From a virus, in IMG/VR virus record IMGVR_UViG_3300046167_000226, positions 1 through 34,655 of that record: a stretch of DNA of 34,655 nt; one strand, written 5' to 3'. Numbering within the stretch: the stretch's first letter is position 1; each line of letters begins with the position of its first letter. The notes beneath the pieces were generated by a model, which made no database searches, was not told where the DNA came from, and was given only the letters and a program-made list of their open reading frames with translations. Made by a program: the position numbers and the translations under genes. Of the stretch, positions 1 through 34,655 are shown piece after piece.

Positions 1-437
1 TATTAGAGGCTTTAAAACCATTAAGTAATAAATATGGAGTATCTGTTGTAATTACAGAGAAACTATTAGCAGAATGTGTATTAGAAAGCCAAGCTACAGT
101 AACTAATTTAGAAGGTCAATCTATAGCAGCAAACGCAATTGTAGGAATAGACATGAATCAAAAAGGTATGTCTTTACCTCAGAAGTATGGAAGTGCCTCT
201 AGTTATGCCAAGAAGTACGCTTTAGGTAATTTGTTTGCTATCGACAATACAGCTGATGCAGATGCTACAAATACACATGGTAAAAAAGCTCCTACAGGTA
301 AAGATGAATTAAAAGAAAACTCCGCAGCTTATTTAAAAGTAGTAACAGCTTTAAAATCTAAAAAGTTTACTGTAGAAGATGTAGAAGCTAAGTACACATT
401 ATCTAGTGAGTTAAAAGAAAAATTAAAAAACATTTAA
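1..437 (+). CDS. erf: ERF-family single-strand annealing recombinase, C-terminal part (gene continues from 34553)
   Basis: Codons read without interruption from base 1, whose first two bases complete the GTA codon begun at 34655. Joining both ends gives 179 residues, close to the usual 200 or so for ERF proteins. This part carries the typical ERF core: a VVI strand, then GMSLPQKYGSASSYAKKYAL near the middle and an NTADADATN acidic turn. ERF proteins anneal complementary single strands during phage recombination and genome circularisation. The partners are probably the SSB-like gene just downstream, the RecE-like nuclease at 6032 and the NinG-like nuclease at 33830. An ATG at 153 opens a shorter reading frame, but it lies inside the conserved core and is not the start. 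Family assignment is confident; biochemical activity is inferred. Confidence 0.9.
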   Translation, partial: LEALKPLSNKYGVSVVITEKLLAECVLESQATVTNLEGQSIAANAIVGIDMNQKGMSLPQKYGSASSYAKKYALGNLFAIDNTADADATNTHGKKAPTGKDELKENSAAYLKVVTALKSKKFTVEDVEAKYTLSSELKEKLKNI

Positions 438-455
438 AAAAACTTGCGTATGTCA
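437..455 (+). repeat. 19-bp sequence repeated in inverted orientation at 33679-33697
   Basis: Six A residues followed by CTTGCGTATGTCA occur here on the + strand and exactly on the - strand at 33697-33679. In both places the CTTG is the -33 element of a host-type promoter. The shared stretch runs about 9 nt into the spacer, so it is longer than the promoter element requires and may be a common regulator site. Confidence 0.75.
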
Positions 456-474
456 TATAAAAGACGTATGTTTG
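443..474 (+). promoter_or_regulatory. Host-type (Bacteroidetes sigma A) promoter for the SSB-like gene
   Basis: CTTG at 443-446 and TATGTTTG at 467-474 are separated by 20 nt, the Bacteroidetes -33/-7 arrangement. CGTATGT is repeated directly at 447 and 465. The start codon of the next gene lies about 38 nt past the -7 box, so the leader is short. The promoter overlaps the end of erf. Confidence 0.75.
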
Positions 475-511
475 CAAAGTAAAAATTAATATAAACCTTA
501 AAATTAAAATT

Positions 512-808
512 ATGGCAGGAATTATTTCAGTAGGAATCAACAAAAACAAGATTCAATTTAACGATCAAGGATGGGCTAACGTAACAGTTACTCTAGACAA
601 CGAAACAAATGTTTACGGTCAAAACGTAAAAGTAACAATGTCTCAATCTAAAGAAGAGAGAGAAGCTAAAGAAGCTAAAACCTATATCGGAAACGGTAAA
701 GTTGTTTGGACAGACGGAGTAATAACCAAAGCTGACAAAGTAGAAGAGGGAGTTGTAGCTAGCGAGCAATCACAGGCAGGACGTCAAACTCCTGACCTAC
801 CTTTCTAG
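512..808 (+). CDS. Putative single-stranded DNA-binding protein with DLPF C-terminal tip
   Basis: A 98-residue protein. The N-terminal two thirds look beta-rich (WANVTVTLDNETNVYGQNVKV) and could be a small OB fold. A lysine/glutamate-rich segment follows, then a polar linker ending in PDLPF. A C-terminal acidic-hydrophobic tip ending in PF is the hallmark through which bacterial SSB recruits repair and replication proteins. I do not recognise a standard SSB N-terminal signature, so the OB fold is inferred. The gene sits between erf and a DnaB-type helicase, has its own promoter and is followed directly by a strong terminator, which fits a protein needed in large amounts. It could instead be another phage replication accessory protein. 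Confidence 0.6.
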   Translation: MAGIISVGINKNKIQFNDQGWANVTVTLDNETNVYGQNVKVTMSQSKEEREAKEAKTYIGNGKVVWTDGVITKADKVEEGVVASEQSQAGRQTPDLPF

Positions 809-818
809 AGATTACTAT

Positions 819-847
819 CAGGGGTTTAAAAGCCCCTGTTTTTTTTT
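819..847 (+). terminator. Rho-independent terminator after the SSB-like gene
   Basis: CAGGGG and CCCCTG form a 6-bp stem around a TTTAAAAG loop, followed by nine T. No promoter is visible between here and the helicase start at 874, so helicase expression would rely on readthrough. Confidence 0.85.
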
Positions 848-873
848 ACTAACCTTTAAATTTAAAAACCTAA

Positions 874-1794
874 ATGATAACAGATATTTCAAAAATAAAA
901 GAAAAGCTTTACGATGTGAAGTATGACAGAATAGAGCAGGGAAAAGGGCTTGGAATTGAAGAAATAGATCAGTTTTTGAGATATAAAAGGGGAGCATTCA
1001 ATGTATGTGTAGGACATGCAAACACAGGTAAAACTACAGTTATTCTATATATGATGATGGCATACGCTATGAAGCATGACCTAAGATGGTTAATATTCTC
1101 AAGTGAGAACTCAGACTACAGCATAGCTAGAAAATTATTAGAATTTAGAACAGGACAGCCTATACAAAAACTACCTGATGCTACAATAGAAAACGAAATA
1201 AATTGGATTAACGATCATTTCAAAATTATGCAAGTAGATAAACTATACTCAGCTCGTACATTAATGACGGAAGCTAAATTGATCTTAGACGCATGGAAAT
1301 TTGATGGTATATTGATTGATCCTTATAATTCATTAACCAAAGACCCTGCATTACTTAGATCAGTAGGAGGACACGAATATGACTACCAAATAGCTTCAGA
1401 AATGAGATTGTTCTGTAAAACCAACAATGTTACAATGTGGTTAAATGCTCACGCAGTTACAGAAGCTCTAAGAAGAAAACATCCTAGCGGTCATGATTTC
1501 GAAGGTTTACCTATGCCATGTAGTATGGCTGATGTAGAAGGAGGAGGTAAATGGGGGAATAGGGCAGATGACGTAATATCTATACATAGGTATACGCAAC
1601 ATCCTGATAGGTGGATGGTATCTGATATTCATGTAGTAAAAGTTAAAGAAACGGAAACAGGAGGTAGACCTACTAGCTTAGATACTCCGATCTCTTTAAG
1701 AATGCAACCTAGTAATGTCGCTTTCACTGTAGCAGGAAAAGACATAATAGATCATTCAATTAAAACACAAGTTTCACCAAGTTTAAAATTTTAA
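874..1794 (+). CDS. DnaB-type replicative helicase (RecA-fold ATPase, no primase domain)
   Basis: A 306-residue P-loop ATPase. Walker A is GHANTGKTT at residues 47-55, Walker B is ILIDP with the Asp near 149, and a sensor-like WLNAH segment lies near 190. A glycine-rich GGGKWGNRADD stretch near 225 resembles the region that precedes the arginine-finger part in DnaB/Twinkle proteins. The protein lacks the N-terminal collar or primase domain of full DnaB (about 450 residues), so it is a short phage-type helicase. It probably unwinds the fork together with the SSB-like protein. No phage DNA polymerase or primase is seen, so host enzymes are presumably recruited. It is followed after 3 nt by a small membrane-protein gene. 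Confidence 0.8.
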   Translation: MITDISKIKEKLYDVKYDRIEQGKGLGIEEIDQFLRYKRGAFNVCVGHANTGKTTVILYMMMAYAMKHDLRWLIFSSENSDYSIARKLLEFRTGQPIQKLPDATIENEINWINDHFKIMQVDKLYSARTLMTEAKLILDAWKFDGILIDPYNSLTKDPALLRSVGGHEYDYQIASEMRLFCKTNNVTMWLNAHAVTEALRRKHPSGHDFEGLPMPCSMADVEGGGKWGNRADDVISIHRYTQHPDRWMVSDIHVVKVKETETGGRPTSLDTPISLRMQPSNVAFTVAGKDIIDHSIKTQVSPSLKF

Positions 1795-1797
1795 AAT

Positions 1798-2013
1798 ATG
1801 GGAATAATAATAACAGGAATATATTTAGCATTTATTATTGACGTAATAAGAATAGCTAAAACAAAAAAAGATGTATCTATGGATATTAGTTTAAGTAGAA
1901 CATTCCTCTTCGGAGCTTCTACTATGAGAGATATAGACGAAGATGATAAACCTTACGGAGTTTTTCAAGTAGCTTTCGCGTGTCTAGTATTAACTATGAC
2001 ATATACATTATAA
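1798..2013 (+). CDS. Small membrane protein of unknown function
   Basis: A 71-residue protein with a hydrophobic N-terminal segment (residues 2-18), a charged middle (KTKKDVSMD, then DIDEDDKP) and a second hydrophobic stretch at the C-terminus (VFQVAFACLVLTMTY). This suggests two membrane passes with a short loop. Its stop codon overlaps the start of the sigma-like gene (TAATG at 2011-2015), so the two are translationally coupled. Physical coupling to a sigma factor is suggestive of an anti-sigma or membrane-sensing partner, but there is no sequence evidence for that. I do not recognise the family. Confidence 0.6.
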   Translation: MGIIITGIYLAFIIDVIRIAKTKKDVSMDISLSRTFLFGASTMRDIDEDDKPYGVFQVAFACLVLTMTYTL

Positions 2014-2597
2014 TGGAAAGATCAAAAAACAAAGCGTTAGAGATGTTAGCTCAATACCATGCAGAATATATTAAGATGGCAAAAGCTATAGCTAACAACA
2101 ATTTAGAGGTGTTTAATTACGCAGAAGATTTTGTCCAAGAAGCTTACTTAAGATTAGCTAGATACGAGGATTTATTTGATAAAGTAGTTTCAGATAAAGG
2201 GAAGGTTAGCAAAGGATATATGTTCTTTGTGCTAAGGTCAATCATAGTTAATACTATTAAAAAGAAATCTAATTTAAATTTCAGCTATTTAGGTAATCAA
2301 TATGATTTTGAAGAAAAATTTAATTGGATAGATCATGGTAGAGATAAACACCGAAAAGGTGTGGAGGATTTAGAGATTAAGATGTACGATATATTAAAGA
2401 AGAAAGCTAAATGGTTTGATTACGAGTTATTTGTAAAGTACTTAACTACTAAGAAATCATTTAGAACAATGGCTGAAGAGTCTACTTTAGGAGTAAGAAC
2501 TATATATCTGTCGATAAAAAGGTCTAAAATGATAATAGCAGAAGAGTTATTTGAGGATTATCAGGACTTTTTGAACGGAGATTACGATTTAATTTAA
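2013..2597 (+). CDS. Phage-encoded sigma-70-like (ECF-like) RNA polymerase sigma factor
   Basis: A 194-residue protein when started at the ATG at 2013, which overlaps the upstream stop; an in-frame GTG at 1980 lies inside the previous gene and is unlikely. Residues about 15-85 have the look of sigma region 2: a helical YHAEYIKMAKAI segment, then AEDFVQEAYLRLARYED, comparable to the DxxQEvFlr.w core. Residues about 135-175 (FRTMAEESTLGVRTIYLSIKRSK) form a plausible region 4 helix-turn-helix. Length and two-domain form fit the ECF class. It is the best candidate to recognise the 15-nt motif ahead of all late units. Both the sigma identity and this role are inferred from sequence pattern. Confidence 0.65.
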   Translation: MERSKNKALEMLAQYHAEYIKMAKAIANNNLEVFNYAEDFVQEAYLRLARYEDLFDKVVSDKGKVSKGYMFFVLRSIIVNTIKKKSNLNFSYLGNQYDFEEKFNWIDHGRDKHRKGVEDLEIKMYDILKKKAKWFDYELFVKYLTTKKSFRTMAEESTLGVRTIYLSIKRSKMIIAEELFEDYQDFLNGDYDLI

Positions 2598-2614
2598 AAA
2601 AAAAGCAAAAAAAA

Positions 2615-2646
2615 CTTGTGTAATTCAAATACTTGTTTTATATTTG
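2615..2646 (+). promoter_or_regulatory. Host-type promoter for the 2675-4071 operon
   Basis: CTTG at 2615-2618 and TATATTTG at 2639-2646 with a 20-nt spacer. It begins just after the sigma-like gene stop, and the next start codon is 28 nt past the -7 box. Confidence 0.75.
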
Positions 2647-2674
2647 CATTGTATTAATATAAAAACCAAAAAAA

Positions 2675-3142
2675 ATGGAATCAATTAATGTAAAAGTTTT
2701 TAATCTTCATGACGAAGGTTTAAAAGCAGGTAAAATAGCTCAAAAGCTAAAAATCAAAAAAGCAGTAGTTCTAGATATTCTAGGAGAAGCAGGTAAAACT
2801 GAAGGTTTAGGTAGTATTATAGCTAACGTAACAGAAGTTACAGGTATCAAAGCTGTAGTAGAAGCTGTAACTGATGACTGCGGATGTAAAGCTAGAGCTG
2901 AGAAATTAAATAAGTTATTTCCTACTAGGAGATTGAACGACTTATTAGACGATCAGTATTTATTCTTACAAACTTTCTTCGAAGGAAAAAGAGTTACCTC
3001 AGTAAATTCTAAGCTTCAGAAACAATTAGTAGATGTATACAATCACGTATTCAATGCTAAGAGAGAGGTTTCAGCATGTTCACCATGTGTAGCTAACTTA
3101 ATAGAAGATTTAAGAAAGATATATGAAGGAGCTAACAACTAA
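2675..3142 (+). CDS. Protein with N-terminal helix-turn-helix and CGC-x-CSPC cysteine pairs
   Basis: 155 residues. Residues 8-38 (LHDEGLKAGKIAQKLKIKKAVVLDIL) read as a helix-turn-helix of the resolvase/transposase-like type. The middle has DDCGCKARAEKLNKLFP, a phrase that recurs in proteins of Bacteroidetes phages, and the C-terminal third has CSPC within a helical region. The paired cysteines may bind a metal. It is the first gene of a promoter-led operon and overlaps the next gene by 20 nt. Function unknown; a DNA-binding or regulatory role is a reasonable guess. Confidence 0.65.
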   Translation: MESINVKVFNLHDEGLKAGKIAQKLKIKKAVVLDILGEAGKTEGLGSIIANVTEVTGIKAVVEAVTDDCGCKARAEKLNKLFPTRRLNDLLDDQYLFLQTFFEGKRVTSVNSKLQKQLVDVYNHVFNAKREVSACSPCVANLIEDLRKIYEGANN

Positions 3143-3353
3143 GAAGTTAAAGAAAATGTCAAAGTCTCAACTAGAGGCTTTGGCTAATCAATATGCTACG
3201 AAGCTAACTTGGTTACATTCTACAGGCAAAAATACAGAAGAGCCTGAAACTTATAAGAGAACAGCTCTAGAGTTGTATCATATATCACAATTAATAGAAG
3301 AGAAAAACAATAATAAATTAAGTAAAAAATATAACTACAATGGCAAAAAATAA
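3123..3353 (+). CDS. Small basic protein of unknown function
   Basis: 76 residues if started at ATG 3123, which overlaps the previous gene by 20 nt; ATG 3156 (MSKSQLEALANQ) would avoid the overlap and give 65 residues. The protein is lysine-rich and helical, with a C-terminal asparagine/lysine tail that overlaps the phosphoesterase start by 14 nt. No family recognised. Its place in a tightly packed operon supports it being real. Confidence 0.55.
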   Translation: MKELTTKKLKKMSKSQLEALANQYATKLTWLHSTGKNTEEPETYKRTALELYHISQLIEEKNNNKLSKKYNYNGKK

Positions 3354-4071
3354 AAAAGAAAAGCAAATACGTCCACGTTTAGACGGTGCTAAGAAGATTA
3401 ACTTTGAATTCTTTAATAATAAAGAGTCTAGAGTGTTAGTGATCGGAGACTTACACACTCCTTTCGATTTAGATGGATATTTTCAGCATTGTGTAGATGT
3501 TTATGAAAGATATAACTGTAATAGAGTAGTATTTATCGGTGATGTTATTGACAATCATTACAGCTCTTATCATGAAACTGATGCAAATGGAATGGGTGGA
3601 AAGGCTGAGTTAGATTTGGCTATCAAAAGATTAGAAAGATGGTATCACCGTTTTCCTGATGCTGATGTAACTGTAGGTAATCATGATAGAATTATTATGA
3701 GAAAAGCTCAAACTTCAGGAGTTCCTTCTGCATGGATTAAAGAATATAAAGAAGTATTAAATACTCCTAAATGGAACTTTGTTACTTCTGTCGAGATTGA
3801 TGACGTATTATATATTCATGGAGAAGCAGGAACAGCTAAAACAAAAGCTAGAGCTGACATGAGGTCAACAGTGCAAGGTCATTTACATACACAAGCTTAT
3901 TGTGAGTATTTTGTAGGAGCAAACTCTAGAGTATTTGGTTGTCAAGTAGGGTGCGGTATAGATGCTAAATCTTACGCTATGGCTTACATGAAGCATGGTA
4001 AGAAGCCTGCTATCGGATGTGCTGTTATTTTGGGTGGTGTTACAGCTATTAATGAATTAATGGTTTTATAA
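3340..4071 (+). CDS. Calcineurin-like metallophosphoesterase
   Basis: 243 residues with the full set of metallophosphoesterase motifs: GDLH at 36-39, GDVIDNH from 67, GNHDR at 113-117, HGE at 160-162 and GHLH at 180-183. These supply the ligands of a two-metal centre that hydrolyses phosphomono- or diesters. Similar phage enzymes are found near replication genes and may act on DNA ends, nucleotides or signalling nucleotides. The substrate cannot be read from the sequence. It is the last gene before a strong terminator. Confidence 0.85.
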   Translation: MAKNKKEKQIRPRLDGAKKINFEFFNNKESRVLVIGDLHTPFDLDGYFQHCVDVYERYNCNRVVFIGDVIDNHYSSYHETDANGMGGKAELDLAIKRLERWYHRFPDADVTVGNHDRIIMRKAQTSGVPSAWIKEYKEVLNTPKWNFVTSVEIDDVLYIHGEAGTAKTKARADMRSTVQGHLHTQAYCEYFVGANSRVFGCQVGCGIDAKSYAMAYMKHGKKPAIGCAVILGGVTAINELMVL

Positions 4072-4079
4072 TAACCCTT

Positions 4080-4104
4080 GGGGGGTGTAAAAGCCCCCTT
4101 TTTT
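4080..4104 (+). terminator. Rho-independent terminator after the phosphoesterase
   Basis: GGGGG and CCCCC enclose a TGTAAAAG loop, followed by six T. The loop is nearly the same as in the hairpins at 819, 10550 and 13537. Confidence 0.85.
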
Positions 4105-4123
4105 AAAAAAAAATAAAAAAAGT

Positions 4124-4154
4124 TTTGTAGTTACAAATAAAAGTATTATCTTTG
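4124..4154 (+). promoter_or_regulatory. Host-type promoter for the first lipoprotein gene
   Basis: TTTG at 4124-4127 and TATCTTTG at 4147-4154; the spacer is 19 nt, the only departure from 20 in the window. The leader after it contains CAATAACTTTAAAAA, also found downstream of the promoters at 12739 and 13190. Confidence 0.75.
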
Positions 4155-4184
4155 ATGTATCAATAACTTTAAAAACTCAACAAA

Positions 4185-4592
4185 ATGAAAAACCTATCAA
4201 TTATTTTATTAAGCCTTAGCTTATTTAGCTGTATTCCTGCGGATGAAGTAGTATTTGAACAGCCAACAGAATTAAACGGAATGTTTTACAGTTACGACAA
4301 AGAACTAAAAGAAGTAGCTTACAACAGTAACCAAGTAAATTATCTATTTGATGGAAATAGTATAACTGTCAGAGATGGAAGTTTCTTAATATATAAAGGA
4401 ACTTATACAATAGAAGATAATATACTTATATCAGAATCTACATTAGTTAATATGGTATATAACGAAGGAGATGAGATTCAAATAGAAATAGAAGTATCAG
4501 CAGATAAAAAGACATTTACAGTTAATAATTCATGGATATGGTTTGTTAGTTCTAGTGATGTAACAGGAACATATAAATTTATATACAATTAA
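4185..4592 (+). CDS. Predicted lipoprotein, possibly lipocalin-like
   Basis: 135 residues. A lysine plus hydrophobic signal segment ends in the lipobox LFSC with the lipidated Cys at 16. Acidic residues follow shortly after (CIPADE), which resembles the signal that directs Bacteroidetes lipoproteins to the cell surface. The remainder is beta-rich (GMFYSYDK, NSITVRDGSFLIYKGTYTIEDN, GTYKFIYN) and reads like a small lipocalin-type barrel. It has its own promoter right after a terminator, so it is expressed as a separate early unit. Phage lipoproteins often block superinfection by masking receptors; that role is inferred from context only. Confidence 0.75.
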   Translation: MKNLSIILLSLSLFSCIPADEVVFEQPTELNGMFYSYDKELKEVAYNSNQVNYLFDGNSITVRDGSFLIYKGTYTIEDNILISESTLVNMVYNEGDEIQIEIEVSADKKTFTVNNSWIWFVSSSDVTGTYKFIYN

Positions 4593-4593
4593 C

Positions 4594-4728
4594 ATGAGTA
4601 AAGAAATACCATCAACACAAGTAGAAAAAATTAGAGATAACTTTAATTCTAATTTAAGTAAGAAGCCTATATTAGGTAAAACAAAAAAAGTAACATGGGA
4701 ATCAAAACGAAGATTCTCTAACATATAA
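4594..4728 (+). CDS. Short basic protein (44 aa), unknown
   Basis: ATG at 4594, one base after the lipoprotein stop, runs to TAA at 4726-4728. The product is rich in lysine, serine and asparagine and ends WESKRRFSNI. The tight spacing and phage-like A/T-ending codons support translation. No family recognised. Confidence 0.5.
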   Translation: MSKEIPSTQVEKIRDNFNSNLSKKPILGKTKKVTWESKRRFSNI

Positions 4729-4740
4729 AAAATATAATAA

Positions 4741-5112
4741 ATGGATTTAACCTACGATCAAAAATTAGAAATGTATATAGATGAGAAGGAAAGGAATGAG
4801 CTATTAGATAATCCTCCATTCGCTCAGCAACAAGTAAGGAAGGGAATGCCTATATATTCAGGAGTATTAAAGTACTTCCCTGATGCCCTTAAAGAAGTAT
4901 CTAAAGCAAGTAAAGCAGGAAACGATCAACACCATCCTGATAAGCCTTTGCATTGGGATAAAGCTAAAAGCAATGATAATGAGGATGCTTTAGTAAGACA
5001 TCTTATAGATCATAGCGTTAACCCTGTAGATGATGATGGAGTATTACACTTAACTAAAGTAGCATGGAGAGCTTTAGCTTCTCTACAAATATTTTTAGAA
5101 AATAATAAATAA
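4741..5112 (+). CDS. dATP/dGTP diphosphohydrolase-like protein (DUF5664/PF18909 type)
   Basis: 123 residues. The central block GMPIYSGVLKYFPDALKEV, then GNDQHHPDKPLHWDKAKS, then DALVRHLIDH and VAWRALASLQIFLEN matches the family named for dATP/dGTP diphosphohydrolases, MazG-related enzymes of phages that cut dNTPs to the monophosphate. The His/Asp/Glu-rich helices would hold Mg ions. It may adjust the nucleotide pool or remove host alarm nucleotides. It lies between a lipoprotein unit and a terminator, so it likely shares the 4124 promoter. No purine-biosynthesis partner (PurZ-like) is present, so base modification with diaminopurine is not suggested. Confidence 0.7.
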   Translation: MDLTYDQKLEMYIDEKERNELLDNPPFAQQQVRKGMPIYSGVLKYFPDALKEVSKASKAGNDQHHPDKPLHWDKAKSNDNEDALVRHLIDHSVNPVDDDGVLHLTKVAWRALASLQIFLENNK

Positions 5113-5132
5113 CATAACTTACTGTAAATCAG

Positions 5133-5158
5133 CCTCGTATATACTACGGGGTTTTTTT
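5133..5158 (+). terminator. Rho-independent terminator
   Basis: CCTCGTA and TACGGGG form a 7-bp stem with one G-U pair around a TATAC loop, followed by seven T. Confidence 0.8.
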
Positions 5159-5180
5159 ATTGAAAAAAGTTTAAAAAAAG

Positions 5181-5212
5181 TTTGTGTATTAAATAAATAC
5201 TCTGTATCTTTG
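5181..5212 (+). promoter_or_regulatory. Host-type promoter
   Basis: TTTG at 5181-5184 and TATCTTTG at 5205-5212, spacer 20 nt. The sequence after the -7 box, AAGTGTCAA, is shared with the promoters at 12739 and, in part, 9456, 10243 and 13190. Confidence 0.8.
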
Positions 5213-5253
5213 AAGTGTCAATAAGACATATCAACAAACAAAAATTAAATATT

Positions 5254-5463
5254 ATGACATTATTAGAAAGATTATCAGTAGAAAACAGAGTTAAATTATC
5301 TAACTACTACGCAGAGAGATTCCCTAACACATACGCTAGAATGATCGAGGGATTAGAAAAATATGAATACTTTACAGACTTACCTTTCGGAATAGCAATA
5401 GATGTTTGCTCAGGATTAAGACGAGATATTAGCGACTTCTGTATCTTATTTGAAGGAGAATAA
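5254..5463 (+). CDS. Small protein of unknown function (69 aa)
   Basis: I chose ATG 5254 because an in-frame start at 5215 would lie at or before the transcription start predicted from the promoter at 5181-5212. The product begins MTLLERLSVENR and is helical with a cysteine-containing C-terminal half (VCSGLRRDISDFCILFEGE). It is a single-gene promoter-led cassette in the first accessory block. No family recognised; such early genes are candidates for host takeover or defence inhibition. Confidence 0.55.
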   Translation: MTLLERLSVENRVKLSNYYAERFPNTYARMIEGLEKYEYFTDLPFGIAIDVCSGLRRDISDFCILFEGE

Positions 5464-5479
5464 AAAAAACAAAAAAAGA

Positions 5480-5511
5480 TTTGGCGGTTTAAAATAATCG
5501 CCTTATCTTTA
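5480..5511 (+). promoter_or_regulatory. Host-type promoter with internal inverted repeat (operator-like)
   Basis: TTTG at 5480-5483 and TATCTTTA at 5504-5511, spacer 20 nt. Within it, 5483-5502 is a near-symmetric site: GGCG-N-TT, six bases, AA-N-CGCC. The promoters at 5775 and 13190 carry the same layout with GGTG and CACC. Confidence 0.75.
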
Positions 5512-5529
5512 CCAAAACAAATAAATATT

Positions 5530-5763
5530 ATGACTTTAAAACAAGAAGTAAGTAAAGCAGGGCATAAGTTATCACACAATATAACTTTGTATGCAAGAAA
5601 CAAGTACAGTAATGAAATATACAGTATAATAAATGTAAGTGATGGTATTGCTACATTGAGAAGTGAGTACAATGCTAAAAAAGTTCCTTCAATAAAGTTA
5701 GAGGAATTGTATAAAGATTATTTAGGTATACATGAAGAGGGATCAAATAGTTTTACCATATAA
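5530..5763 (+). CDS. Small protein of unknown function (77 aa)
   Basis: The product starts MTLKQEVSKAGHKLSHNI and appears to be a mixed alpha/beta domain, with a strand-like YSIINVSDGIATLRSEYN segment in the middle and a lysine-rich KKVPSIKLEELYKDYL helix. It is led by its own promoter with an operator-like repeat and is followed by another of the same kind, so it is an independent regulated cassette. No family recognised. Confidence 0.55.
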   Translation: MTLKQEVSKAGHKLSHNITLYARNKYSNEIYSIINVSDGIATLRSEYNAKKVPSIKLEELYKDYLGIHEEGSNSFTI

Positions 5764-5774
5764 ATATAAAAAGA

Positions 5775-5806
5775 TTTGGTGGATTAAAATATTCACCTTA
5801 TCTTTA
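5775..5806 (+). promoter_or_regulatory. Host-type promoter with internal inverted repeat
   Basis: TTTG at 5775-5778 and TATCTTTA at 5799-5806, spacer 20 nt. Bases 5778-5797 read GGTG-N-AT, six bases, AT-N-CACC. It probably drives the small genes up to and including the RecE-like nuclease. Confidence 0.75.
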
Positions 5807-5829
5807 CCACATAATTAAAAACCAATATC

Positions 5830-5931
5830 ATGAAAACAATCAACAAAATAGCATTTAAAGTAATACAGGTAACACTTACATTTGTATTAGTAACAGGAGT
5901 AATAGGAACGTTAATTAACTTAATCAATTAG
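5830..5931 (+). CDS. 33-aa single-pass membrane peptide
   Basis: ATG 5830 to TAG 5929-5931. Lysines at positions 2, 6 and 10 are followed by a continuous hydrophobic helix (VIQVTLTFVLVTGVIGTLI). The charge pattern predicts a cytoplasmic N-terminus. It is the first gene behind a clear promoter. Short phage membrane peptides of this type may alter the envelope or activate or inhibit membrane-linked defences; no family is recognised. Confidence 0.55.
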   Translation: MKTINKIAFKVIQVTLTFVLVTGVIGTLINLIN

Positions 5932-5936
5932 AAATT

Positions 5937-6029
5937 ATGACACATTATGAAATTTATCAGACAATGGATCTACAGAATGATCTTAACTTTTGGCAAGACG
6001 AAACATACATTAATGAATTAGCAGAATAG
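5937..6029 (+). CDS. 30-aa acidic peptide
   Basis: ATG 5937 to TAG 6027-6029, sequence starting MTHYEIYQTMDLQNDLNFW and ending in an acidic tail. It lies between two close genes with 5 nt and 2 nt spacing, which supports translation in the operon, but the size makes this uncertain. No function assigned. Confidence 0.4.
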   Translation: MTHYEIYQTMDLQNDLNFWQDETYINELAE

Positions 6030-6031
6030 AT

Positions 6032-6847
6032 ATGAACATCAAACTATTAAATCACGAAACAGTAAACCTAGAAGAGACTCTCGATAATATGCATTCTGAC
6101 GCATTTTATTACGATCACCTTAACCTAGATAGAGCTTTATCTTATTCTTCGCTTAAATGGCTTCTAAAGAGCCCTAAATGGTTCGCTTACATGAAGAAAA
6201 AAGGAATGTCAGAGACTCAAGCATTAAGAGACGGTAAACTAGTACATACAGAGATACTAGAGCCTCAGAAATATGGAGACTTTCACTTTGTAGATACTTC
6301 TAGTAAAAACACTACTAAATGGAAATTAGCTAAAGAAACTCATGGAGCTAATAATACATATACTCTTAAAGAAAAATACATGTGTAGTAGAATAGCTACA
6401 GCCTTTCTACAAAATGACTCATGTGTTAGCTTCTTAAAAGATTCAAAAACAGAAGTTCCTTCACTAGTTGAAATAGATGGTTTAGCTGTTAGAGGAAAGG
6501 CAGACATATATAGAGAATATGAATTTGTAGCAGATGTTAAGACTACTAATGACGGATTGAAAGACGTTGAGCTTAAAGACGGATCAGTAAGGAATCAGTT
6601 TGCTTTCACAATATCAAAGTATGATTATGATTTACAAGCTTATCTATATACACAGTTATATGAAGTACCTGATTTCTATTGGTTAGTAGTAGATAAAACA
6701 ACTACAGACATTGGAATATTTAAAGCTTCAGAAGAGACACTAGAACTAGGTAAAATAAAACTAGAGGCAGCAATAGGATTATACAAAGCATTCTTTGTAG
6801 ATGAACTAATAGATTTAAGTCAATATCATAAAACAGCAACAATATAA
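6032..6847 (+). CDS. RecE-like / DUF3799 PD-(D/E)XK exonuclease
   Basis: 271 residues. The N-terminal SYSSLKWLLKSPKWF and ALRDGKLVHTEILEP phrases mark the exodeoxyribonuclease VIII-like family. The nuclease core follows: Glu near 141 (TEVPSLVEIDG), GKADIY with Asp 158, then VADVKTT with Asp 168 and Lys 170, and a YDLQAYLY helix near 200. The enzyme would resect double-stranded ends to expose single strands for the ERF annealing protein, forming a Red-like pair encoded about 6 kb apart. Its stop overlaps the next start (TAATG at 6845-6849). Confidence 0.8.
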   Translation: MNIKLLNHETVNLEETLDNMHSDAFYYDHLNLDRALSYSSLKWLLKSPKWFAYMKKKGMSETQALRDGKLVHTEILEPQKYGDFHFVDTSSKNTTKWKLAKETHGANNTYTLKEKYMCSRIATAFLQNDSCVSFLKDSKTEVPSLVEIDGLAVRGKADIYREYEFVADVKTTNDGLKDVELKDGSVRNQFAFTISKYDYDLQAYLYTQLYEVPDFYWLVVDKTTTDIGIFKASEETLELGKIKLEAAIGLYKAFFVDELIDLSQYHKTATI

Positions 6848-7053
6848 TGGATACAGAACTAATAGAATTATACTACAAAATGGGAATCTACAGTCTAGCT
6901 TCAGGAGTACCTTCAGATATAGTAATCGAAATGATGGAGGATTACGCTGAAGAGGATCGCTTCGAGATGGCTGAAGGATATAAAAGAGCTTTAATACAGT
7001 TTTTAAGTAAAGGATCACAAAACTCTAGATTAAAATTATTTACAGATTATTAA
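6847..7053 (+). CDS. Small acidic protein of unknown function (68 aa)
   Basis: Starts at the ATG overlapping the nuclease stop. The product is acidic and helical (LIELYYKMGIYSL, MMEDYAEEDRFEMAEGYKRAL). Translational coupling to the exonuclease suggests a linked role, perhaps as an accessory subunit, but nothing in the sequence proves it. Confidence 0.55.
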   Translation: MDTELIELYYKMGIYSLASGVPSDIVIEMMEDYAEEDRFEMAEGYKRALIQFLSKGSQNSRLKLFTDY

Positions 7054-7054
7054 T

Positions 7055-7372
7055 ATGTTTACACCTACACTAGAATCATTACAGGCAACATCAGACAAAA
7101 GCTTAATTGCTGCTCTATTAATACAATGGAATACAAAGTCTAAGAATAAAGAAGTTATAGAGGTTTCAGAAGCCTTCACTAGACTATTTACATATATAGA
7201 CTCCATGGAACTTAAAAGCTTTAGCTGTGATAGAGAAGTATCAGAGATGAGAGCAGACAAGAATAGAGCAGTCTTAAGAGCTAGAAACTCAGAAGAGAAG
7301 ATCATAGAATTAGAAGAAAAAATAAAAAAATTAGAAAAAAGTCTAAAAATATTTGGTGGTAATATAAATTAG
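7055..7372 (+). CDS. Coiled-coil protein of unknown function (105 aa)
   Basis: The N-terminal half is helical and mildly hydrophobic (SLIAALLIQW); the C-terminal half has heptad-like runs of E, K, L and I (NSEEKIIELEEKIKKLEKSL), predicting a coiled coil. Start ATG 7055 is one base after the previous stop. A promoter for the next gene overlaps its last 20 nt. No family recognised. Confidence 0.55.
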   Translation: MFTPTLESLQATSDKSLIAALLIQWNTKSKNKEVIEVSEAFTRLFTYIDSMELKSFSCDREVSEMRADKNRAVLRARNSEEKIIELEEKIKKLEKSLKIFGGNIN

Positions 7373-7383
7373 TTATATATTTG
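7352..7383 (+). promoter_or_regulatory. Host-type promoter overlapping a gene end
   Basis: TTTG at 7352-7355 and TATATTTG at 7376-7383, spacer 20 nt, lying across the stop codon of the coiled-coil gene. It drives the small genes at 7415-7837. Confidence 0.7.
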
Positions 7384-7414
7384 TATCATAGTAATTAATT
7401 AAAGACAAAATATT

Positions 7415-7567
7415 ATGACAGTAATGGTAGTAAACGGTAACAGATACCTATTAAATACAGACATGTGTGAGAAAGCTCAAGACGAAACAGCTCAGAGAAT
7501 ACTTTCAGACTATCCTCATGATGCTATTATAGAATTCGACACACCAAAGATTGAAGATTTAATTTAA
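7415..7567 (+). CDS. 50-aa protein of unknown function
   Basis: ATG 7415 to TAA 7565-7567. The product has a strand-like start (MTVMVVNGNRYLL) and an acidic remainder (EKAQDETAQRILSDYPHDAIIEFD). It is the first gene after a promoter. It reads like a small folded acidic domain; no family recognised. Confidence 0.5.
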   Translation: MTVMVVNGNRYLLNTDMCEKAQDETAQRILSDYPHDAIIEFDTPKIEDLI

Positions 7568-7584
7568 TATAAAAACAAAATAAC

Positions 7585-7770
7585 ATGGATGTAACAGAGA
7601 CAGAGAGATTCCTTTACTATAGAGTAGAAGCTCTAGAGAATAAGTTAACAGAATTAGAATTAAGCAATAAGATTCTATCTGAAGAGAATAAAGAATTAAA
7701 GTTAATGCAATTAAGAAGTTATTTAATACTTACAGATGAAAAAGACAAATACAACAATAGATATAATTAG
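7585..7770 (+). CDS. Short coiled-coil protein (61 aa)
   Basis: The sequence RVEALENKLTELELSNKIL followed by EENKELK gives a clear leucine-heptad coiled coil, then a polar tail. Its last 35 nt overlap, in another frame, the start of a membrane peptide gene, an arrangement resembling a coupled soluble/membrane pair. Function unknown. Confidence 0.5.
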   Translation: MDVTETERFLYYRVEALENKLTELELSNKILSEENKELKLMQLRSYLILTDEKDKYNNRYN

Positions 7771-7837
7771 ATTCGCTATAAGCTTAATAATACTAACCGT
7801 TTCAGCTTTGATGCTGTCTAGTATATTAGATATATAG
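7736..7837 (+). CDS. 33-aa single-pass membrane peptide
   Basis: ATG 7736 to TAG 7835-7837, overlapping the previous gene out of frame. Lysines at 2 and 3 and one hydrophobic helix (FAISLIILTVSALMLSSIL) predict an inner-membrane peptide. It is the last gene before the terminase late unit. It resembles the 33-aa peptide at 5830 in size and design, not in sequence. Confidence 0.5.
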   Translation: MKKTNTTIDIIRFAISLIILTVSALMLSSILDI

Positions 7838-7864
7838 CATTTACCACAAGCCTAGTATTTATAC

Positions 7865-7879
7865 TGTTTTTAAATAAAG
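7865..7879 (+). promoter_or_regulatory. 15-nt late motif, copy 1 (terminase unit)
   Basis: TGTTTTTAAATAAAG, preceded by C. It lies 25 nt ahead of the small-terminase start. No TTTG/TAnnTTTG promoter is present here, so the motif is the only candidate for starting this late unit. Confidence 0.7.
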
Positions 7880-7904
7880 AGTAATAAAATCAACATAAAC
7901 CAAC

Positions 7905-8213
7905 ATGGCAGGTAAAAAGAAATCAGAATGTAACTCACCTTCAGATAATTGGGGAGGTTCTAGACCTAACAGCGGTAGACCTACAAATGGAGAGGTTATA
8001 AATATACGCAAGATAATGGATGAGCATATAGATGTTAACATCGTTATGGAACAGCTACTACAGAGAATAGAATCAGGTGATCATAGAGCTATTGAATTAT
8101 TCATGAAGTATAGAGCAGGAATGCCTAAGCAAGAGATAGACCTCAACACTACAGGAACAGTAGATCACAATATAACTTTAAAAGGATTGATTTCCTTTGA
8201 CGATGACGAATAG
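7905..8213 (+). CDS. terS: Terminase small subunit
   Basis: 102 residues, directly ahead of the large subunit. The basic N-terminus (MAGKKK) and GGSRPNSGRP are typical of small terminases in Bacteroidetes phages and resemble AT-hook DNA contacts. The middle is helical (MEQLLQRIESGDHRAIELFMKY) and the C-terminus is acidic. It should recognise the packaging site and load the motor protein. It is shorter than many small terminases (150 or more), so assignment leans on the neighbour. Confidence 0.75.
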   Translation: MAGKKKSECNSPSDNWGGSRPNSGRPTNGEVINIRKIMDEHIDVNIVMEQLLQRIESGDHRAIELFMKYRAGMPKQEIDLNTTGTVDHNITLKGLISFDDDE

Positions 8214-8215
8214 CT

Positions 8216-9427
8216 ATGATTAAGTTAAGCCCTAAGTACAAACCTTTATTTCTTAATGACTCTAGATACTTTATAGTTACAGGAGGACGTGGAAGCTCTA
8301 AATCGTTTAGTATAGCTACCATGATCCTTCTACTTACTTATGAGAAAGGACATAATATATTGTTTACTAGATATACAATGACCTCAGCATCTACTTCTAT
8401 TATACCTGAAATGACAGAGAAGATAGACATTATGAATTTAAGTGATGACTTCTTAGTTAATAAAACAGATATAACTAATAAGGTTACAGGTAATAAGATA
8501 TACTTCAGAGGATTGAAAACAGGTAGCGGTAATCAGACTGCTGCTTTAAAATCGTTAAATGGAATTACTACTTGGATACTAGATGAGGCTGAAGAGATGC
8601 CTGACCCTTTACTATTTGATAAGATAGATTTATCTGTAAGGTCTAAGGACGCTCAGAATAGAGTTATCATGGTAATGAATCCGGCTACTAAAGCTCATTG
8701 GATATATAACAGATTCTTTCAGTCTAGAGGTATTATAGGAGGAGAAAACGTAACTAAAGAAGATACTACTTACATACATACTTCGTACTTAGATAATGAG
8801 AAGCATTTAGACCCTACATTCTTAGCTAATGTTAATAGAATGAAAGTGGAAAGACCTGCAGAGTATGAAGCTCAGATATTAGGAGGATGGAGATCAGTTG
8901 CTGAAGGTGTTATATTTAATAATTGGGAAGTAAAAGACTTTGACAATAGAGGAGACTACTATGGGATAGGTATGGATTTTGGTTTCTCTACTGATCCTAC
9001 AGGAGCTACTTTAATATCTATAAACAAAAATACTAAAGAGATATACTTAAAAGAGATTGTATATAGTGCAGGGTTAACTACTTCAGACATAGCTTCTAGA
9101 TTACTAAAGCACGGTAAAGATACTCTAACCATTGGTGATTCTGCTGAGCCTAGACTACTGCATGAGCTAAAACATTCTTACGGATTAAATATAAAGCCTA
9201 GTATAAAAGGACAAGGATCTATTAACCTAGGTATAGCATTACTTCAGGAATATAAACTATATGTCCATGGAGGCTCTACTAACCTTATTACAGAGCTTAA
9301 CAACTACACATGGAAGGAAGGGAAGGAAGTTGCTATAGATGACTTTAATCACCTTCTAGATGGTATCCGTTACTTTGTATCTTATCACTTATCTAAGCCT
9401 AATTCAGGGAAATACTTTATTTCTTAA
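8216..9427 (+). CDS. terL: Terminase large subunit
   Basis: 403 residues. The ATPase has Walker A GGRGSSKS at 23-30, an ILFTRYT strand and Walker B WILDEAEE near 120-126. The nuclease domain has the metal-binding GMDFG near 253, GDSAEPRL near 307 and DDFNHLLDG near 375. It packages DNA into the prohead and cuts it. The start follows the small subunit by 2 nt. A T-rich stretch after the stop (9428-9455) has no GC stem. The portal gene is unusually far away, about 19 kb downstream. Confidence 0.93.
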   Translation: MIKLSPKYKPLFLNDSRYFIVTGGRGSSKSFSIATMILLLTYEKGHNILFTRYTMTSASTSIIPEMTEKIDIMNLSDDFLVNKTDITNKVTGNKIYFRGLKTGSGNQTAALKSLNGITTWILDEAEEMPDPLLFDKIDLSVRSKDAQNRVIMVMNPATKAHWIYNRFFQSRGIIGGENVTKEDTTYIHTSYLDNEKHLDPTFLANVNRMKVERPAEYEAQILGGWRSVAEGVIFNNWEVKDFDNRGDYYGIGMDFGFSTDPTGATLISINKNTKEIYLKEIVYSAGLTTSDIASRLLKHGKDTLTIGDSAEPRLLHELKHSYGLNIKPSIKGQGSINLGIALLQEYKLYVHGGSTNLITELNNYTWKEGKEVAIDDFNHLLDGIRYFVSYHLSKPNSGKYFIS

Positions 9428-9455
9428 AACTTTTTTACTTTTTTTTTACTTTTTA

Positions 9456-9487
9456 TTTGGTAGTTACATTTATTTAGTATATCTTTG
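9456..9487 (+). promoter_or_regulatory. Host-type promoter opening the second accessory block
   Basis: TTTG at 9456-9459 and TATCTTTG at 9480-9487, spacer 20 nt. The -33 side GGTAGTTACATTTATT is shared with the promoter at 10243. Confidence 0.8.
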
Positions 9488-9507
9488 TAGTGTAAAACAG
9501 ATATATT

Positions 9508-9750
9508 ATGAAATTAATAAAGACAATAGACCAAGGATTCGCACTAATAAAGTACTATGATTTAGGAAAAACTACTTCTAAATTCGAAGGAGGATTTGAC
9601 AGAAAGATCGAAGTGATACAAACACTAGATACAGGTCAAGAATCTAAATGTAGATATAGAGGTACATGGTCAGTTGATTATGATGGAGTCGTAAGAATAG
9701 AAACAGCTTCAAAGCCTTACAGCACTAAGTGTAAAGGATTTGATTATTAA
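9508..9750 (+). CDS. Small protein of unknown function (80 aa)
   Basis: A lysine- and glycine-rich, beta-looking product (MKLIKTIDQGFALIKYYDLG, then KCRYRGTWSVDYDGVVRIET) with two conserved-looking cysteines that could pair or bind metal (CRYRG, TKCKGF). It is the first gene of the accessory block and is followed after 11 nt by the DnaA-like gene. No family recognised. Confidence 0.55.
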   Translation: MKLIKTIDQGFALIKYYDLGKTTSKFEGGFDRKIEVIQTLDTGQESKCRYRGTWSVDYDGVVRIETASKPYSTKCKGFDY

Positions 9751-9761
9751 AACCCAATATT

Positions 9762-10250
9762 ATGAAATTAGACGAATTAAAAAGAATAACACTAGAGAAA
9801 ACAGGAGTAGACTTAACATCTAAAAGTAGAAACGGTAATGTAATCTATATTAAACAATGCTATATCTATATGGCTAGAATTAATAAATACAGCTACGCTA
9901 AGATAGGTGAATCTATAGGCTTAACACATGCGACAGTACTATGGCATTTCAAACAAGCGGATTTTTGGGTTAAGAATAGCGATAGAGAGTTTATAGCTAA
10001 GATTTATGAGATTTATGACGTAGACGTAAGGGTAGTTATTGATCCTAGAGATATGCTACTTCCAATTCATTTAGCAGTATCTAAATGCCCTTTAGACAGG
10101 GTAGATGAGTTAGCTGAGAGAGTAGAAGCTATTATTAAGGGGTATCTATGGCAGGATGAGGCTAGGAAAAAGAATACCTTCACTAAAGCAAAGTCAGTAC
10201 TATTAGGTACTGAAGAAAAAGATAAAAAAAAGTTAGAATATATTTGGTAG
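9762..10250 (+). CDS. DnaA domain IV-like DNA-binding protein
   Basis: 162 residues. Residues about 25-70 (IKQCYIYMARINKYSYAKIGESIGLTHATVLWH) match the pattern of the C-terminal DNA-binding domain of DnaA: an ARxLT-type helix, S-x-x-IG, then the HATVLH signature (here HATVLWH). The AAA+ part of DnaA is absent. The remaining residues are helical and unassigned, with a charged lysine-rich C-terminus. It could bind DnaA-box-like sites in the phage or host origin, either to start phage replication or to block host initiation. The next promoter lies inside its 3' end. Confidence 0.65.
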   Translation: MKLDELKRITLEKTGVDLTSKSRNGNVIYIKQCYIYMARINKYSYAKIGESIGLTHATVLWHFKQADFWVKNSDREFIAKIYEIYDVDVRVVIDPRDMLLPIHLAVSKCPLDRVDELAERVEAIIKGYLWQDEARKKNTFTKAKSVLLGTEEKDKKKLEYIW

Positions 10251-10274
10251 TTACATTTATTCATTGTATCTTTA
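10243..10274 (+). promoter_or_regulatory. Host-type promoter overlapping the DnaA-like gene end
   Basis: TTTG at 10243-10246 and TATCTTTA at 10267-10274, spacer 20 nt. CAGTGTCAAACA follows the -7 box, similar to other accessory promoters. Confidence 0.8.
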
Positions 10275-10302
10275 CAGTGTCAAACAATAAAAACTATATA
10301 TT

Positions 10303-10539
10303 ATGAAATACTTTAGAACATTATTAAACGAAAAAGGAATTAGCTTAGATACTGTATTAGAGGTAGAAGGAGCAGAATGGGGAACTAACTTTATACCTGT
10401 TGAGGTAGTGGTAGAATTCATGGAGACTAGAGACATGGAAACTCAAAAGAAAATGAGAAACAACTTAACTAAGATTGATTTTATGAATGGAGATGTTATG
10501 CATTTCATCACATATGTTGCTAAGTTCTTAGCTAAATAA
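10303..10539 (+). CDS. Small protein of unknown function (78 aa)
   Basis: Begins MKYFRTLLNEKGISLDTVLE, which suggests a short helical start, followed by an acidic middle and a hydrophobic helix at the C-terminus (MHFITYVAKFLAK). The C-terminal residues could lie on a membrane surface. It is led by the 10243 promoter and followed by an attenuator-like hairpin. No family recognised. Confidence 0.55.
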   Translation: MKYFRTLLNEKGISLDTVLEVEGAEWGTNFIPVEVVVEFMETRDMETQKKMRNNLTKIDFMNGDVMHFITYVAKFLAK

Positions 10540-10549
10540 TAAATATAAC

Positions 10550-10568
10550 GGGGTGTAAAAACCCCTTT
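10550..10568 (+). terminator. Short GC hairpin, attenuator-like
   Basis: GGGG and CCCC enclose TGTAAAAA, followed by only three T. It is identical over more than 20 nt to the hairpin at 13538, and each sits between two genes where the second has no promoter. Partial termination is therefore likely. Confidence 0.55.
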
Positions 10569-10581
10569 AAAACTTTTAATT

Positions 10582-10785
10582 ATGGATTTTGTAAAACTAA
10601 ACGAATTAAACGAAGAGATTAAGAAGAGCTCTGATGAAATGTATAGCTTAATAGATAACGCTGATATTTTCAACAAAACAGGTAGAAAAGTATTAGCTAA
10701 GATATGCGAAGATAGAGCGACAACTCTACTAAGTAGAATCAATGTAATGAATAGAGAATTTGATCAATTAATAAATAAAAAGTAA
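10582..10785 (+). CDS. Small helical protein of unknown function (67 aa)
   Basis: Highly charged and helical (KLNELNEEIKKSSDEMYSL, then LAKICEDRATTLLSRINVM), consistent with a helical hairpin. It lies behind an attenuator-like hairpin, so it is probably made in smaller amounts than the preceding protein. No family recognised. Confidence 0.5.
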   Translation: MDFVKLNELNEEIKKSSDEMYSLIDNADIFNKTGRKVLAKICEDRATTLLSRINVMNREFDQLINKK

Positions 10786-10788
10786 GTC

Positions 10789-10956
10789 ATGAAAAAACTA
10801 TATAACAAATTAATGATAGCGTTATCTAAAAGACCATACAAAACTATAAGGTTAGAATCAGGATTAATGATAGATTACTTTAAGAATGGCAAAATGTACG
10901 CAGGTGATATCGCAAATGATGGAAGGATCATAAAAGAAACCATATATCATGGATAG
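10789..10956 (+). CDS. 55-aa basic protein of unknown function
   Basis: ATG 10789, three bases after the previous stop, to TAG 10954-10956. The N-terminal part is basic and amphipathic (MKKLYNKLMIALSKRPYKTI); the rest may be a small beta domain (LMIDYFKNGKMYAGDIANDG). The end overlaps the next gene by 8 nt. No family recognised. Confidence 0.5.
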   Translation: MKKLYNKLMIALSKRPYKTIRLESGLMIDYFKNGKMYAGDIANDGRIIKETIYHG

Positions 10957-11197
10957 AGAATGCATGGAAGCAATGTCATGGAGTTTAAAAGGTAATCACT
11001 TAAAAGTTTATCCTATACTACATAAGTCAGAGAGCTATAAGCCAAAAGGACGTAAAAAAGTTACTCTCTTCAAGGTTAAATTAGTTATAGAGATAGGTAA
11101 CGCTAAGCACATAGGAACAGAAGTTTACAGACAAGACGAAATAACACCTAAAATATGCGAAATATATAAACACTATTATAATCAACGTAAAATTTAA
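10949..11197 (+). CDS. Small basic protein of unknown function (82 aa)
   Basis: Overlaps the previous gene by 8 nt. The product mixes a helical start (MDRECMEAMSWSLKG) with a strand-rich lysine-loaded core (KGRKKVTLFKVKLVIEIGN) and a helical C-terminus (CEIYKHYYNQRKI). The positive charge suggests nucleic-acid contact, but no motif supports this further. Confidence 0.5.
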   Translation: MDRECMEAMSWSLKGNHLKVYPILHKSESYKPKGRKKVTLFKVKLVIEIGNAKHIGTEVYRQDEITPKICEIYKHYYNQRKI

Positions 11198-11201
11198 TAT
11201 C

Positions 11202-11375
11202 ATGAATGAAAACAACTATTTCAACAACTCAAAAACAATAGTAACAAAAGTGTCAAAGAATCTATATAACTTAACTATAGGGGAGGTATTTGTAGGTCAA
11301 TTTGAAAGAAGCGATCTGAGATACATTATAGAGCAAATAGATAATAACATATTAGTAGGATCAAAACCATTATAA
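11202..11375 (+). CDS. 57-aa protein of unknown function
   Basis: ATG 11202 to TAA 11373-11375, overlapping the next start (TAATG). An asparagine-rich start leads into a strand-helix segment (LYNLTIGEVFVGQFERSDLR). Size and packing fit a real operon gene. No family recognised. Confidence 0.45.
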   Translation: MNENNYFNNSKTIVTKVSKNLYNLTIGEVFVGQFERSDLRYIIEQIDNNILVGSKPL

Positions 11376-11569
11376 TGACTAACGAGAATTTAAGGTTATG
11401 TACTACCTTTGAACTAGAGCATGTGATAAATCATTTTACATGGTATGAGAATAGGTTTTTAGCTAGAGTAAAAAGGGAGCTAGATAGAAGGCATAGAATA
11501 AAATTAATCAAATTACAACAGAAAAAACAAAAAGAAAATTATGAACGCAATATCAGAAATAATAAATAA
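11375..11569 (+). CDS. 64-aa strongly basic protein
   Basis: Starts at the ATG overlapping the previous stop. The C-terminal half is rich in arginine and lysine (RVKRELDRRHRIKLIKLQ, then KKQKENYERNIRNNK), predicting a long basic helix. It overlaps the next gene by 29 nt. RNA or DNA binding is plausible. Confidence 0.45.
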   Translation: MTNENLRLCTTFELEHVINHFTWYENRFLARVKRELDRRHRIKLIKLQQKKQKENYERNIRNNK

Positions 11570-11702
11570 ACTAGAGATAATAGCAGACGATCTACCTATT
11601 AAAAGCGGTGTAGATTTAATTCTTTTAGAACATATAGATCAGGCTCTTCTACATTTAGATGAAGCTGCTGTATTAGTAGAGCATTCTGACTCTATTATAT
11701 AA
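11541..11702 (+). CDS. 53-aa acidic helical protein
   Basis: ATG 11541 to TAA 11700-11702, overlapping the end of the basic protein gene out of frame. The product is acidic and helical (ISEIINKLEIIADDLPIK, HIDQALLHLDEAAVLVEHSD). A basic and an acidic small protein from overlapping genes could form a pair, as in antitoxin/toxin or regulator complexes, but neither matches a known toxin family. Confidence 0.45.
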   Translation: MNAISEIINKLEIIADDLPIKSGVDLILLEHIDQALLHLDEAAVLVEHSDSII

Positions 11703-11717
11703 ATAATTAAAAAAAGA

Positions 11718-11749
11718 TTTGGTAGTTAAATAAAAAAAGCGTATATTTG
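11718..11749 (+). promoter_or_regulatory. Host-type promoter for the second lipoprotein
   Basis: TTTG at 11718-11721 and TATATTTG at 11742-11749, spacer 20 nt. The leader to the start codon is about 40 nt. Confidence 0.8.
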
Positions 11750-11792
11750 CACCAATAAACGAGAATAGTCTCAATAATTAAAACCAATTAAA

Positions 11793-12668
11793 ATGAAAAA
11801 AGTAGTATTATTAGTATTATCAGTAGTAGTGTTAAGCTCATGTAACAATGATAATGAGTATTATTATGACATCGAATGTCCTAAGACAGATGTAAGGATT
11901 AATATTAAATCTAAAGAAGCTAAAACAAAAGGATTAGCTAGATCAACAAACTCTGATGTTAATAGAGGAGATATTCCTGTAGCAGTTAAAGAGATTAATG
12001 TAACTTCTGAAAGTGTTTCTACAGGTATTGATAGAGAAGCTTCTTACAGCTTAGTAGATGACGGTAGCGGTGTCGATGGATTTGTAATTGCTGACGTTCC
12101 TTTAGGGGAAAATAACTTTGTAGCAACAACTACAGCAGTGGCTAAAGAAGAATACAAAAGCAAGAAAGTAAACTTAAAAAATACTACTGTACAGGCTGAG
12201 TTAGATACATTAAAATTAAAAACTCCTTACGCTGTATATGAAGGTAGTAATGATAACGTAGACATTACAGGAGTTAATGACTTTGTATCTTTAGATATGA
12301 CTACAGTTAACGGTAGAAGAATTACAGGAGGAAAGTTAGACGAATCAATTAGAGATGAGTATACTTGGCAAGTTGTAGTTCACACTTTTAATAGATTTCC
12401 TGAAGTATATGACTTAAAAGGTACTCAAGGAATGACTACTTATTGGTCTGCGTCAGATGCTGTAGAAGGAGATAAGATTACCTTTCTAGTAGAGGTATAT
12501 TCAAAAGCTACAGGAGAAAAAGTTTACTCCACTAAATTAGAGCAAGATGTAATTGCTTCCACAGGAGTTACTTCTAATTATACGGTTTATGCTGACAGAG
12601 TAGAAGCAGAAACTGTAGGATTTAACTTTACATTTCAGGAATGGAACGAATTAGATGAAGTAAATTAA
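11793..12668 (+). CDS. Predicted surface lipoprotein (291 aa)
   Basis: Signal segment MKKVVLLVLSVVVLSSC gives a lipobox with lipidated Cys 17. The residues after it (CNNDNEYYYD) contain acidic positions resembling the Bacteroidetes surface-export signal. The mature part is beta-rich, with two or more Ig-like or beta-sandwich-like stretches (around residues 70-120 and 150-290), and has no recognised enzymatic motif. It is transcribed alone, between its own promoter and a strong terminator. A phage-made surface lipoprotein of this size is a good candidate for superinfection exclusion or receptor masking; that is inferred. It is not obviously homologous to the 135-aa lipoprotein at 4185. Confidence 0.75.
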   Translation: MKKVVLLVLSVVVLSSCNNDNEYYYDIECPKTDVRINIKSKEAKTKGLARSTNSDVNRGDIPVAVKEINVTSESVSTGIDREASYSLVDDGSGVDGFVIADVPLGENNFVATTTAVAKEEYKSKKVNLKNTTVQAELDTLKLKTPYAVYEGSNDNVDITGVNDFVSLDMTTVNGRRITGGKLDESIRDEYTWQVVVHTFNRFPEVYDLKGTQGMTTYWSASDAVEGDKITFLVEVYSKATGEKVYSTKLEQDVIASTGVTSNYTVYADRVEAETVGFNFTFQEWNELDEVN

Positions 12669-12691
12669 TTACATAACTAACTGATTAAGAG

Positions 12692-12719
12692 CCATCTATT
12701 AATTTAGATGGTTTTTTTT
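12692..12719 (+). terminator. Rho-independent terminator after the second lipoprotein
   Basis: CCATCTA and TAGATGG form a perfect 7-bp stem around TTAATT, followed by eight T. Confidence 0.85.
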
Positions 12720-12738
12720 GAAAAAAAGTGAAAAAATA

Positions 12739-12770
12739 TTTGGTGGTTAAGTAAATCTGTTGTATCTTTG
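12739..12770 (+). promoter_or_regulatory. Host-type promoter
   Basis: TTTG at 12739-12742 and TATCTTTG at 12763-12770, spacer 20 nt. Followed by AAGTGTCAAACAG and then AATAACTTTAAAA, the shared leader. Confidence 0.8.
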
Positions 12771-12807
12771 AAGTGTCAAACAGTAATAACTTTAAAACAC
12801 ATATAAG

Positions 12808-13173
12808 ATGGCATTAACTAAAGAATTTAAAAGCGAATTAAAAGAAGGAATCAACAGAAAGAAAGATTACTTAGCTAGATTATCATTTCAGCAAGGTATG
12901 TACAGAAATAGTATTTTATCTCATAACTATGTTATATCTGTAGGAGCTTTCACTATAGGGTTAAAGAATGACGGATCTAAGATATTAGATTACAGATTCA
13001 ATGAGTTACCTTCATTATGGACAAAAGAAGGAGCAGAAGCTAATAAAAGAGCTTTACAGGTGAACGATAAAAGAGAAATCACTATAACAGGAAAACACAC
13101 ATGGTACGCAGAAGAGATCAAAAAAGTAAAGTCAATGATCGCGTCAGTAGAGAATATTTTAAATAATAATTAA
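12808..13173 (+). CDS. Protein of unknown function (121 aa)
   Basis: A basic N-terminal helix (EFKSELKEGINRKKDYLARL), a beta-looking centre (NYVISVGAFTIGLKNDG) and a helical C-terminus (WYAEEIKKVKSMIASVENIL). It is a one-gene cassette between the promoter at 12739 and the next at 13190. No family recognised. Confidence 0.55.
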   Translation: MALTKEFKSELKEGINRKKDYLARLSFQQGMYRNSILSHNYVISVGAFTIGLKNDGSKILDYRFNELPSLWTKEGAEANKRALQVNDKREITITGKHTWYAEEIKKVKSMIASVENILNNN

Positions 13174-13189
13174 AAAAAGTGCAAAAAGA

Positions 13190-13221
13190 TTTGGTGGTTA
13201 GAAATAATCACCTTATCTTTG
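13190..13221 (+). promoter_or_regulatory. Host-type promoter with internal inverted repeat
   Basis: TTTG at 13190-13193 and TATCTTTG at 13214-13221, spacer 20 nt. Bases 13193-13212 read GGTG-N-TTA, four bases, TAA-N-CACC, the same operator-like layout as at 5483 and 5778. Confidence 0.8.
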
Positions 13222-13260
13222 AAGTGTCGAAAGGCAATAACTTTAAAAAAACTAGAAATT

Positions 13261-13518
13261 ATGACTACTATCGAACTAAACAAAGCACTAAGAGAATACG
13301 CAATCGAAGACATGGGATATGCAAAAGAAGGAGGACAAATTGCAATAGCACAAACTTTAAAAGGATTAATTAATCTTCATGTAGTAGATGCACCTTATGA
13401 AGCTTATCAAGTATATAACAATAGAAACGAGCAATTGACGGGAGTGATGAGCGAAGAGAAAATGATCGTATGGTTATCTAAAGTATATGACGTAAGTGAA
13501 GTTGAGGTAATAGACTAA
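13261..13518 (+). CDS. Small protein of unknown function (85 aa)
   Basis: Start ATG 13261 is preferred; an in-frame start at 13219 lies inside the -7 box. The product begins MTTIELNKALREYAIEDMGY and is mainly helical, with a C-terminal WLSKVYDVSEVEVID segment. It is regulated by the operator-bearing promoter and followed by the attenuator-like hairpin. No family recognised. Confidence 0.55.
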   Translation: MTTIELNKALREYAIEDMGYAKEGGQIAIAQTLKGLINLHVVDAPYEAYQVYNNRNEQLTGVMSEEKMIVWLSKVYDVSEVEVID

Positions 13519-13536
13519 TAAAAATAATAACATAAC

Positions 13537-13556
13537 AGGGGTGTAAAAACCCCTTT
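13537..13556 (+). terminator. Short GC hairpin, attenuator-like
   Basis: GGGG-TGTAAAAA-CCCC followed by three T, near-identical to the hairpin at 10550. The following gene has no promoter of its own. Confidence 0.55.
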
Positions 13557-13570
13557 AAAATAAAAACATT

Positions 13571-13795
13571 ATGAATATAGACTTAGAAATAGAAATGGAC
13601 AGTAAGCTTTACTTTGTAGAAGCTACAATTAGAAAGGGAGACAGCCCGTCTTATAATTATGAAGGTTCAGCACCTGAGATTGACTACATGGTAGTATACA
13701 ATGAGTTAGGAGATGACGTTACAACTAATCTTAATTGGAAATATGTAAATGAAATAGAAGATCGTTTACATGATTACTATAACGACAATATTTAA
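13571..13795 (+). CDS. Small acidic protein of unknown function (74 aa)
   Basis: Strongly acidic by eye (about 17 Asp/Glu against 5 Lys/Arg). Strands (MNIDLEIEMDSKLYFVEATI) precede a PEIDYMVVYNEL segment and a helical acidic C-terminus. It resembles a class of small phage beta proteins of unknown role. High negative charge also fits a DNA-mimic inhibitor, but that is speculative. Last gene of the second accessory block. Confidence 0.55.
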   Translation: MNIDLEIEMDSKLYFVEATIRKGDSPSYNYEGSAPEIDYMVVYNELGDDVTTNLNWKYVNEIEDRLHDYYNDNI

Positions 13796-13817
13796 TTTTA
13801 GTTTTTGTTTGATAGTA

Positions 13818-13845
13818 GAAGGGTGTCGCTTATGTGATGCCTTTC
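13818..13845 (+). terminator. Long imperfect hairpin ahead of the tail unit
   Basis: GAAGGGTGTCGC and GTGATGCCTTTC pair over 12 positions (several G-U) with a TTAT loop. No long T run follows. It sits 12 nt before late motif copy 2 and probably separates the accessory block from the tail unit. Confidence 0.6.
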
Positions 13846-13857
13846 TTCGTTATACAA

Positions 13858-13872
13858 TGTTTTTAAATAAAG
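13858..13872 (+). promoter_or_regulatory. 15-nt late motif, copy 2 (tail unit)
   Basis: TGTTTTTAAATAAAG, 8 nt before the start codon at 13881. No host-type promoter nearby. Confidence 0.7.
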
Positions 13873-13880
13873 ACTTATAA

Positions 13881-14537
13881 ATGGATATATTAGTACCTAC
13901 TAGCATCAATGATATTACTTTAGAACAGTATCAGAGATTCGCTTTAATCAATACAGAAGATCAGGATCAGGAATTTTTTATACATAAAACTATAGAAATA
14001 TTCTGTAACGTAGACCTTAAGACTATAAACAAGTTTCCTATAAAGGACGCTAGAGCTATCTCAGAGGAGATCTTAGCTGTTTTAAATCAAAACGTACCCT
14101 TTACTGACAGATTTGAGTTAGATGGCGTTAAATACGGTTTTATACCTGATTTGCAACAGATGAGTCTAGGTGAGTTTATAGATCTAGAGGATGCTTTAAA
14201 ATCATCTAAAGACTTTCATAAAGCTGCGTCTGTTATGTTTAGACCTATCAAGAAGGAATATAGTAAGTTATACGCAATAGAGCCTTATGAAGCCTCCACG
14301 AGGATGCATGAAGTAATGAAGAAAGCACCTGTAGGAATTATAAGTGCATCTATAGTTTTTTTTTACACTATCGTCAACGAGTTACTAATGGCTTCGAAGG
14401 ACTTTTCGGAGACGGAACTAGCGGAGGCGATGACTATAGTAGAGAAGGTCAATTTGCAAAGAAATACGGTTGGTTTAACTCGATATACGCATTATGTGGA
14501 GGTATTGCGACAAAATATGGAGAGGTTACACGAATGA
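13881..14537 (+). CDS. Tail assembly chaperone-like protein, frame 0 (lambda G-like)
   Basis: 218 residues in frame 0. The N-terminal 160 residues (LEQYQRFALI, EFFIHKTIEIFCNV, PDLQQMSLGEFIDLEDAL, MFRPI, IISASIVFFYTIVNELL) have the pattern of chaperone proteins that precede tail genes in Bacteroidetes phages. Past about residue 170 the codons change to many G/C-ending ones (TCG, ACG, GCG, GAG, GTC), unlike the rest of the phage. The -1 frame there is open and has phage-like codons instead. Frame 0 beyond about 14409 may therefore be only an accidental extension, and the main product may be a -1 frameshift fusion of about 246 residues ending at 14620. Confidence 0.7.
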   Translation: MDILVPTSINDITLEQYQRFALINTEDQDQEFFIHKTIEIFCNVDLKTINKFPIKDARAISEEILAVLNQNVPFTDRFELDGVKYGFIPDLQQMSLGEFIDLEDALKSSKDFHKAASVMFRPIKKEYSKLYAIEPYEASTRMHEVMKKAPVGIISASIVFFYTIVNELLMASKDFSETELAEAMTIVEKVNLQRNTVGLTRYTHYVEVLRQNMERLHE

Positions 14538-14620
14538 ATCATCTAGAAGCTCTAATGTTTTTAGAGTTTGAAAAAGAGAAGACAGAAATAGAAAGGGCAC
14601 AATATAGACGAAACAGGTAA
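14312..14620 (+). CDS. -1 frame extension of the tail chaperone (GT-like), reached by frameshifting
   Basis: This frame is open from 14312 to the TAA at 14618-14620 and has no good start codon until ATG 14534. Its translation beyond about 14400 reads like real protein: FGDGTSGGDDYSREG, FAKKYGWFNSIYALCGGI, TKYGEVTRMNHLEALMFLEF, then EKEKTEIERAQYRRNR. The switch from frame 0 could occur at the nine-T run at 14356-14364 or at the C-TTTT at 14402-14406. Either yields about 246 residues. Lambda and many siphoviruses make a G/GT pair this way. A true indel or an assembly error in the T run would look the same. Confidence 0.6.
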   Translation, partial: SNEESTCRNYKCIYSFFLHYRQRVTNGFEGLFGDGTSGGDDYSREGQFAKKYGWFNSIYALCGGIATKYGEVTRMNHLEALMFLEFEKEKTEIERAQYRRNR

Positions 14621-14623
14621 AAC

Positions 14624-15082
14624 ATGAATAACATATTTAAATTAACAGACAAGATAAAAGAGGAGCTACAAAATAACGAGCTTATCAATCAGGTTACTTT
14701 TGGTGATCTATTTGAAGTAGATTTACTTAAGAAAAACATATATCCCTTAGCCCATGTAGGTATGTCTACAGCTAGAATAGGTCAAGGGGTCGCTTATGTA
14801 GATATGAGTATCTTATTTTTAGATATAGTAGATGAATCTAAGTCAGAAGAGACGGATCACTTTTACGGTAATGATAATGAGCATTTTGTAATGAATAGCA
14901 TGTTTTCAGCAGCTACCAAGACAGTTCAGGAGTTAATGAGAGGTGAATTATATGGAGACGGATTTCAAGTTGACGAAGATGACGTATCTGTAGAATTTTT
15001 CTCTGAAAGATTTGAAGATAAACTAGCAGGTGTAGGCATCGACTTTACTGTAGCTATTAAGAACACTTTAGATCTATGCTAA
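14624..15082 (+). CDS. Putative tail completion/terminator protein
   Basis: 152 residues. Helical N-terminus (IFKLTDKIKEELQNNELIN), then a strand-rich centre (YVDMSILFLDIVDES) and a C-terminal GVGIDFTVAIKN strand. Placed between the chaperone and an HK97 gp10-like gene, this size and outline fit a tail terminator or head-tail joining protein. The assignment is by position and general form. It overlaps the next gene by 7 nt. Confidence 0.55.
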   Translation: MNNIFKLTDKIKEELQNNELINQVTFGDLFEVDLLKKNIYPLAHVGMSTARIGQGVAYVDMSILFLDIVDESKSEETDHFYGNDNEHFVMNSMFSAATKTVQELMRGELYGDGFQVDEDDVSVEFFSERFEDKLAGVGIDFTVAIKNTLDLC

Positions 15083-15672
15083 ATTTAACTAACACCTCTA
15101 CTTATCCTAGAGCTAGACGAGTCTTAGAAGCTTATAAACGCTACGTAGTTTCTCAGTCTAAATCTAATTTAACTAAAGGTAGACATGTTAACGGAAAAAG
15201 GAAGTCATATAAGGCTACTAGTAAGCTTTATTCTAGTTTAAAGGGTTATGTATCCTCTAAGATGAATAGATCGCTTAAAGGACGTTTTACGGGTGGTTCT
15301 AGCATGCCTGAGTTAACTTTTGAAATGGCTGACTATGGTAAGTTTATTGATGAAGGAGTAAAAGGGTCAAAAAGTAATTATATAGAGAACAGAAATAGCC
15401 CTAATAAGTTTAGAGGTGGAAAGAAATCAGTTCCTGTTAAGCCTATAGAGAAATGGTGTAGAGCTAGAGGTATATCAGAGAAGTTAGCATTTGTAATAGC
15501 TAGGTCTATATATCAAAAAGGTATAAAAGCGTCTCATTTCTTTACAAAACCATTACAGAAGAGAAACAAATCAATGTGGACGTCATATCATAAAGCTATC
15601 GCAGATGACATCGCTAATAATTTCGCTAATAAAATAGCAAAAAAGATAAAAGCAAATAAATTACACAAATAA
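15076..15672 (+). CDS. HK97 gp10-like neck/head-tail joining protein
   Basis: 198 residues, strongly basic. The phrase FEMADYGKFIDEGVKG, with a tyrosine and a GKFIDEG turn followed by a basic loop and a helical C-terminus, is typical of gp10-like head-closure/tail-joining proteins in Bacteroidetes phages. It stands next to the tail-completion candidate, supporting a role at the head-tail interface. The C-terminus is a lysine-rich helix (ANKIAKKIKANKLHK). Confidence 0.6.
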   Translation: MLNLTNTSTYPRARRVLEAYKRYVVSQSKSNLTKGRHVNGKRKSYKATSKLYSSLKGYVSSKMNRSLKGRFTGGSSMPELTFEMADYGKFIDEGVKGSKSNYIENRNSPNKFRGGKKSVPVKPIEKWCRARGISEKLAFVIARSIYQKGIKASHFFTKPLQKRNKSMWTSYHKAIADDIANNFANKIAKKIKANKLHK

Positions 15673-15673
15673 C

Positions 15674-16783
15674 ATGGCAGTATATAGAAACATCAATGTA
15701 AGAAGCCCTTTCTTTAGTCAATTAGCTACCTCTGAGCCTCTAGTAGACTTAGAACTTAGAGTTTGGGTAGGTCTTTTAAGCAATAAACCTACAGACCCTA
15801 CTTATACAATGACTAAGGAGCAAACAGGAGGACAAGCTACTTTTGAGATAGCTGAATTAATTAGAGACAGCATTTCTCAGTCAGCTTCATTAGTTTCAGG
15901 TACTGCATGGGTTGAGGTTATGATGGATGACAGAGACGCTACACCTACTGAGACTATATATTTAGCTAGTGAAGGATATAAATTATTTACAGAAGGAGTT
16001 CAAAACAATGGTAACTCATGGGAGTCAGATTTTGTAGCTTTACCTGAGTACTCTTCAGGTAATTATAAGGTATTAGTAGGGCATGATCGATACTCTACTT
16101 TTTCTGTATATATTCAGCCTCAGAATTCAATAGATTGGAAATACACAGTAAATAAGACAGACGGAACTTCTTATGACGAGCTTTTATTTGAAGTAGATTC
16201 TAGTCAAGCTAAATTTGTTAATATACAGGTAGGTAAAGACATTTCATCTATAGACTTAGATATGGGTGGAGAATTAGCTACAGTAGAAGCAGTTTACACA
16301 GATTGCAATAAATACAATATGTCGCCTACGGCTTCCCAAGTAGTCTCAGGTAATATAGATGACAGTAAGCACGTTAGTTTAATGTATGTTAATAAATACG
16401 GAGCTAGAACTGAATTTCCTTTTACTTTAAAACATATTGAATCTATAGAGGTTTCTAGCGATGGATTTCATAGAAATAATATAAATTACAACTCACTTAA
16501 TACTTACAACGGTAAACATGCTTTTAGAAAGAGGATAACAGGCTCTAAGCAGAGCTTCGTAGCTAATACTGATTGGTTAGATCAATACTTCGTAAAACAA
16601 ATGGAGGAAATGATTATGAGTGAGTATGTATGGGCTAGAGTATCTACTGTTAACGACACTACTTACTTCCCTATAAATATAAAGACAAAGAAATTAGAGA
16701 AAAAGAATCACTTAAATGACAAACTAATTCAATATTCTGTACAATTTGAAACAGCTTCAGAATATATTAATACAGTTAGATAA
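15674..16783 (+). CDS. Virion structural protein, probably tail tip/baseplate (369 aa)
   Basis: Starts 1 nt after the previous stop and ends directly against the next start. The sequence is beta-rich with many aromatic and threonine residues (LELRVWVGLLSNKPTDPTYT, GTAWVEVMMDDRD, KYTVNKTDGTSYDELLFEV) and no catalytic motif. Similar large beta proteins occur beside tail genes in Bacteroidetes phages. Position next to the 790-aa tail protein suggests a baseplate or tail-tip component. Confidence 0.55.
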   Translation: MAVYRNINVRSPFFSQLATSEPLVDLELRVWVGLLSNKPTDPTYTMTKEQTGGQATFEIAELIRDSISQSASLVSGTAWVEVMMDDRDATPTETIYLASEGYKLFTEGVQNNGNSWESDFVALPEYSSGNYKVLVGHDRYSTFSVYIQPQNSIDWKYTVNKTDGTSYDELLFEVDSSQAKFVNIQVGKDISSIDLDMGGELATVEAVYTDCNKYNMSPTASQVVSGNIDDSKHVSLMYVNKYGARTEFPFTLKHIESIEVSSDGFHRNNINYNSLNTYNGKHAFRKRITGSKQSFVANTDWLDQYFVKQMEEMIMSEYVWARVSTVNDTTYFPINIKTKKLEKKNHLNDKLIQYSVQFETASEYINTVR

Positions 16784-19156
16784 ATGAAAATACCTTTAAG
16801 AATATTAATAGGAGAAACTTTAGAAATTGATGAAACAGTAACTAATTGGGGTGATGTTATTGATACGTGGGAGACTTACGCGGTCTTATGGAATCAGTCA
16901 GGAGGTTTATCGGTAGACCCTACAGCTGCACCTGTTTTGGATATGTTCGGAGACGAAGGTATATCTATAAAGTCTTTAGTAAAAGACATGAGTGATCCTA
17001 AAAAACTATTTACAGACTTTTCTAGATCCTTTACAGTACCTGCTAGTAAAAAAAATAATAGAATATTTAAGCACTACTACAATATAGAGATAACTAACGG
17101 TATAGATTCTAGGGAGTTAGTTCCTGCTAGAATATTAATGAATAACGCTACGTATAAAGTAGGTAATATAAGAGTGGAAGGAGCTAAAATGTCTAAAGGA
17201 GTAGCTTTGTCTTATAAGATTACTTTTATAGGTAAATTATCAGAACTATCTAGAAAAATAGGGCAAGATAGATTATCTTCTTTAGATCTAGATAAATACA
17301 ATATATCTTCATTTAATATAAAATCTCAGATAACGGATCTAACTGCTAGAGATATAATGTTCCCTTTAAGCTCTCGTAAGGAACGATTAGTTTACAATAG
17401 TGGTACTAAGTCTCTAGGAATAGATAATATCAGAAACATAGCTTATATTGACTCTACACCCGCAGACGATTACGGTATAGTAGCTGAAGGCGTGGTTGGA
17501 GCTATGTCCGTAGGAACTTTGCTAGATGAAATTGAGCTTAAATATGGTTTTAATTTTACAGGAGCGATGACTAAAGACTATGTTAGAGATTTGAGGTTAT
17601 GGCTTCATCAAACTAAGAATGAAAGATCAGGAGATTTTCTTTTCGATGCTGTAGATGATTTAACTTGGCGAGGAGGATCTGTTAGCGGTTTTACTAGAAA
17701 CGATCATTCTTTGGTGCATAACGAGTCTTTAGGTACTCCCAACACTCCTGGTCATATAAAATATGGTTTGAGAATGAAGGGAACTTGGGCAGGAGACGCT
17801 AAACTTAAAATGTTTAGAAATGGATATATAATAGCTACGTCTAGCGTTTCAGGTCAAATCAAACAAGTGTCAGCAGGTAATGATGGAGACGTTTATACAT
17901 TTACAGTAGAATCTGATACAGCGTTGTCAGCAGATATAGAGATTTCGGTATATCAATACGTGTACCAATTAGAAGAGGGGCAGTTCGGTCTAGAAGGATA
18001 CTATTTGAACGCAATATTTCCTTTAGATGCTACCGCCACAGTAGGTTTAGTAGATACTTTTGTAGTTCATGAACACATGCCTAAAATGAAGATTATGGAG
18101 TTTTTATCTTCTTTATTTAAGATGTTTAACTTAGTTGCTCAAGTTGACAACGAATTAAATATATCAACAAAGCACTATGATCATTTCATGAGTGAAGGAG
18201 AGCTTAAAGATATTACTGATTATGTAGATATAGAGAGCTATGATGTTAATAGACCTAACATATACTCTTCTTTACAGATGGATTTCGCAGATCCTAAAGT
18301 AGCTCTAGAATTAGGATATCTAGCTGTTAACGGTAAACAATACGGGGAATTAGCTTATGAATTAACAGGTAATAACGGGGTGAGGTTATCAGGTTCGGAA
18401 TATAATCTTAAGTTAGAGAATCAGAGAATACCTGTAGAGCCTTTAACTGATTTGAATGATTATTCTAGCACAACAGTCTTACATACTTTATTTAGTGATT
18501 TAAAAGGCGCTGAACAGCAAGTAAAACCTAGTTTTACATATATTGTTAAACGATTATCAGGAGATAGTATAGCTTTTTCAGGTGAAACCACTGTTACTAG
18601 CTCTACAACATATACGACGCCTTCCAATTCTTATAATAATCAAACATTAAATAATAATATTCCGAATAGTGAGTTAGGTATATTAGGTCTATACTTCGGA
18701 GAGGAAATTAGTGAATATAATCCCGACTCTTTTAAGGAAGGAATGGGGCTATGGAACTCTTTTTACAGAGGTATCACAGCAATGATGTTTAATGAAGATA
18801 AGAGAAGGGTTACTTTTAAATCTCACTTACCTCAAGGTGTAATATTAAATTTATCTTTAGCAGATACTTTCCGTATTAATAACAAATTTTATAATATTAA
18901 CTCTATAGATACTAATTATTTAACAGGTGTATCTAAATTAGATTTAACCTTAGTAGGTAGAAGCCGATTACCTCAGTTTCACACTTCATGGACTATAACT
19001 AACAATGATTCTGCTAATATACTATACATAACTTATATAGATATAAATGGAGAATTAGTTAGAGGTCAAGTAGCTGTGTCAAGTACTGTTACTTTATCAA
19101 TGATAGGAGATGTTATAGGTCATAGTCATAATGACTACATATCAGCTAAGGCTTAA
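16784..19156 (+). CDS. Large tail/baseplate structural protein (790 aa)
   Basis: ATG 16784 directly follows the previous stop. The N-terminus (LEIDETVTNWGDV, SDPKKLFTDFSRSFTVPASKKNN) is a phrase typical of a family of Bacteroidetes phage tail proteins. Further on lie beta-rich segments, a HEHMPKMKIMEFLSSLFKMF helix near residue 430 and a C-terminal beta domain ending SHNDYISAKA. It probably forms part of the tail tip that contacts the cell. It is the last gene of the 13881-19156 unit. Confidence 0.6.
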   Translation: MKIPLRILIGETLEIDETVTNWGDVIDTWETYAVLWNQSGGLSVDPTAAPVLDMFGDEGISIKSLVKDMSDPKKLFTDFSRSFTVPASKKNNRIFKHYYNIEITNGIDSRELVPARILMNNATYKVGNIRVEGAKMSKGVALSYKITFIGKLSELSRKIGQDRLSSLDLDKYNISSFNIKSQITDLTARDIMFPLSSRKERLVYNSGTKSLGIDNIRNIAYIDSTPADDYGIVAEGVVGAMSVGTLLDEIELKYGFNFTGAMTKDYVRDLRLWLHQTKNERSGDFLFDAVDDLTWRGGSVSGFTRNDHSLVHNESLGTPNTPGHIKYGLRMKGTWAGDAKLKMFRNGYIIATSSVSGQIKQVSAGNDGDVYTFTVESDTALSADIEISVYQYVYQLEEGQFGLEGYYLNAIFPLDATATVGLVDTFVVHEHMPKMKIMEFLSSLFKMFNLVAQVDNELNISTKHYDHFMSEGELKDITDYVDIESYDVNRPNIYSSLQMDFADPKVALELGYLAVNGKQYGELAYELTGNNGVRLSGSEYNLKLENQRIPVEPLTDLNDYSSTTVLHTLFSDLKGAEQQVKPSFTYIVKRLSGDSIAFSGETTVTSSTTYTTPSNSYNNQTLNNNIPNSELGILGLYFGEEISEYNPDSFKEGMGLWNSFYRGITAMMFNEDKRRVTFKSHLPQGVILNLSLADTFRINNKFYNINSIDTNYLTGVSKLDLTLVGRSRLPQFHTSWTITNNDSANILYITYIDINGELVRGQVAVSSTVTLSMIGDVIGHSHNDYISAKA

Positions 19157-19396
19157 TAAGTAGTTTATGCCTCCTCTAGACATTTTAAATAGGATTGTTT
19201 TTGATCGGTGTATTTGAATATGAGTGGAGGCGTAGAAAATGACAAAGCTCATGCAATTATACAGCTAGAGTATCTGATCCAACACACGTCCGTCTTTATT
19301 AGGTTTGTGAAGTTTAGTAGGGTACTACATTTTAAAAACAGTTTTATTACAAAATACTGCAAAAATATATGCAAGACTTTAAAAAACGTAGTGATT
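19157..19396 (+). other. Noncoding stretch between tail unit and tape measure unit
   Basis: No convincing gene. GCCTCC near 19169 can pair with GGAGGC near 19226, giving a long-range stem that may end the upstream transcript. Reading the - strand near 19330, a CTGTTTTTAAAATG run partly resembles the late motif. A GTG-started frame at 19208-19405 has atypical codons and overlaps the late motif, so I do not call it. Confidence 0.4.
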
Positions 19397-19411
19397 TGTT
19401 TTTAAATAAAG
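19397..19411 (+). promoter_or_regulatory. 15-nt late motif, copy 3 (tape measure unit)
   Basis: TGTTTTTAAATAAAG, 6 nt before the start codon at 19418. Confidence 0.7.
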
Positions 19412-19417
19412 ACTAAA

Positions 19418-19558
19418 ATGATAGAAACATTATTATATTTACTAGAAAAAGTTCCTTATTCATCTAAAAATATAGATATAGCTAAAGGTCTTAATAAATA
19501 TCCTGAAAATTGGGGAGAATTTAAGAGATATATAAAATACAAATTTAAACAAAGATAA
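19418..19558 (+). CDS. 46-aa protein ahead of the tape measure gene
   Basis: ATG 19418 to TAA 19556-19558, overlapping the tape measure start (TAATG). The product is basic (LYLLEKVPYSSKNIDIAKGL, then EFKRYIKYKFKQR). It lies directly behind a late motif and is coupled to the tape measure gene, so it is probably a small tail-assembly protein. No family recognised. Confidence 0.6.
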   Translation: MIETLLYLLEKVPYSSKNIDIAKGLNKYPENWGEFKRYIKYKFKQR

Positions 19559-22128
19559 TGGCAAAAGAAGTAAGAAAGGTACATATATCAGTAAGCTCTA
19601 ACGCTTCGACATCACTAGGTAAAGGAACTACAGCAGCTACAGGATTATCAGGTGCTCTGAAAGGAGTAGGAGCTTCAGCTAATTTAGCTACAGGAGGTAT
19701 TAAAGCCATGACAGCAGCTCTAGTATCTTCAGGAGTAGGAGCTATAGTAGTCGCTGTAGGTGCATTAATTGGAGGTCTAGGTACTCTTATAAACAAATCG
19801 AAAGACTTTTCTAAAGAATTATCAGGTCTTAAAGCTATTCTAGGAAGGGATACAGACCCTTTAGCAATAAAAGAATTAGCTACAGATGCTAAAAGACTAG
19901 GGTCAGAAACAGCTTTCACAGCATTACAAGTGGTTCAGCTACAAACTGAATTTGCTAAGCTAGGTTTTACTACAAATCAGATATTAAACGCTACAGAAGC
20001 TACATTATCTTTAGCGGCAGCAACTGAAACAGATCTAGCAGAAGCGGCATCAGTAGCAGGTGCAACTTTGAGAGGTTTTGGTCTAGCAGCTTCAGAAACT
20101 CAAAGAGTGGTAGATGTAATGGCTAAGTCATTCTCTAAATCATCTTTAGACATGTCTAGTTTTACAGAATCAATGAAGTTAGTTGCTCCGATTGCTAAGA
20201 CAATCAAAGTACCTATAGAACAAGCTACAGCAGCTTTAGGAGTTCTAGCTAATCAAGGTGTTAAAGGATCTATGGCAGGTACTCAGTTAAGGAGAGTAAT
20301 GTCAGATTTAGCACAAAAGACAGGCTTGTCATTTAGGGAGTCATTAACATTAACAGCAGAAAAGTTACAGAACGCTACAAGCGACTCAGAAAAACTAGCG
20401 ATAGCTAAAGAGTTAGTAGGAGATAGAGCTAAAGGGTCAGTTATAGCTTTAGCTGAAAACGTAGACATGTTAGACGAGCTTACCTTATCTTTAAATAAGG
20501 CAGGAGGCGCTGCAAAGCAGATGGCTGATGATAGATTAGACAACCTAAGCGGAGATCTTACTAAGTTATCTTCTGCATGGGAGGGATTTATCTTAGGGCT
20601 AGAAGATGGTAACGGTATTATAAGCAGACTATCTAGGTTTACTATACAGACTTTTACAGCAGTGATTCAAAAAGGAAAAGAAGGAATAGAAGATTTTTCT
20701 TTAGGATGGGATATGCTAGGTATTAACTTACAGAGAGTTACGCCTTTCTTTAAAACAGTATGGCAACAGATTAAAATAATGGGTTTAAATATCTCTAAGT
20801 TCGGAGCTGAAACTAAGATCGCTTTAGCAGATGTTCCATTCATAGGAGGTGCTATAGATAAAGAAGCTACTAAGAATCAGTTGGCTGAATTAGATAAATC
20901 AATAGCTCAGGCAAAAATAAAGATAAAAAAATTCGCTGAAGACTCAGCTAGGATAGATGACGAAGCTTCTGCAAGAATGCGACAGTACTATCAAGATAGG
21001 TTTGCATCTAGAAAAAGAGACGAGAAAATATTAGAAGGTAAAATTAACGAAGAGTTTAGACAAGGGGAAACCAAGAAAGACGAGGAGGCTGCTAAAAAAG
21101 CTGAAGCTGATAGAATATCATTCTTATCTAAATTAAAGAAACTAGAACAAGACACAGACGATCAGACAGAACTAGAAAAGATAGAGCGTAAAAGACAAAG
21201 ACATTTAGCTGAGTTAGACACCATTAAGTTAAATACAAAGGAGAAAGAAGATGCTAAACTAGCTATTGAGGGGATTTATGACGAATTAAGAGCAAGGCAG
21301 AAAGCTAAGAACTTAGAGAAGTTTAATAACATGTTTGGAACTGAAGGACAAGATCCTTTACTTAAAATAGAAAAAGATAGGGAGAATCATTTATTAGCTT
21401 TAGATGCTTTAGAAATATCTGAAACAGAGAAAGAAGAGTTAAAATTACGTATAAAAAAACATTACGATTCATTAAGGGACGAAGTTGACGCTTCAAACAT
21501 AGAAAAGAGAAGACAGTCTATTCAATCTGAGCTAGATGAAGAGAGAAAACTAGCAGAAGAAAAAAGAAGGCTTCTTTATGGAGTACTAGACACAGCAGCG
21601 CAAGTAGCAGGTGAAGAAACAGCAATGGCTAAGGCTTTAATGGCTATTAAATTAGGTATGCAATTAAAGGAACTAGCAATGAAGATGGGTATCATTAAAC
21701 AAGAATTAGCTGTAAAAGCAGGTGCGGCAATGACTGAAGCAGGTATAGAAGGAGCTAAGGTAGCGACAGCTACGGCTTCGGGTATGGCTGAAACATCTAA
21801 GATCGGTTTTCCTTGGAACGTTATAACAATGGCTTCATACGCTCTACAAGCAGGAATGCTGATTAAGAGTTTTGCAAGCTCTAAAAGTAAATTGAAAGGG
21901 ATAACATCATCTATCGGCGGTAGTAGTGGTGGTGGTGGCTCTGTAAGTGCTCCTCCTGCGCCTCCTTCATTTAATGTTATTGGCGGAACTTCTGCGGGTG
22001 AAGAAATGGTAGCAAGTACTATAGCTTCTGTAAATCAGAATCCAATAAAAGCTTATGTAGTTAGCTCAGACGTAACTACTAGTCAGGAATTACAGAGAAA
22101 TACGGAGACCATTGCATCCATAGGATAA
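19558..22128 (+). CDS. Tail tape measure protein (TP901-type)
   Basis: 856 residues. The N-terminal GLSGALKGVGASANLATGGI and a hydrophobic ALVSSGVGAIVVAVGALIGG segment precede the TP901 core (about 80-240: AKRLGSETAFTALQVVQLQT, ATLRGFGLAASETQRVVDVM, ALGVLANQGVKGSMAGTQLR). A long charged coiled-coil region fills 450-690, and a C-terminal hydrophobic and Gly/Ser/Pro-rich part follows. At about 0.15 nm per residue this suggests a tail near 130 nm, supporting a siphovirus. Here it lies upstream of the capsid and portal genes, not after them. Confidence 0.9.
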   Translation: MAKEVRKVHISVSSNASTSLGKGTTAATGLSGALKGVGASANLATGGIKAMTAALVSSGVGAIVVAVGALIGGLGTLINKSKDFSKELSGLKAILGRDTDPLAIKELATDAKRLGSETAFTALQVVQLQTEFAKLGFTTNQILNATEATLSLAAATETDLAEAASVAGATLRGFGLAASETQRVVDVMAKSFSKSSLDMSSFTESMKLVAPIAKTIKVPIEQATAALGVLANQGVKGSMAGTQLRRVMSDLAQKTGLSFRESLTLTAEKLQNATSDSEKLAIAKELVGDRAKGSVIALAENVDMLDELTLSLNKAGGAAKQMADDRLDNLSGDLTKLSSAWEGFILGLEDGNGIISRLSRFTIQTFTAVIQKGKEGIEDFSLGWDMLGINLQRVTPFFKTVWQQIKIMGLNISKFGAETKIALADVPFIGGAIDKEATKNQLAELDKSIAQAKIKIKKFAEDSARIDDEASARMRQYYQDRFASRKRDEKILEGKINEEFRQGETKKDEEAAKKAEADRISFLSKLKKLEQDTDDQTELEKIERKRQRHLAELDTIKLNTKEKEDAKLAIEGIYDELRARQKAKNLEKFNNMFGTEGQDPLLKIEKDRENHLLALDALEISETEKEELKLRIKKHYDSLRDEVDASNIEKRRQSIQSELDEERKLAEEKRRLLYGVLDTAAQVAGEETAMAKALMAIKLGMQLKELAMKMGIIKQELAVKAGAAMTEAGIEGAKVATATASGMAETSKIGFPWNVITMASYALQAGMLIKSFASSKSKLKGITSSIGGSSGGGGSVSAPPAPPSFNVIGGTSAGEEMVASTIASVNQNPIKAYVVSSDVTTSQELQRNTETIASIG

Positions 22129-22134
22129 ATAAAC

Positions 22135-22149
22135 TGTTTTTAAATAAAG
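22135..22149 (+). promoter_or_regulatory. 15-nt late motif, copy 4 (protease unit)
   Basis: TGTTTTTAAATAAAG preceded by C, 7 nt before the start at 22157 and only 6 nt after the tape measure stop. Confidence 0.7.
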
Positions 22150-22156
22150 TATATAT

Positions 22157-22780
22157 ATGAAACTATTTGAACTAACAATAAATGAAGAAGAAGAGTATTC
22201 AGGAGTACAAGCTTTAAGCTTAGTAGAGGATCCTGCTATACAGTCTGATTGGGTAGCTTTATCCGATGAAAAGCCTGTGCTATTAGCTGAAGTTAATAAA
22301 GATAAGCAAATATTAATGGGAGCGGCTTTAATACCTGACAAGCCTATTTACAGAAAAGTGGGAAGTGAAGAGTTCTATATATACTTCTCAGCAGACACTA
22401 TAGCTAAAACTGCAGAAGCTTTCTTTAGAAACAACAATCAAAACAACGCTACTCTAGAGCATTCCGAAAACTTAGAAGGAATGACTATTTTTGAATCATG
22501 GCTAGTAGAAGATCCTGAATTTGATAAGTCTAAGAAATACGGTCTCGAAGTGCCTAAAGGTACTTGGATGGTATCTATGAAAGTTAACGATAAAAATATT
22601 TGGGATAACTACGTAAAAGACAACAAAGTTTTTGGTTTCAGTATCGAAGGTCAATTCGCTAACAAGCTAGTAAAAGGTGTAGAGTTAAGTAGTCAAGATG
22701 TTGATATGTCTGAAGATGAATTATTATCAGAGACTCTAGGCATGATAAAGACATTTATAAAAAAGAATATTAACATATAA
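22157..22780 (+). CDS. XkdF-like prohead serine protease (Peptidase_S78_2 type)
   Basis: 207 residues. The start (LFELTINEEEEYSGVQALSL, then VEDPAIQSDWVAL) and ILMGAALIPDKPIYR are hallmarks of the XkdF-like putative serine protease. The likely catalytic residues are His 102 in LEHSEN and Ser 162 in FGFSIEG. It would process the scaffold-like protein or capsid protein during head maturation. It is separated from those genes by the fibre unit, about 3.2 kb away, which is unusual. Confidence 0.75.
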   Translation: MKLFELTINEEEEYSGVQALSLVEDPAIQSDWVALSDEKPVLLAEVNKDKQILMGAALIPDKPIYRKVGSEEFYIYFSADTIAKTAEAFFRNNNQNNATLEHSENLEGMTIFESWLVEDPEFDKSKKYGLEVPKGTWMVSMKVNDKNIWDNYVKDNKVFGFSIEGQFANKLVKGVELSSQDVDMSEDELLSETLGMIKTFIKKNINI

Positions 22781-22791
22781 AAAAATAATTT

Positions 22792-23013
22792 ATGCCAATT
22801 AGAACGATTACAGGTGTTAATGATGGCTCAAATCCTTTCGGAGATGAATCACAGGGAACATTAACAAATAATAACTCTCAATCAACTATAAAAAGAAAAG
22901 GGGAAGATTCTTTAATTAATAAAGGTAAGTCAGGTTACTCACATACAGGAGCTTTCGCAGATAAACCAATATCTAATGATATTGAGAACGTAAATATTGC
23001 AGGATTAACTTAG
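22792..23013 (+). CDS. Small polar protein of unknown function (73 aa)
   Basis: Begins MPIRTITGVNDGSNPFGDES and continues as a low-complexity stretch rich in Asn, Ser, Gly and Lys. It appears unstructured. It shares the late unit with the protease and precedes a hairpin. It may be a minor head or decoration component; no family recognised. Confidence 0.5.
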   Translation: MPIRTITGVNDGSNPFGDESQGTLTNNNSQSTIKRKGEDSLINKGKSGYSHTGAFADKPISNDIENVNIAGLT

Positions 23014-23029
23014 TATCAATAGCAAAAAG

Positions 23030-23047
23030 CCCCTCTTTAATTAGGGG
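23030..23047. terminator. GC hairpin between protease and fibre units
   Basis: CCCCT (23030-23034) and AGGGG (23043-23047) with a CTTTAATT loop. On the + strand it is preceded by five A and followed by GG and TT; read on the - strand it is followed by five T. It probably ends the protease unit and may work in both directions. Confidence 0.5.
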
Positions 23048-23067
23048 GGTTAATAGAGTAAAAATAA

Positions 23068-23082
23068 TGTTTTTAAATAAAG
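23068..23082 (+). promoter_or_regulatory. 15-nt late motif, copy 5 (fibre unit)
   Basis: TGTTTTTAAATAAAG, only 3 nt before the ATG at 23086. If the motif is a promoter element, this message would be leaderless or nearly so. Confidence 0.7.
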
Positions 23083-23085
23083 ACA

Positions 23086-23493
23086 ATGTACATAAAAGCA
23101 AAATATCCAAAAGTAGGTAATGAATTCGGAGGATCGCAAGCAGGTGTTCAGGGATTTGGTAGCTTATACGGAGGTAATCAAAACAGCAATGTAACAAATA
23201 TAGATACTAGATTAAATGATAGTTTAGTTAGCAGATCGTCTACTAGTTATATGTTTGGGGGTAATATATTATCAGTGTACATTAATATTAATAATAAAGA
23301 TCAGCTTGTATTTACTAATGAGTCTATATTCTTAATAGATCAATCTACTTTAGAAATTACAGAAATAAATGCCGATAGAGCTTTAGAATTTATCAACGGC
23401 TCTGAATGGGTGAAGGACTTCTTTTTTGCATTAGGAGACGGAAAAGGTAATACAATACATGACGGAAATAACAATAAAATAACAACAGGATAA
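23086..23493 (+). CDS. Putative fibre-associated structural protein (135 aa)
   Basis: A Gly/Asn/Ser-rich start (MYIKAKYPKVGNEFGGSQAG) leads into a small beta domain (GGNILSVYININNKDQLVF) and a polar tail. The stop is 1 nt before the fibre gene. It is probably an anchor or cofactor for the fibre. No family recognised. Confidence 0.5.
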   Translation: MYIKAKYPKVGNEFGGSQAGVQGFGSLYGGNQNSNVTNIDTRLNDSLVSRSSTSYMFGGNILSVYININNKDQLVFTNESIFLIDQSTLEITEINADRALEFINGSEWVKDFFFALGDGKGNTIHDGNNNKITTG

Positions 23494-23494
23494 A

Positions 23495-25855
23495 ATGAGT
23501 ACAATAAAAATAAGTCAATTAGCTACAACAGATATATCACTAAGTGATTTCATAATAAAAGCAGATTCTCAAGGGATTGCTACAAAAAACACAGTACAAG
23601 GTCTTTCTAACTTAATGACAACAGTACAAGATTTATCTTTTAAAGGTTCAATATCAATATCTGATACACCATCTCAAAACGGTTGGTATTTCGCAAGTGA
23701 AAGCGGAACATATACTAACCTAGGAGGAATAGTTGTTGATACAAGCGACAATATAGCTATTTTAATAGTTTCAGGTAGTTCTGATGTTTTTGAAAAGATT
23801 GATATACCTGTGAATGTAAATATAGACTCTGTACCTACTCCAAACAGTACAAACGCTGTCTCTAGTGGAGGTGTATCGGAAATCTTAGATAATAATATAA
23901 TATTAAAAGATTCAAGGTTAAATAGTGATACAGTAGTTACTTCTTCTGATGCAGGTCAATTCAATTTAACATCAGGGACTCTATCTTCTTACGAGGATGG
24001 TGTAAAGATAATGACTACAGGTGTTCAAAGGCTAGAAAACTACACTTTTTTAGATAATAATTCAGGTCAAACCGTATACTACGAATTTTACGCTAAAAAA
24101 ATCAGCGGAGACGGTAGTATAAGATTAGCGTTTGGAAATACGGTAAACACACCTAATTCAAATAACTTCACTATTACTAATGATTGGGTAAAATACTCAG
24201 GCTCATTACCTGTAGGGTCTGTAAACGTAAACAGAATTGCTTTTTTTACCTCTTTAAATGCTTCAGAAATTTCGTTAAGAGATTTTAACTGTTATTTTGA
24301 TTTAAACGACAAAGGTGTTCTTCCTAATATTGAACAAAATAAATCAACTATTGAAACTGAATATCAAAGGGTTAACGATTTAGAAGTAGAGATAGACAAC
24401 AATACACAATCAATATTAGATATAAATGCTCCAAATGCAACTAACAATATTTTAGCTGAAGATTCTAGATTTGACGAGAATTCTGTAATAAGTGGGTCAT
24501 CAGTAGGTAATTGGATAACACAGGCAGGAGGCTTTAATCTATCTAAAAATGTTGATGAAAGCTTTAATTTAACATTAACTTCTACAGGGACGATTAGATT
24601 TGTTAATTTAACAGCTATTTCAAGCTATGCAGATAATGATGAGTTTGAGGTTTTACTAGAAGTAAAAAGAGTAAATCCTGTCGGTGATTTATTTTTTGAC
24701 TTCACAACTTCTACTACAGGACAATCAATACCTAAAATAAATAACGAGTGGCAAATACTTAATTTTAATGCAGTTAAAACACCTGCTTACACGAATAGGA
24801 TTGGATTTATAATGACAAATTCAGGTATAGGCGAAGAGATACATATAAGACCTTTAGTTATAGCTAAAGATTCTATTCAATACTCTAAAATTAAAGATAT
24901 TGAGTCTAGATTAAATACTTTAGAAACATCTACTTATGAAGGTAAGAAGATTTCTGTAATTGCTGACAGTATAGGTACTTTGTACAATAATAATGCAGTA
25001 GAAATAGAAATATTTCAAGAAGATATAGATAATTCAAGAAGCTTAACCGCTTATGTATCTCATTGGGATGTATGGACTGACTCGTCAGGAACTATTCCAA
25101 CTAATAAAACTATCGGTAGTTATACATTGCAAGATACAGATATAGGTAACCAAATAACTGTAAGTCCTATTGTTGGTGATGTAGGTAAAACGATAGGAGA
25201 GCCTTTAAATTATAATAGTGCTTCTACTCAAACTTGGTGTAAATTGTTGTCAGATAAGCTAGGCATGAATTTAATTCAGAATGTAGCTTGGAGTGGTTCG
25301 AAAATAACTTCTAAAAACGAAACATCTAGCATATATAAAACTAGCCATTCTTGGCATCCTGCTACCATAAATAAATGCAAGAAAAGATCTTCTGACAATA
25401 CGTTTACTAATCCTGACGTTATTTTGATTTCAAGAGTTACAAATGATTTTAGTCATTCACCTACTACTTTAATTACAGATTATGATAACACTAATTTTAC
25501 TATACCTAGTACAGATGTGGTAACAGGTGGATATGGTTATAAGGAAGGAATAGCTTTAACAATTAAAAAGATAAGAGAAGAATATCCTTTGTCAGAAGTA
25601 TGGATAGCTACAGGTACAGATGTAGAAAGGAATAATTATTCTAGTGGAATTGTCAACAATGGGAGCTTCTCTTTAAATCAATATAATGAGGCTGTAATAG
25701 AAATGGCTAGCTTATTTTCTTGCAGATTTCTTAGGTTGGATAAATGTGGTGTAAATATTAGTAATATAGGATCGACTTATTCTGATGATGGTACTCATTT
25801 AAACCAAAAAGGTCATAGTTTAATAGCTGATAGATTATTTGAAAAGGATTTCTAA
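23495..25855 (+). CDS. Tail fibre with C-terminal SGNH/GDSL hydrolase domain
   Basis: 786 residues. The N-terminal ISQLATTDISLSDFIIKAD and the PTPNSTNAVSSGGVSEIL phrase are typical of Bacteroidetes phage tail fibres. Two similar beta-sandwich units lie near 140-250 and 310-460, each starting with an ILAEDSRFDE/ILKDSRLNSD-type phrase. The SGNH domain begins near 485 with VIADSIG (nucleophile Ser), has SRVTNDF near 647 and ends with SDDGTHLNQKGH (Asp and His of the triad). Between the first two blocks is an extra beta-rich insert of about 85 residues. The enzyme likely removes acetyl or other esters from a surface polysaccharide receptor. Confidence 0.75.
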   Translation: MSTIKISQLATTDISLSDFIIKADSQGIATKNTVQGLSNLMTTVQDLSFKGSISISDTPSQNGWYFASESGTYTNLGGIVVDTSDNIAILIVSGSSDVFEKIDIPVNVNIDSVPTPNSTNAVSSGGVSEILDNNIILKDSRLNSDTVVTSSDAGQFNLTSGTLSSYEDGVKIMTTGVQRLENYTFLDNNSGQTVYYEFYAKKISGDGSIRLAFGNTVNTPNSNNFTITNDWVKYSGSLPVGSVNVNRIAFFTSLNASEISLRDFNCYFDLNDKGVLPNIEQNKSTIETEYQRVNDLEVEIDNNTQSILDINAPNATNNILAEDSRFDENSVISGSSVGNWITQAGGFNLSKNVDESFNLTLTSTGTIRFVNLTAISSYADNDEFEVLLEVKRVNPVGDLFFDFTTSTTGQSIPKINNEWQILNFNAVKTPAYTNRIGFIMTNSGIGEEIHIRPLVIAKDSIQYSKIKDIESRLNTLETSTYEGKKISVIADSIGTLYNNNAVEIEIFQEDIDNSRSLTAYVSHWDVWTDSSGTIPTNKTIGSYTLQDTDIGNQITVSPIVGDVGKTIGEPLNYNSASTQTWCKLLSDKLGMNLIQNVAWSGSKITSKNETSSIYKTSHSWHPATINKCKKRSSDNTFTNPDVILISRVTNDFSHSPTTLITDYDNTNFTIPSTDVVTGGYGYKEGIALTIKKIREEYPLSEVWIATGTDVERNNYSSGIVNNGSFSLNQYNEAVIEMASLFSCRFLRLDKCGVNISNIGSTYSDDGTHLNQKGHSLIADRLFEKDF

Positions 25856-25889
25856 ATAGATCACACAAGAAACAAAAGAGTGTTAATAG

Positions 25890-25904
25890 TGTTTTTAAAT
25901 AAAG
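25890..25904 (+). promoter_or_regulatory. 15-nt late motif, copy 6 (capsid unit)
   Basis: TGTTTTTAAATAAAG, 27 nt before the scaffold-like start. Confidence 0.7.
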
Positions 25905-25931
25905 TATAAACCTTTAAAAACCATTTATTTA

Positions 25932-26390
25932 ATGAACGCAAAAGAAACACTAAAAAAGATCGCTGAAGCTCTAAATATAGTAGATTCAGCTCAAGAAGAA
26001 AAAGTAGAGGTTGAAAAACCTGTAGAAGTATCTGAAACTACGGAATCAGTAGAGGTAAAAGAAACTGAGGAAAAAGTAGAGGAAGTAAAAGAAGTAGCTG
26101 AAGTTACTGAAGAAGTAACTGAGGTTGAAGAAGTTAAAGAAGTAGAAGTTGAAGAGCCTTCAAAAGAGGATGAAAGAGTTAGAGAGCTAGAATCTCAACT
26201 TGCCGATCTAAAGAAGATTTTAGAAGCTGCTATGAATAACAACGAAAAAGAGGAAATCCATGAGGTTAAAAAAGAAGAGCCAAAAGGATTAACTCATTCA
26301 CCTGAAAAAGAAGTAAAGAAAAAATCAGGTGGTATAGGTTCTAAGGGTATGTCAATCCAAGAAAGAGTCTATAAATACATGAATAATTAA
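25932..26390 (+). CDS. Scaffold-like protein, Glu/Val-rich
   Basis: 152 residues. A short helical start (MNAKETLKKIAEALNIV) leads to a long low-complexity Glu/Val/Lys region (about 25-75), a coiled coil (ERVRELESQLADLKKILEAA) and a basic C-terminus (GGIGSKGMSIQERVYKYMNN). Lying directly upstream of the major capsid gene, with an acidic extended middle and a basic end, it fits an internal scaffold. The XkdF-like protease is the probable processing enzyme. Confidence 0.7.
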   Translation: MNAKETLKKIAEALNIVDSAQEEKVEVEKPVEVSETTESVEVKETEEKVEEVKEVAEVTEEVTEVEEVKEVEVEEPSKEDERVRELESQLADLKKILEAAMNNNEKEEIHEVKKEEPKGLTHSPEKEVKKKSGGIGSKGMSIQERVYKYMNN

Positions 26391-26416
26391 TAATTAACTT
26401 AAATTAAATTTAGAAA

Positions 26417-27313
26417 ATGGCAACAACTACAAGTATTACTACAAGTTATGCAGGTGAAAAGGCTTCAGGTTTTATCTCAGCTGCTTTATTGAGTGCACCA
26501 ACTTTAGATAAAGGTGGAATCACTATCAAACCAAATGTAAAGTACAAATCTGTAATGCAGAAATTAGCAGTAGGAGACATCATTGCAGATGCTTCTTGTG
26601 ATTTTACTGCAACATCTTCAGTAACTTTAACTGAAAGATATTTACAGCCAAAAGATTTCCAAGTAAATCTAGAGCTTTGTAAGAAAGATTTTGAATCTGA
26701 TTGGTTATCAATCGAACAAGGTTTCTCTTCTTTTGATGAATTACCTAAATCATTCGCTAACTATTTAATCGGTCATGTAGCAGGAAAAGTAGCTGCATCT
26801 ATCGAAAATAATATTTGGAACGGAACAGGAGCAGGTAAATTTGACGGATTAGTTAACTTAATGGACGCTGATGCTGATGTTATTGACGTAACAGGATCTA
26901 CTCCTTCTGCTTCTACAATCATCGCTGATTTAGGTGCTGTGGTAGACGCAATCCCTGAAACCATCTACGGAAACGAAGGGCTAAGCATCTATATCTCTCA
27001 AGCTGACGCTAGAAACTATGTAAGAGCTCAGGCTGCTTTAGGATACAAAGATCTTTACCATGTAGGACAAACTGCAATGGATTTCGAAGGTGTTAAATTA
27101 TTTGTAGCTAACGGATTAAGTGCAGGTCAAATGGTAGCAGGAGAAAAAGACAATATCTTTTTTGGAACAGGACTGAGTTCGGATCAAAATCTCGTTAAAT
27201 TGATAGATTTAGCTGATATTGACGGGAGTCAAAATGTAAGAGTTGTGATGCGTTATTCAGCAGGTGTAAACTATGCAATCGGATCAGAATTAGTATTAAG
27301 ACAAAACTCTTAA
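26417..27313 (+). CDS. Major capsid protein (probable HK97 fold)
   Basis: 298 residues. Segments such as SGFISAALLSAPTLDKGGI, LTERYLQPKDFQVNLELCKK, ENNIWNGTGAG and VVMRYSAGVNYAIGSELVL match major capsid proteins of Bacteroidetes phages. Position after the scaffold-like gene supports this. Its codons stand out: isoleucine is mostly ATC, whereas ATA dominates elsewhere, as expected for the most highly expressed virion gene. A 10-bp hairpin follows. Confidence 0.85.
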   Translation: MATTTSITTSYAGEKASGFISAALLSAPTLDKGGITIKPNVKYKSVMQKLAVGDIIADASCDFTATSSVTLTERYLQPKDFQVNLELCKKDFESDWLSIEQGFSSFDELPKSFANYLIGHVAGKVAASIENNIWNGTGAGKFDGLVNLMDADADVIDVTGSTPSASTIIADLGAVVDAIPETIYGNEGLSIYISQADARNYVRAQAALGYKDLYHVGQTAMDFEGVKLFVANGLSAGQMVAGEKDNIFFGTGLSSDQNLVKLIDLADIDGSQNVRVVMRYSAGVNYAIGSELVLRQNS

Positions 27314-27327
27314 TAACTAAAAATTAA

Positions 27328-27353
27328 AAGGGGTGATTTAATTATTACCCCTT
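27328..27353 (+). terminator. 10-bp hairpin after the capsid gene
   Basis: AAGGGGTGAT and ATTACCCCTT (one G-U pair) around TTAATT, followed by ATTATAC rather than a full T run. Probably partial termination, so that capsid message exceeds downstream message, or 3'-end protection. Confidence 0.6.
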
Positions 27354-27383
27354 ATTATACTAACAATTTAAAATATTTATAAC

Positions 27384-27899
27384 ATGGCATGTAATATAAC
27401 AGCAGGAAGGCTAGAAGGATGTAAAGATTCTGTCGGTGGTTTGAATGCAATCTATTTCGTGAACTTCGGAGCTATGGGAGCGTTAAGCGTTACCGATGAG
27501 ACGATCACAGGAGTAGGTGAATCATCACCGTCTGCATTTAAGTATGACCTTAGAGGTACTAGTACTTTTGAACAAAGCTTGACAAGTTCTAGAGAAAACG
27601 GATCAACTTTTGCAGAACAAACATTAACAGTATCTTTAAAGAAACAAGATGCAACTACACATAAAGAAGTTAAGCTTTTAGCTTACGGTAGACCTCATAT
27701 CTTAATCGAAGATAACAACGGTAAAGTGTGGATGATGGCTGAAGAATTTGGAGCAGAAATGAATGCTACAACTTCAACAGGAGCTTCTTTAGGAGATAAA
27801 TCAGGATACGAATTAACTTTCGCAGCAATGGAGAAAGGATTAGCTAAAGAATATACAGGAGATGTAGCTACTGACTTTTCAGTAACTGTAGGAGTATAA
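27384..27899 (+). CDS. Tail-tube-like virion structural protein
   Basis: 171 residues. The start MACNITAGRLEGCKDSVGG, then LRGTSTFEQSLTSSRENGS, FAEQTLTVSLKKQDATTHKE and the GASLGDKSGYELTFAAMEKG phrase match a family found beside the major capsid gene in many Bacteroidetes phages. The beta-rich fold outline fits a tail tube subunit. The tube identity is inferred from family habit and fold. It uses codons similar to the capsid gene, suggesting high expression, and a strong terminator follows. Confidence 0.65.
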   Translation: MACNITAGRLEGCKDSVGGLNAIYFVNFGAMGALSVTDETITGVGESSPSAFKYDLRGTSTFEQSLTSSRENGSTFAEQTLTVSLKKQDATTHKEVKLLAYGRPHILIEDNNGKVWMMAEEFGAEMNATTSTGASLGDKSGYELTFAAMEKGLAKEYTGDVATDFSVTVGV

Positions 27900-27922
27900 T
27901 TTTTACAATTCTATTACAAATA

Positions 27923-27952
27923 AGGGCTATCATTAAGGTAGCTCTTTTTTTT
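27923..27952 (+). terminator. Rho-independent terminator ending the capsid unit
   Basis: AGGGCTATC and GGTAGCTCT form a 9-bp stem with two G-U pairs, loop ATTAA, followed by a run of T to 27952. Confidence 0.8.
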
Positions 27953-27973
27953 GTCTCAAATATATCAATAAAC

Positions 27974-27988
27974 TGTTTTTAAATAAAG
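27974..27988 (+). promoter_or_regulatory. 15-nt late motif, copy 7 (portal unit)
   Basis: TGTTTTTAAATAAAG preceded by C, 8 nt before the start at 27997, just after a terminator. Confidence 0.75.
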
Positions 27989-27996
27989 GGTAACAA

Positions 27997-28386
27997 ATGA
28001 ATTATATAGATATAAATAGCGTAGAGAATCAATCTCTAAATATAAATATAAATTTAGAAGAATCTATTTCTACTACTGCTACTATCTTATGGACTATATA
28101 TAAAGACGGTAGTGATTCACCTGTAGCAGCTGTAACTAATTCAGGAGGCTACGCTGCAGTAACTGATCATAAATATTATCAAAAACTATCTTTAGACTTA
28201 TCTAACTTAGATTTCGATGAAGATTTAATTGACGAAACTCAATACACAATAGAGGGATTATATAATGGTGCTATAGTTTACAAAGGTAAATTTCAAACAA
28301 CATCAAAAGAATTAAGTTCTTACTCAATTAATGAAGGAGAATATACAAAACAAACTACTAATAACAATTTTACAATACTAGAATAA
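27997..28386 (+). CDS. Small virion-associated protein of unknown function (129 aa)
   Basis: Beta-rich (MNYIDINSVENQSLNININL, TATILWTIYKDGSDSPVAAV, GLYNGAIVYKGKFQTTSKEL) with the outline of an Ig-like fold. It is led directly by a late motif and precedes the portal gene by 1 nt, so it may be a head-decoration or portal-associated protein. No family recognised. Confidence 0.5.
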   Translation: MNYIDINSVENQSLNININLEESISTTATILWTIYKDGSDSPVAAVTNSGGYAAVTDHKYYQKLSLDLSNLDFDEDLIDETQYTIEGLYNGAIVYKGKFQTTSKELSSYSINEGEYTKQTTNNNFTILE

Positions 28387-28387
28387 C

Positions 28388-29644
28388 ATGAATTTAAATG
28401 TCATTAATTTATCAGCATACGAAACTCCTAAAGCTATAGAGGAGAAGCATAAGGATTATGTTCAATACGGAGAAGATAATAACTATTACAACTTCTTAAT
28501 AGACAATTTTTTACAGTCAGCAACTAACAACGCTGCTATTAAATCTATATCTGATCTTATTTATGGTAAAGGTTTATGTATAGAAGGCTTAGAGATCGAT
28601 TCTAAAGAGGTTAAAGAGCTAAGGAAGCTAATTAATCATAGAGATCTTAAAAAGATCATACTAGAGCGTAAAATGCTAGGACAGGCAGCTATGCAAGTTA
28701 TATATAGTAAAGAAGGTAATAACAGAAAAGTGGTAGGTATTAAGCATTTCCCTATACATACTTTAAGACCTGAGAAGATGAATTCAGAAGGTGTTATAGA
28801 AAACTATTATTACCATCCTGATTGGGTTAATAAATCCCCTGCTGATGTATTAAAAAAGATACCTACTTTTGGAAACTCTAAAGAAAAAATTGAGCTTTTT
28901 ATAATAAAGCCTTATGTTTCAGGATACGCTTATTTTAGTCCTGTAGGATATTCAGGAGCTTTACCTTACTGCGAGTTAGAAGATGAGATAGCTGACTACT
29001 TATTAAACGAGGCTAAGAATTCATTCTCAGGAACTAAGGTTATAAACTTTAACAACGGAGTTCCTTCCGAGAAAGAAAGAAGTGCTATATCTAGTGATGT
29101 TAAAAATAAACTAACAGGATCAAGAGGTCAGAAAGTGATAGTAGCTTTTAATGAGACAGCAGAGAATAAAGCTACTGTAGAAGATATATCTTTAAATGAT
29201 GCTCCTTCTCACTATGAATATTTAGCTAATGAAGCGATGCACAAAATACTAATAGGTCATAGAGTAACTTCACCTATGTTATTAGGGATAAAAGATGGTG
29301 GAAACGGATTAGCTTCTAACTCTGATGAGATTATGGTAGCATCTCAGCTATTTAATTCCACAGTTATTAGAAACTTCCAAGATGAAATTTTAGATAGTTT
29401 AGAAGAGATCTTAGAGCTTAATGGAGATGTACCTGAGTTAGTACTAGTAACATCACAGCCTATAGAGTTTACTGAAGAGAATCAAGAAGATAAAGGATCT
29501 AATGATTATGATAAAAAAGTAGAGAAGGTAGATAGAAAAGATTCAGATAATAATAAAACAGATCAAAACCTTTCATCTGATTTAGACTTGAAAGCAAATA
29601 TTAAATACGCTATGAGTCTGTATATGGATTCTAGAAATAAATAA
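28388..29644 (+). CDS. Portal protein
   Basis: 418 residues. The phrases YGEDNNYYNFLIDNFLQSA, AIKSISDLIYGKGL, ILERKMLGQAAMQVIY, VVGIKHFPIHTLRPEK, HRVTSPMLLGIKDGGNGLAS and SQLFNSTVIRNFQDEILDSL are characteristic of the Bacteroidetes phage portal family. It forms the dodecameric DNA channel at the head vertex. A charged C-terminal tail rich in Asp, Lys and Asn ends the protein. It lies downstream of capsid and tail genes and far from the terminase. Confidence 0.85.
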   Translation: MNLNVINLSAYETPKAIEEKHKDYVQYGEDNNYYNFLIDNFLQSATNNAAIKSISDLIYGKGLCIEGLEIDSKEVKELRKLINHRDLKKIILERKMLGQAAMQVIYSKEGNNRKVVGIKHFPIHTLRPEKMNSEGVIENYYYHPDWVNKSPADVLKKIPTFGNSKEKIELFIIKPYVSGYAYFSPVGYSGALPYCELEDEIADYLLNEAKNSFSGTKVINFNNGVPSEKERSAISSDVKNKLTGSRGQKVIVAFNETAENKATVEDISLNDAPSHYEYLANEAMHKILIGHRVTSPMLLGIKDGGNGLASNSDEIMVASQLFNSTVIRNFQDEILDSLEEILELNGDVPELVLVTSQPIEFTEENQEDKGSNDYDKKVEKVDRKDSDNNKTDQNLSSDLDLKANIKYAMSLYMDSRNK

Positions 29645-29658
29645 AACCTAAAAAAAGA

Positions 29659-30333
29659 ATGTGTAAAATAGCAGAAAAACAAGCTGAGATATTAATATAT
29701 CTGTCAAAAGTAGGAGAGCCTATGAATGATGATGCTGATTGGGAATGTATTGACGCTAGAATTGATGATAACGAAACTGAAGAGGAGAACTTTGAGGAAA
29801 TGCTTAATACTACTATGAATGTAGCTATGTCTGCTTCAGCTCCTGAAGATTCAAGAAATAAAGCTAGTATACAGGATAATAAGTTTGTAAAAGTAAGGTA
29901 CGCTTATGTACAAGGTTCTAAAAAACATGGATCAAGTAAAGGTAAAAAAGGGAGACCTTTTTGTAACGCTATGGAAGCAGCTAGTAGACTATATAGAAAA
30001 GAGGATATTTTAAAAATGCAAGTTGACGGTGTTAATAGTGAATTAGGACACAATAAACAGCCATATAGTTTATGGTTACACAAAGGCGGTGTTAACTGCC
30101 ATCATAAATTTGAAAGAAGAATATATATTAAAAGAAAAAAGAATGACGGTACTCCATGGGGTGGAGGTGCAATGACAGGAGTTAAGAAAGCAACAATAGC
30201 TGAAGCTAGAAAAAATAACTTTAATCCTAAATCAGGAAGATTTAAAAACGATAGAAGAGTAGCTGAGGCTCAGATAGACAGAGCAGATAAAGGACACCAT
30301 CCTTCATACGTTAAACCAAAGAAAAAAAGATAA
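29659..30333 (+). CDS. Putative minor head protein (MuF/XkdF-tail-like domain)
   Basis: 224 residues. The N-terminus is acidic. The C-terminal half holds GRPFCNAMEAASRLYRKEDI, then SLWLHKGGVNCHHKFERRIY and an unusually basic tail ending KPKKKR. A FC...NCHH arrangement like this follows the portal or protease domain in several Bacteroidetes phage head proteins and may bind zinc. The exact role is unknown. Position between portal and connector supports a minor capsid component. Confidence 0.55.
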   Translation: MCKIAEKQAEILIYLSKVGEPMNDDADWECIDARIDDNETEEENFEEMLNTTMNVAMSASAPEDSRNKASIQDNKFVKVRYAYVQGSKKHGSSKGKKGRPFCNAMEAASRLYRKEDILKMQVDGVNSELGHNKQPYSLWLHKGGVNCHHKFERRIYIKRKKNDGTPWGGGAMTGVKKATIAEARKNNFNPKSGRFKNDRRVAEAQIDRADKGHHPSYVKPKKKR

Positions 30334-30336
30334 CAA

Positions 30337-30837
30337 ATGAGTAAAGCATTATTTATTAGTAGAGATGATCTAGTTAGATATACACCAATATCAGGAAATT
30401 TAGATTTCGATAAAGTAGTTCAATATATTGAGATTGCTCAAGACATTCATGTTCATGAGCTATTAGGAGGTAACTTGTATCAGAAACTCCAAGACGATGT
30501 ATTAAGTAACTCTTTATCAGGTGATTACTTACACTTAGTTACAAAACACATAAAACCATTATTAGCTCAATACGCTTTGCTAGAGTTCTTACCTTTCTCT
30601 CAGTTTACTATAAGCAATAAAGGAGTGTTTAAACACACTAGCGAGGCTTCTGAATCCTTAACTAAATCTGATATAAGTATGATGGTAGAAGCTACTAGAG
30701 ACACAGCTCAAAACTACGCATCTAGAATGGTGGACTACATTTGTAATTATCCTTCTAAATTCCCTGAGTACTATACTAATACTAAAGATCAAATTTCACC
30801 AAATAAAGACACTTCCTTTGGGGGTTGGCATATATAA
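30337..30837 (+). CDS. Head-tail connector protein (DUF6712-like)
   Basis: 166 residues, mostly helical. LFISRDDLVRYTPISGNLD, DIHVHELLGGNLYQKL and HIKPLLAQYALLEFLPFSQF match a connector family common after the portal in Bacteroidetes phages. It should form the ring below the portal. The next gene starts 4 nt after its stop. Confidence 0.7.
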   Translation: MSKALFISRDDLVRYTPISGNLDFDKVVQYIEIAQDIHVHELLGGNLYQKLQDDVLSNSLSGDYLHLVTKHIKPLLAQYALLEFLPFSQFTISNKGVFKHTSEASESLTKSDISMMVEATRDTAQNYASRMVDYICNYPSKFPEYYTNTKDQISPNKDTSFGGWHI

Positions 30838-30841
30838 ATAA

Positions 30842-31750
30842 ATGGCTACATATACAGGACAAAAAATAAAAGATACTTACGAGTCTATACTAAAGCTAGA
30901 CGATAATGGTAATCTAACTTCATCTACTAAAATTATAACAGATGGATTAGGTAACCAAACACCCTTATCAATATCCTCTACAGAGGTAAAGTCTAGTGTT
31001 AATTTAGAGGCTACAGGTTTTAAGACACCTACAGGAACTTCTTCTGAATTCTTAAAATCAGACGGTAGTGTAGATTCAAATACATACTCAATAGCTTCAG
31101 ATTTAGATAATTATTTATTAAACACTACAGATACGTTAGACGGTGTTTTTACTTTAGAGAATGATATGGGTGTCTCAGGTAATTTTGACGCAGCTCAGCT
31201 AAGGTTAGATACAAGTAATGTCGTAAACACCACAGGGTTTCAGGGAATGAGATTTCAAACAAGTTCAGCACCTAATTACGGATGGAGTATGGGTGTGAAT
31301 AGGAGTGGTTTAGGTAGAGGTTCTTTTAGATTTTTTGAACATAATAATAGTAATGCAGGAACTGAAAGGTTTACTATGTTACAAGATGGTAATATCGGTA
31401 TAGGTGAGAATAATCCTAGTTATAAATTAGATGTTTCAGGAGATGGTAGATTTACCTCGGATGTTACGTCTACAAACTTTGTAATATCCTCTGATATTAG
31501 ACTTAAAAACAATATAGAAGAAGTTGATAATAAACATATAAATGTTGATTGGAAAACTTTTGAAATGAATTCAGATCAAGGTCAGAAGAGATATGGAGTG
31601 ATAGCTCAAGAGTTAGAAGAATTTCATCCTGAATTCGTGAGAACAAATGACGAAGGTATTAAATCTGTAGCTTATGTAGATTTACTAATCGCTAAGAATG
31701 CGGAACTAGAAGCAAGAATAGAGCAACTAGAAAAACTATTAATTAATTGA
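30842..31750 (+). CDS. Tail fibre/appendage with C-terminal S74 chaperone domain
   Basis: 302 residues. The N-terminal half is beta-rich and polar (TPTGTSSEFLKSDGSVDSNT). The C-terminus has SSDIRLKNNIEEVD, the conserved start of the Peptidase_S74 intramolecular chaperone, with the usual self-cleavage serine, followed by YGVIAQELEEFHPEFV and a coiled coil (AELEARIEQLEKLL). S74 domains trimerise and fold fibres and then cut themselves off. This is the second receptor-type protein of the phage, separate from the SGNH fibre. Confidence 0.75.
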   Translation: MATYTGQKIKDTYESILKLDDNGNLTSSTKIITDGLGNQTPLSISSTEVKSSVNLEATGFKTPTGTSSEFLKSDGSVDSNTYSIASDLDNYLLNTTDTLDGVFTLENDMGVSGNFDAAQLRLDTSNVVNTTGFQGMRFQTSSAPNYGWSMGVNRSGLGRGSFRFFEHNNSNAGTERFTMLQDGNIGIGENNPSYKLDVSGDGRFTSDVTSTNFVISSDIRLKNNIEEVDNKHINVDWKTFEMNSDQGQKRYGVIAQELEEFHPEFVRTNDEGIKSVAYVDLLIAKNAELEARIEQLEKLLIN

Positions 31751-31770
31751 TTATAAATCAGTGATTAAAC

Positions 31771-31786
31771 TGTTTTTAAAAAAAAG
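31771..31786 (+). promoter_or_regulatory. 15-nt late motif, variant copy 8 (lysis unit)
   Basis: TGTTTTTAAAAAAAAG: the ATA of the consensus is replaced by A and the motif is one base longer. It is 15 nt before the start at 31802. A weaker version could delay or reduce lysis gene expression. Confidence 0.65.
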
Positions 31787-31801
31787 AGCAACTACAACAA
31801 C

Positions 31802-32068
31802 ATGAATAAACAAGATAGAGATAGAATGGACGAATTCGGTAATAAATTAGGAAACCTTAACAATAAAGTAGAGAGGATTCTAGACGCGTTACTAGATGAC
31901 AAAAGAACATCTAAAGAAGGTGTTATCTCTAAAGTTGTTCAAATGGAAAAAGATATGCAGGTAATTATGACTGCTTACAATATTGGTAAATGGTTAGTAG
32001 CTATAATTACTACTATAATGATCTCAATGCTTACAGCAGGAATTAATTTTATTTGGTTTGATAACTAA
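31802..32068 (+). CDS. XhlA-like membrane protein of the lysis cassette (88 aa)
   Basis: A charged helical N-terminus with a coiled-coil pattern (NKLGNLNNKVERILDALL) and one C-terminal membrane segment (WLVAIITTIMISMLTAGINF). This outline matches XhlA-type holin-associated proteins. It overlaps the amidase gene by 11 nt. It may act as a holin or holin partner with the 3-TM protein at 32964. Confidence 0.6.
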   Translation: MNKQDRDRMDEFGNKLGNLNNKVERILDALLDDKRTSKEGVISKVVQMEKDMQVIMTAYNIGKWLVAIITTIMISMLTAGINFIWFDN

Positions 32069-32519
32069 AATAAACAACATCGACAGATATATAGATAAAA
32101 TAATAATACATTGTACAGCTACTCCTGAAGGTAGAAATGTATCTGTAGATACCATTAAAGAATGGCATTTAGATAGGGGTTGGAGTGATATAGGTTACCA
32201 TTACGTTATAGATATAAAAGGAGTGTCTCATGAAGGTAGAGATTTAGAGGTTCAGGGAGCGCACACTAAAGGATATAATAAAAACTCAATAGGTATAGCA
32301 TACGTAGGAGGTGTAGAGAAGCATCGTAAAGATGGTAAATGGATTACTAAGGATACTAGGACAGAAAACCAAAAAGATCGCTTAGAGGCTCTTATATTAG
32401 ATTTAATGGATAGATTCCCTAACGCTACATTACATGGACATAATGAATTCTCTACTAAAGACTGCCCTAGCTTTGATGTACAAGAAGAATATAAAGAAAT
32501 AATAGACTATTTTAGATGA
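32058..32519 (+). CDS. N-acetylmuramoyl-L-alanine amidase (T7 lysozyme type endolysin)
   Basis: 153 residues. The start is TTG at 32058, because no ATG lies ahead of the conserved core in this frame. Zinc ligands are His 18 (IIHCTAT), His 128 and Cys 136 (HNEFSTKDC); Tyr 47 and Lys 134 match the catalytic residues Tyr 46 and Lys 128 of T7 lysozyme. It cleaves the amide bond between MurNAc and L-Ala. No signal peptide is present, so release depends on a holin. It overlaps both neighbours. Confidence 0.85.
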   Translation: MITKINNIDRYIDKIIIHCTATPEGRNVSVDTIKEWHLDRGWSDIGYHYVIDIKGVSHEGRDLEVQGAHTKGYNKNSIGIAYVGGVEKHRKDGKWITKDTRTENQKDRLEALILDLMDRFPNATLHGHNEFSTKDCPSFDVQEEYKEIIDYFR

Positions 32520-32974
32520 AAATAAAACTGATATACACATTGATAATTTTACTATTCACTAGTATAAAACCTAGAGAAGAAAAGATTACTGTGTTAATAT
32601 CAGATCAGTTAAAACCTTATGTAGTAGAATATTTAAAAGTATTAGACGAAAACAATATAGAATATAAAGAGCAGAACTTAGTAGTTATGTTTGATATAGG
32701 TTTAATCCATCAAGATGCTGCAGGTATAGCTTACGGTATGTTTAACGACAGTTTTGTTTTTGTAGGTATATGCCCTAGGTCATGGCAACAGTTAAATCAT
32801 GATCAAAAAAAATGGCTTATATGGCACGAATTATCACACGATTTATTTAACGTAAGACATACTCAAGAATTAGAAGTAATGAAGCCTGTAATGATTGATG
32901 CTTTGAGTTTAAGTATTTTAGATAAACAGAAGATATACAAGGATTTAATAAAACACATAAAAGATGAGCAATAA
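32516..32974 (+). CDS. Putative zinc metallopeptidase with N-terminal signal/anchor (lysis cassette)
   Basis: 152 residues. The N-terminus (MKIKLIYTLIILLFTSI) is a signal peptide or membrane anchor. The zincin core is WHELSH at 103-108 with His 104, Glu 105 and His 108, and a third His at 115, six residues after the second. EVMKP near 120-124 resembles a Met-turn. It overlaps the amidase stop (ATGA at 32516-32519) and the next start by 11 nt. Its place between endolysin and holin suggests it cuts peptidoglycan peptides or envelope proteins, possibly replacing a spanin. The activity is inferred from motif and place. Confidence 0.6.
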   Translation: MKIKLIYTLIILLFTSIKPREEKITVLISDQLKPYVVEYLKVLDENNIEYKEQNLVVMFDIGLIHQDAAGIAYGMFNDSFVFVGICPRSWQQLNHDQKKWLIWHELSHDLFNVRHTQELEVMKPVMIDALSLSILDKQKIYKDLIKHIKDEQ

Positions 32975-33434
32975 TCCAAAACTTAGAAAAAACGGAGGTA
33001 AAGGTACTGCTGTAGGTAATTTCTTACGATCTTTAAATTTTAAGAAAACTGCTGAAGTAGTTGGTAATTTAGTTACAGGAAATATTAAAGAAGCTATCAG
33101 TGTACTTGCTGATAAAGACAACGGTATGACTCAAGAGGAAAGGGAGTTTGCTTTAGAGGTAATGAAGTTAGATATAACTGAAATGGAATCAGTTACAAAT
33201 AGATGGCATAGCGATATGACTTCTGATAGTTGGTTAAGTAAGAATGTAAGACCTTTGTCCTTAATTTTCTTAACACTAGCTACTACTGTATTAATATACT
33301 TAGACTTTTATTATGGTGAAGATCTAGACACTCCTTCGGAATGGATTGAACTACTTAAATCACTTTTATTAGGTATATATATTGCTTACTTCGGTTCTAG
33401 GGGTATCGAGAAGGCTAGGTCTATTGGCAAATAA
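32964..33434 (+). CDS. Holin, 3-TM type (GTA-holin-like)
   Basis: 156 residues. A soluble N-terminal part leads to TNRWHSDMTSDSWLSKNVRP, the conserved approach of the holin of 3 TMs family, then membrane segments LSLIFLTLATTVLIYLDFYY and LLKSLLLGIYIAYFGSRGIE. It should open the inner membrane for the amidase and set lysis time. It is the last gene before the noncoding region, and its 3' end faces the leftward promoter at 33660-33691. Confidence 0.75.
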   Translation: MSNNPKLRKNGGKGTAVGNFLRSLNFKKTAEVVGNLVTGNIKEAISVLADKDNGMTQEEREFALEVMKLDITEMESVTNRWHSDMTSDSWLSKNVRPLSLIFLTLATTVLIYLDFYYGEDLDTPSEWIELLKSLLLGIYIAYFGSRGIEKARSIGK

Positions 33435-33466
33435 ACATAGCTAACCCCTAATACGAAAAAAACTTG

Positions 33467-33643
33467 AATATCTTATCAAATAAAGCTGTATCTGATAAAA
33501 AAAAGGCTATATCTTTACAAAAGGCTATATCTTTAGAAGGGTTATATCTTAGGAAGTTATATCTTTAGTTGTTATATCTTTATAGATAAATCCCTTATAG
33601 TTATAACTATTTAGTAGATATAAAGTGTAAAAGATATATCTTA
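33467..33643. repeat. Array of about eight TATATCTTT-type repeats with two palindromes
   Basis: Repeats start at 33467, 33486, 33507, 33525, 33542, 33557, 33572 and 33634. The five central copies share (C/T)TATATCTT(T/A) with steps of 18, 17, 15 and 15 nt. ATAGTTATAACTAT at 33597-33610 is a perfect 14-bp palindrome and AAGATATATCTT at 33631-33642 a perfect 12-bp one. The block is AT-rich and noncoding, lies just before the replication genes and has no coding potential. It could be the replication origin (iterons), a regulator-binding array, or a decoy for host sigma because each copy looks like a -7 box. Confidence 0.65.
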
Positions 33644-33659
33644 TTAAGTAATTACAAGG

Positions 33660-33691
33660 CAAAGGTACGAAAAAAAATTGACATACGCAAG
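33660..33691 (-). promoter_or_regulatory. Leftward host-type promoter, the only one on the - strand
   Basis: On the - strand, CTTG (33691-33688) and TACCTTTG (33667-33660) with a 20-nt spacer. The upstream part is identical over 19 bp to the promoter at 443. The transcript would run through the repeat array and into the 3' end of the holin gene from the opposite side. No ORF with a start codon is seen in the first 200 nt of that direction, so the product would be a noncoding or antisense RNA. Confidence 0.65.
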
Positions 33692-33737
33692 TTTTTTATA
33701 AATTATTTTTAAAAAGATAACAAACCTATATTAAATT

Positions 33738-33752
33738 TGTTTTTAAATAAAG
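33738..33752 (+). promoter_or_regulatory. 15-nt late motif, copy 9 (ninG unit)
   Basis: TGTTTTTAAATAAAG, 77 nt before the NinG-like start. It is the only copy with a long structured leader. Confidence 0.65.
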
Positions 33753-33769
33753 CACACAACACAATTTTT

Positions 33770-33819
33770 GATGGATTAAAGGGCTAGGTTTTTAGTAGGG
33801 TTTTATCCTAGCCTCCATC
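33770..33819 (+). promoter_or_regulatory. Structured leader (two-tier hairpin) before the NinG-like gene
   Basis: GATGG (33770-33774) pairs with CCATC (33815-33819) and GGCTAGG (33782-33788) pairs with CCTAGCC (33807-33813), leaving an 18-nt loop and a bulge of about 7 nt on the 5' side. No T run follows, so it is not an ordinary terminator. It ends 10 nt before the start codon and could control translation or message stability. Confidence 0.5.
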
Positions 33820-33829
33820 ACTCTTCAAA

Positions 33830-34231
33830 ATGGCAAAAAAAAAGACACCAAAACAGCACAAGGACAGAATAGACAGGGTATTCCATGAATATATACGACG
33901 AAGAGACGTAGATAATGATTCAGGTTATGGCTCATGTATCTCATGTGGTAAAGGTATTCACTACTCTGAATCTGACGCAGGACATTTCATTACTAGAAAA
34001 GCCTTAATAACTAGATGGGATGAAAGAAATGTAAATCTTCAATGCAGAAAGTGTAATAGATTTGAATACGGTAGGCAATTTGAATATTCTATTAATATAG
34101 GAAGGAAATTGGCTGAAGAATTACTAATGCTATCTAAACAAACTCTAAAACTAATGGATCACGAATATACAGAACTATATGAAAAATTTAGAGATAAACT
34201 CAAAGCTCTAAAAAATATCCAAGACTTCTAA
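33830..34231 (+). CDS. ninG: NinG/Rap-like recombination nuclease
   Basis: 133 residues. CISC (36-39) and CRKC (72-75) make a four-cysteine zinc site around DAGHF (49-53), an HNH-type arrangement that matches lambda NinG (Rap). Rap acts on branched DNA during phage recombination, which fits the ERF and RecE-like genes. The N-terminus is lysine-rich. It lies behind a late motif, so it may act on replicated DNA, for example to resolve junctions before packaging. Confidence 0.8.
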   Translation: MAKKKTPKQHKDRIDRVFHEYIRRRDVDNDSGYGSCISCGKGIHYSESDAGHFITRKALITRWDERNVNLQCRKCNRFEYGRQFEYSINIGRKLAEELLMLSKQTLKLMDHEYTELYEKFRDKLKALKNIQDF

Positions 34232-34258
34232 TACTTTTATAAAAAACATACTAATATA

Positions 34259-34290
34259 TTTGGTAGTGTCATTTATTTTTCGTACATTTG
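34259..34290 (+). promoter_or_regulatory. Host-type promoter for the erf operon
   Basis: TTTG at 34259-34262 and TACATTTG at 34283-34290, spacer 20 nt. It drives the 72-aa gene and erf across the circular junction. Confidence 0.75.
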
Positions 34291-34318
34291 TACTATTAAT
34301 AACTAAAACACCTTATAT

Positions 34319-34537
34319 ATGGATGCAAATACAAAACAATTAGCAATGGCTGCTTCAGATAAATTAGAAGCTCAGTTATTTTTTGCTAACAAATTATTGC
34401 AAGAATATGAATTAAATCTAGCAGGTGTCATACCATCTAAAGTAGACAATGATACTGTATTAAAAATGATTAAATCACAACAAAAAGAAATAGACGTATT
34501 GTCTTACATGTTTAACCTAGTAGAACTAAGCTACTAA
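34319..34537 (+). CDS. Small helical protein ahead of erf (72 aa)
   Basis: Helical and mildly charged (MAASDKLEAQLFFANKLLQE, DTVLKMIKSQQKEIDVLSYM). It is the first gene of the erf operon and lies 15 nt before erf. Position suggests a recombination accessory role; no family recognised. Confidence 0.55.
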   Translation: MDANTKQLAMAASDKLEAQLFFANKLLQEYELNLAGVIPSKVDNDTVLKMIKSQQKEIDVLSYMFNLVELSY

Positions 34538-34552
34538 AAACCTTAATTTAAA

Positions 34553-34655
34553 ATGAATATACAAGAAACACTAAGTAAAATCCAATTCGAGCTAAAAGCT
34601 AAGAAAGGACAAAAGAACAACTTCGGAGGTTATCAATACCGTTCAGCAGAGGATG
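34553..34655 (+). CDS. erf: ERF-family recombinase, N-terminal part (continues at position 1)
   Basis: ATG 34553 gives MNIQETLSKIQFELKAKKGQ and then NNFGGYQYRSAED, the classic start of ERF proteins, in which this phrase is followed by (V/I)LEALKP. The last base G plus the first two bases of the window, TA, form GTA (Val), and the next codons read LEALKPLSNKYG. This shows that the two ends are neighbours in the real molecule. Confidence 0.9.
   Translation, partial: MNIQETLSKIQFELKAKKGQKNNFGGYQYRSAED

Follow-up and report, generated by a model that had tools for sequence, protein, structure and literature searches.

Repeated motif and host-type promoters in the window

The DNA analysed here (the window) is a stretch of 34,655 nt from a virus, IMG/VR record IMGVR_UViG_3300046167_000226. 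It contains eight exact copies of a 15-nt motif, TGTTTTTAAATAAAG, all on the + strand, which precede the terminase, tail, protease, capsid, portal and NinG units (Table 1). A degenerate ninth copy, TGTTTTTAAAAAAAA, carries two mismatches and precedes the lysis unit. Dinucleotide shuffles of the window gave a chance expectation of 0.01 copies, and none of 100 shuffles reached eight. At up to one mismatch the window had no further match on the + strand, none on the - strand, none ahead of any early gene and none to the reversed pattern that served as a control. Owing to its AT-richness the motif was not ranked by simple k-mer enrichment within the window, and it was analysed by pattern and positional methods instead. 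An Rfam search of the window returned no match. The preliminary description of this DNA had listed the same eight positions and the variant at 31771, had given distances of 3 to 77 nt between motif and start codon, and had stated that the early genes lack the motif; each of these points was borne out when measured site by site. Its statement that no late copy is paired with a TTTG/TAnnTTTG promoter also held, and the copy at 33738 overlaps a lone TAAATTTG octamer (33732-33739).

The early and accessory genes carry host-type promoters of the form used by the Bacteroidota primary sigma factor, TTTG/TAnnTTTG (PMC6847099). The pattern TTTG-N17-23-TAnnTTTG matched 10 times in the window, always on the + strand, against 1.9 expected, and in the window's own clade of related phages (clade 1) such promoters numbered 259 forward vs 13 for the reversed control. 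Sigma70-type promoter scans gave no excess over shuffles. Together with a Nonlabens phage relative, these host-type promoters suggest that the phage is a virus of marine Bacteroidota-type bacteria.

Table 1. Coordinates of the putative late promoters, host-type promoters and associated features in the window.
Feature	Position	Strand	Remarks
Predicted phage sigma factor, ECF-like (sigma2 + sigma4), 194 aa	2013..2597	+	Proposed motif reader; PHROG, profile and fold evidence
Host-type promoter, TTTG-N-TATCTTTG	4124..4154	+	
Host-type promoter	5181..5212	+	
Host-type promoter, TTTGGTGGTAA...TATATTTG	7352..7383	+	
Putative late promoter core, exact	7865..7879	+	25 nt to ATG 7905; predicted driver of terS-like 7905 and terminase large subunit 8216
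Host-type promoter, TTTGGTAGTTA...TATCTTTG	9456..9487	+	Ahead of accessory genes
Host-type promoter	11718..11749	+	Ahead of accessory gene 11793
Host-type promoter	12739..12770	+	Ahead of accessory gene 12808
Host-type promoter	13190..13221	+	Inverted repeat in spacer
Putative late promoter core, exact	13858..13872	+	8 nt to ORF 13881; structural-gene unit 13881-19156
Putative late promoter core, exact	19397..19411	+	6 nt to 46-codon ORF 19418
Putative late promoter core, exact	22135..22149	+	7 nt to head maturation protease 22157
Putative late promoter core, exact	23068..23082	+	3 nt to ORF 23086
Putative late promoter core, exact	25890..25904	+	27 nt to ORF 25932; then capsid-like 26417, 27384
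Predicted intrinsic terminator	27922..27946	+	Just upstream of the 27974 promoter
Putative late promoter core, exact	27974..27988	+	8 nt to 27997; then portal 28388 to tail fibre 30842
Putative degenerate late promoter, TGTTTTTAAAAAAAA	31771..31785	+	16 nt to 31802; lysis unit with amidase 32058, holin 32964
Putative late promoter core, exact	33738..33752	+	77-nt leader with conserved hairpin, then NinG 33830
Host-type promoter	34259..34290	+	Ahead of 34319

Conservation and replacement of the motif in related phages

The search of related phages that the preliminary description had proposed covered 166 related IMG/VR loci (1.42 Mb) and found 204 forward copies after dereplication, with none in reverse and none for the reversed-pattern control. 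The motif preceded orthologous genes even where the flanks had diverged, often shortly behind intrinsic terminators, and its positions were conserved across the family rather than lost ahead of the same genes in close relatives. Across 14 related records taken whole, copies were one-directional, the exception being one extra 1-mismatch reverse match in a single record. A second IMG/VR scan selected loci by the motif alone, independently of homology; 60 of the 103 newly fetched loci belonged to the window's phage family, which included every locus with at least two copies, the loci outside the family carrying one each.

Several individual sites could be followed through the family. Nearly all relatives whose terL identity is at least 62% keep the 7865 site in front of terS/terL, and a site orthologous to 13858 was present in about 20 relatives, often directly behind a T-run or terminator. 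The 46-codon ORF behind the 19397 site overlaps the start of the tape-measure gene (19558), and the 25890 site has an AAACAAA-like box upstream. The spacing of only 3 nt at 23068 was kept in six relatives, and the mRNA from this site would be expected to have a very short leader or none. The variant at 31771 is plausibly a real, degenerate site, since three relatives (L094, L168 and L199) have exact or 1-mismatch copies ahead of the orthologous lysis gene and the same AAAA-type variant was also seen in relatives at this place.

Among deduplicated sites the distance to the ATG was never 0-2 nt, peaked at 3-9 and 21-26 nt and extended past 60 nt. Terminator-like hairpins lay within 90 nt upstream at 19 of 98 sites, vs 13 of 980 random places and 74 of 924 motif-less gene starts. 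A weak -35-like element was also visible: about 50% of dereplicated sites have a C 16-17 nt upstream, vs 16% in the background. The position weight matrix was built from sites within one mismatch only, and its invariance is inflated for that reason.

Ahead of the same genes, other clades of the family carry other sequences. In a clade with about 55% terL identity (clade 2), CGTTATATAA replaces the motif (45 forward, 0 reverse). The clade of Nonlabens phage P12024S (clade 3), a phage isolated along with its marine host, has AAAACAAA...CGTTAATATA ahead of the corresponding genes, with a clear upstream box, AAAACAAA; a degenerate form of this pattern was noisy (37 forward, 28 reverse), and the logos of clades 2 and 3 rest on few independent sites. 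In both of these clades the motif nearly abuts the ATG. A looser form of the window motif persists in clade 4, with 15 matches forward, 1 in reverse and none for the control. In clades 1 and 3, a distance of 17-18 separates the C of the upstream box from (C/T)GTT. The clade 3 pair fits a bipartite ECF-type promoter with AAC at -35 and CGT at -10, of which the window clade has weak CAAA and TGTT only.

A predicted ECF-like sigma factor of the phage

The gene at 2013-2597 encodes a protein that resembles an ECF sigma factor. It matched phrog_1740 (E 4.7e-6), and its match to Pfam Sigma70_r2 (E 0.0066) lay below the Pfam cut-off; of the 37 members of the sigma family, 16 matched Sigma70_r2 at E<=0.05, with a best value of 1.3e-8 in relatives, and there was no match to a sigma70 region 4 family. 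Its PDB profile matches were the ECF sigmas SigW, SigE, SigH and SigL, over both domains. The AF2 model (pLDDT 86.9) has two confident helical domains joined by a disordered linker, the second of which aligns to ECF sigma4, and its fold matches include the GAP52 ECF sigma, which belongs to the same group as 7-11 gp47. Size and layout agree with those of ECF (group IV) sigmas, that is a two-domain sigma2-sigma4 protein of about 160-210 aa.

A tblastn search with this protein against annotated phages gave no match, and the relatives were therefore drawn from IMG/VR. Scanning bacterial genomes with the sigma alignment gave weak matches in unrelated phyla only, and no prophage or host was found. 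Orthologs were present in every clade, that of Nonlabens phage P12024S being gp33, and all 64 loci that span the region carry the gene. For clade 4 the sigma identity is 31-37%. The sigma tree falls into groups identical with the motif classes, clade 1 being sister to clade 4; this correspondence involves four clades only and is confounded with overall phage phylogeny, and the short sigmas of clades 2 and 3 sit on long branches.

Proposed late transcription by a phage sigma factor

The motif is almost certainly a promoter and is most likely read by the virus-encoded sigma factor. We consider the reading as a whole, that TGTTTTTAAATAAAG marks late promoters at which host RNA polymerase works with the phage sigma, to be highly probable. 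The promoter role, the reading by this sigma, the start site and the late timing are what we infer from sequence. Transcription would begin at the host-type promoters, by the host primary sigma. The phage would then make its own small ECF-like sigma, which would bind the host RNA polymerase core and recognise strongly the 15-bp sequence, as the conserved downstream (-10-type) core of its late promoters, and only weakly the A-rich C/CAAA element that lies near -35. Because this sigma would start transcription at or just downstream of each core, about 0 to 4 nt past it, each late unit would have its own promoter, often directly behind the terminator of the previous unit. The preliminary description had spoken of a single-element late promoter as in T4. 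Late promoters are favoured by the family-wide positions, the strict strand bias, the upstream terminators and the motif swap in sister clades with diverged sigmas. Single-element is apt for the one strong core, but not for the weak -35-like C/CAAA or for the clear AAAACAAA box in the Nonlabens phage clade; T4 is apt for the function, but the phage sigma resembles ECF sigmas (sigma2 + sigma4) and not gp55.

If the motif were read by a host alternative sigma, or by a host sigma with a phage activator, then the phage sigma-like protein would have another role. Host Bacteroidota have many ECF sigmas, and the sub-threshold Pfam score of the window protein leaves room for this explanation. However, motif and phage sigma change together from clade to clade, a pattern that a host sigma common to them would leave unexplained, and no region-spanning locus lacks the sigma gene; we regard this explanation as unlikely. 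If a long late transcript were processed at the motif, the site would also be intergenic and strand-specific, but the terminators enriched directly upstream mean that transcription must start afresh at the motif. One copy, moreover, lies only 3 nt ahead of a start codon, and the AT-rich replacements in other clades, with a box about 17 nt upstream, resemble -35/-10 spacing and not an endonuclease site, which makes processing very improbable.

A signal for translation initiation, like the A-rich Kozak-like context of Flavobacterium, deserves mention given that Shine-Dalgarno sites are absent from Bacteroidota, in which A is preferred at -3, -6 and about -11 to -14 (PMC6847099), that the core ends in AAATAAAG, and that the motif is so close to the ATG in clades 2 and 3. 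This explanation is largely refuted by the spread of distances to the ATG, from 3 to more than 60 nt, which fits a promoter and agrees with the earlier view that the motif is not a ribosome site; in addition, the motif occurs at the first genes of units only, and its T5 run and TG would have no role in a Kozak-like context. We give it very little credence. Identical 15-mers repeated across the late region could also serve recombination, replication or packaging, but their strict orientation, their position at gene starts, the unconserved flanks and their replacement, rather than loss, in sister clades make this the least probable explanation of all. Both alternatives that the preliminary description had left standing beside a promoter, RNA processing and recombination, are disfavoured.

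The systems of phiEco32 gp36 and 7-11 gp47 are closer analogues than T4. The phiEco32 sigma gp36, reported to be without homology to sigma region 4, uses middle and late promoters tAATGTAtA with starts 6-8 bp downstream (PMC8948821). The two phages would share a phage-encoded sigma (here predicted) acting on host RNA polymerase, the host primary sigma for early genes, and one strong conserved element repeated ahead of late units; the window indeed has a sigma-family gene, an element at late and not at early units, and host-type early promoters. They differ in the sequence of the element and in host (E. coli vs Bacteroidota-type), and the window has a predicted sigma4-like domain in its protein and a weak -35-like element in its promoters. 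The late promoters of 7-11 gp47, GTAAtg-16-aCTA (PMC8948821), are likewise bipartite, with positions kept in the phage family despite divergence of both sigma and promoter sequence, but the sequence is unrelated and the -35 side in the window clade is much weaker than the -10 side. The T4 late promoter TATAAATA works with gp55, gp33 and gp45 (reviewed in PMC2988020); the sigma70 similarity of gp55 is confined to domain 2, and a separate gp33 co-activator and a sliding clamp take part (PMC2988020). Both motifs are AT-rich with a single strong -10-type element, and TTTAAATA within the window motif resembles TATAAATA, but with one mismatch and inside a longer invariant core, and the two-domain window sigma matches ECF sigmas, unlike the domain-2-only gp55. 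The Bacteroidota primary-sigma promoter, which serves the early and accessory genes of this genome, has no element in common with the late motif.

We regard it as a real, if tentative, possibility that the late promoter of this phage family, at genomic positions that stayed conserved, was re-coded two or more times. The two forms would be the bipartite, ECF-type AAAAC-N17-CGTTAATATA and an almost invariant 15-bp core that stands nearly alone; the family's own sigma would have changed in step, with starts so near the initiation codon that some late mRNAs would be leaderless or nearly so. Phage-encoded late sigma/promoter systems are already known; the present case, three promoter codes within one family of Bacteroidota-type phages, appears to be undescribed, and the open-access literature that we searched yielded neither a late promoter nor a late sigma from a Bacteroidota phage. 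The finding gives a widespread family of marine phages a transcription programme that can be tested, and the 15-mer lets late units be recognised in fragmentary metagenomic contigs. The orthologous sigma/promoter pairs form a set for studying the evolution of promoter specificity and, if the re-coding is true, would form a natural series from which to read the sigma-DNA recognition code in Bacteroidota-type phages. A sigma-dependent promoter without a known host counterpart would also give Bacteroidota genetics a useful orthogonal tool.

Late motif in the window and its family

According to the preliminary description, a 15-nt core, TGTTTTTAAATAAAG (the late motif), stood ahead of the late units on the + strand. 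Pattern search recovered eight exact copies (7865, 13858, 19397, 22135, 23068, 25890, 27974 and 33738), all on the + strand, against a dinucleotide-shuffle expectation of 0.01, and none of the shuffles held eight. At up to one mismatch, neither strand of the window gave a further copy and the reversed-pattern control gave no match. Gene calls bore out the placement ahead of late units, with a variant copy ahead of lysis. The 34,655-base record is probably a complete circular genome, because the reading frame of an Erf annealing protein crosses its ends (1-437 and 34549-34655).

Late-motif sites and other features of the window
Position	Strand	Feature	Context
	+	late-motif copy	before terminase unit
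	+	late-motif copy	before a structural unit
	+	late-motif copy	before 46-codon ORF that overlaps tape-measure start
	+	late-motif copy	before head protease
	+	late-motif copy	before 23086-25855 unit
	+	late-motif copy	before capsid unit
	+	late-motif copy	before portal-to-fibre unit
33738	+	late-motif copy	before NinG
31771		late-motif variant	before lysis unit
819-838		strong intrinsic terminator	between ORF 512-808 and helicase-sigma genes; no evident promoter downstream
5480-5510, 5775-5805, 13190-13221		three host-type promoters	inverted repeat, GGTGGTT...AATCACC type, in the spacer
33500-33583		iteron-like TATATCTTTA direct repeats: four perfect copies and additional variants	between holin and NinG
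33660-33692	-	host-type promoter-like sequence ACTTGCGTATGTCAA ... TACCTTTG	upstream box identical to that of + strand promoter near 444-476
33753-33829		conserved RNA hairpin	within this NinG leader, between late promoter and NinG

We fetched relatives from IMG/VR with terminase, portal, sigma and tape-measure proteins as queries, and the search in related phages that had been suggested as a check upheld the motif. In the window's family, represented by 166 loci totalling 1.42 Mb, it occurred with at most one mismatch at 204 deduplicated sites in gene direction, with none in reverse and none for the reversed-pattern control; the genes downstream were orthologous and the flanking sequence had diverged. 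Fourteen longer related records carried 4 to 8 copies each in one direction, the sole exception being one additional reverse one-mismatch match in one record. A homology-free scan of a sample of IMG/VR loci, with an ATG 3-9 nt after the motif as the only criterion, returned at least 103 new loci, at least 60 of them in this family. Among the matches listed, all loci with two or more copies belonged to the family, and those outside it had one copy each, as chance would give.

Core anatomy and the predicted sigma factor

Core positions 1-14 were nearly invariant and position 15 was mostly G in 97 dereplicated sites, although selection at up to one mismatch somewhat overstates this invariance; a few terminase-upstream copies differed at two positions. 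The proposal of a single-element promoter holds only in part, since there is a weak upstream element, a C at -16 in 50% of sites vs 16% background, followed by A-rich sequence and W-A-W-A-Y adjoining the core. The same C is seen upstream of a range of genes (g13881 6/7, portal 5/5, g27997 7/11, the terminase gene terS 7/13) and so is not a single inherited flank. With TAAATA (core 7-12) placed at -12 to -7, transcription would start 3-4 nt past the core and the C would sit around -35; with TGTT taken as the box, from its alignment to CGTT in the other clades, transcription would start near the core's end. Both registers fit the spacing to the initiation codon, which was 3 nt at its shortest, with no site at 0-2 nt.

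The predicted reader, the phage sigma (2013-2597), has 194 residues from its ATG; the ORF that opens with GTG at 1980 adds 11 codons. The protein matched PHROG 1740, annotated as RNA polymerase sigma factor, at E 4.7e-6, and a profile of 37 relatives matched the solved ECF sigmas SigW, SigE, SigH and SigL over both domains (E 1.5e-4 to 0.01); Pfam support was weak for the window protein and better for other members. The AlphaFold2 model has two confident helical domains and a disordered linker (mean pLDDT 86.9, pTM 0.44). Its best fold matches were ECF sigmas in initiation complexes, together with phage ECF sigmas, among them the one from phage GAP52, at low TM scores because relative domain placement is not fixed in the model. 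The gene was found in 64/64 loci spanning its neighbourhood.

Early promoters and a proposed transcription programme

Host-type promoters, with the Flavobacterium primary-sigma consensus TTTG/TAnnTTTG (PMC6847099), stand ahead of the window's early and accessory genes. TTTG-N17-23-TAnnTTTG matched ten times, always on the + strand, vs 1.9 expected, mostly with an extended TTTGGTRGTTA-like box; relatives in clade 1, the window's family, gave 259 forward vs 13 in the reversed control. The inverted repeats in three spacers look like a repressor operator, and the - strand promoter-like sequence could give rise to a leftward RNA, an antisense RNA or a primer.

We propose that host RNA polymerase with its primary sigma would read the early and accessory promoters, that phage sigma would then be produced, and that holoenzyme carrying it would read the late promoters. 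No late motif accompanies the sigma gene, which belongs to the early region and whose expression may depend on read-through of the terminator at 819-838. Each late unit would have its own fresh start, which would explain the terminator-like hairpins within 90 nt upstream of 19/98 late-motif sites, vs 13/980 random positions and 74/924 motif-free gene starts.

The NinG-leader hairpin, with a GGCTAGG/CCTAGCC stem and a well-conserved loop with a GUAGGGUUU core, showed compensatory changes at 6/7 pairs in 16 relatives and had no match in Rfam; it is a candidate new cis-regulatory RNA, and the conserved hairpin agrees with + strand transcription from the 33738 copy. The nearby iteron-like repeats are possibly a replication origin or operator.

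Clade-specific late signals

The T4 late promoter element is TATAAATA, and the motif had been compared to it. That likeness is limited to the AT-rich element: T4 gp55 is sigma70-like in domain 2 only and acts together with gp33 and the clamp (PMC2988020). The closest precedent, for the sigma system and also for a promoter re-coded within a family, is found in two other phages: a single element, tAATGTAtA, is read by phiEco32 gp36, whereas at corresponding positions in phage 7-11 a distant gp36 homologue recognises GTAAtg-16-aCTA (PMC8948821).

The window's motif was absent from clade 2 (about 55% terminase identity), where CGTTATATAA precedes the corresponding genes (45 forward, 0 reverse), often 2 nt ahead of ATG. 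In clade 3 (Nonlabens phage P12024S) these genes have CGTTAATATA or close variants 1-2 nt ahead of ATG, with AAAACAAA upstream; in clades 1 and 3 the upstream-box C stands at a distance of 17-18 from (C/T)GTT. Clade 4, with sigmas 31-37% identical, retains the window's motif in a more relaxed form (15 forward, 1 reverse, 0 control), some sites directly following terminator hairpins. Some clade 4 phages have a second, diverged sigma paralogue (L213:4117-4638, L216:3084-3608).

Sigma orthologs are present in clades 2 and 3. In a maximum-likelihood tree, whose deep order is uncertain because of long branches, sigma groups coincided with promoter classes, and clades 1 and 4, which have a common motif, were sisters. 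Since the signal ahead of corresponding genes depends on the clade, the comparison of four clades indicates that it is the signal's job that is conserved and not its sequence.
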